From Draconibacterium sp. (GTDB lineage: Bacteria; Bacteroidota; Bacteroidia; Bacteroidales; Prolixibacteraceae), in assembly GCA_011620585.1 (NCBI GenBank), contig WOYV01000118.1, positions 1 to 64,000 of the forward strand: DNA of 64,000 nucleotides, in the 5' to 3' direction. The translations under genes were made by a program, and so were the position numbers. The notes under the pieces were generated by a model. The model was given only the letters and a program-made list of their open reading frames with translations. It made no database searches and had not been told where the DNA came from. Positions 1 to 64,000 of this stretch are shown piece after piece. Position 1 is the stretch's first letter. Every line of letters starts with the position of its first letter.

Positions 1-505
1 TATTGCTGGCATCCACTTTATAATATTCGCTTATCATGTACTTTAGCCGCGCTGTGTCCAGCACTGTTCCTGAACCTAAAACCCTGTTCGAAGGAAACCC
101 CGAAATTTTAAGGGTCACATAAGTAAGTATGTCAACCGGGTTAGAAACAATTAAAAGAATTGCTTTCGATGTGTGTTTGGTAATTTGAGGTATTAAATCT
201 TTAAATATAGCCACATTGGCCTTTACCAGATCTGTTCTGGTTTGTCCCGACTTTTGATTCGTTCCTGCCGTGATGACCACAATATCGGCATCCTTGCAAC
301 TTTCGAATCCTGCAGCGTAAATTTTTGTTGGATGGGCGAAACTTATTCCATGATTTAAATCCATGCTTTCACCTTTGGCAAGCGACTCATTTCTGTCAAT
401 TAGAACGATTTCCCGCGCCAGGCCGCTAATCATTAGCGAAAAAGCGAATGTACTTCCTACGTTTCCCGCGCCTACAATTACAATCTTTGGTTTTAATGAT
501 TTCAT
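1..505 (-). CDS. ldh: L-lactate dehydrogenase, N-terminal part (cut by window edge)
   Basis: Reading the minus strand from the ATG at 503-505 gives 168 residues before the window ends. The protein opens with a Rossmann NAD site (VGAGNVGSTFAFSL) and contains GTNQKSGQTR, NPVDILTYV and GSGTVLDTAR. The glutamine in NQKSGQTR occupies the specificity position where malate dehydrogenases carry arginine, so lactate dehydrogenase is favoured; this uses family knowledge. The catalytic His segment lies outside the window. It would reduce pyruvate to lactate with NADH in the cytoplasm. It is the last visible gene of a minus-strand block with phosphoketolase and glucan phosphorylase, which fits a fermentative carbon role. 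Confidence 0.88.
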   Translation of the reverse strand, partial: MKSLKPKIVIVGAGNVGSTFAFSLMISGLAREIVLIDRNESLAKGESMDLNHGISFAHPTKIYAAGFESCKDADIVVITAGTNQKSGQTRTDLVKANVAIFKDLIPQITKHTSKAILLIVSNPVDILTYVTLKISGFPSNRVLGSGTVLDTARLKYMISEYYKVDASN

Positions 506-583
506 TGTTGTATTATTTTTTATGTGAAAATTTATCATTTGATGAATTACTTCTCTGCGCCTCAAGCATTTCAATGATTTTAT

Positions 584-955
584 CTAATTTATCAACTTAA
601 GAGACTTCAACATTATGGCCAGGGCTTCTATTTCATGCTTTGCATCTTTATTCGTTTTGTAATCCTGCTCAGCGTGCATCCTGTCACGTTCGTTTTGCCT
701 GTTTTGCGACATCATGATAATAGGCGCCGCGTAAGCCGCCTGTGTGGAGAAAAGCAGATTGAGCAGAATGAATGGATAGACATCCCAATGAAACATAAAT
801 CCGACAAGGTTTAATCCCATCCAAAGAATAACTAAAGCTGTTTGAAGGATGATGAACTTCCATGAACCCATCCCGTTGGCTACCATGTCAGCTACACGAC
901 CACCGAAACTTAATGTGGCATGATGTTTTTCATGCCAGGTTCTATGCATATTCAT
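584..955 (-). CDS. DUF1003 family membrane protein
   Basis: The 123-residue protein has two hydrophobic segments, about residues 33-54 and 60-80. It carries the family signature: GSWKFIILQ, a tryptophan-rich helix, WDVYPFILLNL, then STQAAYAAPIIMMSQNRQ followed by a charged cytosolic tail. These motifs are diagnostic of DUF1003, a short family of inner-membrane proteins without an assigned biochemical role. It lies between lactate dehydrogenase and phosphoketolase on the same strand, so it may share their transcript. The C-terminal half is amphipathic and charged and could form a short coiled coil. Function is not claimed. Confidence 0.85.
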   Translation of the reverse strand: MNMHRTWHEKHHATLSFGGRVADMVANGMGSWKFIILQTALVILWMGLNLVGFMFHWDVYPFILLNLLFSTQAAYAAPIIMMSQNRQNERDRMHAEQDYKTNKDAKHEIEALAIMLKSLKLIN

Positions 956-1001
956 TTTTATTGAATTTTATGTAATGTTCAGAGATATTTCTTTCATTTT
1001 T

Positions 1002-3431
1002 CTATGTTATTTTCTGATTCCATTTCCAGTTTCGTATTTCTGGCATATCCTGTCCGTATTTATCAATGTACTTTGTGTGTGCGATGAGTTTGTCCTGCAT
1101 AATTTGTTTCAACTTATTTCCATCTTCTCCTAAACCGGGAACCCGATTAATTACATCCTGAACCAGATCAAAGCGATCAAGGTTATTTAAAACCGTCATG
1201 TCGAAATAGGTTGTAATAGTACCTTCTTCCTTATAACCCCGAACATGCATATTTTCGTGATTTGTGCGGCGGTAGGTCAACCGGTGAACCAGCCAGGGGT
1301 AGCCGTGAAAAGCAAATACAATAGGTTTATCTTTGGTAAATAAAGTATCGAAATCCGGATCGCTTAGCCCGTGGGGGTGTTCTGTATCGGGTTGTAATTT
1401 CATCAAATCCACCACATTAATTACACGTATTTTCAGATTGGGTAAATGTTCACGTAGGATAGAGACAGCCGCCAGGGTTTCCAGCGTTGGCACATCGCCA
1501 CAGCAAGCCATTACCACATCCGGTTCCAAACCATCATCGTTACTTGCCCACTTCCAAATACCGATTCCCTGTGTACAATGGCTTATCGCTTCATCCATGG
1601 TTAACCACTGGGGAGCCTGGTATTTACCGGCAATTACAACATTTACATAATCGCGGCTTCGCAGGCAATGATCTCCAACCGACAATAAGCAGTTGGCATC
1701 GGGCGGAAGATAAACCCGCACAACGGAGGCCTTTTTATTCACCACATGGTCGATAAAGCCGGGATCCTGATGGGTAAAACCATTATGGGCCTGTTGCCAA
1801 ACGTGAGAAGCAAGTAAATAATTCAGCGATGCAATTTCCCGTCTCCACGGCAATCCGGCACAAACTTTCAACCACTTGGCATGTTGGTTAAACATGGAAT
1901 CAATGATGTGTATGAATGCCTCGTAACAGTTAAAGAGCCCGTGCCTTCCGGTAAGCAGATAACCTTCGAGCCATCCTTCGCACTGGTGTTCACTGAGCAC
2001 TTCCATCACTCTGCCTTCCGTAGCGAGGAATTCATCGTTCTTTTTTGTTTTGGCTTCCCACTGACGGTTGGTGACTTCAAAAACAGCATTCAACCGGTTG
2101 GAAAGCGTTTCATCGGGACCAAAAATCCGGAAATTTCGTTGTTCATCATTTAATTTGATGACTTCGCGAAGGAACTCTCCCAATACATGGGTGTCTGCTG
2201 CCTGAACCGAACCGGGCGAAGGGACATCAACGGCAAAGTTTCGAAAATCGGGCATGTGCAAATCCTGCAAAAGAATTCCTCCATTGGCATTTGGATTTGC
2301 TCCCATTCGTTTGGAACCTTCTGGCGCAAGTTCCGCCAGTTCAGGAATTAGCGTTCCGTTTTCATCAAAGAGCTCTTCCGGTTTATAACTTTTCATCCAT
2401 GTCTCCAAAAGTTTTAAATGTTGCGGATGTTCTGAATCAACCTGAATGGGTATTTGGTGCGAACGGAAGGTATCTTCAATTTTTATCCCGTCAACTTCTT
2501 TCGGTCCTGTCCATCCTTTGGGCGAGCGTAAAACAATCATTGGCCAGCGTGGGCGGGTTTCATCATTCTTTTCCCGCGCAATTCTTTGAATCTCCTTTAT
2601 TTCAGAAATGGTTTTTTCCAAAACCTTCGCCATACGCTGATGCATTTTTTCGGGCTCATCGCCTTCCACAAAATAAGGGGCCCATCCATAACCATTAAGC
2701 AACTGCTTTAATTCTTTTTTTGAGATGCGGGCCAACACGGTTGGGTTGGCAATTTTATACCCGTTGAGATGAAGGATGGGCAACACCGCTCCGTCGGTAA
2801 CCGGATTTAAAAATTTATTGGAGTGCCAGGCGGTTGCCAACGGGCCGGTTTCTGCTTCGCCGTCGCCAACTACACAGGCAACTACCAGTTCCGGGTTATC
2901 GAACACGGCGCCAAAAGCATGGCTGAGTGAATATCCCAACTCTCCGCCTTCGTGAATCGATCCCGGACATTCAGGAGATACATGGCTCGGGATCCCTCCG
3001 GGAAAGGAGAACTGGGTAAACAGTTTTTTCAACCCGGCTTCATCCTGTGTAATGTGTGGATAAACTTCGCTGTAAGTTCCTTCGAGATATGTATTTCCAA
3101 CCAAAGCTGGTCCGCCGTGCCCAGGGCCTGAAATGTAAATCATGTCGAGATCGTATTTTTTAATTATCAGGTTCAGATGTACATAAATAAAATTCTGGCC
3201 TGGTGTGGTTCCCCAATGCCCTAACAACATCGATTTTACATGCGAAAGTTCCAGCGGCTTTCGGAGCAGCGGATTGTCACGCAGATAGAGTTGTCCGATC
3301 GAAAGATAATTTGCGGCCCGCCAATAAGCATTCATCTTACTGAGAAGTTCCTTTGAAAGAGGATTCTTCTTTGTTGTTTTCACCTTTTTTATGTCAACAC
3401 TTTTCTTGCCTGGATCCTTTTTTGTTTTCAT
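1002..3431 (-). CDS. xfp: Phosphoketolase (xylulose-5-phosphate/fructose-6-phosphate)
   Basis: The 809 residues match the usual length of about 790-825. Thiamine-diphosphate enzyme landmarks are visible: SGPGHGGPA at 101-109, the His-rich segment near [10 protein letters not shown] at 71-80, and GDGEAETGP at 189-197. The enzyme cleaves xylulose-5-P or fructose-6-P with phosphate to acetyl-phosphate plus a C3 or C4 sugar phosphate, a cytoplasmic bypass of lower glycolysis. A lysine-rich N-terminal tail of about 25 residues precedes the catalytic domain. It follows the HAD gene by 12 bp and the glucan phosphorylase further upstream, so the three probably form one operon that turns stored glucan into acetyl-phosphate. 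Confidence 0.96.
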
Positions 3432-3443
3432 TTTGCTCTATTT

Positions 3444-4103
3444 TTAAATTTTAAACTCCAACCCAAACGAAGCTATTTTTTCGCACGTTGATTGGTAATC
3501 GGTATGCCAAATACTACGAATTCCGAGTCCTTCAGCGATTTGTACAAACATTTGGGTGTTTTCGATATATACAACCTGTTCTGCCGGAACCTGGGCAATG
3601 TCCAGTGCCAGCCGGAAAATATCGGCATCGGGTTTACGGAGACCTACATAACAGGAGGAAATAAAAGCATCCACAAACTCATTCAGCCTGAATTTTAGAA
3701 TGCGATGAGTATTGAGTTCCCTCGATTCGTTGCTGACCACAATAATTTTTAATCCGTACTTTGCTTTAAGCTGCCGGATCAATGCAATCATTTGATCGTC
3801 GGATTCTGAGCGGGCAAACATGAATTTCTGAAATTGTGCCCGGGTAAATGACCGCGGCTGATAAAACACCACCAGGTTCAGGTATTCATCAATCGTGAGT
3901 TTGCCAATCTCAAAAGTTTCAAATACCCTTTGGTGCCTGTCTTCCATCTCTTCCGCACTGAGATTGAACTCTTTAACAGCCATTTTGCGAAACTCATGAC
4001 TCCAGCCATCGGTAAGCAAAACGCCGCCGATATCCACAAACAAGGTGGTAACCCGCTGTGTTTGACCCGTATTCGTTTTAGACTCTTGCCCTGAATGTGT
4101 CAT
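3444..4103 (-). CDS. HAD-superfamily hydrolase (YihX-like phosphatase type)
   Basis: I chose the ATG at 4101-4103 (219 residues), 17 bp after the phosphorylase stop. A longer frame to 4166 would overlap that gene and adds no conserved sequence. Motif I is FVDIGGVLLTD with nucleophile Asp24; the second Asp of DxD is Gly, as in YihX-type enzymes. Motif II is VVSNES, motif III is LRKPDADIF, and the motif IV region is VVYIENT. YihX of E. coli is a glucose-1-phosphatase, and glucose-1-P is the product of the upstream phosphorylase, so a sugar-phosphate substrate is plausible. Replacement of the motif IV aspartates by Glu-Asn is unusual and could affect metal binding. Confidence 0.78.
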   Translation of the reverse strand: MTHSGQESKTNTGQTQRVTTLFVDIGGVLLTDGWSHEFRKMAVKEFNLSAEEMEDRHQRVFETFEIGKLTIDEYLNLVVFYQPRSFTRAQFQKFMFARSESDDQMIALIRQLKAKYGLKIIVVSNESRELNTHRILKFRLNEFVDAFISSCYVGLRKPDADIFRLALDIAQVPAEQVVYIENTQMFVQIAEGLGIRSIWHTDYQSTCEKIASFGLEFKI

Positions 4104-4119
4104 TTCCACTATTCTAAAT

Positions 4120-6666
4120 TTAATGTTGCCAAAAAATAAGTGCTGTTTCCAAAGGAACTGGAACACCCGGAAGACTTGGTATCGCCCGTGGCGTATAATC
4201 CGTTGCAGGGCGGGATGAACTTACTGATGCGGAATAATGGTAACCGTTGGTTGTGCCTTCTGATTTTTCACCCCTTTGCATCTTTGTTATTATCGGATCT
4301 TCCCCGTTTAATCCATTGGCAAATAGTTCCACCTGCACATTATCCGGGTCAATAGTTTTGAAATAAACCTGGACATTGAAAACATGCTGCTTTTCTGAAG
4401 TGGCAATTTTTACTTCACCAAAAGATAAGGAATTCCAATTTTCCTTGAGTGTTTGTAATTGGTTTATCATTTGCTTTCCCTTTATACCCTTGTTGGCAGC
4501 ACGCTCCAAATAAGATATTGCAGCCGGCAAATAGTGTTGTTCGGTATATTCCCTGACTGCCCTGTCGGCTGAAAACCTTGGCGTTAATTGTGCCATGCTT
4601 TCGCGCATCCGCGCTACCCACTTTGTTGGGATTCCGTGTTCATTACGGTCATAAAATTCCGGGATTACTTCGTTTTCCAGGATATGATAAAGTTGTTCAG
4701 CTTCCCGGGCATCCCAGGCCGGGTCGTCACCGTGTTCATTGCCATCGCCAAGCGCCCAGCCTACCCGTGGGTTGTATGCTTTTGCCCACCAGCCATCGAG
4801 TTCCGAAAGGTTAATGCCGCCGTTTACAAGCACTTTCATGCCGCTGGTTCCGCAGGCTTCCCACGGGCGCCGAGGTGTATTGATCCAAACGTCCACTCCC
4901 TGCACCAGATTTTCCGACACGTGCATATCGTAATCGCTCAGGAATATGACAGGAGGATGTAATCCATTCTGCTTTATAAATTGCATCCATTCTTTGATTA
5001 AATCCTGCCCCTGTTTATCCGCAGGGTGAGCTTTCCCTGCAATGATGAGTTGAATAGGGAACGTTGGATTTGTTAGCAACCGGAGCAACCGCTGTGGATC
5101 GTGCAGTAACAAATTAGGCCGTTTGTAGGTGGCAAAGCGACGGGCAAAACCCAGCGTAAGAGTGTTGGGATCGAACAAATGTTTTGCCTGTTCAATGGTA
5201 TAGGGCGAGTGCCCTGAACCAATTAATTGGCGTGCAAAATGTTCACGGGCAAATTTAATGAGGGCTTTATTGGCATTGGTGCGCATCTCCCAAAGCCGTT
5301 CATCGGAAACCTTGCGGATGTCCTGTTCCAGGGTTTTGTTCATTCCCCGCCAGCGGTCTTTGCCACAAGCCTCCGTCCATATTTCGTCTGCCTCTTTGGA
5401 ATCCCAGGTTGGCATGTGCACCCCATTGGTAATATGCCCCACCGGCACTTCAGATGTTGGCCATTCAGGAAACAGTGGTTCGAAAATATGACGGCTGACT
5501 TTTCCGTGGAGCCAACTGACACCGTTTACGGCGCCGCTTCCCCGGATGGCCAAATACGCCATATTAAACTTTTCAGCTTCATCATCAGGATTTGTTCGAC
5601 CCAACGCCAGCAGTTGCCGACGTGTTATTCCCAATTTCTGTTCGGCATATTCGCCAAGGTATTGTTCAATAATTGCCGGCTCAAAAAGATCGAATCCGGC
5701 GGGCACTGCGGTGTGGGTAGTAAACAGGTTACCAGCCCGGGTAACGGCCAGGGCGATATCAAACGGTTCCCCGGTTTCCTTCATAAAACTATAGGCGCGT
5801 TCCAAAATGGCAAAAGCAGCATGCCCTTCATTGAGATGGCAAACTTCGGGGTGAATATCCAGTTCCTGAAGTAAACGCCAGCCTCCAATTCCAAGGATCA
5901 GTTCCTGTTTAAACCTTAGCTCGGTTCCTCCGCCGTATAATTCACTCGTTATTCCCCGGTGAACAGGAAAATTTGCGGCATCGTTGCTATCCAGCAAATA
6001 GAGTTTTATTCTGCCCACCTGGGCCTGCCATACGCGCAACCAGACATTGTAACCAGACAGGTTGATCATTAATCGCAACCACTCGCCATCGGCTTGGCGC
6101 AAAGGTGTTATCGGTAGTTGTCCGGGATCGTTAAACGGATAAAGTGCATGTTGTTCGCCATTTAAATCTATTTCCTGACGAAAATAACCTTGCTGGTAAA
6201 GAAGTCCGATTCCCACAACAGGAACACCCAAATCACTTGCGGCTTTTAATTGATCGCCGGCCACATTGCCCAACCCCCCTGAATAAATCGGGAGCGCTTC
6301 GGTAAGCATAAATTCCATACTGAAATAGGCGACACAATTCAGCGAATCGTTTGGATGGACTTTTTGAAACCAGGCAGGTGAAGCGTTTGTCTCTTTTCTG
6401 GATGTTACAAGGAAATCGATCTTTTCGCGAAAGGACAGATCATCGATTACCGACTGGAAACGTTCACGGGAAATGGTTTGGAGGACTACCCATGGATTAT
6501 GCGTATTATCCCACAATTCAGGATCAAGTTGCCGCCAGATTTCATCGGCGGAATGGTCCCACGACCATCGCAAGTCGAGCGCCAGTTCAGAAAGATCATT
6601 GACCTCTTTTTGATCTTCCGGCAAAAAGCTATACACAAGCTTTTTTTTATTAATAGCTTCTTTCAT
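4120..6666 (-). CDS. glgP: Alpha-glucan (glycogen/maltodextrin) phosphorylase
   Basis: I start at the ATG at 6664-6666, giving 848 residues; 18 further residues upstream look non-conserved. The N-terminal region (WSWDHSADEIWRQLDP) is the DUF3417 domain of the shorter, prokaryotic GT35 phosphorylases. FSMEFMLTEALPIYSGGLG and HLNEGHAAF are sugar-binding segments. EACGTSGMK, with Lys601 as the predicted pyridoxal-phosphate lysine, replaces the classical EASGTSNMK. A beta-rich tail of about 130 residues follows the catalytic core. The enzyme phosphorolyses alpha-1,4-glucan to glucose-1-phosphate in the cytoplasm. It is first in a minus-strand block with a HAD phosphatase and phosphoketolase, which links glycogen breakdown to the phosphoketolase bypass. 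Confidence 0.94.
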   Translation of the reverse strand: MKEAINKKKLVYSFLPEDQKEVNDLSELALDLRWSWDHSADEIWRQLDPELWDNTHNPWVVLQTISRERFQSVIDDLSFREKIDFLVTSRKETNASPAWFQKVHPNDSLNCVAYFSMEFMLTEALPIYSGGLGNVAGDQLKAASDLGVPVVGIGLLYQQGYFRQEIDLNGEQHALYPFNDPGQLPITPLRQADGEWLRLMINLSGYNVWLRVWQAQVGRIKLYLLDSNDAANFPVHRGITSELYGGGTELRFKQELILGIGGWRLLQELDIHPEVCHLNEGHAAFAILERAYSFMKETGEPFDIALAVTRAGNLFTTHTAVPAGFDLFEPAIIEQYLGEYAEQKLGITRRQLLALGRTNPDDEAEKFNMAYLAIRGSGAVNGVSWLHGKVSRHIFEPLFPEWPTSEVPVGHITNGVHMPTWDSKEADEIWTEACGKDRWRGMNKTLEQDIRKVSDERLWEMRTNANKALIKFAREHFARQLIGSGHSPYTIEQAKHLFDPNTLTLGFARRFATYKRPNLLLHDPQRLLRLLTNPTFPIQLIIAGKAHPADKQGQDLIKEWMQFIKQNGLHPPVIFLSDYDMHVSENLVQGVDVWINTPRRPWEACGTSGMKVLVNGGINLSELDGWWAKAYNPRVGWALGDGNEHGDDPAWDAREAEQLYHILENEVIPEFYDRNEHGIPTKWVARMRESMAQLTPRFSADRAVREYTEQHYLPAAISYLERAANKGIKGKQMINQLQTLKENWNSLSFGEVKIATSEKQHVFNVQVYFKTIDPDNVQVELFANGLNGEDPIITKMQRGEKSEGTTNGYHYSASVSSSRPATDYTPRAIPSLPGVPVPLETALIFWQH

Positions 6667-7026
6667 GATATTCCATTTGGATATTATAAAACTTTTAACC
6701 CGGGTTCCCTGCGAACACAAATAATTGTTGCTTATTCAAAAGTTTAGTGCGGATCGCGTTTCGTATTGCAATTTGCCAGCAAAAAAACCGTTTACTGCCT
6801 TGGTGAGTTCGTCATGAGACTAACTATTTTTCCTTTGCTACACAGAATTTTTTAATTCAAACTGCGAATAGTTAGGGATATCAATTTAAGGAAATTACGG
6901 CTAAACATTCAATGTTTTACTATCTTTTTTCTCCTGAAAACCAAATAGCTTGTATTATGAATACATAAAAGCTTGTATCATCAATACAAAGTGTTATCTT
7001 TACTGTTAAATTCTTAATACCAAAAA
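6667..7026. other. Divergent intergenic region between glgP and the AAA ATPase gene
   Basis: This 360-bp AT-rich stretch separates two diverging genes. The left half shows no ORF or strong repeat. The right end, next to the ATPase gene, carries a pair of palindromic direct repeats annotated separately. I could not place a confident TAnnTTTG promoter for either gene. Confidence 0.6.
6947..6988 (+). promoter_or_regulatory. Paired palindromic operator-like repeats upstream of AAA/DUF4143 gene
   Basis: Two 19-bp direct repeats, AGCTTGTATTATGAATACA at 6947-6965 and AGCTTGTATCATCAATACA at 6970-6988, start 23 bp apart. Each contains an inverted repeat TTGTAT-N5-ATACAW, at 6950-6966 and 6973-6989. 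The pair ends about 38 bp before the ATPase start codon. Tandem palindromes so close to a start suggest an operator for a dimeric repressor. Function is inferred. Confidence 0.6.
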
Positions 7027-8208
7027 ATGATTAGCAAACTCGTATTGTCTGAAATTATAAAAGACCAGTTAGAAAGCATTTTAAAAAAACATTGGATTGA
7101 ACGCGACAAGGATATTCCATTAAAAACCAAAAAGATAGTAATCATTTCAGGGGTGCGGCGCTGTGGGAAAAGCACATTAATACAGCAAAAATTAATAAAA
7201 ACCGGCAAAGCGCTTTATCTAAATTTTGAAGATCCCCGGTTAATCAATTTTACATTGGATGATTTTCCCAGATTGGAAAATATCGCTGAAGAAACGGGAA
7301 AAACCCTCCTTCTATTGGATGAAGTTCAGAATATTGACAAATGGGAACTCTATGCCCGTATGGCCAACGAAAAGGGGATCCCGTTATATATAACCGGATC
7401 AAATGCCGGTATGTTAAGCCGTGAATTGGGCACCCGCCTGACCGGCAGGTATAAACAAATAGAACTTTTCCCTTTTAATTACAATGAATTCCTCACTTTC
7501 TTCAACCTGGAAAGAAATTCGGAGAGTTTTAACCAATACTTTGAATTGGGTGGATTTCCCGAATTTCTGGAAGAAAAGGACGATGAATATCTGAGGACAT
7601 TGCTGCGCGATATTATCACCCGGGATATTGCTGTTCGAAGAAAAATCACAAATGAAAATCAGTTGATCAGGCTGGCAGTACATTTATTAAGCAACACCGG
7701 GAAAGAGTTCAGCTACAACAATATCTCCAAAATTCTTGAAATCAAATCGGTAAGAACTGTTATCGATTATTGCGACTATTTAAGGGAGAGTTATCTTGTT
7801 GACTTCATTCCCCGGTATTCCCCTTCCATCAAAAAACAACTGGTAAATCCCAAAAAAAGTTACAGCATCGATCCGGTATTTGCCAAAGCCAACAGTCTTT
7901 CGTTTAGCAAAGATTTGGGACGCAGGCTGGAAAATTTTGTCTTCAATAAACTGAGAAGGGATTTTACTGAAATTTATTATTTCAAAGAATCCAATTCAGA
8001 ATGCGACTTTATGATAAAGAAGAACGAACAAATGGTTCAGGCTGTTCAGGTTTGTTGGGAAATTAACAATGACAATATGGCCCGGGAAATAAACGGAATA
8101 AAAAATGCAATGGCCGAAACAGGCGCGCTTGAAGGAACAATTATAACCAACAACCAGGAAGATAAGCTGGATGGAATAGATTTAATACCCGCCTGGAAAT
8201 GGATTTAA
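7027..8208 (+). CDS. AAA-family ATPase with C-terminal DUF4143 domain
   Basis: The 393 residues have Walker A GVRRCGKST (42-50), Walker B LLLLDEVQN (94-102) and the sensor-like ITGSNAGMLSRELGTRLTGRY segment typical of this ATPase family. A winged-helix-like middle precedes a C-terminal DUF4143 region with ECDFMIK, reminiscent of a PD-(D/E)xK nuclease fold. Such proteins are common in anaerobic Bacteroidota and archaea, often in many copies; their role is unresolved. The gene is isolated, transcribed towards the GH100-like gene with only 23 bp between stops, and preceded by two palindromic repeats. Its AT-rich, lysine-rich composition may reflect independent acquisition. Confidence 0.9.
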   Translation: MISKLVLSEIIKDQLESILKKHWIERDKDIPLKTKKIVIISGVRRCGKSTLIQQKLIKTGKALYLNFEDPRLINFTLDDFPRLENIAEETGKTLLLLDEVQNIDKWELYARMANEKGIPLYITGSNAGMLSRELGTRLTGRYKQIELFPFNYNEFLTFFNLERNSESFNQYFELGGFPEFLEEKDDEYLRTLLRDIITRDIAVRRKITNENQLIRLAVHLLSNTGKEFSYNNISKILEIKSVRTVIDYCDYLRESYLVDFIPRYSPSIKKQLVNPKKSYSIDPVFAKANSLSFSKDLGRRLENFVFNKLRRDFTEIYYFKESNSECDFMIKKNEQMVQAVQVCWEINNDNMAREINGIKNAMAETGALEGTIITNNQEDKLDGIDLIPAWKWI

Positions 8209-8231
8209 TATTTCTGGTTTGAATTATTCTT

Positions 8232-9404
8232 TCATTCATTTCGTATTTCATCGAAAAACGGAGTACTTTTTTCTTCCACACATTTTGCTGCATAGAGGTA
8301 CATTGAAGCGCTCCATGTTTGCCAGTCATTTCCTTTCGGTTTTCCATCCTGTGCCTTTATCCATTCATTAAAACCAAATTCAAGATTTTCCGACCGTGCT
8401 AATTTGATGCCCAGAGTAAGCGCAACTAACTTTTCTTCAGCGAGTCTATATCGTTTTGCAGCAACAAGGGCAGCCACATAAAATCCGGTTATAAAAGGCC
8501 AGATTCCGCCGTTGTGGTAATCTCCCGGTTGATTATATGCAGAATATCGTTCATGCCAGTCGGGATCTTCAGGTTTTGTAAACGGGAAAAAGTTAGGTGG
8601 CAGGTCACCGGTTAATTCACCTCTATCCCGCATTCCGGAGCATTCTTCTTCAATCCACGAAATCATTTCATTAGCCCGCGAAGGTGAAGCGATTCCGGAG
8701 AGAATGGCGAGGCTGTTTCCAAGCAAATCGAAGCGCTCGCTGCTAAAAATTTTATAAGACCAAAAAGCGTAATAAGGTTTGTGTTTTACCACCAGACCTT
8801 CGTGAACATGGCGGTGCATAACTCCTCCGGTAATGGTAAACCTGCCCATCTCCTGACGCATTTTTTCTGCGGATCCGTTTTTCCCAAGAATTTTTAAATA
8901 ACTATAAACCAATGTATTCACATAAAGTCCTTTCCCAATTACCCATTGTTCATCGCGCCAGTCGCTGGTAGGTTGTTGTGCTACCAAAAACCGGTCGGAA
9001 GGGCTTTGATAGCTCATCCAAACCAATGCTTTTTCAACTGCCTCAGCGAGGAAATCAACTTCACCCGTAACTTTCCGGAATATACCGGTTGCCAGCAAAA
9101 ACAGGGGAGTGGTGTCACTGGCTCCGCGATCGTCGTTGTCGTGCACCAGCGAAGGAATATGGCCATGTTCGGTTTGGTTTTTTGCCAGAGTTTCCAATAC
9201 TTTGCGGATACTGTCGAGCAATTCTTGATTTTCGGATACTGCAATTCCCAATATAGAAATCATCAGATCCCGAGTATAAGGTTCGGGATATCCCCAGCCT
9301 GCAGTCCGGGGCAACCCATGAAAGGGTCCATGGGCATTGTGGAGTAAAACTTCGAGGGCGGCTTTCTTTGCCTTTTCAATTTCGTGCTGGTTAATGGCTT
9401 GCAT
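8232..9404 (-). CDS. GH100-like (neutral/alkaline invertase family) glycosidase
   Basis: The start is set at the ATG at 9402-9404 (390 residues), because an upstream extension would run into the SDR gene. Conserved (alpha/alpha)6-barrel signatures include RTAGWGYPEPYTRDLMIS near residue 32, DRGASDTTPLFLLATG near residue 87 and a tryptophan-rich C-terminal part (HNGGIWPFITGFYVAAL). YPEPYTRD and the Asp residues fit GH100 enzymes that hydrolyse sucrose; a related six-hairpin oligosaccharide hydrolase such as an amylo-alpha-1,6-glucosidase is the alternative. There is no signal peptide, so it is cytoplasmic. It is the last gene of a long minus-strand unit that starts near 14926. Confidence 0.72.
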   Translation of the reverse strand: MQAINQHEIEKAKKAALEVLLHNAHGPFHGLPRTAGWGYPEPYTRDLMISILGIAVSENQELLDSIRKVLETLAKNQTEHGHIPSLVHDNDDRGASDTTPLFLLATGIFRKVTGEVDFLAEAVEKALVWMSYQSPSDRFLVAQQPTSDWRDEQWVIGKGLYVNTLVYSYLKILGKNGSAEKMRQEMGRFTITGGVMHRHVHEGLVVKHKPYYAFWSYKIFSSERFDLLGNSLAILSGIASPSRANEMISWIEEECSGMRDRGELTGDLPPNFFPFTKPEDPDWHERYSAYNQPGDYHNGGIWPFITGFYVAALVAAKRYRLAEEKLVALTLGIKLARSENLEFGFNEWIKAQDGKPKGNDWQTWSASMYLYAAKCVEEKSTPFFDEIRNE

Positions 9405-9435
9405 AATCCTGAGTTGTTGATTTTCTAAGATTTTA

Positions 9436-10194
9436 TTATTTACAGGTATAACCACCGTCGATAACCAATTCACTTCCGGTAACAAATTTTGATTCGTCGG
9501 ACACCAGGTAAAGTATTCCGTAAGCAATATCGATTGATTCGCCAACATGCCCAATTGGGTGCAGGCTGTCGAGCTGTTTTCTGAATTCCGGATTTTCTTT
9601 GCCCAACGCTTCAACCAGGGGTGTCCAGATAAAACCCGGATGTACAGAGTTCACCCTTATATTATCTTTGGCATAGGTTAAAGCGTCATTTTTAGCCATT
9701 AACCTGACTGCTCCTTTGGAAGCATGATAAGGAGGTAAATCTGCTGCGCCGACTAATCCGTAAATAGAAGAAAGGTTTACTATACTTCCGCCACCCGACT
9801 TTAGCATATACGGAATGGCATGTTTTGTGCAGAAGAAAACTCCCTTTACGTTTACATTCATTACCGCATCCCATTCTTTTTCGGTTAATTCGTGAGTTGG
9901 CTTGTCGGCGCCTGCAATTCCGGCATTATTAACTATAGCATCTAATTTCCCAAATTCTTTAACTGCTTCGGCATAAACTTTTTCAACCTCTTTTTCGTTG
10001 GATACATCCAGGTGCCAGAACTTTGCTACACCGCCCGACTGATTAATTTGGTCCGCCAAGTTTTGACCTTCTTTGTCCAGAACATCGGTTACAGCGACCT
10101 TTGCACCCTCCTTAGCCAATAAAATGCAAGTCTCTCTTCCAATTCCTAACGCGCCACCGGTAACAATGACAACTTTGTTTTCTGTTCTTTTCAT
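9436..10194 (-). CDS. SDR-family NAD(P)-dependent oxidoreductase
   Basis: The ATG at 10192-10194 gives 252 residues, the normal classical-SDR length. The cofactor site TGGALGIG is at 12-19, NNAGIAG at 89-95, catalytic Ser142/143, and YHASK with Tyr156 and Lys160. Asp37 after the second beta strand favours NAD over NADP. The closest general types are glucose 1-dehydrogenase and 3-oxoacyl-reductase-like SDRs, but substrate cannot be read from sequence. It is soluble and cytoplasmic. It sits 31 bp upstream of the GH100-like gene and 35 bp downstream of the GT4 gene, so it is very probably cotranscribed with them. Confidence 0.88.
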   Translation of the reverse strand: MKRTENKVVIVTGGALGIGRETCILLAKEGAKVAVTDVLDKEGQNLADQINQSGGVAKFWHLDVSNEKEVEKVYAEAVKEFGKLDAIVNNAGIAGADKPTHELTEKEWDAVMNVNVKGVFFCTKHAIPYMLKSGGGSIVNLSSIYGLVGAADLPPYHASKGAVRLMAKNDALTYAKDNIRVNSVHPGFIWTPLVEALGKENPEFRKQLDSLHPIGHVGESIDIAYGILYLVSDESKFVTGSELVIDGGYTCK

Positions 10195-10229
10195 GATTAT
10201 TTGTTTTATATTAAAAATGGGGGCCGATG

Positions 10230-11372
10230 TCAAACTATTCCCAATTTATCGTTAATGATTTGTACAAACCGTTTGGCAACCACGCGGTAGTCGAAATTCT
10301 CTACAACGCGCTTCCTGCCTGCTTTGCCCATTCTATCACGGAGGGAAGAATCTTTCATCAGTTCCAAAAGGTACTTTGCGATATCTTGTACGTTCGCCCG
10401 GTAATCCACCGTTCGCGGCGCTTTAAAAATTACTTTATGCTGATCTTCAAATCCCGATTCTTCTCCAAGTAAAACTTCATTTACGACAATTTTACGCGCC
10501 ACTTTAGCAAGGAGCGCTGTCTCTCCATGGATAAGTGTATCCAGCATTCCCATCGCTTTTAAACTAACCACCGGTTTTGCACATGCCCCGGCTTCCACCT
10601 GCGGCATTCCAAAACCTTCCAGCCGCGAAGGAGCAGCATATATATCGCAAGCCCCAATCAGGTAAGGCATAAAATTGCGCGAAATAGTATTGGTGGCATA
10701 CGTTACATTTTTTTCAATACCGAGTTGATTTGCCATTTGCAGATCGGCCAGGTTTTGCGTTTTGGTTCGTGGCTGCGGCCATACTTTGCACACATATTTC
10801 CAATCGGGCGCTTTGGTATCAATAATCGCCAGCGCCTGCATCACCTCCTGGGCGCCTTTAGACGCGGCATCGCCACCAACCGTGAGAATCATCACCTGGT
10901 CGGGCGAAACACCCAGCGCTTCGCGAACGGCCAAAATTTTGGGATCATCCTTTTGAAAAGGAATAAAAGCATCTGTATTACAACCCACCGGCAATACTTC
11001 AATTTTGTCGGCATTAATTCCATCCCGGACATACATCTCTTTCACCCAGTTAGACGTTACAAGGATTAAAGGCAGTGCATTTAAAACCTCCTGGTAATTG
11101 GCTATATAACCATCGGCAACCAACCAGGGGACAGGCTGAACACCGTATCTCTGTGGATGCAGGACCAACTGCGGTGTGTGCCCCCAGTATCCAACTCCAA
11201 CCACTACATCGGGTTCAAACCAGCGGTAGTACCATTCCTTTTCCTGTGCCGATTCGAAATGCACCGGGTGAGCATCGATGCCCATTTCAACAAGTCCCTT
11301 GTAAAGCAAATCTCCCTGTGTGGCAAGTCCTCCGGGCGAGGGAGGGTAATCGTATAACACCAGTACTTTCAT
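10230..11372 (-). CDS. Glycosyltransferase family 4 protein
   Basis: This 380-residue GT-B enzyme has the N-terminal PPSPGGLATQG loop near residue 10 and the C-terminal donor-site motif EGFGMPQVE (E252 and E260 of the EX7E signature), followed by GACAKPVVS. The family transfers a sugar from a nucleotide-sugar donor with retention of configuration. The gene overlaps the upstream PIG-L deacetylase gene by 4 bp (ATGA-type), so the two are translationally coupled. GT4 plus PIG-L is the pairing used to make glucosaminyl conjugates in mycothiol and bacillithiol synthesis (MshA/MshB, BshA/BshB). A low-molecular-weight glycoconjugate in a stress operon is an attractive inference, but no BshC or MshC partner is nearby. 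Confidence 0.85.
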   Translation of the reverse strand: MKVLVLYDYPPSPGGLATQGDLLYKGLVEMGIDAHPVHFESAQEKEWYYRWFEPDVVVGVGYWGHTPQLVLHPQRYGVQPVPWLVADGYIANYQEVLNALPLILVTSNWVKEMYVRDGINADKIEVLPVGCNTDAFIPFQKDDPKILAVREALGVSPDQVMILTVGGDAASKGAQEVMQALAIIDTKAPDWKYVCKVWPQPRTKTQNLADLQMANQLGIEKNVTYATNTISRNFMPYLIGACDIYAAPSRLEGFGMPQVEAGACAKPVVSLKAMGMLDTLIHGETALLAKVARKIVVNEVLLGEESGFEDQHKVIFKAPRTVDYRANVQDIAKYLLELMKDSSLRDRMGKAGRKRVVENFDYRVVAKRFVQIINDKLGIV

Positions 11373-12013
11373 AGATAAACTCCTCCATTATTAAGCCATT
11401 TTACTGCAGTAAACGAATTTGTAAATTGACGGAATGCTTCGTTTTTGGGAGTTGTTTTTGCCTCCCAGCTATTTTCTTCAAATCCATACGTTTCTGTGAT
11501 TATGCCGTATTTTCTCAACCAAATTTGCTTAGTGAGTTTGCGGTAAATCTCCACATCTCTTTCGGCCTTTGGGCAATACTTCCGTTTGCCGTCTTCGTAA
11601 GCAAAAGTCCAAAGTTCGTCGGCAAATATTTTTTTTGCATACCATAGTTTGATCACGGCTTTACTCACTTCTTCGTGGCGGAGGTGCCTTGTGTATTCCC
11701 CTGATGGATTATGGGAGATAATTAAATGATAATGTTTTGCCGGCAGAAGTTCGATGATGGTTTGTTCCAGCATTTTCTGATCGAGTGGTTTTTGTTCCGG
11801 ACTGTCATCCAAATCACCCATAATACCTTCTGATTTTAATATTTTTAAAGCATTATAAAATTTTGGGGCGCGTTCGGGATCCTTTCCCCGGCAAAGCGAA
11901 ACAATAAAACAATTCCATGTAGGATGGCTCAAAATTGTGCCTCCCGCCCATAATGTTTCATCGTCGGGGTGGGCAACAATAATGGCAACGTCTTTTTGTT
12001 TTATTTCATTCAT
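11369..12013 (-). CDS. PIG-L (LmbE) family deacetylase
   Basis: The 214-residue protein has the family zinc motif AHPDDETLWAGG (HPDDE at 15-19) and a second metal and substrate region, HNPSGEYTRHLRHEEVSKAV. The family removes N-acetyl groups from GlcNAc-containing substrates, including GlcNAc-malate, GlcNAc-inositol and GlcNAc-PI. The downstream GT4 gene starts inside the last codon region, which suggests a two-step glycosyl transfer and deacetylation pathway. It has no signal peptide and is cytoplasmic. The length is slightly shorter than BshB1-type enzymes of about 235 residues. The specific substrate is unknown. Confidence 0.85.
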   Translation of the reverse strand: MNEIKQKDVAIIVAHPDDETLWAGGTILSHPTWNCFIVSLCRGKDPERAPKFYNALKILKSEGIMGDLDDSPEQKPLDQKMLEQTIIELLPAKHYHLIISHNPSGEYTRHLRHEEVSKAVIKLWYAKKIFADELWTFAYEDGKRKYCPKAERDVEIYRKLTKQIWLRKYGIITETYGFEENSWEAKTTPKNEAFRQFTNSFTAVKWLNNGGVYL

Positions 12014-12034
12014 TGTTTTACCACGTTACTATTT

Positions 12035-12418
12035 CTATGGGGTTTTAAAAAAATCTTTAACATAAGCTTGTTGCTGATTCTCTGTCATATTATCTGCGGG
12101 TTGAACAGTAACTTTGACTGTTTCAAAACGACGATTATCTTTTAACAAATTGAATAATTCGGTTTTCGCATCGGTAGGCCCAAAAAGCAGTACTTCACTA
12201 TAATCATTAATTACATAACTCAGTTTTTTGTAATAGTCAGATTGTTGATTTTGTTCCTTATTGTTCATCAGGCTTTCATTCATCCTCAGGTTTTGCAACT
12301 GCTCGGGAAAGGCCGGAGTTGATTCTAATCTGACCGTTGTTATTTTATCGTTTGATAATTCCATTATGTTGGCTGTTGCATGGTCCATCCAAATTCCTAA
12401 GCGCTTAACTGATTCCAT
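12035..12418 (-). CDS. Small protein with similarity to BaeRF/host-attachment (eRF1-domain-like) proteins
   Basis: The 127 residues begin with VKRLGIWMDHATANIMEL and contain EVLLFGPTDAKTELFNLLKDN. A WxDH strand near the start and a GPxxAKxxL segment near the C-terminus resemble the fold of bacterial release-factor-like proteins annotated as translational machinery or host attachment proteins. Those are usually larger, so this is a tentative structural resemblance only. It sits between the USP-RDD chimera (9 bp gap) and the PIG-L gene (21 bp gap) within the minus-strand stress operon. No signal peptide or membrane segment is visible. Confidence 0.5.
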   Translation of the reverse strand: MESVKRLGIWMDHATANIMELSNDKITTVRLESTPAFPEQLQNLRMNESLMNNKEQNQQSDYYKKLSYVINDYSEVLLFGPTDAKTELFNLLKDNRRFETVKVTVQPADNMTENQQQAYVKDFFKTP

Positions 12419-12427
12419 TTTGTTTTT

Positions 12428-13117
12428 TTATTGATTTATGACTTTATTACATAAGAACCTGCGATTAAATCGTGCCAACCTCGTTTCCTGGGACCGGTTG
12501 AAATGTAACCATATTCCAAGGCCAAAAGGCATAATTGAAATAGACCCCGCCAAACTTTTGAACATGGCCCTCACAACGCTTAAGTTTTTTTCGTACAAGT
12601 CGATAACTTTTAGTTTCAACCGCATTTTCCCGGGGGTTGCCTGGTATCCCGAACTTTCGAAAGTAGTGTGATAAACAATCCAGATACCGATAACCATGAA
12701 AAACCGGTAACTATTCAAATGCAATTTATTGAAATTGAAAGAAAAGAGAAATATTTCGTGGATCAGCAGTACGACAGATATGATGATTAAATCAATAAAA
12801 GTTGCCAAAGACCTTATTCCAGGACCGGCATATGTGACTTTTAAATTCCTGCTGTGAGATCCCACCGCAATAACATCAGCACTAATTTTATTTGCGGTCT
12901 TTAAAATAGTTTCGGCGCATACGCCTTCTTCAAGAAGCGTTTGAATTTTATTATCTCCAGGGAAAAGTTTTGACTTATCAAGAAATTGAAAGGCCAATTT
13001 TTGGTGTTCTAACGTTTTTTCAGATAGTACTTTACTTGTATCGAGGTGACCGGAATATCCCATAACAGTAACATGCTCATTTAATGTGTAATCCTGTGGA
13101 TTCGTCAATACCTCCAT
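12428..13117 (-). CDS. Chimeric protein: universal-stress-protein fragment fused to RDD membrane domain
   Basis: I start at the ATG at 13115-13117 (229 residues); longer frames overlap the stomatin gene. Residues 1-95 look like the middle of a two-domain UspA protein, ending in the characteristic ADVIAVGSHSR strand. The normal first beta strand with its Asp is missing, as is the GSV/T-type phosphate loop that should follow GSHSR. From about residue 100 the sequence is an RDD domain: ATFIDLII, two hydrophobic segments, TPGKMRLKLKVID, and a final membrane segment. USP truncated at both ends and joined to RDD suggests an internal deletion between adjacent genes, or a true domain fusion. It is part of the operon downstream of the SPFH gene. 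Confidence 0.7.
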   Translation of the reverse strand: MEVLTNPQDYTLNEHVTVMGYSGHLDTSKVLSEKTLEHQKLAFQFLDKSKLFPGDNKIQTLLEEGVCAETILKTANKISADVIAVGSHSRNLKVTYAGPGIRSLATFIDLIIISVVLLIHEIFLFSFNFNKLHLNSYRFFMVIGIWIVYHTTFESSGYQATPGKMRLKLKVIDLYEKNLSVVRAMFKSLAGSISIMPFGLGIWLHFNRSQETRLARFNRRFLCNKVINQ

Positions 13118-13142
13118 CGTCTCAAAAAAGTTTTCCTGGTAA

Positions 13143-14009
13143 TCATTTCTCCCTTGGTTTTCTTTCCAGGGGCACAATTCCAGCCATTTCGCCAATAATA
13201 TTGACCAAATCAGATCCGGTTGGGATAACAATTTTCGCATTGTTTCCGAGTGATGCTTCCAGGGCTTCCAGTTTTCGTAATAACTGGGCGTTTCCAATAA
13301 AATATTTATCGGCAGCTTCGTTAACGAGCTTAATAGCTTCAGCTTCTCCCTGCGCGTGCAGTATTTTCGATTGTTTGTATCCTTCGGCTTCTTTTATTTT
13401 GGCGCGTTTTACACCGTCGGCAACGGTTTCGGCGGCAGTAGCAGAATCGATGGCTGCAATTTTTTCATTTTCAGCTTTTACCACTTTATTCATGGTTTCC
13501 TGTACGTCTCGGGGCGGATCAATTTCTTTTAGCTCGGTACGCACTATTTCAATGCCCCAATTTTGGGTTTCTTCATGAAGCGTCTTGTATAATCCGGAGT
13601 TGATCTTACCTCGTTCGCTGTTGGCCGATTTTAGTGTGAGCGTACCAATAATATTACGAAGTGTTGTGCGGGCCAGGTTTACAATCTGCCATTGGTAATT
13701 GTTTACATTGTAGATCGAACTTTTTACGCTTTCTTCATCCGATTTTACCCTGAAATAAACCTGTGCGTCAACACTGGCGTTCAGGTTGTCATTGGTTATA
13801 ATTTCCTGTGGTTCGGCATCTACCATTTGCTCGGTTACATTTACCAGAAACAAACGATCGATAACAGGAATGATCCAGTGAAATCCGGGATTAGCCAAAC
13901 TATGATATTTCCCAAGCCGCTCGATTAAACCCCGATGCGTCGGCCTCACGATTCTAATTCCTAACAGCAAAAAAATAACTATTGGGATAATTAAATATAA
14001 ATAGTTCAT
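13143..14009 (-). CDS. SPFH/band-7 domain protein (stomatin/prohibitin type)
   Basis: The 288 residues have an N-terminal membrane anchor (about 1-20), then the SPFH domain beginning PTHRGLIERLGKYHSLANPGFHWIIPVIDR. An alanine- and glutamate-rich coiled coil (about 165-235) follows. The pattern ARTTLRNIIGTLTL and GIEIVRTELKEIDPP is typical of bacterial stomatins. Such proteins form membrane-associated oligomers and scaffold microdomains or membrane proteases; paraslipins are usually partnered with NfeD, which is not seen here. It lies between the CsbD-like gene and the USP-RDD gene in the minus-strand stress unit, consistent with a membrane-protection role. Confidence 0.92.
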   Translation of the reverse strand: MNYLYLIIPIVIFLLLGIRIVRPTHRGLIERLGKYHSLANPGFHWIIPVIDRLFLVNVTEQMVDAEPQEIITNDNLNASVDAQVYFRVKSDEESVKSSIYNVNNYQWQIVNLARTTLRNIIGTLTLKSANSERGKINSGLYKTLHEETQNWGIEIVRTELKEIDPPRDVQETMNKVVKAENEKIAAIDSATAAETVADGVKRAKIKEAEGYKQSKILHAQGEAEAIKLVNEAADKYFIGNAQLLRKLEALEASLGNNAKIVIPTGSDLVNIIGEMAGIVPLERKPREK

Positions 14010-14041
14010 ATTGAGTATTTTATGTAATTATTTTTATCTGG

Positions 14042-14245
14042 TTACTGTCTGGTTAAGTATTCAAATGATTCAATTTCATCAATCAAATCTTTATTGGATT
14101 TGCCCAGTTTTGTCGAAATCATTTTCAACATATCTTCTCTGTTTACGCGTCCCCAATATAAGTCGGCATCGCTTAACTCAGGATACTTCGATTTGAGTTT
14201 GTCTCTTATGTATCCCCATTGGTGCATGTCAAATTTCGCTTCCAT
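14042..14245 (-). CDS. CsbD-like small stress protein
   Basis: This 67-residue soluble protein has the CsbD-like layout: W near the N-terminus, RDKLKSKYPELSDADL, then a helix ending in TKLGKSNKDLIDEI. CsbD family members are induced by general stress in many bacteria, but their molecular activity is unknown. Only one base separates it from the upstream OMP gene, so cotranscription is almost certain. A second, more canonical CsbD gene lies at 21577-21759 and has its own copy of the 40-bp promoter element. Confidence 0.75.
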   Translation of the reverse strand: MEAKFDMHQWGYIRDKLKSKYPELSDADLYWGRVNREDMLKMISTKLGKSNKDLIDEIESFEYLTRQ

Positions 14246-14246
14246 A

Positions 14247-14747
14247 TTATATCTTTATTGTTATTCCGAATTTTCCGCCGTTAAATGCATTTCCTCCGCC
14301 AAATTCGAGGTTAATAGCCAACGCATTACTAAAATAGTAACGGCCGCCAATCTGCGCGCCAAGTCCAATCCCGGAAGAATGTGAGCCTTCATAATCGTCT
14401 GGAGAACTCCATGTATAAAATCCCAAATTGAGTCCTGCATAAAAATCCCATGGGGAAGGAATATTTAATACCGTGTTAAAATGGTAATTGGCATTCCCTA
14501 AAACGCCTATTATCGAATGATTGTACTTGTAATTGTTCCATCGGTCGTTGTACGAGCGGAAAGAAAGTTCTGCCCCCAGCGTAATATCCGGGTGTACCCC
14601 ATAATCGAATCCCACATAAAGCGGAACGCCCCAGGTGGACAGCCCTACACCGGCGTTAATTTGTGCCCGGCCTTTTGCAATTGGGCCCTGTGCGAAAATA
14701 GAACTGGCCACGATAAGAAGAACGAAAGTGAGAACGTATTTTTTCAT
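14247..14747 (-). CDS. Small outer-membrane beta-barrel protein
   Basis: The 166 residues start with a Sec signal peptide (MKKYVLTFVLLIVASSIFAQ, cleavage after AQ). Alternating aromatic and glycine-rich beta strands follow and end in a C-terminal GKFGITIKI strand, a typical outer-membrane barrel ending. The strand count suggests an eight-stranded barrel of the OmpX/OmpW or OMP_b-brl type. Start choice is clear because the signal peptide begins at this ATG. It is the second gene after promoter copy A, 11 bp downstream of the mini membrane protein and immediately upstream of the CsbD-like gene. No specific function is assignable. Confidence 0.78.
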   Translation of the reverse strand: MKKYVLTFVLLIVASSIFAQGPIAKGRAQINAGVGLSTWGVPLYVGFDYGVHPDITLGAELSFRSYNDRWNNYKYNHSIIGVLGNANYHFNTVLNIPSPWDFYAGLNLGFYTWSSPDDYEGSHSSGIGLGAQIGGRYYFSNALAINLEFGGGNAFNGGKFGITIKI

Positions 14748-14758
14748 AATAATTGTTT

Positions 14759-14926
14759 TTAAATCGGTTTTTTTGATATTTTTTTTGTGAACAGAATTTG
14801 GAGAAGTACAATGAATACTGCGACTGGAAGAAGAATATCAATATACCGGAAAGAGTTGAACCCAAAGGTTATAATAGCCCAAAGGAGTACCAGTAATCCG
14901 GCAATAATGTAAAGTGAATTTTTCAT
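14759..14926 (-). CDS. Mini membrane protein, 55 residues (lmo0937-like)
   Basis: This short gene starts with ATG at 14924-14926 and ends at the TAA at 14759-14761. The protein begins MKNSLYIIAGLLVLLWAI and has a second hydrophobic segment RYIDILLPVAVFIVLLQIL and a lysine-rich tail. Two helices connected by a short loop resemble the lmo0937 family, of which a clearer member lies at 26366-26521. It is the first gene downstream of promoter copy A (15001-15040) and heads the long minus-strand unit running to 8232. Its location right behind a conserved promoter is the main support that it is real. Confidence 0.72.
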   Translation of the reverse strand: MKNSLYIIAGLLVLLWAIITFGFNSFRYIDILLPVAVFIVLLQILFTKKISKKPI

Positions 14927-14971
14927 GACTTATTTATTTTAAATCCCTTTGTTGGGATTTTATTGTCGGGA

Positions 14972-15040
14972 TAAAGTTACGCCAGTGTGATTATGTTAAT
15001 GTTACACAATTCTAAATAAGAGTTACATCATTCACACATT
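14972..15040 (-). promoter_or_regulatory. 40-bp stress-island promoter element, copy A
   Basis: Read on the minus strand, 15040-15001 begins AATGTGTGAATGATGTAAC and ends AATTGTGTAAC, with TGTAAC half-sites 21 bp apart. A -7 box TAACTTTA (14979-14972) starts 27 bp after the second half-site. It drives the 55-residue gene and the stress/glycan operon down to 8232. This is one of the best-matching copies and served as the reference for the others. Confidence 0.88.
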
Positions 15041-15146
15041 CTGTAAACGGTGAACAATGCAATATTTAATCTAAAACAGTTTCTGCTAACAGTAATAGTG
15101 AGAAATGGAAAGTGTGCATGAAAAAGCAAAGAGACAGTGTTCGTAA

Positions 15147-15710
15147 TTACGCTTTGTTCTGCAAACTGAACTTTGAAATATCGACTACCGACAGAAGGCA
15201 TTTTTGATCCTCCCCGGTTACTACTCCTTCGATGTAAACCGAACACAATATTTTTTGATCATACCCCAGTAATACTTCACACGATTCTTTTGCATTGCTG
15301 GTATATACTTTTCTAAAAAAGTTATTAAAAACGGGCTTCGAATTTTCTGAAACAAAGAGTTTGAAGTTGCTGTCAATTAAACTAAACCGTCTTTCTCCGA
15401 GTATTTCAGCACCTCTGAAGTTCAACTCGCAGATAGCGCCTTCCTGGTCAAGAGTAAAATAGCCCATTGGCGATAAATCGAATAACATAGTGTATTTTTT
15501 TAGCGCTGTTTCGGCAGTTTCATACGCCTGACGCAGTTCTTCGTTCTGCATTTCCAATTCTATCTGGTGTACCTGCAACTCGTGAAGGAGTTTTTCTGCA
15601 TCGTTTTCTTTCATAGAAAGATTTTCTTTTTGTTGTTTTTCTTTGAGTAGTTCTTCCGCTTTTTGGCGCAGCATTTTCGCATTTGTAAAATCCATTTCCA
15701 GTCGATCCAT
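15147..15710 (-). CDS. Stand-alone PAS-domain protein
   Basis: The 187 residues comprise an N-terminal coiled coil (about 10-75, including LLHELQVHQIELEMQNEELRQ) and one PAS domain (about 75-180: YTMLFDLSPMGYFTLDQEG to LLSVVDISKF). There is no kinase, output or HTH domain. It closely resembles the N-terminal 190 residues of the hybrid kinase at 33664-37269, so the two may be paralogous sensor modules. It starts 4 bp after the CheB-CheR-PAS gene ends, which suggests cotranscription and perhaps hetero-oligomerisation through the coiled coils. Ligand or cofactor cannot be read from sequence. Confidence 0.85.
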   Translation of the reverse strand: MDRLEMDFTNAKMLRQKAEELLKEKQQKENLSMKENDAEKLLHELQVHQIELEMQNEELRQAYETAETALKKYTMLFDLSPMGYFTLDQEGAICELNFRGAEILGERRFSLIDSNFKLFVSENSKPVFNNFFRKVYTSNAKESCEVLLGYDQKILCSVYIEGVVTGEDQKCLLSVVDISKFSLQNKA

Positions 15711-15714
15711 GACT

Positions 15715-18700
15715 CTATTTTTTTGTGATCATTATTACTCCCAATGGCAAATTCAGATTATTTAAAAGGACATTAAACGTCCATTCGATTTCCAACTCAA
15801 CAGCGCCTGTTTTAAGAGCCTGCATTTTTATTTTATTTTTACCTGCCTGTTTTAGCAGGTGGTTCATTTGTTGTTCTGTTTTATGCCGAACAGGTTCGGG
15901 AACAAATAGTTCCAAATAATTTTTATTGATAACATCATCGCGCTTTTTACCAAAAACTTCTTCTGCTACTGAATTAAACTCCAATACTTTCCAATCGGGA
16001 GATAACTTGATGAATACAACGGGGGACAGATCGAGTAACAGATGGTTTAGCTGTTCTGTTTCGTTCAATTTCTCGTCTGCCTGTTTTAAATCTGAGATAT
16101 TAATAAAAGTGATAACCAGTCCGTCTATTCTGTCGTCGAAAGTGCGATAAGGCATGATACGCGTTGAAAACCACTTGCCGTCCTTTGTCGGAATTTGTTT
16201 CTCAATAAAAATAAGCGTTCTTAAAACTTCAATTGCATCTTCAGCCAAATCGGGGTAAATGAGTTGGGAAACCTGGTCGGTAAAAGGCCGCCCGATGTCG
16301 CTTTTTATAAGTTTGAAAATTTTGGTAGCCTGGTCGGTATAACGGCGGATGTTTAATTCCTTGTCGAGAAATAAGGTGGCAATATCGGTGCTGTTCAACA
16401 AATTCTTCATGTCGTTGTTTACCCGTGAGTAATCATCAACTTTCGACTGTAATTCGGCATTAACGGTTTGAAGTTCTTCATTCAGGCTTTGCATCTCTTC
16501 TTTCGAAGTGGTCAGCTCCTCGTTGGTCGACTGCAGTTCTTCGTTGGTCGACTGCAACTCCTCGTTGGTTGATTTCAACTCTTCCTGCGAAGTTTGCATT
16601 TCTTCCATAATGTTCTGTACTTCCTCGCGGGTGTGCTGTAGTTCTTCTTCAAGCTCTTTTTCCCTGGCGCTGGCAAGCGTTTGTTTTCCTTTTTTTAAAT
16701 GTGCTTTATTTTCAGAAGTTTTGGCAACATCCGTAAAAATGATCAATATCTTCCCTAATAAAGCATCCGGCTTATTTACCCACTGAATAGTAACGTTTAA
16801 TAGGATGGTGTTTCCGTTTGTGCCAATTTTAACGTTGTGTAAAGCCTCAGCTTCCTTTTTCATGACTACCTTGCGGAAAGCAATGGCAAAATCGTTTTGG
16901 AAGCCTGGCCTGAGCATGGCAAAAATATTCAGGTTTGCCTTTCCTACGGCTGGTTCCAGGTATTTTCCCGTTCGTCCGCTGATGTATAAAATATCGCCAT
17001 TCTCGTTTACCAAAACTCCGGCAGGCGAAAATTGATTCAGTAACAATTGATCAACGAGCGTTTGAATATTCATAATGGGCTTGTCGGGTATTTTATTTTC
17101 GTTAATAGTAAGTTTTGCCCGTGAAAAGGATGAAGGAAAATCGAACAATTCCGGGTTCAGGTTCGAATTACCACGTTTGTAAATTTTCAGGCTGGAATAT
17201 TCGGGTGTAAACAGATGACTTTGCGTCCCCAGTGTTTCTGAATTTCCCAGTAGCAAAATCCCTTCGGCGTTAAGACTGTAGAAAAACAAGCCAAGTAGTT
17301 TTTTTTGCAATTCGGGATCCAAATAAATAAGCAGGTTCCGGCACGAAATAATATCGATATTGGTAAAAGGCGGGTGCATTATAATGTTGTGCTGTGCAAA
17401 TATAATGGTTTCCCTTATTTCAGTATTGATCCGATAACCTTCATCTGTTTTGGTAAAAAAACGGCTTAACCGTTTTGGCGATACATCGGCCTCGATATTT
17501 ACAGGGAAAAGTCCCTTTCTGGCTGTTTCAATAGCATCGTTATCAAGGTCGGTCGCAAATATTTGTAAAGTAAATCCTCCATGCAGATTTATTTGTTCCA
17601 CCACTTCCTTAAATGCAATGGCCAGCGAATAAGCCTCTTCGCCTGTTGAGCAACCTGGTACCCACACTCTTATTGTCGTGCCAGGTTGGTGTGAACCAAC
17701 TTTTTCCGGAATAATTGTTTCTTTAAATTTTTCCCAAACCAGGGGATCGCGGAAAAAATGGGTAACACCAATCATCAGCTCTTTAAACAGGATATGCACT
17801 TCTTCCGGGTTTTCCTGCAAAAAGTGAACGTATGAATTGATTTCATCAATTTTATGCACGCCCATTCGTCTTTCGATACGTCGGTAAACTGTATTCTTTT
17901 TGTAGAGCGAAAAGTCGTTTCCGGTGTGTGTGCGCAGTAATATGATAATTTTATCCAGTGCACTTTTGCTGTCTTTTCCTATGGTCCGGTCTGTTTTAAC
18001 CGAGGGCACATGGTCAAGAAATTCAATTAATTTTAAATGAATTTCGTTGGGCGGGGCAACAATATCAACTAACCCCGAATTAATGGCATTGCGTGGCATG
18101 CTGTCGAATTTTGCCGTTTCGGGTTCCTGAACAATCGCAACTCCATTTTTTTCTTTTATCGCACCGATTCCAATACTTCCGTCGGAACCCATTCCCGAAA
18201 GAATAATGCCAATGGCAAATTCTTTCCGATCGTCGGCCAGCGAACGAAGGAAAAAATCGATGGGGAGACGCAATCCCCTTACCTCAATTGGCTCGAACAG
18301 ATAAAGAATCCCCTTTAAGATTGACATGCTTTTGTTGGGAGGAATAACATACACGCAGTTGGGCTGTACTTTCATCCGGTCTTCCACCTGGAATACTTTC
18401 ATTTTGGAAATTCGCTGAAGCAATTCGGGTAGCATCCCTTTATGTGTAGGATCTAAATGCTGAACGACAACATAAGCCATCCCGCTGTTTTCAGGCACAT
18501 TCGCTAAAAGTTGTTCCAATGCTTCCAATCCACCGGCCGATGCACCGATTCCAACAATTGGGAAAAGGATCGTATTTACACCAGGATCTTTTCCGCCGGG
18601 CTGTGCTACTGGTTTTGTTTTTTTAATTTTCAGAGCTTCTTTTTTTTAGGTTTATTACGTCGTGGTCAATATTTAATTTGTTGTAAGCCAGTTTGTTGTT

Positions 18701-18724
18701 GTATGTCAAACTCGCCGTGGACAT
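15715..18724 (-). CDS. CheB-CheR-PAS fusion sensor, with apparent frameshift in an A8 tract near the 5' end
   Basis: The main frame, from at least 18528 to 15715 (937 residues), contains a CheB methylesterase domain (His in VVQHLDPTHKG, Asp in GMGSDGS), then a CheR domain (YRRIERRMG, WVPGCSTGEEAYS, SCRNLLIYL). A coiled coil with repeated STNEELQ units (DNA 16514-16581) and two PAS domains complete it. The CheB nucleophile motif GIGASAGGLEAL lies just upstream in the same frame, but no ATG, GTG or TTG precedes it before a stop. A good ATG at 18722-18724 is one base out of frame. Skipping one A of the A8 tract (T8 at 18640-18647) joins it seamlessly. No chemoreceptor or CheA lies nearby, so a role in non-chemotaxis stress signalling is inferred. 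Confidence 0.85.
16514..16581 (-). repeat. 21-bp near-tandem repeat encoding STNEELQ units
   Basis: Three near-identical 21-bp units (core ctcgttggtcgactgcag on the plus strand) encode STNEELQ heptads in the coiled coil between the CheR and PAS domains. Heptad spacing is expected of a coiled coil, and the high DNA identity suggests recent unit duplication that could change helix length in whole heptads. Confidence 0.75.
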
Positions 18725-18923
18725 CAGGCCAGGCAGCGCCAAAACCTGAATTGCAGCAATTTACCTGATATTTAGGAACCAATCAGCAAAATATTTATAA
18801 ATATACGCATTCCAACTAAGATTTGTTAGGACAAGACTATTCAGGATCATTACTACAACAGGGTAGAAAGTTGCTCAATCTTTAAAGCTTTTCTTCTCAT
18901 CATTTTTCGTAATGATTTAAATG

Positions 18924-18990
18924 CTAAAATAAAAAACCCAGAGTATGGTTTTGTTACACAACTCTGGTAAAAATTTACATAATTCCCACT
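18924..18990 (-). promoter_or_regulatory. 40-bp stress-island promoter element, copy B (degenerate)
   Basis: On the minus strand this copy reads AGTGGGAATTATGTAAA, then GAGTTGTGTAAC, keeping the exact 21-bp half-site period. The -7 candidate TATTTTAG (18931-18924) keeps the 27-bp distance. It points at the CheB-CheR gene, placing that sensor in the regulon. It matches the consensus less well than most copies, so it is less certain. Confidence 0.6.
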
Positions 18991-19068
18991 ATTTATTAGC
19001 AAAAGCAGGTGTCACTGCAATGTTCCGAAAAACTATTTCTTCTGAAATCCAATTTAGAAACCACTCAA

Positions 19069-19137
19069 AATGTGAGAATGATGTAACTCTTAATCCAAGT
19101 TGTGTAACATTTCGTGGTTGAACTGAGCCTACCTTTA
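19069..19137 (+). promoter_or_regulatory. 40-bp stress-island promoter element, copy C
   Basis: This plus-strand copy reads AATGTGAGAATGATGTAAC, then CAAGTTGTGTAAC, with half-sites 21 bp apart. TACCTTTA at 19130-19137 lies 27 bp after the second half-site. It is the only plus-strand copy and precedes the 49-residue protein and the OmpA lipoprotein, so element orientation follows gene orientation. Confidence 0.86.
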
Positions 19138-19177
19138 TTTGATGTAAATAACTGGTTAACCCTTTAAAAATACACAA

Positions 19178-19327
19178 ATGGGAAAAAATGAAATGCTGAA
19201 GGACGACTTGGAGAATGCGCTTTTGCAATCCTTATCTGAGCAGGATGTTGACAAGCTCAGAAATCAGCTCATACGCATTCAGAAAACTTCAGCAGAAGGC
19301 TTAACAAGTTACATGATTGAAATTTGA
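19178..19327 (+). CDS. Small soluble protein, 49 residues, unknown
   Basis: The gene starts with ATG at 19178 and ends with TGA at 19325-19327. The product is hydrophilic and helical: MGKNEMLKDDLENALLQ, then SLSEQDVDKLRNQLIRIQ, ending SYMIEI. The start lies about 41 bp after the -7 box of promoter copy C, and the OmpA lipoprotein gene begins 23 bp downstream. I do not recognise a family. Real status rests on position behind a conserved promoter and on a clean short frame with a suitable start. Confidence 0.55.
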   Translation: MGKNEMLKDDLENALLQSLSEQDVDKLRNQLIRIQKTSAEGLTSYMIEI

Positions 19328-19350
19328 ACGAAACAATTAAAAGATTTAAA

Positions 19351-20022
19351 ATGAGAAAGCTAAGAATGAGTTTAATTATTCTGTTAAGCGCAACTTTTAT
19401 TTTTGCGGGTTGCGCCACATGGAATAAAACACAGAAAGGAGCGGTAATAGGTACCGCAGCCGGTGGTGCAGCCGGCGCAGTAATTGGAAGAACTTCGGGC
19501 AACACGGCCCTGGGTGCGATAATCGGCGCTGCAGTTGGTGGCGCTTCGGGAGCTGTAATTGGCCGGCAAATGGATAAACAGGCCGAGGAAATTAAAGAAT
19601 CGGTACCCGATGCAAAAGTTGAACGTGTGGGCGAAGGTATTGTAGTTGAATTCAGCAACAATGTACTGTTTGCATTCGACAGGTCAAATCTGTCCTCTGA
19701 CGCTAAAACAAACCTCGACAAACTGGTTGTTGTTTTAAATACTTATCCTGATACCAATATCGAAGTACAGGGACATACCGACAGTAAGGGAAGTGAGACG
19801 TATAACCAGACTCTTTCGGAGCAACGGGCCAACAAGGTTAGCAGTTACCTGTCGGGTAGAGGCATTATTTATGATCGCTTTTCAATAAAAGGGTTTGGTG
19901 AGGATTTGCCTAAATATTCCAACGACACCGCAGAAGGCCGTTCACAAAACCGCAGGGTTGAATTTTTAATTACTGCCAATGAAAAAATGAAGGCAGATGC
20001 ACAACGAAATGCCTCAAATTAA
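19351..20022 (+). CDS. OmpA-family lipoprotein with glycine-zipper domain
   Basis: I start at ATG 19351 (223 residues), where a lipoprotein signal begins: LIILLSATFIFAGC, lipobox FAGC. Residues of about 35-85 form a glycine zipper (GAVIGTAAGGAAGAVIG, repeated as GAIIGAAVGGASGAVIG). An OmpA C-terminal peptidoglycan-binding domain follows (VLFAFDRSNL, VQGHTDSKG, LSEQRANKVSSYL, KGFGEDLPKYSN, GRSQNRRVEF). It should be anchored in the outer membrane and bind peptidoglycan, stabilising the envelope. It is the second gene behind promoter copy C and overlaps nothing; the barrel protein follows 19 bp later. Confidence 0.92.
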   Translation: MRKLRMSLIILLSATFIFAGCATWNKTQKGAVIGTAAGGAAGAVIGRTSGNTALGAIIGAAVGGASGAVIGRQMDKQAEEIKESVPDAKVERVGEGIVVEFSNNVLFAFDRSNLSSDAKTNLDKLVVVLNTYPDTNIEVQGHTDSKGSETYNQTLSEQRANKVSSYLSGRGIIYDRFSIKGFGEDLPKYSNDTAEGRSQNRRVEFLITANEKMKADAQRNASN

Positions 20023-20041
20023 TCGAATGAATATACATAAC

Positions 20042-20722
20042 ATGAAAACAAAATTATTTTCTTTAACACTGACATTTATTCTTATTGCAACCCTGGCAAT
20101 GGCCCAGGACACGCGGAATTCGAAAACTTCTTTTGGTATTCTTGGAGGGGTAAGCCTTCAGAATTTGAACGGGAAGGATATGAGTGGCAATAAACTTGAA
20201 AACGACATGATCGTAGGTTATCAAGCCGGGGTGAATATTCAAATTCCCGTTGCACCACAATTTTACTTTCAGCCGGGTTTACTTTTCAGTACAAAGGGTG
20301 CAAAAAATACACGAGATCTAATTTCAAATACCTATAAGCTTTCGTATATCGAATTACCTTTAAATTTTGTGTATAAAGCGCTGGTTGGAAATGGCTATTT
20401 TATGATTGGGTTTGGGCCATACGTGGCATACGGAATTGGAGGCAAGTCAATATACGAAAGTGGTTCAGTAACCCTTGAAACGGATATTGAATTTAAGAAG
20501 ACCGTTGAATCAGGTGATCCTTTGACAACAACTTATGTTAAACCATTTGATGCCGGCGCCAACCTGTTTTTTGGATATGAACTGGCAGGGGGATTATTTT
20601 TACAAATGAACACGCAACTTGGCCTTATCAATATCAATCCGGAAGATATGCGGATTTCTGGCGATGATAAATCAACTCTTAAAAATACAGGATACGGGCT
20701 TTCGCTTGGTTACAGGTTTTAG
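20042..20722 (+). CDS. Outer-membrane beta-barrel protein (PorT/OMP_b-brl type)
   Basis: ATG at 20042 gives 226 residues with a clear signal peptide (KTKLFSLTLTFILIATLAMAQ). Mature sequence begins with SFGILGGVSLQNL and continues as alternating beta strands (QFYFQPGLLFSTKGAKN, YIELPLNFVYKALVG, YFMIGFGPYVAYGIGG), ending YGLSLGYRF with a terminal Phe, a standard outer-membrane assembly signal. This matches the porin-family barrels common in Bacteroidota. It follows the OmpA lipoprotein closely and precedes a rho-independent terminator, so the copy-C transcript probably ends here. Confidence 0.87.
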   Translation: MKTKLFSLTLTFILIATLAMAQDTRNSKTSFGILGGVSLQNLNGKDMSGNKLENDMIVGYQAGVNIQIPVAPQFYFQPGLLFSTKGAKNTRDLISNTYKLSYIELPLNFVYKALVGNGYFMIGFGPYVAYGIGGKSIYESGSVTLETDIEFKKTVESGDPLTTTYVKPFDAGANLFFGYELAGGLFLQMNTQLGLININPEDMRISGDDKSTLKNTGYGLSLGYRF

Positions 20723-20740
20723 TTCTTTATATTTCTGATT

Positions 20741-20781
20741 AAAAGAAGGCTGTCGTTGTTTTTTCAACGGTGGCCTTTTAA
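20741..20781 (+). terminator. Rho-independent terminator after the OMP gene
   Basis: Plus-strand AAAAGAAGGC-tgt-CGTTG pairs with CAACG-gtg-GCCTTTT around a T6 loop. The stem lies 19-60 bp after the stop codon at 20722 and is followed by an AT-rich stretch. The internal tgt/gtg mismatch weakens it somewhat. Confidence 0.65.
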
Positions 20782-20808
20782 AATTTAAAATGAAATATGC
20801 ATCTTATA

Positions 20809-20924
20809 AATCCGGCGGATTTTAATGTTTATAAAACATTCAGGGAATCTACCACACGACCCTGGCCAGGGTCGAACTAAAACTTCATTCATTTTTCCTA
20901 TAAACATTAGATGCCTCTGGCATC
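20809..20924. repeat. Cluster of four short palindromes (REP-like intergenic element)
   Basis: Four inverted repeats lie in 116 bp: AATCCG-g-CGGATT (20809-20821), AATGTTT-ata-AAACATT (20824-20840), the perfect 18-mer CGACCCTGGCCAGGGTCG (20857-20874) and GATGCC-tct-GGCATC (20910-20924). AATGTTTATA also has an inverted partner TATAAACATT at 20900-20909. This dense arrangement in noncoding DNA between convergent genes resembles REP or MITE-type intergenic repeats. No RAYT transposase is in the window. Confidence 0.6.
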
Positions 20925-20963
20925 AGTGTTTCTGTTGGGATTGTATATTTATGGAATGTGTTT

Positions 20964-21518
20964 TTATGTTGAAGAGTTAGGTAGTGGATTTCTCCGCTTC
21001 CGGAAAAACGAAGGGGTTAAACCGGTAATTTTTTTAAACTGATTGGACAAATGGGCCACACTGCTAAAATGCATTTTGAATGCGATATCGCTAAGGGCGA
21101 GATCGGAATAAAGAAGCAACTCTTTAACACGTTCAATTCGCTGGATAATAATATACTTTTCGATAGTAGTGTTTTCTTTTTCCGAAAAAATATTGCTAAG
21201 TGAACTATAACTAACATTCACTTTTTCTCTGATATAATCGGAATAGTTTGGTTTTGGAAGATCATCGGTGAGGTAAACCAACTGATAAACGGCATCTTTA
21301 ATTTTTGTAATGAGCAGGCTCCTTTTATCCACCAATATTTCCAATCCCAAATTTTTGAGGGCAGCATCAAACAACCGAAGTTTCTGGTCCGAAATATCTC
21401 CTTCGAATTCCACTTCCCCTAATTCCACAGTAAGGTGCTTAAGGCCCAGTTTATCCATTTCGTTTTTTACCAGTGTTTTGCACCGGCGACTTTCCATATA
21501 TTTAATTTTCAGAATCAT
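20964..21518 (-). CDS. Small AraC-family transcriptional regulator
   Basis: The 184 residues have an N-terminal domain (KYMESRRCKTLVKNEMDKLGLKH then VELGEVEFEGDIS), typical of a compact AraC subfamily in Bacteroidota. A C-terminal AraC DNA-binding domain follows, with helices around ALSDIAFKMHFSSVAHLSNQFKK and ITGLTPSFFRKRR. I keep the start at 21518 because MILKIKYMESRRCK matches that family's opening. AraC proteins often bind direct half-sites about 21 bp apart next to the promoter. That is exactly the geometry of the repeated element in this island, so this protein is the nearest candidate regulator; that link is inference. It is convergent with the OMP gene and lacks its own obvious element copy. 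Confidence 0.88.
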   Translation of the reverse strand: MILKIKYMESRRCKTLVKNEMDKLGLKHLTVELGEVEFEGDISDQKLRLFDAALKNLGLEILVDKRSLLITKIKDAVYQLVYLTDDLPKPNYSDYIREKVNVSYSSLSNIFSEKENTTIEKYIIIQRIERVKELLLYSDLALSDIAFKMHFSSVAHLSNQFKKITGLTPSFFRKRRNPLPNSST

Positions 21519-21576
21519 TAGAATTCAATAAACTTTGGACCCCTTATCAATGTTCTTATTATTCCCTAAAAATATT

Positions 21577-21759
21577 TTACAATGCAGCAATTGTCTGGCG
21601 CATTTCTTCTCTTGTCATTCCAAGTTTATACCCCAGCATCTCGATCATTTCTGCTTCCTTTCCCTCATGAAAATTTAAATCTTCATCAGTCAGGATCGGG
21701 TACTTTTGTTTAATCTTTTCTTTTTTGCCGTTCCAGTATCCTTTACTATTGTCGTACAT
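21577..21759 (-). CDS. CsbD family small stress protein
   Basis: The 60-residue product reads as a classical CsbD protein: SKGYWNGKKEKIKQKYPILTD, DEDLNFHEGKEAEMIEML, then KLGMTREEMRQTI. The family is strongly induced by general stress and stationary phase in various bacteria; biochemical role is unknown. It is monocistronic, with promoter copy D (21824-21863, -7 box 21795-21802) directly upstream, and the small AraC gene downstream after about 60 bp on the same strand. Readthrough into the AraC gene is possible and would make regulation autogenous. Confidence 0.85.
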   Translation of the reverse strand: MYDNSKGYWNGKKEKIKQKYPILTDEDLNFHEGKEAEMIEMLGYKLGMTREEMRQTIAAL

Positions 21760-21794
21760 CTTTTAATTTTTAAACCAAAGTCAGTAATCCAATA

Positions 21795-21863
21795 TAAAGT
21801 TATGCAAAGCGTATTTTTAAAGCATTACACAATTCTTTCAATTGTTTATATCATTCACACATT
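21795..21863 (-). promoter_or_regulatory. 40-bp stress-island promoter element, copy D
   Basis: On the minus strand the element reads AATGTGTGAATGATATAAA, then AGAATTGTGTAAT. The first half-site has diverged, while the second and the 27-bp spacing to TAACTTTA (21802-21795) are kept. It precedes the CsbD gene at 21759. Confidence 0.82.
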
Positions 21864-21901
21864 CCAAGGTAGCTCCCCAATTAAAATATACCAACAATAA
21901 A

Positions 21902-21929
21902 ACCGCGCACTTTTTTACAAATGCGCGGT
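21902..21929 (-). terminator. Terminator hairpin after the OmpA coiled-coil gene
   Basis: ACCGCGCA and TGCGCGGT form an 8-bp GC-rich stem with a 12-nt loop. On the minus strand it is followed by TTTTATTG. It begins 27 bp after the stop of the gene ending at 21957. Confidence 0.65.
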
Positions 21930-21956
21930 GATTAGCTTGTAAATCAACAAAGTCGA

Positions 21957-22775
21957 TTATTGATACAAAAGCTTATATATTTCCTGTAAATCGGGCGAAA
22001 GGATTACTTCCGTCCTGCGATTATCAGCGCGTCCTTCGGCTGTTGTATTAACGCTTACCGGATGAAACTGACTTTTCCCGGAAGCCGTGATGCGGCTTGA
22101 ATCGAACCCATTATCAATTGTCAGAATACGAACGATAGATGTTGCCCTTGCAGTACTGAGGTCCCAATTATCTTCGAATATTTTTGTGTTAATTGGAACA
22201 TCATCGGTGTGACCATTAATTGCAACCGTGAAATCGTCAGAACTGTTTAATACAGTGGCAAGCGATTTAAGCGCAGCTTTTCCTTTAGAATCGACAACGT
22301 CGCTACCCGATTTAAACAGCAGTTTTTCTGCCAGCGATACATGCACGTTTCCATCCTTCATGTAAACGGTTAATTCGTCGGTTTTATAGTTCTTCAGTGC
22401 ATTTCCGATCGAATTTCTTAATCTGGTGGTTATTTCTGCCTGGGTATCAATAATATCCTGAAGAATGCCAAGCCTTCTTGCCTGTTCTGCAATGGTCATT
22501 TTCGATTCAGATGAACGTATCATCAGGTTTTTTTGAATCAATGCATATTCCTTTTGGATCGTTTCGTTTTCAGTTTTCATGTTGGCATTTTCATCCTTCA
22601 CTTTCATCAGTTGCATGTTGCTTTCATTCAGTTGGCTTTGTGTGTTTGCATTTTCTTTTTGCAGCTTATCGACCCTGGCTTCTGAGGCCATAAATTTCTT
22701 GTTCGATACGCATGAAGTAAATAATAAGCCTGCGGCCAGAGCAAAGAAAGTTACGGTACGGATTGACTTCTTCAT
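21957..22775 (-). CDS. OmpA-family lipoprotein with long coiled coil
   Basis: The 272 residues begin with a lipoprotein signal (TFFALAAGLLFTSC). A coiled coil of about 25-100 (VDKLQKENANTQSQLNES, MKVDENANMK-type repeats) and a C-terminal OmpA domain (KLLFKSGSDVVD, AINGHTDDVPIN, LSTARATSIVRIL, GRADNRRTEVIL) follow. The HTDDVPI variant resembles MotB-like and OmpA-like peptidoglycan-binding domains. It is predicted to be an outer-membrane or periplasmic lipoprotein spanning to the cell wall. Promoter copy E lies directly upstream and a hairpin terminator downstream, so it is a monocistronic member of the candidate regulon. Confidence 0.92.
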   Translation of the reverse strand: MKKSIRTVTFFALAAGLLFTSCVSNKKFMASEARVDKLQKENANTQSQLNESNMQLMKVKDENANMKTENETIQKEYALIQKNLMIRSSESKMTIAEQARRLGILQDIIDTQAEITTRLRNSIGNALKNYKTDELTVYMKDGNVHVSLAEKLLFKSGSDVVDSKGKAALKSLATVLNSSDDFTVAINGHTDDVPINTKIFEDNWDLSTARATSIVRILTIDNGFDSSRITASGKSQFHPVSVNTTAEGRADNRRTEVILSPDLQEIYKLLYQ

Positions 22776-22806
22776 TTTTTTCTTTTTTGGTGAATTTATA
22801 ATATGC

Positions 22807-22875
22807 GAAAGGTGCGGATATTAAAAGGAGAAAGTGTTACATAACTTCTTGAAAGAGTTACATCATTCACACATT
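22807..22875 (-). promoter_or_regulatory. 40-bp stress-island promoter element, copy E
   Basis: The minus strand reads AATGTGTGAATGATGTAAC, then AGTTATGTAAC, with half-sites 21 bp apart. The -7 candidate CACCTTTC (22814-22807) stands 27 bp from the second half-site. It precedes the coiled-coil OmpA gene, and its distal end reaches within 8 bp of the permease stop codon. Confidence 0.85.
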
Positions 22876-22882
22876 CGGGCAA

Positions 22883-23989
22883 TTACTTTCGTATCAACTT
22901 TTTCAAAACCGGCGTAAAACCTATTTTGGTTGGCATTGTATCGCCCAGTAAAAATCCCCAGGGTTTTAATGGTTGCACATGGTCGAAAATGAGTTTGGCA
23001 ATGGCAGTAAGCGGGATGGCAATTAACATGCCCTGAATCCCCCACAAAGCGCCAAACACAATTATGGAAATAATAGAGGCAAGGGCATTAATTTTAACTT
23101 TTGAAGCCACTATTTTGGGGACGATGTAATTGTTGTCGATGAATTGTATGAATAGATAAAGCGCCAAAACCAACAAAGCAAACCAGGGCGATGATTTGGT
23201 ATTGATGGCAATGATCATTGGCATTGATGCTGCCATGATGGCCCCGAGGTAAGGAATGAGGTTAAGAAGGGCGCCAATTAAGCCCAGGATTATTGCATAA
23301 TCTATTCCTAGTATCAAAAGTCCGACAGTGTACATTACCGAAATCATAGCCGTTTCTATTAGTAATCCAACAAGATAGCGCTGGATGAGCGTTTTTATCT
23401 GGTTAATAATCGTGTTTACCTTGTTGCGGTGCCGTTTGCCAAAAACCCTGCGAAAAAATTCGATCAAAAGCGACTGGTAAAACAGAATCATAAATACATA
23501 CACAGGAATCAGGAAAAATAATGCCACCACACTGCCAACGTTTGCAATGGTTTGCCCAATTTCCAATTTGCCAATTAATTCGTTTTTTGTTTTTGTGATC
23601 CATTCTGTAATTTCTCTATGGCTCAAATTAAAATGCCCTGAAATATAAATAACCGTTTGATTGAGAATATCGGTAAACTTATCAGCCAGATTTGGCAGTG
23701 ACTCGGCAAACGTGCTTGCCTGCGAAAACAGGAGGGTGCCAAATGCTGCAATAAGAAGAAAACTTAGGAATAAAGTAAGTGTTATGGCCAAAATCCGGTT
23801 GATCCTGATCCTGACAAACAGATTTACAACAGGGTGTAAAACAATGGCAATAATAGTTGCAAAAACGATGGGAATAATGATGGATTTGGCGATGTACATA
23901 ACCGCGAAGAAGGCAATCAAACCGATAAAAACAAGAAGGGGATTTATGCCTGGTTGGATTTTCAGTTTTCTGTTCGGCGCTTCGGGCAT
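22883..23989 (-). CDS. AI-2E family permease (PerM/YdiK-type membrane protein)
   Basis: The 368-residue protein has about eight hydrophobic segments and the family signatures: ALLNLIPYLGAIMAASMPMIIA near residue 240 and FIDNNYIVPKIVASKVKINALASIIS near residue 290. The family includes AI-2 exporter TqsA and Na+/H+ antiporter-like members, so the transported substrate is not defined by sequence. It is the last of four genes (YtxH, holin-X-like, 126-residue protein, permease) with gaps of 122, 6 and 3 bp, which suggests one transcript from promoter copy F. Confidence 0.9.
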   Translation of the reverse strand: MPEAPNRKLKIQPGINPLLVFIGLIAFFAVMYIAKSIIIPIVFATIIAIVLHPVVNLFVRIRINRILAITLTLFLSFLLIAAFGTLLFSQASTFAESLPNLADKFTDILNQTVIYISGHFNLSHREITEWITKTKNELIGKLEIGQTIANVGSVVALFFLIPVYVFMILFYQSLLIEFFRRVFGKRHRNKVNTIINQIKTLIQRYLVGLLIETAMISVMYTVGLLILGIDYAIILGLIGALLNLIPYLGAIMAASMPMIIAINTKSSPWFALLVLALYLFIQFIDNNYIVPKIVASKVKINALASIISIIVFGALWGIQGMLIAIPLTAIAKLIFDHVQPLKPWGFLLGDTMPTKIGFTPVLKKLIRK

Positions 23990-23992
23990 GAT

Positions 23993-24373
23993 CTATTTCT
24001 CCTTATTGAAAATATGCTGAGAAATATACTGGCCTAAAGACTTCATCGTTTTTGGGTTTTGAGCAATTAGGTTGGTAACACCAAATTGCATAATAATTCC
24101 TAAAAATTTTCTGAACTTATTGGTTGAGTTACGGGTAAACGCCTTATTGGAAACATAACCGGTGAGTAGTCCAACGGAGGCGCTTAAAAGGTTATTAAGC
24201 AGATAAGGAGAAGTGGAAATTTCTTTCAAAGTACTTTCGATCAGGTTAACAGGCTTCAGGTTTTCATAAGCCAGGTGAAATTGTATTTTCATCAATCTTA
24301 ACTTGTTGGCCTGCTCTGCTTCCAGTAATTGGATAGCAACCTGAAGTTCGGCATTGGAAGATATATTTTTCAT
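23993..24373 (-). CDS. Hypothetical protein, 126 residues
   Basis: No family is recognised. The N-terminal half is hydrophilic and helical (ELQVAIQLLEAEQANKLRLM, then FHLAYENLKPVNLIE). A moderately hydrophobic middle follows (SPYLLNNLLSASVGLLTGYV), and a basic C-terminal half with a possible second amphipathic membrane helix (FLGIIMQFGVTNLIA). The layout suggests a peripheral or single-span membrane protein. It is 6 bp downstream of the holin-X-like gene and 3 bp upstream of the permease, so it is tightly coupled to both. Confidence 0.7.
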   Translation of the reverse strand: MKNISSNAELQVAIQLLEAEQANKLRLMKIQFHLAYENLKPVNLIESTLKEISTSPYLLNNLLSASVGLLTGYVSNKAFTRNSTNKFRKFLGIIMQFGVTNLIAQNPKTMKSLGQYISQHIFNKEK

Positions 24374-24379
24374 TTAACC

Positions 24380-24733
24380 CTATTTAAATGCCTGTTTAAT
24401 GATATAACCTGAAATCCTCTTTTTAATCCGATCGTGCATGAAGAAATGCAGGACAATCCCAACAATTCCGTAAAATGCAGCAACCACGAAGAACCCGTAA
24501 AAGATATTCCCAAACATTTCGCCCAACCAAATTGCCACACCTAAATTGAGAAAGAGCAGGAATGACATCAAAAATGAAAAAACAACAGCGTGGGGAATCA
24601 ACGAAGAAGCCACGTCTGATGTTTTTTCAATCGTCTTAAGTTTTGCAAGTTCGTAGCTTGTTTTACCATAATCGGTAGCACTTTCCAGCAGCGATTCAAT
24701 TGAATCTACAATGTCTTCCATAGCTTCGGGCAT
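24380..24733 (-). CDS. Holin-X-like (phage_holin_3_6) membrane protein
   Basis: The 117 residues carry an N-terminal amphipathic helix (VDSIESLLESATDYGKTSYELAKLKTIEKTSD). Two membrane spans follow, AVVFSFLMSFLLFLNLGVAIWLG and IFYGFFVVAAFYGIVGIVLHFF, then a basic tail. This matches the phage_holin_3_6 or actinobacterial holin-X profile, which in Bacteroidota usually marks a housekeeping membrane protein next to YtxH genes. No other phage genes are near, so a prophage origin is not supported. It is part of the four-gene unit behind copy F. Confidence 0.78.
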   Translation of the reverse strand: MPEAMEDIVDSIESLLESATDYGKTSYELAKLKTIEKTSDVASSLIPHAVVFSFLMSFLLFLNLGVAIWLGEMFGNIFYGFFVVAAFYGIVGIVLHFFMHDRIKKRISGYIIKQAFK

Positions 24734-24855
24734 GATCCTGTAGTTTTTATATATTAATCAAATTTCTGTTGCTTGTCCCTTTTCATAATAGTTCGGAGAA
24801 TCGTCTGCTGTATTTACCAACTTGTGAAGGCTTAGATTGTGCTAAGCAGAAACCT

Positions 24856-25134
24856 TTAGACTTCGGCGGTTTTTGCGTTTTTTTGGGCTTCTTCCGGTTT
24901 CGCCGTTTTTTTATCGGCATAATCAGTAACTTCTTCTTTTACCTTTTCGAATTTATCGTTAACCGAATCGAGTAATTCATCGAATTTTTCTTTTAACGAA
25001 TCATAGTAACGCTCACCTTTTCTCAAAATTCTTTTTCTGGTTCTCGTACCTTTTGCAGGTGCAAATAAAATTCCTGCCAATGCCCCGGCGGCTGCGCCAG
25101 CCAGTAATCCTAATACAACTTTTCCTGAACTCAT
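24856..25134 (-). CDS. YtxH domain-containing protein
   Basis: The ATG at 25132-25134 gives 92 residues, beginning MSSGKVVLGLLAGAAAGALAGILFAP. This glycine/alanine-rich membrane helix followed by KGTRTRKRILRKGERYYD is the YtxH signature. A long charged amphipathic helix fills the rest. The family is linked to general stress in Firmicutes and is widespread in Bacteroidota; it likely sits in the inner membrane with the helix in the cytoplasm. Promoter copy F lies 35-100 bp upstream. Confidence 0.88.
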   Translation of the reverse strand: MSSGKVVLGLLAGAAAGALAGILFAPAKGTRTRKRILRKGERYYDSLKEKFDELLDSVNDKFEKVKEEVTDYADKKTAKPEEAQKNAKTAEV

Positions 25135-25168
25135 AATTATGTTTTTAATTGTTTTTACTGAACTGTTA

Positions 25169-25236
25169 CAAAGATCAGCCAATATACGCCATTGCTTGTT
25201 ACACAATTTCTAAAAAGAGTTACATCATTCACACTT
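25169..25236 (-). promoter_or_regulatory. 40-bp stress-island promoter element, copy F
   Basis: The minus strand reads GTGTGAATGATGTAAC, then AAATTGTGTAAC, with the 21-bp period. The -7 candidate GATCTTTG (25176-25169) keeps the 27-bp distance. It precedes the YtxH/holin-X/permease unit. Confidence 0.86.
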
Positions 25237-25399
25237 TTGAAGTAGTATTCCTTTTGTGTAAGGTAAAAGACGTTTGAATTAAATGCAGTTTTATACTGAT
25301 GGATAAATCAGGTATAAAATTTACACTATCAGGACTAAGCCAAATTAAATGTTCACCGCCCAATGACAACGGTGTAAGGGTAAGTCCGTAGAAGGGAAA

Positions 25400-26206
25400 T
25401 TAATTACTCTTGGTATAATATTTTGTGGCTTCGGGCATAAATTCCTTGAGCTTTCTTATCCTTGTTTCATCCGATGGGTGAGTACTCAAAAATTCCGGTG
25501 GTTTGGTACCTCCGGCCTCTGACATCCGTTGCCAAAAAGGTATGGCTTCCTGTGGATCGTACCCGGCCATGGCTGCAAACATTAACCCGTACTGGTCGGC
25601 TTCCGTTTCCTGCTGTCGCGACCAGGGTAATACTGCCCCAAGGGTGCTTCCAATGCCATAGGCCTGCATAAATAAATTTTTGGTTTCCTCCGGTTTTTGA
25701 GATATCGCTATTTCTAAAGCCATTCCACCCAGTTGTTGCATCATTGCCTGGCTCATTCTTTCGCTGCCATGTAATGCAATCGCATGTGCAATTTCGTGGC
25801 CCACCACAATAGCCAGTGCTGTTTCGTTTTGCGTTATTGGCAATAACCCTGTATAAACAACTACTTTTCCACCGGGCATGCACCAGGCATTCGCTTCTTT
25901 ACTTTCGATGGTGTTAAATTCCCATTTGTATCCTTCTGTTACCGATTCTTTCCCCTGGCTTTTAAAATAATTGGTAATTGCATTTGAAATACGTGCGCCA
26001 ACCCGATCGACCATGGCTGCATCTTTGTTGCTGCTTGGATTTAATACTTTATTTTCTGATAAAAATGTACTGTACTGGCTGACAGCCATCAGTTGCAATT
26101 CCGACTCAGGCACCAGGCTCAGTTGTTTGCGACCGGTTACTTTGTTTATTACACACCCTGTTAGAATTATTGCAGAAAATAATACGAATATGAGAATCTT
26201 TTTCAT
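25400..26206 (-). CDS. M48-family zinc metalloprotease lipoprotein
   Basis: The 268 residues start with a lipoprotein signal (ILIFVLFSAIILTGC, Cys18). The catalytic zinc motif HEIAH is at 137-141 and the third-ligand segment ETEADQYG lies near residue 200. THPSDETRIRKLKEFMP is the typical C-terminal M48C/Loip-like signature. Related E. coli proteins (LoiP, BepA) degrade or refold outer-membrane proteins, so a periplasmic quality-control role is likely. No 40-bp element lies upstream; instead a TATCTTTG box at 26238-26231 could be its -7 element. Confidence 0.92.
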   Translation of the reverse strand: MKKILIFVLFSAIILTGCVINKVTGRKQLSLVPESELQLMAVSQYSTFLSENKVLNPSSNKDAAMVDRVGARISNAITNYFKSQGKESVTEGYKWEFNTIESKEANAWCMPGGKVVVYTGLLPITQNETALAIVVGHEIAHAIALHGSERMSQAMMQQLGGMALEIAISQKPEETKNLFMQAYGIGSTLGAVLPWSRQQETEADQYGLMFAAMAGYDPQEAIPFWQRMSEAGGTKPPEFLSTHPSDETRIRKLKEFMPEATKYYTKSN

Positions 26207-26240
26207 GACGATGAATCTGATAGTGTCTTACAAAGATAAA

Positions 26241-26273
26241 AAGAAAATGTGGGCTGATTGCGCACATTTTCTT
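26241..26273 (-). terminator. Perfect 11-bp stem hairpin between the mini membrane gene and M48
   Basis: AAGAAAATGTG pairs perfectly with CACATTTTCTT around an 11-nt loop, and on the minus strand a TTTTTATC run follows. It fits a terminator for the mini membrane gene ending at 26366. The adjacent TATCTTTG may instead be the M48 -7 box, so the site could also have a regulatory role. Confidence 0.6.
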
Positions 26274-26365
26274 AACTAACCTAATCAAGACTATTGTATA
26301 TAAAAAATAAAGGGTGGATAATCGTGTCCGTATTTGTCCTGAAATCAGGGTAAATGAAAGTTTTT

Positions 26366-26521
26366 CTATATCGTCCTTCTTCCCTGTATAATTCTGAAGA
26401 TTATTGCAATTACTGCGATCACCAACAGAACGTGAATAATACCGCCCGCACTGTACCCAATAAAACCGATGGCCCAGGCGATAACCAGAATAACCGCGAT
26501 AAAATAGAGTAAATTTCCCAT
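26366..26521 (-). CDS. lmo0937 family mini membrane protein, 51 residues
   Basis: The frame runs from the ATG at 26519-26521 to the TAG at 26366-26368. It begins MGNLLYFIAVILVIAWAIGF and continues GGIIHVLLVIAVIAIIFRII, two membrane helices linked by YSAGG, with a short basic tail. This is an unambiguous member of the lmo0937 family, tiny inner-membrane proteins abundant in stress-responsive loci and of unknown function. No full 40-bp element is seen upstream within 250 bp. Similar but weaker is the 55-residue protein at 14759-14926. Confidence 0.88.
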   Translation of the reverse strand: MGNLLYFIAVILVIAWAIGFIGYSAGGIIHVLLVIAVIAIIFRIIQGRRTI

Positions 26522-26778
26522 GACTTTTTGTTTTGCTGTTTATTCTATATTTTTAGCCCGGCCGTATTTGATCAGACAAGCTTTTATAATTACAATCGTT
26601 TTCTATTCAATTTAATACCTGCCAAATGGTACAGTTGGTTGTTTGAACACACGTATCGTTTTTGGTCAAACAGAATCCACAGGGTAATATTATTTGAACT
26701 TTCCAAATTCTTGTTGATGCCCTGACTTTATGAAATCTGGGTATTTTTCGATTTAAAGAAGTCCTGAAAATCATTTGA

Positions 26779-27246
26779 TTAATTCACTTTTGTATTATTC
26801 ACTGTAAACCCGGCAAAGGCTTTTCCTAACTCATCCATGTCGCTTTTAAATTCGGTTTTAAATATTTGCCATTTGTCCGTTCCATCATCTGTGTAGTTAT
26901 ACAGCTTAGTTCTTAATTCGCTGTTTCTTTTTTGCAGCTCAGCCAGTTTTTTTTCATACAAGGCTTTATTTTCATCGCTGGCGCCTACAATTTTAACCCG
27001 CAGTTCTTCTATGCTTTTTTCGTTAGCAATTATTTTGTTCTCAAACTCAATTTTAAATTGCTGGAATTCTGTAATTGAATCCTGACGGGCCTGGTTTAAA
27101 TCACTCTTTGCATCTAAAACCTCCATTTTGGCATCAATAACATTTTCTTCAGCATTTTCAAGTTTTTGTGAAGGAGAATTGCAGCCGGTGAAAATTGAAG
27201 CAGCAATAAATGTTGTTACAGCCATTGTTAAAAGTATTTTTTTCAT
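26779..27246 (-). CDS. Coiled-coil lipoprotein
   Basis: The 155-residue product has a lipoprotein signal (TMAVTTFIAASIFTGC). Strongly heptad-patterned helical sequence (SQKLENAEENVIDAKMEV, then ENKIIANEKSIEELR) runs through the central part. The region ALYEKKLAELQKRNSELRTKL continues the coil. It is likely a periplasmic lipoprotein of unknown partner. Promoter copy G (27316-27355) precedes it directly, so it belongs to the candidate regulon. Confidence 0.83.
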   Translation of the reverse strand: MKKILLTMAVTTFIAASIFTGCNSPSQKLENAEENVIDAKMEVLDAKSDLNQARQDSITEFQQFKIEFENKIIANEKSIEELRVKIVGASDENKALYEKKLAELQKRNSELRTKLYNYTDDGTDKWQIFKTEFKSDMDELGKAFAGFTVNNTKVN

Positions 27247-27286
27247 GTTGTCGATATTAACGGTGAAATTTCATTATTACACATTT

Positions 27287-27355
27287 CAAAGATATTTCTC
27301 TTTGATGCCAAAACACTTACACAACTTTGAGTTTTAGTTACATCATTCACACATT
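27287..27355 (-). promoter_or_regulatory. 40-bp stress-island promoter element, copy G
   Basis: The minus strand reads AATGTGTGAATGATGTAAC, then AAAGTTGTGTAAG, with the same 21-bp period. TATCTTTG (27294-27287) is a perfect TAnnTTTG match at the 27-bp position, the best -7 box of the set and the anchor for reading the others. It precedes the coiled-coil lipoprotein gene. Confidence 0.9.
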
Positions 27356-27372
27356 TGGAAAACTACAAACAC

Positions 27373-30300
27373 TTATCTGTTTTCACTTAATTTTAACTTG
27401 CTTATTGACTCGATTGAGAAAACAAACCGGATCCTGTTTTTGAAAGCGCCACTGGCTGATTTAATATTTTTGGAAACCAGTAAGGGAATATAAATTTCGA
27501 AAAAGTCCCAAATACCGGCTTTCACGCCTGCTTCATAAAAAAATGAGGAGTTTTGGACTGTTGTACTACCATGATCGTTCAGTAATAAATTGAGAAAAGG
27601 CTTTACAGGAAACCTGTCCGCATTGCCTGGCAAATTACTGGTAAAGGACAATGAAAAGAGCCATCGGCTGTAACCCAAACTATTGTTTATCGGAGAAACC
27701 AGGTTTCCTTCGGAAAGGGTCATCTGCCGCGATAAGAAGTTTTCGGGAAACACACTGAAACGGTCGGGGTATGTACCCTCGAAATGGTATTGTTCCCGTC
27801 CACTCCTCCCACTCGCCGAAAACGCATAAAAAGGGACTTCAGGATCGGTTTTCAGCATCGTCCCTGTAAAAAGCCGTATATCGAGCCCCTTGTTCGTACC
27901 CCAATAACTTAACCTGTAGTTCAAATCGAGCGAAGTTTTTTGGTACTTTTTTCCTGACTCGAATGAAACCAGCATGTTAAAAGGATTTATTACACGGGTC
28001 TTTTCGAGGAGATAACCAAACTGGAAATAGGAATTCATTTTTGCCTTTTCAGGAAGTTCAATCTGAAACAGATTAGATGCGGCAATGTAATTTGCGAAAA
28101 CGCTGTGGTTTATTGGTTGGGTCATCTCTTTATTTCGAAAATGGAGTTCCAGCCCGGTTTTTAGTTTCTGGTAATTTTGATTCTCCGGCGCTCCGAATTG
28201 CCTTGCCTCCAAAGATATGCGTGCGAGCCGGATAAAATTATCATAAGGTGCAATGTTGTACGCTACCCGGGCAAACCCCGCCAGATTGGAACTCCCAAAT
28301 GCATAAAGAGGCACGACAACATATTCCAGGGGTTTGGGAATAGTAAAGCCATTATGAAAGGCCATGCCCAGCATAAAGCCGTTTTCCCTGGTCCAGTTTA
28401 TGACGGGCATGTACAGGAGTGTGCGCTTTTCGGGATCATCAACAGAAAAAAGAAGCTGAGCCTTCACAGGATCTGCCTTGGGGAAAGTACTGTTTTTTTG
28501 AATGTTATTGTTCATCCTGAAAATTTCAGGCGTAACATGTCCGGGGTCGATAATTAATTTGGAGTAATCGCCAGGCGGGAGGTCGATACTTTTCTGTCCT
28601 TCAAAGCCATCTACCCATTTTTCAAAAAAGACGGAGTCTGCAGTCATCCCTGCAATAAGGAGTGGCGAAACCAATTCCCCCTTATTTTTTATGAGTAATT
28701 GCTGATTTCTGAAGCGAACCATTTTGTAGTCGAGCCGCTTGGTGGAGCCCAGTAAATCGGTAAAAAACCAATTTAAATTTTGTCCGGATTGTGTTTCAAA
28801 AATTACCCGAAGATCATTGGGTTGGGGATGACCCGATTTCCATTGTCGGAAATATTCCTGCATGGCGGCGTCAAAAACAGGATCGCCAAGATAAGCGCGG
28901 AGATAATTGAAAGCAGTTGCAGCTTTGTTGTAAATCATCAGTCCGTAATTCAATCCGGTATATTCCGCTGCCGGCAGGTTGATTGGTTGCTCCAGGTTGT
29001 AGCGCGCCTGAACCAGCCATTCCAATTCCTGTATGCGTTGGATTGGCAATTTATCGACATGTATAAATTCAGCCAGCGTTCTGTTTTTTACGTAAACTTC
29101 CCAAAGTTTTTTGCCGGGATATTTTTCGTGCAGATACCGGTCGGTATAGGCGCTGGTAATACTTTCGTCCATGAATGGGTATTGCCGCTCATTTGATCCC
29201 AGCGCGCTGTAAAACCAGTTATGGCAAATTTCGTGAGAAATTACTTCGTCTAATGAATAAGCGCCGTCTGCCAGGCCGATCACGGTAATACCGGGATATT
29301 CCATCCCGTCGCCGGACGTGAGGGCGCTTTGAACAGCCGTGAAATTTTGATAGGGATAATCGCCAATTTTGGCTGAAAACCAATAGATTGCTTCGCCGAC
29401 ATAATGGATGGCATCTTCCCAAAGATCAGCTTGTTTATTTGTAAACAAAACCATGGTGGTTATTTCCCGTCCGGAGTTGGGGAGTTTAACCGTCCCTTTC
29501 TGTACATGGAACCGTTTATCGGCAAACCAGGCAAAATCATGTATTTTATCGGCGGTATAACGGAGTGTTTTCAATTGCTTCGAAGAAAGCGGAAAACCAG
29601 TTTTAGAAGAATTGCCAGTTTTGATCCACGAAGTGTCGGCTGCAAGTGTTTCCAGCATTTCAATTTCGCTGTCGGTTTGAAGGTTTCCCGATGCTCCCAC
29701 GATGTAATTGGCGGGCAAAGTTATACGCACATCAAAGCCCCCAAACTCGGAATAAAATTCGCCCTGATCGAGGTAAGACATTGGGTGCCAGCCTGACCGG
29801 TCGTAAACGGCAGGCTTGGGGTACCATTGCGAAATTTGATAGGATTCGCCAATGTGGCCCAGCCTGGAAGTAACTCCTTTGGGAATTTTTACTCGAAAAG
29901 GTGTGGTAATAAGTAGGCTGTCGCCCGAAATCAGGGGAAGCTCCAGGTTAATTCGGCAAATGTCGGGCTGGCCGGGCAATAATTCCCAGCGAACTTTTCT
30001 GCCATTTACTTTAAAGTTGAGTGAATCGATGGATCCTCTTAACTCCGGATCATTAAATAACTTTTCCTTTCCATACCCTTGAAACAATTGCCTGGCTAAA
30101 GGAGTGTTGTTGTTTGAATACGCGTTTGGCCATAAATGGAAATATAAAAAATGGAGCGTGTCCGACGAGTGGTTGATGTATTCAAGGGTTTCGAACGCGT
30201 TTAACTCATGAAGCTGATCGTTTAGCGAAACCTGAATTTTGTAGTTGACCTCTTGCTGGAAATATTCCTGGGATAAAACTTCGGAATAAGACCCGATAAA

Positions 30301-30426
30301 GAACAGGTAAATGAAGATGAAATGAAGTGTTGAAAGGAGGCGGGTTAATCTCTTGTGATTCTTTGGATTTGAACCTGTTTTTGCATTTTTTGTCATTGAA
30401 ACCTGCTGGAGATTTGAATACTTCAT
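27373..30426 (-). CDS. M1-family metallopeptidase (aminopeptidase N-like)
   Basis: The 1017 residues open with a basic stretch and a signal-like helix (LLSTLHFIFIYLFFIGSYSEVLSQ). The M1 substrate motif GMEYPGIT corresponds to the GAMEN exopeptidase region. HEICH near residue 397, followed by 18 residues and Glu, gives the full HExxH-X18-E zinc site. The long C-terminal half is beta-rich and barrel-like, unlike classical PepN, so it may be surface or outer-membrane associated. It is the last of three genes (31912, 31504, 30426) read leftwards with gaps of 49-72 bp. Confidence 0.9.
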   Translation of the reverse strand: MKYSNLQQVSMTKNAKTGSNPKNHKRLTRLLSTLHFIFIYLFFIGSYSEVLSQEYFQQEVNYKIQVSLNDQLHELNAFETLEYINHSSDTLHFLYFHLWPNAYSNNNTPLARQLFQGYGKEKLFNDPELRGSIDSLNFKVNGRKVRWELLPGQPDICRINLELPLISGDSLLITTPFRVKIPKGVTSRLGHIGESYQISQWYPKPAVYDRSGWHPMSYLDQGEFYSEFGGFDVRITLPANYIVGASGNLQTDSEIEMLETLAADTSWIKTGNSSKTGFPLSSKQLKTLRYTADKIHDFAWFADKRFHVQKGTVKLPNSGREITTMVLFTNKQADLWEDAIHYVGEAIYWFSAKIGDYPYQNFTAVQSALTSGDGMEYPGITVIGLADGAYSLDEVISHEICHNWFYSALGSNERQYPFMDESITSAYTDRYLHEKYPGKKLWEVYVKNRTLAEFIHVDKLPIQRIQELEWLVQARYNLEQPINLPAAEYTGLNYGLMIYNKAATAFNYLRAYLGDPVFDAAMQEYFRQWKSGHPQPNDLRVIFETQSGQNLNWFFTDLLGSTKRLDYKMVRFRNQQLLIKNKGELVSPLLIAGMTADSVFFEKWVDGFEGQKSIDLPPGDYSKLIIDPGHVTPEIFRMNNNIQKNSTFPKADPVKAQLLFSVDDPEKRTLLYMPVINWTRENGFMLGMAFHNGFTIPKPLEYVVVPLYAFGSSNLAGFARVAYNIAPYDNFIRLARISLEARQFGAPENQNYQKLKTGLELHFRNKEMTQPINHSVFANYIAASNLFQIELPEKAKMNSYFQFGYLLEKTRVINPFNMLVSFESGKKYQKTSLDLNYRLSYWGTNKGLDIRLFTGTMLKTDPEVPFYAFSASGRSGREQYHFEGTYPDRFSVFPENFLSRQMTLSEGNLVSPINNSLGYSRWLFSLSFTSNLPGNADRFPVKPFLNLLLNDHGSTTVQNSSFFYEAGVKAGIWDFFEIYIPLLVSKNIKSASGAFKNRIRFVFSIESISKLKLSENR

Positions 30427-30475
30427 GGCATATGCCGCAGTATTCCAACCCCTGTTTTTAAAGGTTCTGGGCCTT

Positions 30476-31504
30476 CTATTTATTTTGACGGTTCATCGGC
30501 TGATGAAGTTGTTCTTCTTTCTGAGTAAGCCCCCGTTCTTGAACCTGGATGTTTTGAATTGATTGTTGACGTGGAAGTTGTAAACGATATTGCCGATATA
30601 TTCTCCTGGATCTCCCCGGCAGAACTTGCGTATTGTCCTGGATATTATCTTTTGGGAATATTGTATTTTCCCTAAAAGATTCAACTCTTTCTTTGGGAGA
30701 TTTTACGTCCCGAAAGTCCGTTATTTCCGATGGTGCACATCTTTGATTTATAACCCTGTTCGATTCAACCAGGGGCCTGTATAATTCCAGTCGGTTATTG
30801 TCTAATACTTGTCCTGGCTTGTTGTAATCCCTGATTTCAACGCTGCGGAATGTCCTGCCGGTTATACGTTGCGCTTGTTGTAAAGGTGGTCCGAAAATAT
30901 ATGTTGTATTGCGCCTGTTATCGTTGTTTTTATTGTTAATTACAGAAGAGTTTCTGATAATCTTTCGATGGGTGAATGTGTTTACATAGTAGTTATCAAT
31001 ATTTGATTTGCCAAAATCGCTGTATTGTACAAAATTCCAATGCTTAAGGTCTTCATATCGGCTGTTGAAATTCATAGCGATGTTCATTCCGGGGCTCATG
31101 GGCGCCCAACCGTAATACCCATGAGCCTTTCTCCAGACAACCCACGAAGGCCCCCATTCACTATCGGGAACCCAAAACCATCCGTAATAATCATCGTAAT
31201 CCCACCGTCCGTAATGAAATGGCGCCCAACCCCAGGAGTAAGCCGATACCCATGTCCAGCCATAGCCAGTCAGTACCCACTGTCCGGCAGTGGAATAGGG
31301 AGCAAAATACGCATCCACATTCGGAATCCAGACATAATCGTAATTCGGATAGTCGACCCATAGCCCATAAGGGCTTAATTCGTCATAAAAAACCTGAAAA
31401 CTGATATAATCCTGCTGTTGCTGTGCTGATAGCGATTGAACCAAAAATAAAGGGTGAATGTATATTATAAACAGTACAGCTCCTATTTTAAAGAGAGTTT
31501 TCAC
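30476..31504 (-). CDS. DUF6600/YXWGXW-type secreted protein
   Basis: The 342-residue protein has a signal peptide (about 1-28, ending SLSAQ) and an aromatic domain with repeated Trp-Gly and Tyr-Gly motifs. Examples are ELSPYGLWVDYPNYDYVWIP, GYGWTWVSAYSWGWAPFHYG and WDYDDYYGWFWVPDSEWG. This is the DUF6600 or YXWGXW pattern seen in secreted proteins of many Gram-negatives. A glutamine- and arginine-rich C-terminal tail looks disordered. It is envelope or surface located; function is unknown. It lies between the 111-residue membrane protein and the M1 peptidase. Confidence 0.8.
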   Translation of the reverse strand: MKTLFKIGAVLFIIYIHPLFLVQSLSAQQQQDYISFQVFYDELSPYGLWVDYPNYDYVWIPNVDAYFAPYSTAGQWVLTGYGWTWVSAYSWGWAPFHYGRWDYDDYYGWFWVPDSEWGPSWVVWRKAHGYYGWAPMSPGMNIAMNFNSRYEDLKHWNFVQYSDFGKSNIDNYYVNTFTHRKIIRNSSVINNKNNDNRRNTTYIFGPPLQQAQRITGRTFRSVEIRDYNKPGQVLDNNRLELYRPLVESNRVINQRCAPSEITDFRDVKSPKERVESFRENTIFPKDNIQDNTQVLPGRSRRIYRQYRLQLPRQQSIQNIQVQERGLTQKEEQLHQPMNRQNK

Positions 31505-31576
31505 TTTGTCGGATTCTTAAAAAATTATTCTTTTAAAATTTTACAATCAGTATCGCAGGTTTTTAAAGATTACAGA

Positions 31577-31912
31577 TCAAACCAAAAGGATAACCAGGAT
31601 AATAATTAGAACCAAAGCAAGGCCACTAATAACAACGGTCCCTCCGCTTTTCTTTACATTCTCCTTAATCTCTTTCAGTTCTTTTCTTAGTTCCTTCCGA
31701 TCTTTGGCATTTAGTTCTGATTTATCCATATTCCGGATTTCTTCAACACGTTTTGTCAATCGGCTAATTTCCTCTTCCGATAGTTTGTTTTCGGTTTTTA
31801 CCGGAACCGCAGATTTATCAGCTTCCGGTTTTACATCCTTTGTTCCTGCAAATACCATTGCTGAACTCAGGGTGAAAATCATTACAATTACAAAAAAAAT
31901 TACCTTTTTCAT
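31577..31912 (-). CDS. Small exported protein with C-terminal membrane anchor
   Basis: ATG at 31910-31912 gives 111 residues: an N-terminal signal-like segment (VIFFVIVMIFTLSSAMVFA), then a charged helical middle (EEEISRLTKRVEEIRNMDKS). A C-terminal hydrophobic helix (VVISGLALVLIIILVILLV) completes it. The layout suggests a periplasmic coiled coil tethered to the inner membrane. The upstream extension to 31984 would overlap promoter copy H and is rejected. No family is recognised. Confidence 0.72.
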   Translation of the reverse strand: MKKVIFFVIVMIFTLSSAMVFAGTKDVKPEADKSAVPVKTENKLSEEEISRLTKRVEEIRNMDKSELNAKDRKELRKELKEIKENVKKSGGTVVISGLALVLIIILVILLV

Positions 31913-31941
31913 TTTGTTTATTTTTAGTGAAAATTTATAGT

Positions 31942-32015
31942 GAAAGGTAGTGGATGCCACTTGAATCGAGGTGTTGTTACACAATCCTGATTATAAATCA
32001 TATAAATCATACATT
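31942..32015 (-). promoter_or_regulatory. 40-bp stress-island promoter element, copy H (diverged)
   Basis: The minus strand shows AATGTATGATTTATATGAT, then AGGATTGTGTAAC. The second half-site is perfect, the first eroded, and the best -7 candidate TACCTTTC (31949-31942) lies 32 rather than 27 bp away. It precedes the 111-residue protein and the genes beyond it. This is the weakest copy with respect to geometry. Confidence 0.6.
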
Positions 32016-32041
32016 TAGTAACTTCACTCTTTTTCAGGAAG

Positions 32042-32260
32042 CTAAATCCGGGCCTTTTTACTGAGTGCAAAAACAGCAATTCCCCCTACAATTAAAATTA
32101 CTCCAACAATAGGCGGCCATTGAACAGTGTGGCTTTTTTCGGCGCTAATTTCAATCGGGCCCAGATCTACCACCTTTTCTTTGGTCAAATAGTCAAATCC
32201 TGTGTAAACAATCATTATAAATCCAATTGCGATAAGTACAATTCCAATGGTTTTTTTCAT
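32042..32260 (-). CDS. Small two-span membrane protein, 72 residues (DUF3185-like)
   Basis: The protein has two hydrophobic segments (TIGIVLIAIGFIMIVYTGF and PPIVGVILIVGGIAVFAL) separated by KEKVVDLGPIEISAEKSH. The overall layout resembles DUF3185-like and related mini membrane proteins; the family call is tentative. It has its own promoter element copy I just upstream. Confidence 0.65.
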   Translation of the reverse strand: MKKTIGIVLIAIGFIMIVYTGFDYLTKEKVVDLGPIEISAEKSHTVQWPPIVGVILIVGGIAVFALSKKARI

Positions 32261-32293
32261 TTTACTGGTTTTTATGATTAAATTTCAAGTTCT

Positions 32294-32361
32294 CAAAGGT
32301 TCGCGTCTTTATTTAGGTAGGGATACATAATCCCGGATAAGAGTTAAATCATTCACACATT
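32294..32361 (-). promoter_or_regulatory. 40-bp stress-island promoter element, copy I
   Basis: The minus strand reads AATGTGTGAATGATTTAAC, then GGGATTATGTATC. AACCTTTG (32301-32294) follows at 26 bp. Both half-sites carry a mismatch, but the AATGTGTGAATGAT block is intact. It precedes the 72-residue membrane protein. Confidence 0.75.
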
Positions 32362-32469
32362 TTACACCATTGGGATGGTTAACACTTTACAAATACCTGT
32401 CTGATGAAATATAACCTGCGAATTTCAGCTAAAATTCAAAGTAATAATGTGTGGCTGATAAAACTGACA

Positions 32470-32655
32470 TCAGATTTGTATGTTCTGCAAACTATTCAGA
32501 ACACCAAATTCTTTCAGTAACCATACTACCAGAACGATTACAACAACGGCATTAAGAATATTTTTAATGGTGCGTTGCATCGGAATATAGCTGTTAATGA
32601 GCCAAAGGATAATCCCAACAACCAGAATGACAACGATAATAGTTAAAATAGACAT
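32470..32655 (-). CDS. Thivi_2564 family mini membrane protein
   Basis: The 61 residues contain two hydrophobic helices, MSILTIIVVILVVGIILWLI and NILNAVVVIVLVVWLLKEF, around NSYIPMQRTIK. This exactly fits the Thivi_2564 family, tiny inner-membrane proteins of unknown role. Promoter copy J lies directly upstream, which makes it another mini membrane member of the regulon. Confidence 0.85.
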   Translation of the reverse strand: MSILTIIVVILVVGIILWLINSYIPMQRTIKNILNAVVVIVLVVWLLKEFGVLNSLQNIQI

Positions 32656-32693
32656 GCTAATAAATTTAAAAATTGTTGCTTAATAGTATCGTG

Positions 32694-32762
32694 TAAAGGT
32701 CAGGTTCATTCTGATAAAAAGTGTTACATATTTTTCGGCAAGAGTTACATCATTCACACATT
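32694..32762 (-). promoter_or_regulatory. 40-bp stress-island promoter element, copy J
   Basis: The minus strand reads AATGTGTGAATGATGTAAC, then AAATATGTAAC, with exact 21-bp spacing. GACCTTTA (32701-32694) follows at 27 bp. It precedes the Thivi_2564 gene at 32655. Confidence 0.84.
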
Positions 32763-32781
32763 TTCTTTATTGGCAGAAAGT

Positions 32782-33550
32782 TCATTTTGAAATATAAAGT
32801 TCAACTTGTCCGGATTCTATTTTTGAGATAATAACGATGTCGTTAATAATATTGAGCATCCGTGCTCCGCTTTTCTCAATAATTTCAATAAATGCGTGCT
32901 GACCGGCTCCTGTAAAATGAGGCGTTTTGAGCCGTTCAGTAAATTCAAGGATCCCATTCATCGGTGTACGAATTTCGTGGCTCATATTGGCAAGGAAGGC
33001 AGATTTTAGCCGATCACTTTCCCCTGCTTTTTCTTTGGCGTTTATCAATTCCCGTTCATTCTATTAATTCGACGTCATCAAAGCTGGACATATCAGGATG
33101 TCCATAAAGACCGGTAATCTTCCTGAAGTATAACTCAGTATTTTTCGTCATGTGCATAACCGTGTTGAACCTGCAAACAATCATCTTTATCGCCGGCAAT
33201 ATCTTGTGGGATTTTCCAGGGGTCAATAGCACGTTGGTCCTGGAGAATCTTTTTTTCCTGGTTATCAACTATAATAATGCCGCCGATGGAAGAATTAATC
33301 CGGGCTTTAAGAAGAGCTGTTTTCTCACGCAAGACTTTCTGTACGTTTGCGCCCGGTAATATCGCGGATATTGCATTGAATAACATCCTGGCTACCTTCT
33401 AAATAGATATTTCCCACAAACCCTACATGAATTTTTTGCCCATTGATTGTTTCCAGTGGTAAATCTTCATAACGGACGTATTCCTTTTGCTGTAATTCCA
33501 GGAATTTCTCTTTATTCTGAATTTTGATCGTTAGTTGAAGGAGGCATGCT
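32782..33550 (-). pseudogene. Decayed PAS-histidine kinase remnant
   Basis: Read leftwards, three frames each give a convincing piece of one protein. A PAS end (YVRYEDLPLETINGQKIHVG to CNIRDITGRKR) stops at a TGA. A second PAS (INSSIGGIIIVDNQEKKIL, RAIDPWKIPQDI) then shifts frame at LQVQH into a third frame (MHMTKNTELYFRKITGLYGHPD). Finally a HisKA segment with [12 protein letters not shown] ends prematurely at [13 protein letters not shown]. The ATPase domain is absent. The HisKA part closely parallels the intact kinase at 33664-37269. At least two frameshifts and a 3' truncation mark it as a pseudogene. Promoter copy K lies upstream. Confidence 0.82.
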
Positions 33551-33603
33551 TGTTATTTTTAAAGATGTTAACTTTTAAACGGTACCAGAGTTTAACCTAA
33601 TCT

Positions 33604-33672
33604 TTAAATTTCAAGCTTTGTCAATAAAATTTTTTACACAATTCTGAATAATAGTAACATCATTCACACATT
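33604..33672 (-). promoter_or_regulatory. 40-bp stress-island promoter element, copy K
   Basis: The minus strand reads AATGTGTGAATGATGTTAC, then AGAATTGTGTAAA, with the 21-bp period. The -7 candidate AAATTTAA (33611-33604) is poor. It stands between the intact hybrid kinase and the decayed kinase, so promoter decay may accompany gene decay. Confidence 0.7.
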
Positions 33673-36600
33673 CGCCGTTCGCAAATGTTTCTCTATCATT
33701 TTTATTAGGGCCATTGCATCGATTGGTTTTGTAATATAATCGTTGCACCCTGCTTTAATCGCTTTATCTCGATCACCGGGGAGTGCATAAGCTGTTTGAG
33801 CAATAATAACCACATCTTTGTTAAACTTTCTGATTTGGCGGGTGGCCTCGTAACCATCCATTTCCGACATGTTTATATCCATTAGTACCAAGTGGATATC
33901 GGGTTGGTTGCGACAGATTTCAATGGCTTCCTTTCCCGAAATGGCTTTAAATAAAGCGCTTGCAAATGGTTTTGTGTTGATTTCAAGTAAGGTGCGGGAG
34001 GTTTCGTCGTCTTCAACTAACAGTATTTTTAACTTTCGGCCATGATTAATTACTTCTTTTTCCGGAACAGGAAGCGGTTTGTTTTCCTGGTATCCAATGG
34101 TGTTGGGAACCGTAAAACGGAATGTTGAGCCCTGTTCATTTTTACTCTCTATCCATATTTTACCTCCAAGCATTTCGACATAAGCTTTCGAAATAGCCAA
34201 CCCCAATCCCGCACCTTCGTATTTCCTGGTCAATGATTCACTACCCTGCCTGAACCGTTCAAAAATGAATTCTTTTTGCTCATCAGGAATACCGGGGCCT
34301 GTGTCTTTAACAAAAAACTCGATGAATTTATCCTTTATTCCATAGCCCAATTCGATCGATCCCTTTTGTGTAAATTTCAAGGCGTTTTTTACCAGGTTTG
34401 TAAGAATCGCATTAATTTTTACTTTATCGGTTTGTATAATTACTTCATCTTTTGACGGAGTGTTCTTACACAGGAATTTCAATGCTTTTTTTCCTGCCTC
34501 AGGTTTAAAGAAATTAAAGATATCGTACACCAACTCGTTGATATTAACATCGGTAACCAGGAGCGTCATCTGCCCCGATTCAATTTTGGAAATATCGATA
34601 ATGTCGTTGATGATATTTAGCATTCGGAGGCCGCTTTTTTCAATAATGTTAATGTATTGATTTTGCGCTTCTCCGCTTAGATGCGGATCTTTTAACAAAT
34701 CGGTAAACCCAAGGATGCCGTTCATCGGAGTCCTGATTTCATGGCTCATATTGGCCAGAAAAGCTGATTTTAACCGGTCTGACTCTTTTGCGTTGTCTAA
34801 CGCAGCAATAAGTTTTTTTTCGGACTCAACCTGGTTTGTAATATCCCAAACAGAAGAAATCATTAAACCCAGGTCTTTTAATATAATGTTGGCGGCTGAC
34901 ACATAATGAACTTTTTTTGTTGTTTTATCGGTCACAGGTACCATTTCCCATTTCATTCTTTCCGGATCGTTGCTTCGCAGATCATCTAAAATACTGTTTC
35001 CAAGTTCCATTTGATCGCCATAAACATATTCAAAAAAGGTATCCACATGTTGACATAACTCTGGAGGTATATGATAAATTTCAGCAAACGCTTTATTTAC
35101 GTAGCTTACTTCACCGGTACTTATTTTATTTATTGCAAATCCGGTGGGGGAGTTTTCCAGAATAGTTAATAATTGAATCTCGGCTGCTTCTGCTTTTTCT
35201 TTTGTTTGCAATAACTCTTGTTCTGTCTTTTTTCGCTCTGTGATATCGTGCCCGATACCAACTAATCCAATAATTTTTTGTTGTTCGTCGAGCAATGGAA
35301 TTTTTGTGGTTAACATCCAGTTTTTAACCCCATCCTTCAAAAAATACTCTTCCTTATTTATTAATGCCTTACCCGATTGTATCACATCCATACTTTCGTT
35401 ATAGCACCTGAGGCCAACTTCACCCGGGAAAAGTTCCAAATCGGTTTTCCACAATACCTCTGATTCGCTACTGGCGCCAATATTTTTAACATCCGCCGGA
35501 TTGGCGATCATTTTTCGGCCCAACTTGTCGGCCACATATATGGCATCCGGAAGGTTATCGATTAAAGTACGTAACCTGTTTTGTTCATATTTAAGGGCTT
35601 CATTTGCTTTATAGTGGTCGGTAATATCTATTGTATATCCGGCCAGAAGTTTTTTATCTCCCTTATTGATCGGGAATTTTATGGTTTTATAATGTCTGTC
35701 ATTCAATTGTTCGTCCACTTGCAAAACTTTGTTCTCTTGTGCCGCCTTCCAATCATCGGCTGCTAATTTTGCTGCAAATTCGGACGGGAATAATTCTTCC
35801 ATGGTTTTTCCAATCATTTCCGGTCCTGCAATACCAACCATTTCTTTGAAATTATTGCTGGCTTGCAGTACTTTGCTTTCTGTGGGCGCGACCTCTTTAA
35901 TAAAAGTATAAACCGGCGAGTGCTCCATAAACAGGGAAAAAAGTTCTTTGTACTCTCTTAATTCCAACTCCGTCTTTTTTTGTTCTGTAATATCAATGGC
36001 CGATGTTATGAAAAACAGGGGCTGGCCTTCGTCATCGCGTAGTAACGAAGTGCTGATATCGACCCATACAATGTGTCCTTTTTTATGAATGTATCGTTTT
36101 TCCCAACGAGCTGTTTTGTTTTTGCCGGCAAGGATCAATCTAACAATTTCACGATTTCTTTCAACATCTTCAGGATGTGTAAATTCCTGCCATTTCATTT
36201 GGTTTAACTCTTCTTCGGAATAACCAACCAGTTGAGAGAATGCTTTATTAACCGAAAGGCTTCCATCGGTTTGTGTAATGGACATTCCAACAGCCGAATC
36301 ATTAAAAATGCTTTTAAACTTTTCTTCGCTTTTCTGAAGTTCACGCTCCGTCTTTTTTCGTTCTGTAATATCAACAATTACACCCCGGGCCCCAACTAAT
36401 TTATCCTCTTCAACGATTGTATTTGCATGAAATAAAATTGGGAAGGTGGTCCCGTCTTTTTTTAAGGCTTTGTATTCAGTGGTGCCCGGATCTGTTCCTT
36501 TTAGTCTTTGTGCAAATTTATTTTTTGCTTTTTCTCTTTCTTCAGGAACGATCATTTCAAGGGCATTTAATCCTGAAGCAATATCTTCTTCAGAATAGCC

Positions 36601-37269
36601 AATCAAATTAATAGTACGTTGATTCAAATACGTAAGGTTTAGGTTCAGATCGAGCTCAACTACTGCTTCGGGCAATAAATCAATCAGTTCTTCAAAGCGT
36701 TTTTTACTTTTTGCCAATTTTTTTTCGGCAAGTTTTTTTTCGGTAATATCAACCGCGTTAATAAAGCATTTATCGTTAGTTGCATCGGCTTTGCCTGAGA
36801 GATAAAGATATTCAGGATTATTTTTTGAAAGGGAAATCTCACAACTTTCGATGCTTGGATTTTGAAACACTTTTCCCAGAAAGTGATTAAAAATGGGTTT
36901 AGAACCATTCGATAAGAAAAAACCAAACTGACTGTTTATGAGCAACGATCTTTCTTTGCCGAGCATTTTTGCCGCTGTAAAATTCAGTTCAATTATATTT
37001 CCCCCTGGTGAAAGGGTAAAATAGCCGGTTGGCGCAAAATCGTATAAATCAGTATATTTTTCAGAAGCTTCGTGTTCAGCATTCTTTGAAATCTGAAGTT
37101 CTTCGTTTTGTAATTCCAGCTCAATTTGATGAACTTCCAACTCGTGAATGAGTTTCAAATTATCTGCATCAGTTCGTTCTGAATCAGCAGGAGAAGCTTG
37201 CTGTTTCTGTAATTCACCTGCCTTTTGGCGAAGAGGTTTATGGTTTGCTTTTTTATCCGAGTCTGTCAT
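33664..37269 (-). CDS. Multi-PAS hybrid histidine kinase with receiver domain
   Basis: This 1201-residue soluble sensor has an N-terminal coiled coil, then about six PAS domains (approximately residues 70-810). HisKA follows with SHEIRTP (His843), then HATPase_c (NLVKNALKF, DTGPGIP, GAGLGLAIS) and a C-terminal receiver with phospho-acceptor Asp1131 in LMDINMSEMDG. No transmembrane segment is obvious, so it likely senses cytoplasmic signals. It has no DNA-binding output, so a separate phosphotransfer or response regulator is needed. The N-terminal 190 residues match the stand-alone PAS protein at 15147-15710. Promoter copy K overlaps its 3' end, not its start. Confidence 0.93.
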   Translation of the reverse strand: MTDSDKKANHKPLRQKAGELQKQQASPADSERTDADNLKLIHELEVHQIELELQNEELQISKNAEHEASEKYTDLYDFAPTGYFTLSPGGNIIELNFTAAKMLGKERSLLINSQFGFFLSNGSKPIFNHFLGKVFQNPSIESCEISLSKNNPEYLYLSGKADATNDKCFINAVDITEKKLAEKKLAKSKKRFEELIDLLPEAVVELDLNLNLTYLNQRTINLIGYSEEDIASGLNALEMIVPEEREKAKNKFAQRLKGTDPGTTEYKALKKDGTTFPILFHANTIVEEDKLVGARGVIVDITERKKTERELQKSEEKFKSIFNDSAVGMSITQTDGSLSVNKAFSQLVGYSEEELNQMKWQEFTHPEDVERNREIVRLILAGKNKTARWEKRYIHKKGHIVWVDISTSLLRDDEGQPLFFITSAIDITEQKKTELELREYKELFSLFMEHSPVYTFIKEVAPTESKVLQASNNFKEMVGIAGPEMIGKTMEELFPSEFAAKLAADDWKAAQENKVLQVDEQLNDRHYKTIKFPINKGDKKLLAGYTIDITDHYKANEALKYEQNRLRTLIDNLPDAIYVADKLGRKMIANPADVKNIGASSESEVLWKTDLELFPGEVGLRCYNESMDVIQSGKALINKEEYFLKDGVKNWMLTTKIPLLDEQQKIIGLVGIGHDITERKKTEQELLQTKEKAEAAEIQLLTILENSPTGFAINKISTGEVSYVNKAFAEIYHIPPELCQHVDTFFEYVYGDQMELGNSILDDLRSNDPERMKWEMVPVTDKTTKKVHYVSAANIILKDLGLMISSVWDITNQVESEKKLIAALDNAKESDRLKSAFLANMSHEIRTPMNGILGFTDLLKDPHLSGEAQNQYINIIEKSGLRMLNIINDIIDISKIESGQMTLLVTDVNINELVYDIFNFFKPEAGKKALKFLCKNTPSKDEVIIQTDKVKINAILTNLVKNALKFTQKGSIELGYGIKDKFIEFFVKDTGPGIPDEQKEFIFERFRQGSESLTRKYEGAGLGLAISKAYVEMLGGKIWIESKNEQGSTFRFTVPNTIGYQENKPLPVPEKEVINHGRKLKILLVEDDETSRTLLEINTKPFASALFKAISGKEAIEICRNQPDIHLVLMDINMSEMDGYEATRQIRKFNKDVVIIAQTAYALPGDRDKAIKAGCNDYITKPIDAMALIKMIEKHLRTANV

Positions 37270-37391
37270 TCAAATTATTTACTTTTTTAAATGGTATGGG
37301 TTGATTTTAAAAAGGAACGAAAGTAAGTTTAAATCCGCAATAAATCAACACATTGAATATTGATAATACTATCCGAAACTTTGGCAGGAGT

Positions 37392-38864
37392 TTACTTTTG
37401 GTTTTTTAACTCGTTCAAGAGTTCTTTCAGATTAACCGTTGCATAAGTGGACGCATAATCCGACATGGCGTAAGGGATAATCAAATCGTCGTTATGAATG
37501 ATCGAGCCGCAGGAATAAACTACATTGGGTACGTATCCTTCCCGTTCTTCGGCGTTGGGCATTAACAGGGGCCATTTTAACCGTCCTATTTCTATTTCGG
37601 GATTTTCGAGATCGAACAACGATGCCCCCAGAACATATTCACGCATCGGGCCAACGCCATGGGTAATTACCAGCCAGCCTTCGGGTGTTTCAATGGGCGA
37701 ACCGCCATTCCCGATTTGTGTGAATTCCCAGGGATATTTAGGTTGTTGGAGTAATTTAGCTTCGCGCCAAATCGAAATATTGTCGGAAAAAGCAATGTAG
37801 TTATTAAATCCGTCGAGCCGGCACAACATGGCATATTTTCCGTTTACTTTACGCGGGAAAAGCGCCATTCCTTTGTTTTGGGCAATTTCGCCGTGAAGCG
37901 GTAATATCCTGAAATGGTAAAAGTCTTTGGTGTCGAGTAATTTGGGTAATATGGTCGTCCCGTCGTAAGCGGTGTAGGTTGCATAGTACCTCGTTTCGTT
38001 GTTATCATCAGTAAATTTCACAAAGCGGGCATCTTCAATTCCGTTTTTTTCGTTGGCAGAAACCGGAAAAATCACGCGTTCCGAGATGTTGGTATCCAGC
38101 GAAAATTCAAGTTCGTAATGCGATGAGGCCAGCCAGATAATCTGATTGAATAAAACTTCTTTCTCAGCGCTAAGATGCAGCGAATTTCGGGCTTCTTTAA
38201 TACAATCGCGCAGTTCGCCATAGGTAAATGTATCTTTTAACTTGTCGAGAATTAAACCCGATGGGATAATTGCATGAATATCCTTCATCTCGTTGAGTTT
38301 CCTTTTAAACGACTTTTTATCATACACATATCGCCGGATGTGTTCTGCCTCTTCCAGCATTTTCCCAACCGGTTCGAGCGAAAGATTGTTGTTTTTATCC
38401 AATACCCCGGTTCTGAAAACAATGGACGAGATGTGTCCTTCGCCGGTAGCCCTGAAACTTAAGATAACCCGCTTTTCGTCCACCCTGGTCTCCGATTGAT
38501 CAGGGTGTTCCACGATCGACGGATTAAAAAAAGCGGCCGATTCAATCGAATACTCCATGGTAAAAAAAGAGCCGATCAATATTTTTTGAGAGATGCTCAG
38601 CGAATCAGTTTCAACATTTAAAAGCTTAAGCAGATAAGTAATTTTGTTAAAATGCTTTTCAAAAATTTTAGAGATATTCCGGTGCCTGAGCGAGTAATCT
38701 CTCAGCACCGGGCTTAATGTTTGTGACACCATATTTTCGGACATACTTAGAACGGAACGGATGGTATTAAGCGCCCTTTCATCACCGGGATAAAGAAACC
38801 TTGCGATTACCCTGGAGGCATCGGGGCGAAATTTAATATCTTTTCTGATTACGGTAACCTGCAT
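37392..38864 (-). CDS. Glycoside hydrolase family 130 protein
   Basis: The 490 residues form a five-bladed propeller in the C-terminal two-thirds. IEDARFVKF contains the likely catalytic Asp, followed by YYATYTAYDG, KGMALFPRKVNGKYAML and GNGGSPIETPEGWLVITHGVG. GH130 enzymes are phosphorylases or hydrolases for beta-mannosides (Man-Glc, Man-GlcNAc and related). This one is longer than the typical 330-400 residues because of an N-terminal domain of about 140 residues. It has no signal peptide, so it is cytoplasmic. It stands alone between the hybrid kinase and the CRTAC1 gene. Confidence 0.88.
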   Translation of the reverse strand: MQVTVIRKDIKFRPDASRVIARFLYPGDERALNTIRSVLSMSENMVSQTLSPVLRDYSLRHRNISKIFEKHFNKITYLLKLLNVETDSLSISQKILIGSFFTMEYSIESAAFFNPSIVEHPDQSETRVDEKRVILSFRATGEGHISSIVFRTGVLDKNNNLSLEPVGKMLEEAEHIRRYVYDKKSFKRKLNEMKDIHAIIPSGLILDKLKDTFTYGELRDCIKEARNSLHLSAEKEVLFNQIIWLASSHYELEFSLDTNISERVIFPVSANEKNGIEDARFVKFTDDNNETRYYATYTAYDGTTILPKLLDTKDFYHFRILPLHGEIAQNKGMALFPRKVNGKYAMLCRLDGFNNYIAFSDNISIWREAKLLQQPKYPWEFTQIGNGGSPIETPEGWLVITHGVGPMREYVLGASLFDLENPEIEIGRLKWPLLMPNAEEREGYVPNVVYSCGSIIHNDDLIIPYAMSDYASTYATVNLKELLNELKNQK

Positions 38865-39058
38865 ATAATTTAGTATTGATACTTTTTCTAAAGGTAATGC
38901 ATAAACCGGATATATTGATTTTAAAAGCTGTTATGACTTATTCCGGTTCAGGGCAACGTGTTTTAAATATCAAATACTTAAATAACTCCGAGTTGTTAGG
39001 CGAGAAGATCTTCAATGTAAATGCCTGAATTTTTTGCAGGGTTTAAATTTTAAAAGGA

Positions 39059-40864
39059 TTACTCGTTTACTTTATACACTTGATTTGCGGTAAGGTTTTC
39101 GAGTTTTAGTATTTCTCCTGTTTTTGGCCAGATCACTTGCAGGCTGTCAACTTTCGTGCTTTCGCCAATACCAAAAATGGTGGTTTCAATTTCAGACTGA
39201 GATAAATAGGAAGAACCTGTTCTCACCATCCGATGTTGTTTGGAGCCGCCTGAGAACACTGATATTCTTGCTCCAACCGCCTGTAAATTAGGATGTTTGC
39301 CTTTGAGTTGAATGCCAACGAAATTATTCTTGTTATCCAGGTCGTTACGAAGTAGTTTGGGCGAGCCACCGTTCACGGTGAACAACACATCCAGGTCGCC
39401 GTCTTTGTCAAAGTCTGAAGTGGCAATTCCCCGGCCAACAATTGGTTGCTGAAAGACTTTGCCTGCTTCCTTGCTTACGTCGATAAATTTACCATCCGAA
39501 TTATGAAAAACTTGTGGAGTTTGTTCAAAAGTAATGTCTTTTTGTATTTTGTTGATCTGTGGTTCGATGTGCCCGTTGGCGGTGATCAAGTCGAGATATC
39601 CATCAAGGTCGAAATCACAAAACTGAAGCCCAAAAGTTAACTGTAGCAACGAAGGACGCGAAAGCCGTGTTGCCCCGGCACGATCCTGAAAAAGCTCTCC
39701 AAACCCGGTTTGTGTGTACAACGAAAGAGGTTCCTGCGAAAAGTTACCGATGGCAATTGCCAGTTGATTGTTGTTTCCAATGTCGGCAACGTCGATTCCC
39801 ATACCTGCACGGGCGCGGCCATTTTCGTCGTAACCTATTCCGGCGGCCCGGGCTTTGTCGGTAAAAGTTCCATTTCCGTTATTGATGTAAAGAAAATTGG
39901 GTTGCGTATCGTTCGAAACCACAATATCAGGCCAACCATCGCGGTTGAAATCTTCGATAGCCACCCCGAGTGATTTCCCTTCATTGTTCAAAACTCCGGC
40001 TTTTTGCGTAATATCTTCAAACCCTTTTCCTTTCAGGTTTTTATATAAGCGACACGATTCGCCTTTGTAAACATCGGGAGTTGCATACGATTTGTTTTTG
40101 CCGTCTCTGGTAATATAAATATCGGTTTCGGGTGTCCATTTTACGTAATTGGCTACAAACAGATCGAGCCATCCATCGCGGTCGACATCGACCCAGGCTG
40201 CCCCGGTTGACCATGAGGGATGATCGGCCAGCGGATCATTGCCACTGGTTTTGTATTGTTGTGTTACTTCCGTAAACTTACCGGAGTCGTTTCGCAGCAG
40301 CTTATTGTCGCCTACCGCAGTCAGGTAAATATCCATATCGCCGTCGGCGTCGAAATCGGCAAAACTACACCCCATTCCGTACATCGAAAAGCTGATGCCG
40401 GCGTTGTCCGAAACATCTTCAAATTTCCCGTTTCCAAGGTTGCGGTATAATTTCGAAGTTGCTGTTTTATTTCCGGAGGGATGACTATCCCAGTCTTTGC
40501 TGTTTACCAGGAAAATATCGCTTAACCCATCGCCGTCGTAATCAAAAAATCCACCACCGCTGCCAATGGTTTCGGGCATCCATTTTTCGCCAAAAGCTCC
40601 TGTCACGTGAGTGAAGGCAATTCCGGATTCATTTGTAATATCTGTCATTTTTATTGGCGATTGCAAGGTGTTTGGCCTGTTTCCCGTGTAGTCGGGAATC
40701 TCCTTTGCAAACCCGGGTGGTTCTTTTTTGGTTTCCTTTCTTCCGCAAGCCGAAAGAAAAATAACAACGGCAATAATATAAAAGGCATATTTTTGGCCAA
40801 CTGCCAAATGGGAAAGGTATTTTATAGAGTGTGCCGGGGATTTATATTGGCCGATCGAACTCAT
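39059..40864 (-). CDS. CRTAC1/UnbV family FG-GAP repeat lipoprotein
   Basis: The 601-residue protein carries a lipobox after an N-terminal hydrophobic stretch (YIIAVVIFLSAC). Many FG-GAP/VCBS repeats follow, each with Asp-rich calcium loops such as FFDYDGDGLSDIFLVN, FADFDADGDMDIYLT and ATSDFDKDGDLDVLFTV. A C-terminal ASPIC/UnbV segment follows (GARISVFSGGSKQHRMV, LQVIWPKTGEILKLENL). It is predicted as a surface or periplasmic beta-propeller of unknown ligand. The pentahaem cytochrome stop is 3 bp upstream of its start, so the two form an operon, a pairing seen in other Bacteroidota and Planctomycetes. Confidence 0.9.
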   Translation of the reverse strand: MSSIGQYKSPAHSIKYLSHLAVGQKYAFYIIAVVIFLSACGRKETKKEPPGFAKEIPDYTGNRPNTLQSPIKMTDITNESGIAFTHVTGAFGEKWMPETIGSGGGFFDYDGDGLSDIFLVNSKDWDSHPSGNKTATSKLYRNLGNGKFEDVSDNAGISFSMYGMGCSFADFDADGDMDIYLTAVGDNKLLRNDSGKFTEVTQQYKTSGNDPLADHPSWSTGAAWVDVDRDGWLDLFVANYVKWTPETDIYITRDGKNKSYATPDVYKGESCRLYKNLKGKGFEDITQKAGVLNNEGKSLGVAIEDFNRDGWPDIVVSNDTQPNFLYINNGNGTFTDKARAAGIGYDENGRARAGMGIDVADIGNNNQLAIAIGNFSQEPLSLYTQTGFGELFQDRAGATRLSRPSLLQLTFGLQFCDFDLDGYLDLITANGHIEPQINKIQKDITFEQTPQVFHNSDGKFIDVSKEAGKVFQQPIVGRGIATSDFDKDGDLDVLFTVNGGSPKLLRNDLDNKNNFVGIQLKGKHPNLQAVGARISVFSGGSKQHRMVRTGSSYLSQSEIETTIFGIGESTKVDSLQVIWPKTGEILKLENLTANQVYKVNE

Positions 40865-40866
40865 GT

Positions 40867-43776
40867 TTATTCATGCTTTAATTCCAGGTTATGAATCCTG
40901 ATGCTTTGTGCCATCAGGTTGTCTCCCGGATTTTGTTTACGATATTTCTGGGCTGTTTCATTGGCCGATTCATCGAGTTTATAATATTCAAAAGCAGTTT
41001 CCATTTTTTTTGCTTCCGTTTCATTTCCGAGCGCTTTGTAATTTAGCGTCAAATGGTAGTAAGCTTCGCGGTCCTCGGGGTCGATTTCTAATGCTGTCAT
41101 GTAGGCTTCAATCGATTTTTCGTACTGCTGATCGAGATAGTAAGTTCGGCCTAACTGGCGCCATGATGCACGGTCTCCCGGAAATTGTTTCAGTACATAA
41201 TTGTAGGCCGAAACTGCATCGTCGTATAACCCATCTTCTTGTCGTACAATTCCCCAAACCCATGCCACCTGTGGATCTCCGGGTTTTATTTCTTCGCAGC
41301 GCTGAAGATGTTTGTATGCTGTTTCCAGGTTGCCTTCACGAAACGCAGTTTTGGCCAGGTTGAGCGGGCCGTCCAAACCCTGAGGTTGTAGTTTCTCCAC
41401 CATTTCGAAAGCACGTCCGGCTCCCCGGGTATCATTCTCAAGCAGGAGTCCGATTCCGTAATCGTTAAAACGACCCCAGTCGGTTGGAGTAATTGTATTT
41501 TCGCTCTCTGACGGATCAGGAATTTTTGTATTGGCAGAAACGATATTAATCTGCACTTTATCTTTTTCAATTTCGGTAACAGGCAGTTTGGGTATTTCTT
41601 TGAACTGTTTAAATCCTGCAGGATTGGACTGGTAGGCAAATTCAAGGTATTTCTGGTCGAATTTTCTCCAAAGTAAGCGGGCTTCCATGCTCAGTTTGCT
41701 TCCGGCCAGTTCTTGTGGAACTGTAAAACTGTAATGCGCGATATCCGCTGTTCCCGGACCAATTACATTACTGTAAACAAAGACATGAAGATCCTGTACA
41801 TTTCGTTTGTGCAAGGCCTCACTGTTTTTATCTATCATTACCGCTTTAAACGCATGAGCCATGGGGTCGAGGTGTCCGTTTTCGTCGATGTACCCGCTGA
41901 TAACAAGCGTGGTACCCTGTTCATTCTTAACCGTAAATTCGAGCCAACCTTCGTTTGAGTCGTTGGTGCCTCCCGGAAAAGTGTGTCCAACTCCCAGGTT
42001 TCGTACAACCACGTCAACGGTTATTTTTTCACCGGCTTGTACCGAAATATCCCGTCGGTTCAAGGCCATAATAGGTTCGGGATGACTGTTGCTTGATAAT
42101 GCAAAAATATCGACCCGAAGTTTCTCGTCACGAAGAAATTCTTCAACGCGCCTGATACTGGCTGTATCGTCGCGTAAATAGGGGAGAGCTGTGTTGGCAG
42201 CCACAAACCGGTGCGATTTTACCATTCCGTTTTTTGCCGACACATCGCCTAACACCGCTTCTTCGAGCGGCATGTGACAATACTGACAATCGCGTTTAAA
42301 CGGAGGAAGGTAAAAGGTGCGTGAAGCATTCATGGCCACTCCGCTATCGTGCCAGTTGTCGTATTCGTCCTGTCCGCGCAGCCAACGGTAATTGTTCACC
42401 GGTGCCGATAAACTTACTTTGTGGCAGGTCATGCAATATTCGCTGTTTTGGAAAACAGGCTTCATCATTTGACGTTTGTGAACATCGGGTTTTGCTTTTA
42501 AGGCAGCATCGTGAAGGAAAGCTCCGATCGAACCGTCTTCGCTGTTGGCAAATAAATACGGGTCTTCCTGTTCGTCGGCAATGTTGTAGTTGCCGTTACC
42601 GGTAAGGTTGTGTATCTTATCAATGGCATGACACGCCAGACAAGTTAGGCCGGCTTGAGCCTCAGCTTGGTTTCTGTCAATCACGGTATTCATTTTACCC
42701 GCCAGCATCAGCGATGGGTCGTGGCAACCGCTGCACCATTTGCTTTTGGCGCGGCCAATGCCATCGTCGCCAAAATTCTTGTATTCCTTAGCATGTTGAT
42801 TGAGCCACTCGTTGGGTTCGATTGAATTATTTCGCATGTCGGTGATGGTCGCTTCGTAAAACGGATTGTTAAACGACGCGAAACGGTGTGCCGACGAACT
42901 CCACTGCTCAACAATATCCTGGTGGCAACGCGCACAGGTGCTGGCCCCAATTGGCGTATCTTTTACAAAACCATATTTATCGATCTCTTTTTTGATTTCT
43001 TTTTGCGATCCCAGGTCGTTTCGGGTGATGATTCGCGATGGAAGATAATCGCCCGATGTAGTTGTGGCGGCTGATGGGAAAAAGGGACTTGAAGGCGGAA
43101 CAAAGCCAAGGGGGACAAACCCGTCGTCAGTGAAATCACTTACGTTTCGGCCTTTGGCGCCCGGCCCCTGGTGTAACCCTTTATCCATTGCCAGTCTCGC
43201 TTCTTCGGTAAGCACAATTTCGCGATTGGTAAAACAATGCCAGGCAACCAACACAATCAGAAGGGTAAGCACCGCAAAACCAAATCTTTTAAAACTTTTA
43301 CCCGCGGGTTTGTTCCGGTAACTCGTAAGCCGATGTAAAATATAAGCGGTTGGTACCAAAACAGCACTCAAAACGTGTAACCACCAGGCCCAGTTGTTCT
43401 CTCTGCTGGCCGCCGATGTTAAAATAAACAACCCGGTTATCCCGAGTACCAAACCCAAAACAATATATGCAATTCCGGTCATTCCACTTCGTTTTCTGTA
43501 CATTCGCCAAACCTGCGGGAGATGCCGGATGCCAAAGTACAGCATCAACAACACCAGGATTATTCCCACACCAGTGTGCGATAAGATCATTATTTGAAAA
43601 AGAGCAGGAATGGATGTTTTTCCGGCAGCAAAAAATTCCAGATTAAGTTGATCTGCAAATCTGTTCAGAAGAAGATATAAAGTATTGGCGAGAATATAAA
43701 CTGCCAGAACAATGGCAATTGTCAGAATGATTCTAAGATGTTTAGAAACAAACCATTTGCTAGTTTGATTGTTCAT
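40867..43776 (-). CDS. Membrane pentahaem cytochrome c with C-terminal TPR repeats
   Basis: The 969 residues begin with five membrane spans (for example IILTIAIVLAVYILANTLYLL and GIAYIVLGLVLGITGLFIL). A periplasmic region follows with five CxxCH haem motifs: CARCH, CSGCH, CLACH, CMTCH and CQYCH. A middle domain has beta-rich sequence, and the C-terminus has TPR-like helices (about 770-950). The haems point to electron transfer or a redox enzyme similar to cytochrome c554/NapC-type modules. The paired CRTAC1 protein follows 2 bp later. The mixture of membrane anchor, haems and TPR is unusual, but the electron partner is not seen. Confidence 0.88.
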   Translation of the reverse strand: MNNQTSKWFVSKHLRIILTIAIVLAVYILANTLYLLLNRFADQLNLEFFAAGKTSIPALFQIMILSHTGVGIILVLLMLYFGIRHLPQVWRMYRKRSGMTGIAYIVLGLVLGITGLFILTSAASRENNWAWWLHVLSAVLVPTAYILHRLTSYRNKPAGKSFKRFGFAVLTLLIVLVAWHCFTNREIVLTEEARLAMDKGLHQGPGAKGRNVSDFTDDGFVPLGFVPPSSPFFPSAATTTSGDYLPSRIITRNDLGSQKEIKKEIDKYGFVKDTPIGASTCARCHQDIVEQWSSSAHRFASFNNPFYEATITDMRNNSIEPNEWLNQHAKEYKNFGDDGIGRAKSKWCSGCHDPSLMLAGKMNTVIDRNQAEAQAGLTCLACHAIDKIHNLTGNGNYNIADEQEDPYLFANSEDGSIGAFLHDAALKAKPDVHKRQMMKPVFQNSEYCMTCHKVSLSAPVNNYRWLRGQDEYDNWHDSGVAMNASRTFYLPPFKRDCQYCHMPLEEAVLGDVSAKNGMVKSHRFVAANTALPYLRDDTASIRRVEEFLRDEKLRVDIFALSSNSHPEPIMALNRRDISVQAGEKITVDVVVRNLGVGHTFPGGTNDSNEGWLEFTVKNEQGTTLVISGYIDENGHLDPMAHAFKAVMIDKNSEALHKRNVQDLHVFVYSNVIGPGTADIAHYSFTVPQELAGSKLSMEARLLWRKFDQKYLEFAYQSNPAGFKQFKEIPKLPVTEIEKDKVQINIVSANTKIPDPSESENTITPTDWGRFNDYGIGLLLENDTRGAGRAFEMVEKLQPQGLDGPLNLAKTAFREGNLETAYKHLQRCEEIKPGDPQVAWVWGIVRQEDGLYDDAVSAYNYVLKQFPGDRASWRQLGRTYYLDQQYEKSIEAYMTALEIDPEDREAYYHLTLNYKALGNETEAKKMETAFEYYKLDESANETAQKYRKQNPGDNLMAQSIRIHNLELKHE

Positions 43777-44042
43777 GTAGTTTAGTTTTCAAAAGTAAAT
43801 TTAAGGCCATTCAGTTGTGAAAATTCTCTTTCCCGCCACGTTTGAATGACTTTTAAACTCCAATCCTAACAAACAATTTTTGGAATAAGAAGTTCAAATT
43901 GACATAGACAGGTGCATCAAATTGTCGCAAACAACACGTTCAACCACTCACGTTTTATGGGTTAAGCTGAACCAAAGTTGTGACTTCTATGCAGTTTGAA
44001 AAACTGGTTTATTTTCCCCTTTTCAGCCCTTTTTAGCATTTC

Positions 44043-46589
44043 TTACCGAATGATGTTTCCAAAAAACACTGCGTTTGAAAACAATTTGGCAGTACCAAGC
44101 CAAGTGCCACGGAAGTACATATTATCGTAGTAACTGATCAGTTTTCCCTGTCCAACTGTTTGGACCGAAACCACAGGCGCATTTTTGATCCGGTTCAGAT
44201 TTCCTTCTGATACCCAGCCACTAACATAGGGAGAAGAAGTAAATTTAACAGGTTCGACATATTTCTTTTCGAGAGAATTTGCAACCATTGTCGACGATTT
44301 AAAAATCGCTAATTTATCTGACGAATAGCCATAGCATAAGGGATGCGAAATATCGATGTGAGTTTCAAAAATAGCGCCGCTGAGGTAGTTGAGGCTTCTT
44401 TCTTTATCGCGTTCGGCATAAGTGTTGTATCGGGTTGTGTCCGGATCAACCTGTTTCTTGAAACTCACATTTCCGAATTTATTTCGTGCTGCCCATTCTG
44501 TACCATTTTTATAAGCGATGATGGTGCCACCGGCGTTCGCCCAGTCGCGTAATTTGCCTGCCTCAGCATCGTTCCACTCGCGAAAACTGCCTGCCAGAAT
44601 AATGGTGTTGTATTTTCTCAGATCCATCCGGCGCAGATTATCGGTTGAAACCAGTGAAACAGGGATGTGGTAGCGCTGGTCGAAAAGGTGCCAGATTTCG
44701 CCGGCATCGCGGCTGTTAACACTTCCGTCGACAAAAAGTAAAACCTCAGGTTTGCTTAGGTTCTCAAAACTATCGCTACCTAAATCGATGCCTTCCGGCG
44801 AAAGCCCGGTTGGAAGGGCATAAAAATCGATTCCGGTTTTTTGGGCCACTTGTTCGATAATTTGGGCGATTTCTTCTGCTGTTTTTGTTTGGTTATAAGC
44901 AGGAATCAGAATGGACCCGTATCCAAACTGTTCTTTTTCACCGTTTACCTCGAAAGTGAATTTACTGGTAGCTACTTTTGTAATCAGTCCTTGATTTTGC
45001 AAACAATAAAGCGCTTCCGCTGCCGAAAATTCATTCCAGCGAAAAACAAAAGCCACCGGAGTTTCTGTGTTGATCAATTTCCCGTTTACGGGCTTGAAGT
45101 GCACGGGCCCGTCAAAAATTTTAAGGTTCTTTAGTGAATTAATTGCAGCAAAGTCGAGATCGTATGCATACGTGAAAGTCCAGGTCGATACATCGTAAAA
45201 GGTGGTGTCGGCAAAGCTGGTAACATCGTCGAAAATACTGCGAATCAGCCGGTATTGTTTTTGTTTTACCGGAACCAGGAAGCTGTTGCCGGCTTGAAAT
45301 TCTTTTCCGTTTGCGCTCAGATCAGCGTCATTTTTATAAACGTCGATTTGGTGTTGGCTGAGCAAATCGATAAAAAGCTGTGTCTTCACCTTGTCATTGG
45401 CGCTACCAAAAACATACGCTTTTACATCGCTCTGATTGGCAAGTGTTAATGCCTCGTTGAAAAAATCTTTCTGCATATCAAGCAGTTCGTTGCGCAAATG
45501 TACGGCTGCGTCAAGGGTCGAAAGCGAAGCGGCAAAATGGTTTCGTATGGCAAAGGCCAGTTTGCGCACGCCATTGTCGGTTTTACGAACCCTGCCCCTG
45601 AACCCAGCTTGTTCGAACAAAATTCCAATGCTTCCGTTGATGTCGGGGTACGACGATCCTTTCCCAAAATAATAGTCGTCGAACTCTTCTTCCGAGAAAT
45701 AAGACGAACCAATTTTGTCGAGGTATTTGGCGTGGTAAGCAGCAATTGCATGAGTTAATTCATAATTTTTCTCAGGGGTGAGCGGATTGTTCCGGCTCGG
45801 TACCCCGGGTTGAAAAAAGAAACTTGAATTGGCGCCCATTTCGTGGTGATCGGTTACCACATTGGGTTTCCATTCGTGAAATTTAGCTACCCGTCCGCGG
45901 CTTTCGGGATTAACCAGGAGAAGGTAATCGCGGTTCATGTCGAACCAGTAATGGTTGGAACGTCCGCCCGGCCAGGGTTCATTAAACTGTCGAGAGTAAG
46001 GATCGCCGTTGGCGGCATAACTTTGGTGCATGTTCGCCCAGGCGCTGTGTCGCGTAAATCCATCGGGATTTAAAACCGGATCAACAATTACAATGGTATT
46101 CTCCAACATCTTATCGATTTTTTCTCCCCGGGCAGCAGCCAGGTAATACGCCGTCAACACCGACGCATTTCCTCCGCTCGATTCGTTTCCGTGAATGCTG
46201 TATGTGAGGCTGACTACCAATGGAACATCGTTTATGTTGACACTGCTTCCGGGTTCGGAATACTGGTAGTGTAACTCTTTTAATTTATCGAGATTTTTTT
46301 GATTCTCGGCTGAAGTAAAAACAAGGTGTATTAGCGGACGGTTTTCGTACGAACGGGCATATTCATAAATAATAGCACGACCTGAGAGTTGTGCAATTTC
46401 TTTTGCATACGAAAGAACCTGATCGTGCGATAGGTGCCACTCACCCATCTGCATATGGAAATATTCTTCGGGAGTTGGAATTCCCGGATCGTAACTTACA
46501 TCGTTGGGAAGAAAATACGACAGTGGTTCCTGCGCCGATATAAAGAACACAACAATGGAAAGAGCGAGGGTAAAGAGCAATTTTTTCAT
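44043..46589 (-). CDS. M14-family zinc carboxypeptidase with glutamine-amidotransferase-like C-terminus
   Basis: This 848-residue secreted enzyme has a signal peptide (LLFTLALSIVVFFISAQ). The zinc motif HGNE is at 133-136 in TYSIHGNESSGGNASVL, followed by PDGFTRHS and DMNRDYLLLVNPES. The third ligand is expected in VTDHHEMGANSSFFFQPG. A C-terminal region (IILAGSFREWNDAEAGKLRDW) resembles a glutamine-amidotransferase-like fold common in these Bacteroidota M14 proteins. It would cleave peptides or murein-like substrates outside the cell. The next gene upstream is divergent. Confidence 0.9.
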   Translation of the reverse strand: MKKLLFTLALSIVVFFISAQEPLSYFLPNDVSYDPGIPTPEEYFHMQMGEWHLSHDQVLSYAKEIAQLSGRAIIYEYARSYENRPLIHLVFTSAENQKNLDKLKELHYQYSEPGSSVNINDVPLVVSLTYSIHGNESSGGNASVLTAYYLAAARGEKIDKMLENTIVIVDPVLNPDGFTRHSAWANMHQSYAANGDPYSRQFNEPWPGGRSNHYWFDMNRDYLLLVNPESRGRVAKFHEWKPNVVTDHHEMGANSSFFFQPGVPSRNNPLTPEKNYELTHAIAAYHAKYLDKIGSSYFSEEEFDDYYFGKGSSYPDINGSIGILFEQAGFRGRVRKTDNGVRKLAFAIRNHFAASLSTLDAAVHLRNELLDMQKDFFNEALTLANQSDVKAYVFGSANDKVKTQLFIDLLSQHQIDVYKNDADLSANGKEFQAGNSFLVPVKQKQYRLIRSIFDDVTSFADTTFYDVSTWTFTYAYDLDFAAINSLKNLKIFDGPVHFKPVNGKLINTETPVAFVFRWNEFSAAEALYCLQNQGLITKVATSKFTFEVNGEKEQFGYGSILIPAYNQTKTAEEIAQIIEQVAQKTGIDFYALPTGLSPEGIDLGSDSFENLSKPEVLLFVDGSVNSRDAGEIWHLFDQRYHIPVSLVSTDNLRRMDLRKYNTIILAGSFREWNDAEAGKLRDWANAGGTIIAYKNGTEWAARNKFGNVSFKKQVDPDTTRYNTYAERDKERSLNYLSGAIFETHIDISHPLCYGYSSDKLAIFKSSTMVANSLEKKYVEPVKFTSSPYVSGWVSEGNLNRIKNAPVVSVQTVGQGKLISYYDNMYFRGTWLGTAKLFSNAVFFGNIIR

Positions 46590-46950
46590 ATTCTATGAAT
46601 TTGATTTAGGTCACGTTATTCGATTTCTAAAGTTCTAAAAAAAATGGATTGCTAAAACACTTTGCAAAAAAACATATCACAATGCGGTCATTTTTTAAAA
46701 TTTAGCGATGGTCCCGGCACAAAAATGCATTCACAAATTTCGTAGCGGGCTTTACTTTTTCAATCTGTATAATTTTTGACAAATAATATCTAAAAGCCTT
46801 GATTTGAAAATGGGGCGATACCGAAGGAATAGGTTTTTAAGATATAGATTTGTTTGAAATGTGTAAGTGATTATTTGAATGTGGGCCTGGTTTATATATT
46901 TGGCAAAAACTTTAAAAGATTGTAATTTGAAGGGAATAAGAAACAAAGTG
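46590..46950. other. Divergent intergenic region between M14 peptidase and AraC regulator
   Basis: This 361-bp AT-rich region contains no supported gene. TATATTTG at 46895-46902, preceded by TTG at 46875-46877, could be a weak promoter for the AraC gene. The 17-bp spacing departs from the usual 19, so I do not call it firmly. Confidence 0.5.
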
Positions 46951-47862
46951 ATGGAAAACAAAGCAGAAAGCCTGGAAGAATTTTATAAAAGGAAATTTGA
47001 ATGGATCCCCGAAAATCTCCGAAAAGAGATTGGGCACTTTAATTTATTCAAAATCGAGCCGTATACAGGCGAAAAACCCAAACCGGTTCCGTATCAAAAG
47101 CGCGATTATTATAAAGTCATGCTAACAGAAGGCGATAGCAAAGTGTTATATGCCGATCAGGTTGTGGATGTAAAAAATTACTCTCTCACATTTTCCAACC
47201 CTCAGATACCCTACAAGTGGGATTGTCTGGAGAATATCAAACACGGAGTTTACTGTATCTTCAACCACGGGTTTTTTCATCAGTTCGGTAATATCAACCA
47301 ATATTCTGTTTTTCAGCCCGGTAGTTCGCATATTTTCGAACTGAGCAAGGAACAAACAAAAATCGTTCTGGGAATTTACGAGCGGATGTTCGAAGAAATC
47401 ACTTCGGATTATATTCATAAATACGATGTGTTGCGCAACCTGGTATTTGAATTGATTCATCTGGCCATGAAAATGGAACCTTCTTCCCGGGTAAACAAGC
47501 AAAACATGGATGCCAACCAACGTATTTCGATGCTGTTTATGGAATTGCTCGAACGGCAGTTTCCGGTAGATGAATCGCATCAGAAGATAAAGTTGCGCTC
47601 GGCTTCTGAATTTGCCGATCGGCTGGCTGTGCATGTCAATCACCTGAACCGTGCAGTGAAAACCACGACTGGCAAAACTACCACACAATTGATTGCCGAA
47701 AGAGTGGTCCAGGAATCAAAAGTCTTGTTAAAACAAAGCGAGTGGAACGTATCTGAAATAGCCTGGTCGCTTGGTTTTAACGAAGTAACCCATTTTAATA
47801 ATTTCTTTAAAAAACACACCGAAATGAACCCTTCGAAATTTAGAAATGTTTCATTTTCGTAA
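46951..47862 (+). CDS. AraC-family transcriptional regulator
   Basis: The ATG at 46951 gives 303 residues. An N-terminal cupin-like sensor domain (about 20-180) precedes the C-terminal pair of helix-turn-helices: ASEFADRLAVHVNHLNRAVK, then TQLIAERVVQESKVLL and WNVSEIAWSLGFNEVTHFNN, ending MNPSKFRN. It is followed 72 bp later by an aldo/keto reductase and carboxymuconolactone-decarboxylase-like gene on the same strand, the likely targets. A second AraC gene lies 3.6 kb downstream, read in the opposite direction. Confidence 0.92.
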   Translation: MENKAESLEEFYKRKFEWIPENLRKEIGHFNLFKIEPYTGEKPKPVPYQKRDYYKVMLTEGDSKVLYADQVVDVKNYSLTFSNPQIPYKWDCLENIKHGVYCIFNHGFFHQFGNINQYSVFQPGSSHIFELSKEQTKIVLGIYERMFEEITSDYIHKYDVLRNLVFELIHLAMKMEPSSRVNKQNMDANQRISMLFMELLERQFPVDESHQKIKLRSASEFADRLAVHVNHLNRAVKTTTGKTTTQLIAERVVQESKVLLKQSEWNVSEIAWSLGFNEVTHFNNFFKKHTEMNPSKFRNVSFS

Positions 47863-47928
47863 CGAAATGTTTGTTAATAGTTAGTATTAGCAAAGTAATT
47901 GTTTGAATTTTGTATTGGATAAAATTAA

Positions 47929-48921
<993 letters not shown>

Positions 48922-48960
48922 TAAAGCAGTTGTTTCTACCGTGGTCTTTCGGTTTAGAAA

Positions 48961-49004
48961 ATAAGGCCATTTAAAATTCAATATAAGGCCATTTAAAATT
49001 CAAT
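48961..49004. repeat. Perfect tandem 22-bp repeat
   Basis: The unit ATAAGGCCATTTAAAATTCA (plus AT) occurs twice without a break, at 48961-48982 and 48983-49004, between the AKR and CMD genes. Identity is exact, suggesting recent slippage duplication. No hairpin or promoter is evident inside one unit. Confidence 0.9.
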
Positions 49005-49026
49005 ACTATAAAAAAGAGAGTTAACG

Positions 49027-49779
49027 ATGAGTATCAGTGAAAAAGCACAAAAAAATCACGAAGAACTTTGGCCTGGATATCAATCCAAAGCCGCTCAAAC
49101 TGATCCGGAATTGATTGAAGTGTTCGACAATTTTGCGTTCTGCGAAGTTATTGATCACGATAACATGGATGCCAAAACCCGGGTGATAATGATTTTGGCA
49201 TCTACTATTGGCAGTCAGGCGCTTACCGAATTTAAAATGATGGCTAATGCTGCGCTTAATATTGGAATCACTCCAGTTGAGGTAAAGGAAATTGTTTATC
49301 AGGCCGTGCCTTATGTGGGAGTTGCCAAAGTCATTGATTTCCTTTACTCCGTTAACGAAATTTTTACTGAAAGAGGAATAAAACTTCCATTGGAAGGCCA
49401 GTCATCCACAACAATGGAAACCAGATTTGAAAAAGGGTTGGCCAAGCAAAAAGAGATTTTTGGAGATATGATTGATCAATTGTACCAGAACTCGCCCAAA
49501 GATTTGCTTCATATTCAGCATTATTTAACTGCCAATTGCTTTGGAGACTATGTAACCCGGAATGGGTTAAATGTAAGGACCAGGGAAATGGCGACCCTCT
49601 CATTTTTGATTGCATTGGGAGGAACTGAATCACAGATGAAAGGGCATATTCGTGGAAATGCAAATGTTGGAAACAACCGGCAGACTTTAATTAATTTAAT
49701 GACACAATTATTGCCATATGTTGGTTATCCACGAGTGCTGAACGCCATTGCTTGTTTGAACGAAGTATTGCCAAAATAA
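49027..49779 (+). CDS. Carboxymuconolactone-decarboxylase-family protein, two domains
   Basis: The 250-residue protein consists of two tandem CMD/AhpD-like helical domains. The first contains MDAKTRVIMILASTIGSQAL and ITPVEVKEIVYQAVPYVGVA; the second contains LNVRTREMATLSFLIALGG and NRQTLINLMTQLLPYVGYPR. The redox CxxC of AhpD is absent in both, so decarboxylase- or lactonase-like chemistry rather than peroxidase activity is implied. Such proteins often sit beside aldo/keto reductases in oxidation and detoxification clusters. No signal peptide is seen. Confidence 0.9.
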   Translation: MSISEKAQKNHEELWPGYQSKAAQTDPELIEVFDNFAFCEVIDHDNMDAKTRVIMILASTIGSQALTEFKMMANAALNIGITPVEVKEIVYQAVPYVGVAKVIDFLYSVNEIFTERGIKLPLEGQSSTTMETRFEKGLAKQKEIFGDMIDQLYQNSPKDLLHIQHYLTANCFGDYVTRNGLNVRTREMATLSFLIALGGTESQMKGHIRGNANVGNNRQTLINLMTQLLPYVGYPRVLNAIACLNEVLPK

Positions 49780-50064
49780 AATCATAAAATTTTACCGAAT
49801 CACCTATGATCGTCAGTTAATTTTTTATTGCCTGTCTCACGGTTCTTTCATTGTAGTATTTTCAAACATATTATGCACTGTAATGTATTCAGAGAATAAA
49901 GACCAATTAAATCAGTTACGAGAGAAATTCCTTGATTTAAAATTAGGGAGGTGTTTGAACCGTCAAACATCCACTTTAAAGGCTTATTCGTCTCAGATTC
50001 TTGTAATTGATTTGATTTTATGTTATACTGTGCCAAAATTAATTAACTATTAAAACCGCATGTT

Positions 50065-51408
50065 ATGAAAAAGCTGTTGATTCTCATCTGTATTTTTTTG
50101 TTTGGTACCACTGTATTTGCTCAGGATTGGCCTCAATATGGCGGCCCCGGGAGAAACAGTATATCTCCTGAAAAAGGACTTTTGCGATCATGGCCTGAAT
50201 CCGGCCCCGAAGTACTTTGGAAAGTGGATGTGGGCATTGGTTATGGTGGCCCGGTGATTAAAGATGGGAAAGTATATTTACTTGACCGCGATGATAAAAC
50301 CGGAGATAAAATGCGTTGTTTCGAACTTGCTTCCGGCAAAGAACTTTGGAAATTTGAATACGATGCTGCGGGTGAAGTGATGTTTCCCGGATCGCGAAGT
50401 GTTCCGGTGGTTGACGAACAACATGTTTATTCCTGTGGCCCTTACGGCGATTTGTATTGTATCGGCCTGAATACTCATAAACCTGTTTGGAAAGCTAACG
50501 TATGGACAGATTTTGGTGGAGTTCCCGGGAATAGTGGAGAAGGGGGTTCGCGTGTACCTGAAGGATTTCCTACATGGGCAATTTCTCAGTGCCCGTTGAT
50601 TTACGGCGATTTGCTGATCCTTGCATCCCAGGCTCCTGAAGCGGGAGTGGTGGCGTACGACAAAAACACCGGCAAATTGAAATGGAAAACCAAAAATCTG
50701 GGGCCAACCGGTTATGTGAGCCCAAACATCGTAAAAATTGATGGCCAGGATCATTTGGTGATGGTGACTGCATCGGGCGGCGGACGCGGACAGGATCCAA
50801 TCCCTGGGAATGTAGTTGGTATAGATCCTCTCACCGGTAAAATCGTTTGGGAATTTAACAACTGGCTTTGTCGAATTCCGATTCCAATGGCTGTGGATGC
50901 CGGGAACAATAAACTCCTGATTACAGGTGGCTACGATTTGGGAGCGTTAATGATCCAGGTTGTTAAAAAAGCCGATGGAACTTATGGTACAACCGAACTG
51001 TTTCGTACCGAAGAATTTGGGGACCAGACAAAAACGCCAATTTTCTACGAAGGGTATTTCTATGGTGAATATGGTACAAACAATAAGCGTGATGGGCTTA
51101 CCTGCATGAATATGGATGGCGAAATTATGTGGAAGACAAAACGCGATCCCGATTTTAACAAGGGTAGTATGATCATTGCCGATGGTTTGATGCTGGCAAC
51201 AGACGGCGCAAAAACGCTTTATCTGATCGAACCCAGCCCGGAGGGTTTTAAACCCATCTCGAAATCAGAGATGCTGGCAGAGCAAGAAGGAGGCGATGAG
51301 CGATCAGCACGATCTGGAGCTCAAAACTGGGGGCCGCTGGCGTTATCGGGCGGTAAACTTTTGATTCGCGATCAGAAGCAGATGTTGTGTGTTAAAGTGG
51401 GCGAATAA
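50065..51408 (+). CDS. Secreted PQQ-like beta-propeller protein
   Basis: The 447 residues carry a signal peptide (LLILICIFLFGTTVFAQ). A series of propeller blades with the PQQ-repeat W-docking pattern follows (SGKELWKFEYDA, NTGKLKWKTKNLG, LTGKIVWEFNNW). A paralogue with nearly the same blade sequence lies at 58452-59777. These proteins may bind PQQ or act as structural propellers; no dehydrogenase residues are obvious, so a redox function is not claimed. A bidirectional terminator follows. Confidence 0.88.
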   Translation: MKKLLILICIFLFGTTVFAQDWPQYGGPGRNSISPEKGLLRSWPESGPEVLWKVDVGIGYGGPVIKDGKVYLLDRDDKTGDKMRCFELASGKELWKFEYDAAGEVMFPGSRSVPVVDEQHVYSCGPYGDLYCIGLNTHKPVWKANVWTDFGGVPGNSGEGGSRVPEGFPTWAISQCPLIYGDLLILASQAPEAGVVAYDKNTGKLKWKTKNLGPTGYVSPNIVKIDGQDHLVMVTASGGGRGQDPIPGNVVGIDPLTGKIVWEFNNWLCRIPIPMAVDAGNNKLLITGGYDLGALMIQVVKKADGTYGTTELFRTEEFGDQTKTPIFYEGYFYGEYGTNNKRDGLTCMNMDGEIMWKTKRDPDFNKGSMIIADGLMLATDGAKTLYLIEPSPEGFKPISKSEMLAEQEGGDERSARSGAQNWGPLALSGGKLLIRDQKQMLCVKVGE

Positions 51409-51419
51409 CCCGGTTTGAT

Positions 51420-51456
51420 CAGCCTTTTCCAAAGTTTTTAACTTTGGAAAAGGCTG
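51420..51456. terminator. Bidirectional terminator between convergent genes
   Basis: CAGCCTTTTCCAAAG pairs perfectly with CTTTGGAAAAGGCTG (15 bp) around a 7-nt loop. It lies between the convergent propeller gene (ends 51408) and AraC gene (ends 51472) and should stop transcription from both sides. Confidence 0.85.
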
Positions 51457-51471
51457 GTTTCAAATTTTTAA

Positions 51472-52368
51472 TCAATTCAAATTCCGGTATTCTACCGGAG
51501 TTTGGCCTGTTGCTTTTTTAAACATCCGGTTAAAGTGCTGCGGATATTTAAACCCTAATTGACTGGCAATCTCAGAAACGCTTTTTTCCGATTCCAGGAT
51601 TAGGTCTTTGGCCAAACTAATAAGTTTGAGTTGAATGTGTTCCTGGGCCGATTTGCCGGTTTCTTTTTTCATAACATCGCCCAAATAGTTTGCCGACAAA
51701 TGAAGTTCATCGGCAAAATAAGCCACCGATGGCAATCCATATTTAAAAGGTTTGTTGGATGAGAAATAGCTGTTCAACTGATCTTCAAACTTCCCCAGAA
51801 TTCCTTTGTTTACGTTTTCGCGGGTTATAAACTGGCGGTTGTAAAAGCGGTCGCAGTAATTCAAAAGCAATTCGATATTGGAAGCAATGAGTTTTTTGCT
51901 GTGCTTATCCACAGCATGTTCCAGTTCAAAACTGATTTTTGAGAAACAATCCATCACCACCTGGCGTTCGCGTTCCGAAATGTGCAGCGCCTCGTTCACA
52001 TTGTAACTAAAAAACGAGAAATCGTTAATCAGGCGGCCTAAAGAAGTCCCAACAATCAGATCCTCATGAAAAATAACGCCATACCCTTTTGGTTGATACA
52101 ATTCTACGCTGGGTTCCATATCCAGTACCTGGCCCGGAGCCAGAAAAATGAGCGTGCCTTCCTGGTAATCATAGGTATTTTTCCCGTAGCGGAGGTCGCC
52201 GCAAAGCACGTCTTTCAACAAAACCAGGTAAAACCCAAAATAAGTGCGGTTTAACCGTCGGGGATCGGCTTTTGAAAAATCGATCACACTTACCAGCGGG
52301 TGCAGGGTTTCGTGGTTATTAAAAGCATTGTATTCTGCTACCGTATTAAATCTGCTCATTTTTTCCAT
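51472..52368 (-). CDS. AraC-family transcriptional regulator
   Basis: I start at ATG 52366-52368 (298 residues); another ATG at 52359 is also possible. An N-terminal cupin-like domain (GFYLVLLKDVLCGDLRYGKN, LIFLAPGQVLDMEP) precedes the C-terminal helix-turn-helix pair: VAYFADELHLSANYLGDVMK, then KSVSEIASQLGFKYPQHFNR and GQTPVEYRNL. It is divergent from the alpha/beta hydrolase gene at 52545 and likely regulates it and the downstream hydrolase genes. Confidence 0.92.
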   Translation of the reverse strand: MEKMSRFNTVAEYNAFNNHETLHPLVSVIDFSKADPRRLNRTYFGFYLVLLKDVLCGDLRYGKNTYDYQEGTLIFLAPGQVLDMEPSVELYQPKGYGVIFHEDLIVGTSLGRLINDFSFFSYNVNEALHISERERQVVMDCFSKISFELEHAVDKHSKKLIASNIELLLNYCDRFYNRQFITRENVNKGILGKFEDQLNSYFSSNKPFKYGLPSVAYFADELHLSANYLGDVMKKETGKSAQEHIQLKLISLAKDLILESEKSVSEIASQLGFKYPQHFNRMFKKATGQTPVEYRNLN

Positions 52369-52436
52369 AACTCTTGTGCTATTCTGAAACAAATTTATAC
52401 AATCCAAACGAAGGTAAACCATCCTGAAAGCACAAT

Positions 52437-52502
52437 CCGTAATAATGGTTATAAATACCGTAATCCGTATACAAATTCCAATAAATTAAGGTCTTAACTT
52501 TG
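52437..52502 (+). promoter_or_regulatory. Putative AraC-type operator and -7 box upstream of hydrolase gene
   Basis: CCGTAAT occurs at 52437-52443 and 52458-52464, exactly 21 bp apart. TAACTTTG at 52495-52502 is a plausible -7 box. The repeats stand in the divergent region between an AraC gene and its likely target. Role is inferred from geometry alone. Confidence 0.45.
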
Positions 52503-52544
52503 TGGCGTAAACCAGAAAATCAAATTAATAACAAATAGACGAAG

Positions 52545-53627
52545 ATGAAACTTAAAAATTTAGTTTACCTGTTTGCTATCGTTTATATAATGAGTAATGC
52601 ATTTAATGCTGGCGCTCAGTCTTCGAAAAAGCAAAAACCTATTCGAATAACTGAACAAGGAAGTTTTGCCGTTGGTGGAACAATAAAGCAGAATCCGGGA
52701 ACTTTTAACACGATCACGCGAACTCCCGAAGGTCAAACCTTTCATGGCGATCATGCTTATGTTTTTTATCAAATTCCGGTGAAAGCACACAAATATCCTT
52801 TGGTAATGTGGCACGGAATCGGTCAATTTTCGAAAACCTGGGAGACAACACCTGACGGTCGGGAAGGCTACCAGAATATCTTTTTAAGAAGAAATTACAG
52901 CGTCTATCTGATGGATCAGCCAAGACGTGGAAACGCAGGTCGCAGCATGGCAGAAGGCACAATTACCCCAACTCCCGACGAGCAGTTCTGGTTTAATACC
53001 TTTCGCGTGGGCGAGTGGCCTGATTTTTCCCCGGGTGTGCAGTTTTCAAAAGATCCGGAAGCGCTCAACCAGTATTTCCGGCAAATGGTACCCAATATTG
53101 GGCCTATCGATATTAACATAAATGTGGATGCCGTTTCTGCATTGTTCGATAAAATCGGAGATGGTATTCTTGTTACACATTCACATTCGGGTGGAATGGG
53201 CTGGTTAACTGCCATTAAAAATCAGAATATAAAAGCAGTTGTTTCCTACGAACCGGGTAGCGGTTTTGTTTTTCCCGAAGGAGAGCTGCCTGCACCCATC
53301 GAAAATTCGGCCGGCCCGCTGGTGGCTTCAAGCGTTTCAATGAACGATTTCATGAAACTCACCAAAATTCCGATTATTATTTATTACGGCGATTTTATCC
53401 CGGAAACACCCGATCCGAATCCGGGAACCGACGGTTGGCGCGCCCGGCTTGAAATGGCCAGAATTTGGAGGGATATTGTGAACAAACACGGCGGGGATGT
53501 TACTGTTGTTCACCTTCCTGAAATTGGAATCAAAGGAAATACGCACTTCCCTTTTTCAGATTTAAATAATGTGGAGATTGCCGATCTGTTGTCGGGTTGG
53601 TTAAAAGAGAAAGGCCTGGATAAATAA
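52545..53627 (+). CDS. Secreted alpha/beta hydrolase
   Basis: The 360 residues have a signal peptide (NLVYLFAIVYIMSNAFNAGAQ). Strand and loop order is typical of the alpha/beta hydrolase fold: YPLVMWHGIGQ (oxyanion loop), the nucleophile elbow ILVTHSHSGGMG with Ser in HSHSGG, and the late His in GIKGNTHFPFSD. The HSHSGG elbow departs from the usual GxSxG by having His in place of the first Gly. It is probably periplasmic. The substrate is unknown, and neighbouring AKR and esterase genes suggest ester or lactone turnover. Confidence 0.85.
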   Translation: MKLKNLVYLFAIVYIMSNAFNAGAQSSKKQKPIRITEQGSFAVGGTIKQNPGTFNTITRTPEGQTFHGDHAYVFYQIPVKAHKYPLVMWHGIGQFSKTWETTPDGREGYQNIFLRRNYSVYLMDQPRRGNAGRSMAEGTITPTPDEQFWFNTFRVGEWPDFSPGVQFSKDPEALNQYFRQMVPNIGPIDININVDAVSALFDKIGDGILVTHSHSGGMGWLTAIKNQNIKAVVSYEPGSGFVFPEGELPAPIENSAGPLVASSVSMNDFMKLTKIPIIIYYGDFIPETPDPNPGTDGWRARLEMARIWRDIVNKHGGDVTVVHLPEIGIKGNTHFPFSDLNNVEIADLLSGWLKEKGLDK

Positions 53628-53638
53628 ATAGTGTCCGC

Positions 53639-53742
53639 AAGAAAAACCCAACTTCTGCGTTACGCTTGCCCGAAAAGTACTCATTTACAACAGTGAACTG
53701 CGTTTTTTCGGTCTTTGCAAGCCTTGAATTTGGGCTTTTCTT
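53639..53742. repeat. 104-bp imperfect palindrome, possible MITE/REP remnant
   Basis: Outer arms AAGAAAAACCCAACTTC (53639-53655) and GAATTTGGGCTTTTCTT (53726-53742) match at 15 of 17 positions when inverted. Inner arms share GCTTGC/GCAAGC and CCGAAAA/TTTTCGG. It fills the gap between the hydrolase and the second AKR and could fold as a long RNA hairpin or be a miniature element. No target-site duplication was seen. Confidence 0.55.
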
Positions 53743-53774
53743 ACCAGGCACATTCGATTACTTATAAAGAATAA

Positions 53775-54632
<858 letters not shown>

Positions 54633-54692
54633 GTGTTTTTTCAAAAAGAAAAAAGGGAATGAGCGTTTATATAACCAAAAGATTAACAAGCT

Positions 54693-55760
54693 ATGCGTTT
54701 AAAAAGCAATACAAACAAAACTTCAGATTGTAGTATAAGGTTTTGTTTTTCAGGTGTGTGCAGTAGTCTTGTATTGTTGTTTTTTATGTTGCTCAGTTTA
54801 AGCTGTATCCAACCGGAATCAGCCGACGGCAATAAAAGTCAATCTGAAATAACAAATGAACCGGAGAAAGTGTATAGTCATCTAACAACAGATAATTTGG
54901 TCAGCGACCTTGTTAATCACCCGGCCTTTAACGGTTTTGGGGAGTTGCTGTTATCACGCGATAACAATTCGGCCTATTATAATCTGCGTCTTCGTAATGT
55001 GGCGACCTTGGCGCCGTATCACAGTCATGTAAATCCGGCTGATGTAATCGATGCACTAAATCATATGATTGACGAGGAAGGAGCAGGCAAATCCATTTTT
55101 TACGATTTCTATCCTGAAGAGAAGAAAGAATCAGATCCGCGAAAAGTCAATACCGGATTGTTTTTCTTCCGAGGTAAGCCGGGTGCTCCGTTTGCGATAG
55201 TTTGTCCGGGAGGTGGTTTCTCGTATGTAGGTTCGTTGCATGAAGGATTTCCACTGGCAAAACGAATTAGTGAATTGGGGCTAAATGCTTTTGTTATCCG
55301 GTACCGGATTGGCAGCGGACAGTGGGCCGCCGAAGATTTGGCCGCCGCCATTTCGTTTGTATTTCGCAATGCTGAAATGCTGGGTGTAAACAGAGAAAAG
55401 TATTCGCTTTGGGGAGGTTCGGCCGGAGCCCGTATGGTGGGTAATATTGCGCTCGACGGTGTTGAAGCATATGGTGGCGACAAGCTGCCAAAACCAGCAA
55501 CAGTTGTAATTGCATATACCGGACAATCGACATACTCCAGTGAGTTTTCGCCTTCGTTTATTACGGTTGCTGCCAACGATGGAATTGCAAATATAAATAC
55601 GGTTGAACGGCGGGTTGAAAATTTACGAAATGCAGGGGTTGAAGTGGAATACCGCAGGTACGAAAATGCCGGACACGGTTTTGGACTTGGAACCGGAACC
55701 GATGCCGAAGGATGGCTCGATTTGGCAGTAAATTTCTGGAAAAAACACATAAATGAATAA
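54693..55760 (+). CDS. Alpha/beta hydrolase lipoprotein (acetyl esterase/lipase type)
   Basis: The 355-residue product has a long N-terminal hydrophobic segment ending in a lipobox (LLFFMLLSLSC). The catalytic domain has CPGGGFSYVGS (oxyanion region), the GGSAGARMVGN elbow with the serine nucleophile, and the histidine in YENAGHGFGLG. This fits the BD-FAE/Aes esterase group. It is probably anchored in the outer or inner membrane facing the periplasm. The downstream type-B carboxylesterase begins 34 bp later. Confidence 0.86.
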   Translation: MRLKSNTNKTSDCSIRFCFSGVCSSLVLLFFMLLSLSCIQPESADGNKSQSEITNEPEKVYSHLTTDNLVSDLVNHPAFNGFGELLLSRDNNSAYYNLRLRNVATLAPYHSHVNPADVIDALNHMIDEEGAGKSIFYDFYPEEKKESDPRKVNTGLFFFRGKPGAPFAIVCPGGGFSYVGSLHEGFPLAKRISELGLNAFVIRYRIGSGQWAAEDLAAAISFVFRNAEMLGVNREKYSLWGGSAGARMVGNIALDGVEAYGGDKLPKPATVVIAYTGQSTYSSEFSPSFITVAANDGIANINTVERRVENLRNAGVEVEYRRYENAGHGFGLGTGTDAEGWLDLAVNFWKKHINE

Positions 55761-55794
55761 GTAATCAATATTGAATAAATAAAGAATTAGGACT

Positions 55795-57441
55795 ATGAAA
55801 TCAAAAATTATTGGACTTTTTTTAATTCTTATTGCATTTTCAGTAAATGCAAAAGCTTCAGCCGGGAATGCCGGGCAAGGCTCCGGACCGGAAGTTAAGA
55901 CTAAATCAGGAATTGTACGTGGCATGACTGAAGGGGAAGTTTCCAGCTTTAAAGGAATTCCTTTTGCAGCTCCGCCGCTTGGCGAGTTTCGCTGGCGCCC
56001 GCCGCAGCCTGTAAAACCATGGGATGGTGTTCGCGATGCAAAAGAGTTTGGCCCTACCTGTGCAGCAGCCGGATGGGGTGCCGCACCCGGAACAATTCAG
56101 AAAGGCTCGTCGGAAGATTGCCTGTACCTGAATGTGTGGGCACCTGCCGATGCCAAAGCGGGAGCAAAATTGCCGGTAATGGTTTGGATCCACGGTGGTG
56201 GTTTTACCGGTGGAAACGGCAACACATCCGGGGTTGGATTTGCCAAACGGGGAGTAATCCTAATATCAATGAATTATCGTTTGGGGCGCCTTGGCCATTT
56301 TGCATTTCCTGCATTGAGCAAGGAGCATCCTGAAGAAGCTAAAGGAAGTTACGCGTTTATGGATCAGATGGCAGCCCTGCAATGGGTGAAAGATAACGTT
56401 GCAGCATTCGGGGGCGATCCTGAAAATGTTACCATTTTTGGTTTCTCTGCCGGTGGTGTATCGGTGCTTTCCCTCCTTTCCATACCTTCTGCTCGAGGCC
56501 TTTTCCATAAGGCAATCAGTCATTCCGGCGGTGGCCGCGATGGCGTTCTGACCGGAAGGCCAATCAACAAAGAAAATGCTGATGCTCTTTACCCTGTATC
56601 CGCGGAAACGATTGGAATAACCTTTGCAAAAAAGCATGGGATCGAAGGGACAGACGCAGCCGCACTGGCTAAGTTACGCGCCCTTCCTGTTGTGGACATT
56701 GTGAGTGGCGGAGAAACAGATGGCCAGGGAGGCCCTCGTATTTATCCAGGTCCGATTTTGGACGGTAAATTTGTTACCGAGACTGCCGAGAGTGCATACA
56801 AAGCAGGCCGACAGGCACAGGTCCCTCTCATCATCGGCTGTAATAGTGCAGAAAATAGTGGGGAATTTGTGAATGCCAGCACATCAAAAGATGAATTGTT
56901 CTCACTGTTTGGCGATCTGGAAAGCGAGGCAAGAGCTGCCTATGATCCGGATGGTACCAAAGAATTCGCCGAGGTACGGACAAGGTTTAACACGGATTGG
57001 GTATGGGCGGAACCGGCCCGGTTTTCTGCAAGGGCTTTTACCGCTATCGGTGAACCGGCCTACATCTTCCTTTTCAATTATGTACCTTCTTCCATGAAGG
57101 AATGGATGCCATATGGCCCCGGACATGGAACCGATATTTCTTATGCATTCGACAACCTTGGGGCAAGGGGAGGCTTTGGGCCGCCGCCATCTCCAACAGC
57201 CGAGGATAAAGAGGTTGCCAGAATCATGAATGCCTATTGGATAAACTTTGCCAAAACGGGTAATCCCAATGGTGTTGGATTGCCGAACTGGCCTGTTAAT
57301 AATCCAAAGACAAACGAAATCCTTGAATTCCAGCGCGATGGTAAACCAGTTGGAAAACCAGATCCTACGAAAGCCCGACTGGATGTGATCGAAAAAGCCT
57401 TTAAAAACAGAGCTAAAATTCAAACCCGTGGCGGTATTTAA
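55795..57441 (+). CDS. Secreted type-B carboxylesterase
   Basis: The 548 residues carry a signal peptide (IIGLFLILIAFSVNAKA). The complete carboxylesterase signature follows: EDCLYLNVWAP near residue 109, WIHGGGFTGGN for the oxyanion hole, and GFSAGGVSVLSL with the nucleophile near residue 217. A Glu and the late His (GPGHGTDISYAF) complete the set. Such enzymes hydrolyse aromatic or short-chain esters. Its position next to two further hydrolases and two AKRs suggests a pathway for an ester or lactone compound. A hairpin terminator follows. Confidence 0.94.
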   Translation: MKSKIIGLFLILIAFSVNAKASAGNAGQGSGPEVKTKSGIVRGMTEGEVSSFKGIPFAAPPLGEFRWRPPQPVKPWDGVRDAKEFGPTCAAAGWGAAPGTIQKGSSEDCLYLNVWAPADAKAGAKLPVMVWIHGGGFTGGNGNTSGVGFAKRGVILISMNYRLGRLGHFAFPALSKEHPEEAKGSYAFMDQMAALQWVKDNVAAFGGDPENVTIFGFSAGGVSVLSLLSIPSARGLFHKAISHSGGGRDGVLTGRPINKENADALYPVSAETIGITFAKKHGIEGTDAAALAKLRALPVVDIVSGGETDGQGGPRIYPGPILDGKFVTETAESAYKAGRQAQVPLIIGCNSAENSGEFVNASTSKDELFSLFGDLESEARAAYDPDGTKEFAEVRTRFNTDWVWAEPARFSARAFTAIGEPAYIFLFNYVPSSMKEWMPYGPGHGTDISYAFDNLGARGGFGPPPSPTAEDKEVARIMNAYWINFAKTGNPNGVGLPNWPVNNPKTNEILEFQRDGKPVGKPDPTKARLDVIEKAFKNRAKIQTRGGI

Positions 57442-57444
57442 ACT

Positions 57445-57483
57445 TTTATTGAGCAGGGGATTTTAAGTCGCCTGCTCAATAAA
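57445..57483 (+). terminator. Terminator after the carboxylesterase gene
   Basis: TTTATTGAGCAGG pairs perfectly with CCTGCTCAATAAA (13 bp) around a 13-nt loop, 4 bp after the stop at 57441. No long T run follows, so termination may be partial or the structure may protect the 3' end. Confidence 0.65.
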
Positions 57484-57505
57484 GAACCAAAAAACAGAAT
57501 TCAAC

Positions 57506-58303
57506 ATGCTTCACATTACTAAATATTTTAAATACGAAATCCTTGCAATAAGCCTTCTTTTTATCGGATATTCACAAATCGTAACCGCCCAAAATGAAGA
57601 CAGTACAACTAAAAAAACAAACCACTTTTCGACTATGGTTACCATTCAAAACAAAGGTATCTCAACAATTCCCAACCTTACTTTAGGCGATCCGGCTATA
57701 ATTTTCGACATGAAGCTGGGCCGAAAACTCACTTTCGAGCCCCAATTCCGCTTTTCGTTAAAAGACGGAAAACCATGGGCTATCGTTCTCTGGGGGCGGT
57801 ATTACGCCACCTTTACCGAGAAGTTTAAAGTGACTTTTCATGTTAATCATTCGTTATCGTATAAAGCAATTACCTTGTACAATGCTGATGGAACGGAGCG
57901 GGATGTTATCAATACCACCCGGTATCTGGCAGGTGCAATGTCCCCGAATTATCAGTTTAATAAATACCTTAGTCTGGGAGCGTATCTTTTTTATTCCCGG
58001 GGATTGGATGCGAACATGACCCAAAATACCTATATGCCTTCATTCCGGCCTGCCATTTCAAACATCCCCATTGCCGGGAATATTGTGGGCAGAATTGCCC
58101 CGGAAGTCTACTACCTGAAAATGGATGCAAATAGCGGAGTGTTTTTTAACGCCCGGGTTTTAATCAGTAAAAAGGATAGTCCCTTTACCGTTTCAGGCTT
58201 GATTAATAAACCCATTTCATCAGAAATTCCTTCCGGGTTTGATTTCCTCTGGAACGTGGGGGTGAGTTATTCGTTTAATAAGAAATTCGTCGATGCTCAA
58301 TAG
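57506..58303 (+). CDS. Secreted beta-rich protein, likely outer-membrane barrel
   Basis: The 265 residues have a signal peptide ending near IGYSQIVTAQ. Alternating beta strands follow (MKLGRKLTFEPQFRFSLKDG, AIVLWGRYYATFTEKFKVTF, YLAGAMSPNYQFNKYLSLG), ending VGVSYSFNKKFVDAQ. The pattern resembles a small outer-membrane channel or porin. No family is assigned. It stands between the carboxylesterase and the second propeller gene. Confidence 0.68.
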   Translation: MLHITKYFKYEILAISLLFIGYSQIVTAQNEDSTTKKTNHFSTMVTIQNKGISTIPNLTLGDPAIIFDMKLGRKLTFEPQFRFSLKDGKPWAIVLWGRYYATFTEKFKVTFHVNHSLSYKAITLYNADGTERDVINTTRYLAGAMSPNYQFNKYLSLGAYLFYSRGLDANMTQNTYMPSFRPAISNIPIAGNIVGRIAPEVYYLKMDANSGVFFNARVLISKKDSPFTVSGLINKPISSEIPSGFDFLWNVGVSYSFNKKFVDAQ

Positions 58304-58451
58304 AAATTAAATAAAAAACTGGAAATTAGGCTCCCTGTCGTTTACCAGGCTGATGGCGCCAGGCGATCATTAATGTCATTAAACTTCAACCGATTTATAT
58401 TCTGATTTCAATTAAAACCAAAACTATTCAAAATCAAAAAAAACAATCAAC

Positions 58452-59777
58452 ATGAAAAATCGACTGCTCTTTCTAAGTGTATTCCTAATTATGGTTTTTG
58501 CCAATAATGTTCATGCCCAGGATTGGCCCCGGTTTCTGGGGCCGAAGGGAAATAGCGAAACAACACAGGAAGGGTTATTACAAGCCTGGCCTGCTGATGG
58601 ACCTGAAGTACTTTGGACAACTGAAGTCGGCATCGGGTTCGGGGGCCCTGTTATTAAAGATGGTAAAGCTTACCTGCTCGATCGCGATGATAAATACGGC
58701 GATTACATGAGATGTTTTGATATGGAAACCGGCAAGGAACTATGGAAATTTGGGTACGAAGCTCCGGGAGAAGTAGAGTTTCCCGGTTCGAGAAGTGTTC
58801 CGGCTGTTGACGAGAAATGCGTTTATTCCTGTGGGCATAACGGAGACTTGTATTGCTTCGATGTAAATACACATCAGCCGGTTTGGAAGAAAAATGTGTG
58901 GACCGACTTTGGTGGAGAACCTCCAAAAGCAGGTGAAGATAAATTTGCAGGATTGGCTGGTGGCGCTCATTTCCCGATGTGGGGAATTGCCCAGTGCCCC
59001 TTAATTTACGGCGAATTGCTGATAGTTGCCTCGCAAACTCCCGAAACAGGTGTGGTTGCCTACAACAAACAAACCGGAGAAGTGGTATGGAAAACAGCTT
59101 CATTGGGAAATATCGGGTATGTGAGCCCTTCCATCGCAAAAATCGATGGTGAAGATCAGGTGGTTATGATTACAGCTTCCAGCGGTGGTTTTGGTGGTGG
59201 AGAAAAGACACCAAGTAACGTTGTTGGAATAAACCCAAAAGATGGTAAGGTACTTTGGACCTATTCCAACTGGAGTTGCTGGATTCCCTCATCAACCGCA
59301 TACAACGCAGGTGAAAACAAACTTTTGATTGTTGGGGGATACCGTTCAGGTTCTGCCATGATCCAGATCGTAAAAAACGGTAGCGAATATGTGGCTAACG
59401 AACTATTCAAAACAGCAGAATTTGGCGAACACACCAAACCGCCTTTATATTACAAAGGCTATTTCTATGCACAGTTTTCAAATAACGAAACCCGTGATGG
59501 ACTTTCATGTATGAATGAAAACGGAGAGATTATGTGGAAGACGAAAAGGGAACCTAACTTTGATAAGGGAAGTATGATTTTAGTAGATGGACTGATTCTG
59601 GCAACCGACGGAGCCAAATCGCTTTATCTGATTAAACCCGATCCTACCGGTTTCAAACCTTTGGCGTCTGCTGAATTACTTGGTTCGGGACAAAACTGGG
59701 CGCCAATCGCAATGGCCAATGGGAAACTGCTGATCCGCGATCAAAATAAGATGTTGTGTTTGAAAGTGGCTGAATAA
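58452..59777 (+). CDS. Secreted PQQ-like beta-propeller protein, paralogue of 50065-51408
   Basis: The 441-residue protein has a signal peptide (LLFLSVFLIMVFANNVHAQ) and blades similar to the first propeller (TGKELWKFGYEAPGE, TGEVVWKTASLGN, DGKVLWTYSNW). Many loops match position by position, so the two genes arose by duplication and now flank a 7-kb block of hydrolase and AKR genes. Function is unknown. A clean terminator hairpin follows at 59790-59818. Confidence 0.87.
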   Translation: MKNRLLFLSVFLIMVFANNVHAQDWPRFLGPKGNSETTQEGLLQAWPADGPEVLWTTEVGIGFGGPVIKDGKAYLLDRDDKYGDYMRCFDMETGKELWKFGYEAPGEVEFPGSRSVPAVDEKCVYSCGHNGDLYCFDVNTHQPVWKKNVWTDFGGEPPKAGEDKFAGLAGGAHFPMWGIAQCPLIYGELLIVASQTPETGVVAYNKQTGEVVWKTASLGNIGYVSPSIAKIDGEDQVVMITASSGGFGGGEKTPSNVVGINPKDGKVLWTYSNWSCWIPSSTAYNAGENKLLIVGGYRSGSAMIQIVKNGSEYVANELFKTAEFGEHTKPPLYYKGYFYAQFSNNETRDGLSCMNENGEIMWKTKREPNFDKGSMILVDGLILATDGAKSLYLIKPDPTGFKPLASAELLGSGQNWAPIAMANGKLLIRDQNKMLCLKVAE

Positions 59778-59789
59778 AGTAAAAATTTT

Positions 59790-59818
59790 AAAGCCCTGGA
59801 ATTTTACTCCAGGGCTTT
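59790..59818 (+). terminator. Terminator after the second propeller gene
   Basis: AAAGCCCTGGA pairs perfectly with TCCAGGGCTTT (11 bp) around a 7-nt loop, 13 bp after the stop. An AT-rich tract follows. This is the cleanest intrinsic terminator in region 4. Confidence 0.85.
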
Positions 59819-59946
59819 AATTCTGAATACAAAAGAGATAAAAATATCTGTAAATAATAATTGAATGCTTAGTGAAAACAAAATGTATAAGTATTTGTTA
59901 AATATGTAGTTAATGGGATGTTTTTTTTTACATAAACAATAATTAA

Positions 59947-60236
59947 ATGGCAGTTTTTTATCTGAAAATTAACAAAAAACAATACCAGGCCGATGTCGAT
60001 CCATCAACGCCTTTGTTATGGGTAGCGACCATCCGGTACAAAGGGCATGGTTGGAACACGACGTGGCCCAGTGCGGATATTGCCAACCCGGGCTGATCAT
60101 GTCGGCGGCAGCTCTTTTGAACAACAATCCACATCCGGGTGATGAGGAAATTGAACCCGCCATGAACGGGAATATTTGCCGTTGCGGTACCTATACCCGC
60201 ATAAAACAAGCGATTAAAACAGCAGCAATTTCATAA
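59947..60236 (+). pseudogene. Deleted (2Fe-2S) small subunit of molybdenum hydroxylase (IorA-like)
   Basis: The ATG at 59947 begins [19 protein letters not shown], matching the intact paralogue at 62555. After TPLLWV, about 165-167 bp are absent compared with the paralogue, and the sequence resumes out of frame at [17 protein letters not shown]. The lost part carries all four cysteines of the plant-type [2Fe-2S] cluster. The remaining frame (ATG 60018 to 60236) encodes only the second cluster domain ([13 protein letters not shown]). The deletion is not a multiple of three, so the full subunit cannot be made. Confidence 0.86.
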
Positions 60237-60247
60237 AATAAATAAGG

Positions 60248-62497
60248 ATGACGATCGAAAAAACTACCCTTGACAGACGCGCATTTCTCAGAAGTTCGGT
60301 AATGGCCGGAGGCGGCCTTGTTTTAGGGTTGAGCTGGCTCGCATCAGCAGCTTCTGCCGTGGAAAAAGCAACTGACGTTTCCGCTTCAGAATGGGCAAAT
60401 TTTAACGCCTTCCTGAAAATTGGGGAAGACGGTCGTGTTACCATTTTTTCACCCAACCCAGAAGGAGGGCAGGGGGTATTAACCGCCATGCCAATGATTG
60501 TGGCCGAAGAGTTGGATGTGGATTGGAAAAATGTCGTGGTTGAGCAGGCTCCTCTCGACACAAAATTATATTCGCGTCAGTACATGGGGGGCAGTAATTC
60601 CATTCGGTCAGGTTGGAACCCACTGCGAAAAGCAGGAGCAACAGCACGCCAAATGCTGCGCGAAGCCGCGGCTCAAAGCTGGCATGTCCCCGTAGGTGAG
60701 GTAACTACTGCGAAAGGCGTGTTACACCATAAAAGTTCTGGGAAGTCAGCCACTTATGGTGAACTGGCTACGGCTGCTGCAAGCATTCCCGTTCCGGCTG
60801 ATGTGGAGTTGAAAGCTGTGAAAGATTTTGCGATCATCGGAACTTCACCCAAAAATGTGGTGGGTAAAGAGATTGTTACCGGGAAACCACTTTTCGGGTA
60901 CGACATTCAGGAAGAAGACATGCGGATCGCCATGATTGTGCACCCCCCTGCTTTTGGAATGAAACTGAAATCGTTCAACGCGTCTTCGGTAAAAACTATG
61001 CCCGGAATTAAAGATGTATTTCAGATTAAAGTTTTTAACGAAGATTACGTTTGGGAACATTTCGACACGGTTACTTTTAACGAACTGGTGGCTATCGTGG
61101 GTAACTCGACCTGGGAAGTAATGAATGCCAAACTGATGCTTGAAGTGGAATGGGAGCAAATTCAGGATCACACCATCACCAGAAATGATTATTATGCAGG
61201 AAAACAGGAGCTTAACATTCCATCGAAACCCGAAAATTCCGACTGGCATAAAAGTGCAAGCGCTGAAATGGCCGCCCAACCAGGCAATGTCCTGCGAAAA
61301 GATGGTAACCCGGAGGATGCTTTCAGAAATGCAGCCAAAATTATTGAAAGTACATTTATTGGTCCATGGTTGGCACATAACAACATGGAACCCTATTCTT
61401 TCTTTGCTCACGTTACTGACGAATGGGCCAAACTAAAGGGACCCAACCAGAAACCCGGGTTAACCGTGAATGCGCTATCGCACCGTTTGGGAATGCCGGT
61501 TGAAAAAATAGAAGTGGAAATGACCCGAATGGGTGGTGCATTCGGACGACGTTCGTATGCTCACTGGATGATTGAAGCAGCGCTTATTTCGCAGCATGTA
61601 AAGGCGCCTGTTAAATTGGTTTACTCACGCGAAGACGATATGACCGGCGGAATTTACCGCCCTTATTACCGCGCCGATTACCGTGCCGCCCTGGATAAAA
61701 ATAATAAGCTCATCGCTTTTCATGTAAAGGCGGGTGGTTTGGTTGAGTCGCCGCTTATCAACCCAAATCTGTTTCCGGCTGGTGCGGTGGATAATTACCT
61801 GGCCGAAAGCTGGCAAATCGATTCTAACATTACCATCGGGTCGTACCGCGCGCCGCGATCGAATTTTATGGCGGTAGCCGAGCAATCCTTCCTCGACGAA
61901 GTGGCCGAGGCAGCTGGCATAGATCCGATTGAGTTTCGTCTGGAATTGCTCGACAGGGTAAAAACCAATCCGGTAGGAGAACGGGTTGGCTACGACGCTG
62001 ATCGCTTAGCCGGAGTCATTAAACTGTTGAAAGAGAAAGCTGGAACAGGACAAGCCGGAGTCCATCGCGGTGTATCGGCCTATTTTGCACACGGAACCTA
62101 TGTGGCTCAGGCACTTGATATTATCATTGAAAAAGGCAAACCAAAAACCAAAAACGTTTGCTGCACCGTTGACTGTGGGATTGTGATTAATCCGGACGGG
62201 CTTAAAAACCAGGCCGAGGGTAGTATTGTGGATGGAATTGGTGTAGCCATGTATGGAAATTTAACATTTACCAATGGCGTACCGGATCAGAACAACTTCG
62301 ACACTTATGAGATGATTCGCTACGGAGATCCGCTGCTGCCCGAAACGATCGACATTCATTTTGTGGAAAGCGAAGTAGATCCAACGGGAATGGGAGAGCC
62401 TGCTTTTCCTCCAATAATGGCAGCTTTAGCCAACGCGCTGTACAAAGCAAAGGGTAAACGTTTATACAGCCAGCCTTTTGTTAACGATTTGGGGTAA
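60248..62497 (+). CDS. Molybdopterin-binding large subunit of isoquinoline 1-oxidoreductase-like enzyme (IorB-like)
   Basis: The 749 residues start with a Tat signal (DRRAFLRSSVMAGGGLVLG) and carry xanthine-dehydrogenase family features. MGGAFGRRS (near residue 428) is the molybdopterin region, YRAPRSNFMAVAEQSFLDE contributes to the active site, and GMGEPAFPP near residue 715 holds the catalytic Glu. The protein should be exported folded and hydroxylate an N-heterocycle or aldehyde with electrons to its small subunit. Because its adjacent small subunit is deleted, it may rely on the intact small subunit at 62555 instead. Confidence 0.92.
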   Translation: MTIEKTTLDRRAFLRSSVMAGGGLVLGLSWLASAASAVEKATDVSASEWANFNAFLKIGEDGRVTIFSPNPEGGQGVLTAMPMIVAEELDVDWKNVVVEQAPLDTKLYSRQYMGGSNSIRSGWNPLRKAGATARQMLREAAAQSWHVPVGEVTTAKGVLHHKSSGKSATYGELATAAASIPVPADVELKAVKDFAIIGTSPKNVVGKEIVTGKPLFGYDIQEEDMRIAMIVHPPAFGMKLKSFNASSVKTMPGIKDVFQIKVFNEDYVWEHFDTVTFNELVAIVGNSTWEVMNAKLMLEVEWEQIQDHTITRNDYYAGKQELNIPSKPENSDWHKSASAEMAAQPGNVLRKDGNPEDAFRNAAKIIESTFIGPWLAHNNMEPYSFFAHVTDEWAKLKGPNQKPGLTVNALSHRLGMPVEKIEVEMTRMGGAFGRRSYAHWMIEAALISQHVKAPVKLVYSREDDMTGGIYRPYYRADYRAALDKNNKLIAFHVKAGGLVESPLINPNLFPAGAVDNYLAESWQIDSNITIGSYRAPRSNFMAVAEQSFLDEVAEAAGIDPIEFRLELLDRVKTNPVGERVGYDADRLAGVIKLLKEKAGTGQAGVHRGVSAYFAHGTYVAQALDIIIEKGKPKTKNVCCTVDCGIVINPDGLKNQAEGSIVDGIGVAMYGNLTFTNGVPDQNNFDTYEMIRYGDPLLPETIDIHFVESEVDPTGMGEPAFPPIMAALANALYKAKGKRLYSQPFVNDLG

Positions 62498-62554
62498 AAT
62501 GGCTAAAAATGATATAGTTAGGATAGTATTAAATAACAATAAAAACTTTATACT

Positions 62555-63010
62555 ATGGCAATTTTCAAATTAAAAATTAACGGGAAACAGTACCAGGTAG
62601 ATGTAGATCCATCTACCCCAGTGCTTTGGGTTCTTAGAGACCATCTTAAAATGATGGGTACTAAATACGGTTGCGGAGTGGCGCAGTGCGGGGCCTGCAC
62701 AATCCATCTCGACGGAGAAGCCGTACGTTCCTGCATCACCTTTGTCGATTCGGTTGGCGATCAGGAAATCACCACCATTGAAGGACTTTCTGAAAACGGC
62801 GACCATCCGGTTCAGGAAGCCTGGTTGGAACACGACGTGGCCCAGTGCGGATATTGCCAGCCGGGGCAGATCATGTCGGCAGCAGCTCTTTTGAACAGCA
62901 ATCCACATCCGGGTGATGAGGAAATTGAAACGGCGATGAGTGGAAACATTTGTCGATGCGGTACTTACACAAGAATTAAGCAGGCCATAAAAACTGCTGC
63001 CAATTCATAA
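62555..63010 (+). CDS. (2Fe-2S) small subunit of molybdenum hydroxylase (IorA-like)
   Basis: This 151-residue protein contains both cluster domains. The plant-type ferredoxin domain uses Cys40, Cys45, Cys48 and Cys60 ([11 protein letters not shown] and SC). The second cluster uses Cys98, Cys101, Cys133 and Cys135 ([19 protein letters not shown]). It has no signal peptide and is expected to travel with the Tat-exported large subunit. It is the only intact small subunit here and could serve both large subunits. The downstream large subunit starts 21 bp later. Confidence 0.94.
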
Positions 63011-63031
63011 TTTAACCTAAAAACAAAAGAA

Positions 63032-64000
63032 ATGACAACAACAAAAATACAATTCGGAAGACGTTCATTTATAAAAAGCTCCGTGCTTGCCGGTGGTGGT
63101 TTAGTGCTGGGTTTTAATCTTTTGGCTGCCTGTAACCCAGGTTCTGTAAATGAATTGGAAATTCCTGAAGAATGGTTCGAGATCAATGCCTATTTGAAAA
63201 TCGGAGAAAACGGCGTGGTTTCCATCATGTCAAAAAATCCGGAATTTGGACAAGGGGTGATGACTTCCATGCCCATGGTAATTGCCGAAGAACTGGATGT
63301 GGACTGGAAAAACGTGATGGTTGAACAGGCGCCGTTTGATACGGTGCGGTTCGAACGACAGTTTACCGGTGGAAGCCAGGCGCTGCGAACTTCATGGCAA
63401 ATGCTCCGGACCACAGGTGCCGCTGCACGTCAGATGCTACGCGAAGCCGCAGCCAAAGCATGGAATGTTCCTGTGGCTGAAATTACAACGGCTGCCGGAA
63501 TGCTTCTTCATACCAGTAGCGGGAAAAAAGCGGGCTATGGCGAATTCGCTTCAGCTGCCGCGCAGATGCCTGTTCCAACAGAAGTGGAAATGAAAGAGCC
63601 AAAAGATTTTACAATTGTCGGAACATCCCGAAAAAATGTCAACGGGAAAGACCTGGTAACCGGCAAACCCATGTTTGGCCTCGATGTGGAAAAGGAAGGA
63701 ATGCTGATCGCAACGGTGGCTATTCCTCCGGCATTCGGTATGAAATTAAAATCGTTCGATGCCACTGAAGCCAAAGCAATGCCGGGTATCAAGGATATTT
63801 TTTCGTTTAAAACCTATAATGACGACTACAAAAGAAACGGATTTGATACCGATGCATTTACCGAACTGGTTGCCATTGTTGGCACTTCGACCTGGGAAGT
63901 AATGAATGCAAAGTTGATGTTAAACGTAGAATGGGAACCTTTTTCTGACTATGAATACACTGCAGCAGGAAGGAGAGGTGATCAAAAAGTAGTTGTACCT
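63032..64000 (+). CDS. Second IorB-like molybdopterin subunit (cut by window edge)
   Basis: ATG at 63032 opens a frame that runs off the window after 323 residues. The N-terminus has a Tat motif (FGRRSFIKSSVLAGGGLVLG) followed by LLAAC, which could be a lipobox, so this protein may be a Tat lipoprotein. It shares many segments with the upstream large subunit, including MPMVIAEELDVDWKNV, ARQMLREAA, GTSRKNVNGKDLVTGKP and STWEVMNAKLML. The pair therefore arose by tandem duplication of the IorA-IorB unit. The catalytic region lies outside the window. Confidence 0.9.
   Translation, partial: MTTTKIQFGRRSFIKSSVLAGGGLVLGFNLLAACNPGSVNELEIPEEWFEINAYLKIGENGVVSIMSKNPEFGQGVMTSMPMVIAEELDVDWKNVMVEQAPFDTVRFERQFTGGSQALRTSWQMLRTTGAAARQMLREAAAKAWNVPVAEITTAAGMLLHTSSGKKAGYGEFASAAAQMPVPTEVEMKEPKDFTIVGTSRKNVNGKDLVTGKPMFGLDVEKEGMLIATVAIPPAFGMKLKSFDATEAKAMPGIKDIFSFKTYNDDYKRNGFDTDAFTELVAIVGTSTWEVMNAKLMLNVEWEPFSDYEYTAAGRRGDQKVVVP

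Follow-up and report, generated by a model that had tools for sequence, protein, structure and literature searches.

Among the described systems closest to the locus analysed here are the AraC/XylS class II activators, such as AraC at araBAD and MarA/SoxS/Rob, and the regulons of SigB, RpoS and EcfG, to which YtxH, CsbD-like, BON, PRC-barrel and small membrane proteins belong. To our knowledge, Bacteroidota lack RpoS, SigB and PhyR/EcfG, and we know of no master switch for general stress control in this phylum. For Flavobacterium psychrophilum, the promoter map lists a primary sigma factor, σ54 and seven ECF factors, and the regulons predicted there are sigma-based (PMC9723704). The words AraC and TGTAAC are absent from the main text of that paper, AraC does not appear in the accessible part of PMC11213822, and no report of the regulator or the element described below was found in open-licence PMC papers, among the matches listed.

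Here we analyse a stretch of 64,000 nucleotides from Draconibacterium sp. (contig WOYV01000118.1; the window), in which a first-pass annotation had described eleven copies of a 40-bp promoter element. The element is very probably the operator of the AraC-family protein encoded at 20964–21518 and of its homologues, and this protein would be an autoregulated class II activator of stress and envelope genes. At the level of sequence, this reading is carried by the element itself, a fixed promoter geometry, linkage to one AraC subfamily and protein-DNA covariation, and the regulator looks like a small, uncharacterised AraC-type activator.

Results

Copies of the Element in the Window

All 11 copies were recovered in the orientation originally given, ten of them strong and copy H marginal (Table 1). 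Sites from the source genome and from family genomes were used to train a 35-bp matrix, which returned 11 matches in the window at a cut-off of at least 9 bits, ten of them scoring 32.9–50.6 bits. Copy H (15.0 bits) is by itself not significant, because scores in 20 shuffled versions of the window rise to 17.3 bits. Direct readout of the copies agrees with the first-pass annotation on the 21-bp spacing of the TGTAAC-like half-sites, on copy orientation, which follows gene orientation, and on the spacing of a −7-like box, which is equal in nine copies, shorter by 1 bp in I and longer by 5 bp in H. The box is clear in copies A, C, D, E, F, G and J, and weak in B and K. By a hand-made gene list, 10 of the 11 copies are wholly intergenic, even though this list makes 84.6% of the 14–34 kb region coding, and the remaining one, K, shares 9 bp with a gene. 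The distance to the nearest downstream start is 61–75 bp in ten copies, the start behind K being that of a decayed kinase fragment, and 311 bp in copy B.

The gene names proposed at first are partly borne out: YtxH, OmpA and CheB-CheR-PAS hold, whereas the CsbD match of 21577–21759 stays below threshold, and this ORF has no Pfam match. Likewise, 12035–12418, 14042–14245 and 26779–27246 match no Pfam family. The run of ten same-strand ORFs behind copy A is present in the ORF list as claimed, and one of the ten encodes an RDD protein whose match to Usp stays below threshold.

Table 1. Element copies and associated genes, with positions in the window
Feature	Position	Strand	Context and basis
Ten same-strand ORFs	8232–14926	−	3′ of copy A; proposed operon
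Copy A	15001–15040	−	Upstream of the ten-ORF run 14926 to 8232; readout, matrix
Copy B	18953–18990	−	Upstream of CheB-CheR-PAS gene (Pfam); weak −7 box; 311 bp to gene start
Copy C	19069–19108	+	Upstream of small ORF and glycine-zipper/OmpA lipoprotein (YiaD_Gzip_OmpA 1.9e-70)
AraC/HTH_18 protein, 184 aa	20964–21518	−	Proposed regulator, behind copy D; Pfam, model, fold matches
Small CsbD/YjbJ-like protein	21577–21759	−	First gene before activator gene, same strand; NCBIfam PRK10428 2.1e-5, below cut-off
Copy D	21824–21863	−	Upstream of CsbD-like gene and activator gene; proposed autoregulation
Copy E	22836–22875	−	Upstream of OmpA-domain protein 21957–22775 (OmpA 5.2e-17)
Copy F	25198–25236	−	Upstream of YtxH 24856–25134 (YtxH 1.3e-19)
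Copy G	27316–27355	−	Upstream of coiled-coil lipoprotein-like ORF 26779–27246 (no Pfam match)
Copy H	31976–32015	−	Marginal at 15 bits; −7 box more distant by 5 bp
Copy I	32322–32361	−	Upstream of small membrane-protein-like ORF 32042–32260
Copy J	32723–32762	−	Upstream of Thivi_2564-family membrane protein 32470–32655 (NCBIfam 1.1e-19)
Copy K	33633–33672	−	Includes TGA stop of hybrid kinase 33664–37269; faces decayed kinase fragment

In the whole genome, the strict pattern matches 17 times, 10 times inside the window and 7 times outside, against 0 matches of the reversed control pattern, and chance is therefore ruled out. The element occurs in scattered Bacteroidota lineages, with strict sites in 12 of the 247 genomes of a phylum sample. 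It is scarcely credible that a mobile repeat left these copies behind as debris lying between genes by accident. Many copies do sit in one island, and homologues of the AraC-type protein are present on 28 plasmid records, but in the site alignment strong conservation ends at the element and its −7 box, orientation follows the genes and spacing is fixed.

Promoter Geometry

Promoter features were counted in 151 sites, with the −7 box region lying outside the matrix. The best −7-like match falls at one offset in 127 of these sites, 1 bp off in 22 and 2 bp off in 2, and because the matrix never covered this region, a −7-like box at a fixed place counts as support for activator-dependent promoters. 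Base frequencies in the box, nAnnTTTG, are A 89%, T 99%, T 99%, T 80% and G 56%, and the first T of TAnnTTTG (position +22) is present in ~27% of sites. At the five offsets tested, a −33 TTG occurs in 0 of 151 sites. Compared with the Bacteroidota housekeeping promoter, the sites thus have the A and TTTG at fixed spacing and lack the first T and the −33 TTG. Together, the fixed −7-like box and the missing −33 TTG, in 151 of 151 sites, support the activator-dependent regulon that the first-pass annotation had proposed.

The promoter of an alternative sigma factor, in place of an activator site, is a most improbable reading of the element. The conserved element occupies about −74 to −34, a stretch further upstream than the sigma-factor contacts, and a 21-bp direct repeat is no sigma motif. 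In some relatives (L063, L066), site-driven sigma-factor genes adjoin the homologue, and the −7 box of most sites lacks the first consensus T; the box is, however, otherwise of housekeeping form, given that TAnnTTTG at −12 to −5 is the −7 box of the primary sigma factor in the F. psychrophilum map (PMC9723704).

An AraC-Type Protein Encoded behind Copy D

The first-pass annotation named no regulator: the AraC/HTH_18 gene at 20964–21518 went unmentioned there. The association of the element with one AraC subfamily and the seven strict sites outside the window were missed as well.

The protein encoded by this gene (the window protein) is AraC-type by sequence and fold. It matches the Pfam families HTH_18 (3.3e-18, 66.2 bits against a cut-off of 33.6) and HTH_AraC (2.7e-9, 37.4 bits against a cut-off of 26.6); in a comparison with the named AraC-family equivalogs of NCBIfam, 23 models matched it at 0.001, and none reached its curated cut-off. 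The structural model (pLDDT 87.3) has an N-terminal ferredoxin-like domain (residues ~1–63) and a DNA-binding domain with two HTH units (residues ~64–176; helices 104–115 and 154–165), and in a structure search the fold matches AraC, MarA and SoxS.

The CxxC of the HMA metal-binding domain is absent from the first loop of the window protein, which reads MESRRC, whereas homologues on contigs C72 and C75 carry MVCxRC. The two metal-linked AraC paralogues on C72 of the same genome, which are 41–43% identical to the window protein, keep both cysteines. One of them adjoins ORFs for a copper-type P-ATPase and an efflux adaptor and the other a TolC-like ORF, all named from their translations. Neither C72 locus has a site at 22 bits, and a repeat search around the two paralogues gave no clear element family. 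Some metal-type homologues have a variant element 3′ of the gene, visible only with the matrix at 15 bits and with the relaxed pattern.

Linkage of the Element to One AraC Subfamily

Element and homologue co-occur. At a homologue cut-off of 1e-44, both, site only, protein only and neither were counted as 60, 11, 4 and 65 in 140 family genomes (Fisher p 4e-23) and as 13, 3, 0 and 21 within the window's genus (p 1.6e-7); this cut-off was picked after seeing these data, and the p values are overstated since the genomes are related. In the phylum sample of 247 genomes the counts at 1e-44 are 8, 4, 23 and 212 (p 9e-6). At a cut-off of 1e-25, 33 of the 140 family genomes have a homologue and no strict site.

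The linkage is also positional. Of 29 family loci, 27 have a strong site that shares the homologue's strand and is no more than ~320 bp away from it, and the element includes the end of the homologue's stop codon in 28/79 cases, against 1/793 other genes. Of 80 loci taken from named records, 54 have the relaxed element next to the homologue, where shuffles would give 1.45, and the relaxed element also adjoins 71/793 other genes, mostly upstream; because the relaxed pattern is loose, we base our argument on the strict matrix and on the elements embedded in stop codons. No site occurs around four AraC genes outside the subfamily, all from the same genome (best −3.7 bits). At 15 bits, a site adjoins only nine of a further 23 genes chosen among the more distant homologues, and L183–L186 are among the 14 that have none.

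Ten genomes with sites and no close homologue were searched with a profile for subfamily members. Full-length members, all CxxC-type, were recovered in G037, G091, G150 and G155, and the relaxed element adjoins the member in the first two and not in the last two. G037 and G091 had already given weaker homologue matches. The search found no full-length member in the near-complete G031 and G331, and none among the profile matches of G029, G049, G106 and G122 (70–85% complete).

Covariation between Protein and Element

Of 3,836 protein-DNA column pairs, the four that rank highest combine residues 105 and 109 with element bases −34 to −32. Both residues sit on helix 104–115, the predicted first recognition helix in the model. 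On the tree, the covariation at residue 109 amounts to two independent joint changes only (P ~0.002).

These data bear on whether the element belongs to another DNA-binding protein, for example a LytTR protein or a response regulator fed by the island's kinases, with the AraC genes as mere members of that protein's regulon, which we consider unlikely. LytTR sites are likewise direct repeats ~21 bp apart, the island encodes two proteins of sensor type, CheB-CheR-PAS and the hybrid kinase, and G031 and G331 have sites and yielded no full-length subfamily member. However, a passive target would not be expected to have its own stop codon inside the element so often, nor should it covary with the element at recognition-helix residues, and a variant element accompanies some of the metal-type sister proteins. 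The element also misfits the LytTR consensus. LytTR and CRP-type readings were rejected on comparison by eye, since the direct repeat fits neither consensus.

Discussion

Under the preferred reading, in which the AraC-type protein is the regulator, we infer direct binding and activation as follows. A dimer or two monomers would occupy the two direct repeats 21 bp apart, with the C-terminal HTH reading TGTAAC in each half-site and the first HTH additionally reading GTGAAT in the upstream one. The downstream half-site would lie at about −39 to −34, the place of the −33 box, and because it falls there the protein is proposed to stand in for this box and to recruit the housekeeping polymerase where only a −7 box is present, as in class II activation. 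Through copy D the activator gene would be its own target, creating positive feedback. The trigger is presumably stress, sensed directly or indirectly via the N-terminal domain, and the gene families found behind the sites suggest that these genes respond to stress.

Evenly poised, in our judgement, is the wider proposal that in many Bacteroidota a family of AraC activators sharing ancestry with metal-linked regulators, and not a sigma factor, governs a general stress and envelope response. The stress branch would have lost one metal-site cysteine, many members would carry the operator in their own stop codon, and regulator and operator would move as a unit. With a specific protein, a precisely defined operator, a list of targets and two residues as candidates for specificity, the stress-response question becomes directly testable, and the matrix can be used to annotate such promoters in uncultured Bacteroidota. 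Furthermore, the element provides a case of a putative operator overlapping its regulator's own stop codon in distant lineages.

Compared with the AraC/XylS class II activators, which have a cupin arm, the window protein has a ferredoxin-like N-domain, its candidate targets are −33-less Bacteroidota promoters, and the putative operator often lies over the stop codon of the regulator gene. With the SigB, RpoS and EcfG regulons the system has gene-family types in common (YtxH, CsbD-like, BON, PRC-barrel and small membrane proteins), but those regulons are sigma-based, whereas here an activator is proposed and stress induction is suggested by the kinds of genes involved.

The element in the window and its genome

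Eleven copies of a near-40-bp element had been reported in the window by the first-pass annotation, and all 11 stretches were recovered in the orientation of the gene that follows. With a common 35-bp position matrix ten of them score 32.9-50.6 bits, while copy H scores 15.0 bits and 20 window shuffles reach 17.3; beyond the 11 copies, the 64-kb window holds no further match of at least 9 bits. By a hand-made gene list that makes 84.6% of the 14-34 kb interval coding, 10 of the 11 copies lie outside genes, and copy K overlaps a gene end by 9 bp. A fixed pattern with up to three mismatches has 17 matches in the 3.94-Mb genome, of which 10 fall in the window and the rest on contigs C75 (2), C13 (2), C22 (1) and C87 (2); the reversed control pattern has no match in the genome. 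C13, C22 and C87 are short (GC 35-41% vs 42% for the window), and some or all of them may be contamination rather than part of this genome. Their sites precede AI-2E transporter, cold-shock, RpiB-like and ferritin-like ORFs.

Coordinates of features discussed in the text (window positions unless a locus is named)
Feature	Position	Strand	Remark
AraC/HTH_18 predicted regulator gene	20964-21518	-	184 aa
Small exported membrane protein	31577-31909
Copy H	from 31976
Copy J	32723-32762
Decayed histidine-kinase fragment	32782-33560		between J and K; several frames; by eye like the hybrid kinase
Copy K	33633-33672
Hybrid kinase	33664-37269
Sigma-factor gene, L063	2356-2871		close relative; Sigma70_r2, ECF-type; own site; upstream of regulator gene
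Sigma-factor gene, L066	2517-3023		as for L063

Promoter geometry

Element anatomy was derived from 151 distinct sites from 86 sources with a matrix score of at least 25 (window 10, other contigs of the genome 8, family loci 68, loci of named records 65). The consensus is AATGTGTGAATnATGTAACt..t......AATTgTGTAAC, with 21 bp, two helical turns, from TGTAAC end to TGTAAC end. Although the matrix spanned 35 bp only, an nACCTTTG box appears downstream, with A at position +23 and T at both +26 and +27; in the named-record sites alone, T is found at +26 in 64 of 65 and at +27 in 65 of 65. The best match to the TAnnTTTG-like −7 box begins at offset 22 in 127 of the 151 sites, at offset 21 in 22 more and at offset 20 in 2, its first T being weak (27% at +22). 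TTG at the −33 position, tested at five offsets, is present in 0 of 151. The earlier proposal of an activator-dependent regulon therefore stands, on the missing −33 TTG and the −7-like box at a near-fixed offset. With the −7 box at −12 to −5, as placed in PMC9723704, the downstream half-site spans about −39 to −34, and the other TGTAAC, upstream of it, about −60 to −55.

Sites and homologues of the putative regulator occur together

The window protein, the putative regulator, belongs to the AraC family by domain and fold. Among 29 family loci, those of the best-scoring homologues (L063 and L064 appear identical in the locus table), 27 have a site scoring 22 bits or more no further than ~320 bp from the homologue and on the same strand, located 60-320 bp ahead of its start or directly past its stop; L088 and L090 have no such site near the homologue. 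Tandem homologue pairs with a site beside each occur in several family genomes (loci L068, L072, L078, L080). A GTDB genome scan gave at least 573 relatives, of which the best 80 named-record loci, including Flavobacterium, Chryseobacterium, Algoriphagus, Mucilaginibacter, Balneolaceae and Ignavibacteria, hold 94 sites at 20 bits in 38 loci, against 0 and 0 in their shuffled and reversed sequence; a relaxed core adjoins the homologue in 54 of these 80 (1.45 expected). In a further 23 homologue genes (20 hand-chosen stretches among more distant listed matches plus two C72 loci), a site at 15 bits adjoins 9 and is missing beside the other 14. Homologues of <60% identity lie on 28 plasmid records (Hymenobacter, Runella, Spirosoma, Pontibacter and others), so the regulator can travel.

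The strict site occurs in 71 of 140 family genomes (reversed control, 0 of 140) and a homologue at 1e-25 in 99 of 140. At a post hoc cut-off of 1e-44, 60 family genomes have both, 11 the site only, 4 the protein only and 65 neither (p 4e-23); at 1e-25 the counts are 66, 5, 33 and 36 (p 2e-9), and within the window's own genus at 1e-44 they are 13, 3, 0 and 21 (p 1.6e-7). In the phylum sample, 12 of 247 genomes have the strict site, and a homologue at 1e-44 is found in 8 of these 12 and in 23 of the remaining 235 (p 9e-6). The family genomes are related to one another, and the p values drawn from them overstate independence.

The putative operator often contains the stop codon

In 30 of the 80 loci (best 80 of at least 573), the best downstream match begins exactly 4 bp ahead of the stop-codon end. 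An element is embedded at the stop in 28 of 79 testable homologues vs 1 of 793 other genes of the same loci. In the 28 stop-embedded cases by the relaxed pattern the stop is TGA in 25, and thus the regulator gene ends on the element's G-TGA. The same ending is seen in the window's genome for the C75 homologue, for the hybrid kinase (copy K) and for a C22 ATPase gene.

Candidate contacts and N-terminal variation

A relaxed element adjoins 96 of 143 distinct homologues, 83 of them left after reduction at 90% identity. Of 3,836 ranked protein-DNA column pairs, the top four join residue 105 to positions −33 and −32, and residue 109 to positions −34 and −33; residue 109 had been spotted by eye before the ranking, from which residue 105 arose. 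Both lie on helix 104-115 of the structure model, about one turn apart. N109 accompanies G at −34 in 69 cases (N109 without G 2, other residue with G 2, neither 10; p 1.7e-9). This covariation carries a phylogenetic caveat: on a tree of the 96 computed with columns 105 and 109 excluded, residue 109 and base −34 each change on 4 branches, with two in common (P about 0.002).

Nine of the 19 CxxC members that have an element carry N109, and their elements begin GT(G/A)A; the elements of the ten that lack N109 begin otherwise. Two metal-linked C72 homologues with an intact MVCxRC loop adjoin P-ATPase or efflux-type ORFs, which we named from translations; past its gene L060 has a 16-bit variant element, and L061 has a relaxed match only. 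An AAAAT-type element lies beside the gene in several MVCxRC-loop homologues. In the window protein the first cysteine has been lost (MESRRC) but C13 is kept, a residue invariant across a 44-member alignment; its N-domain resembles an HMA-like fold by a weak, tied match only, and lacks the CxxC expected of HMA domains.

Predicted regulon and comparison with known activators

First genes after the 33 sites of pattern-only loci (L030-L059) include glycine-zipper OmpA lipoproteins (5), small exported membrane proteins like that in the window (5), DUF5670/lmo0937 proteins (4) and, sub-threshold, CsbD-like proteins (2). Over all loci, many of them anchored on the AraC regulator gene, that gene itself forms the largest first-gene group (29 of 150). 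Pfam matches among 30 representatives of the other groups include YtxH, BON, PRC-barrel, ice-binding, AI-2E, baeRF, KaiC-like, CheB-CheR, RNB and two sigma-factor genes, while for several of the 30 there is no Pfam match. First-gene ORFs were selected by an automatic procedure throughout, and a few of the choices are doubtful. Because other bacteria have stress and envelope regulons of similar make-up, we infer a stress-type regulon. The site-bearing sigma-factor genes before the regulator gene in L063 and L066 suggest a cascade.

Beyond the first-pass annotation, the analysis adds a predicted regulator and its spread, together with the operator-in-stop arrangement and candidate contacts. The half-sites lie at the promoter position that class II activators occupy, and the predicted regulator, judged from sequence, would work like a class II AraC-family activator.
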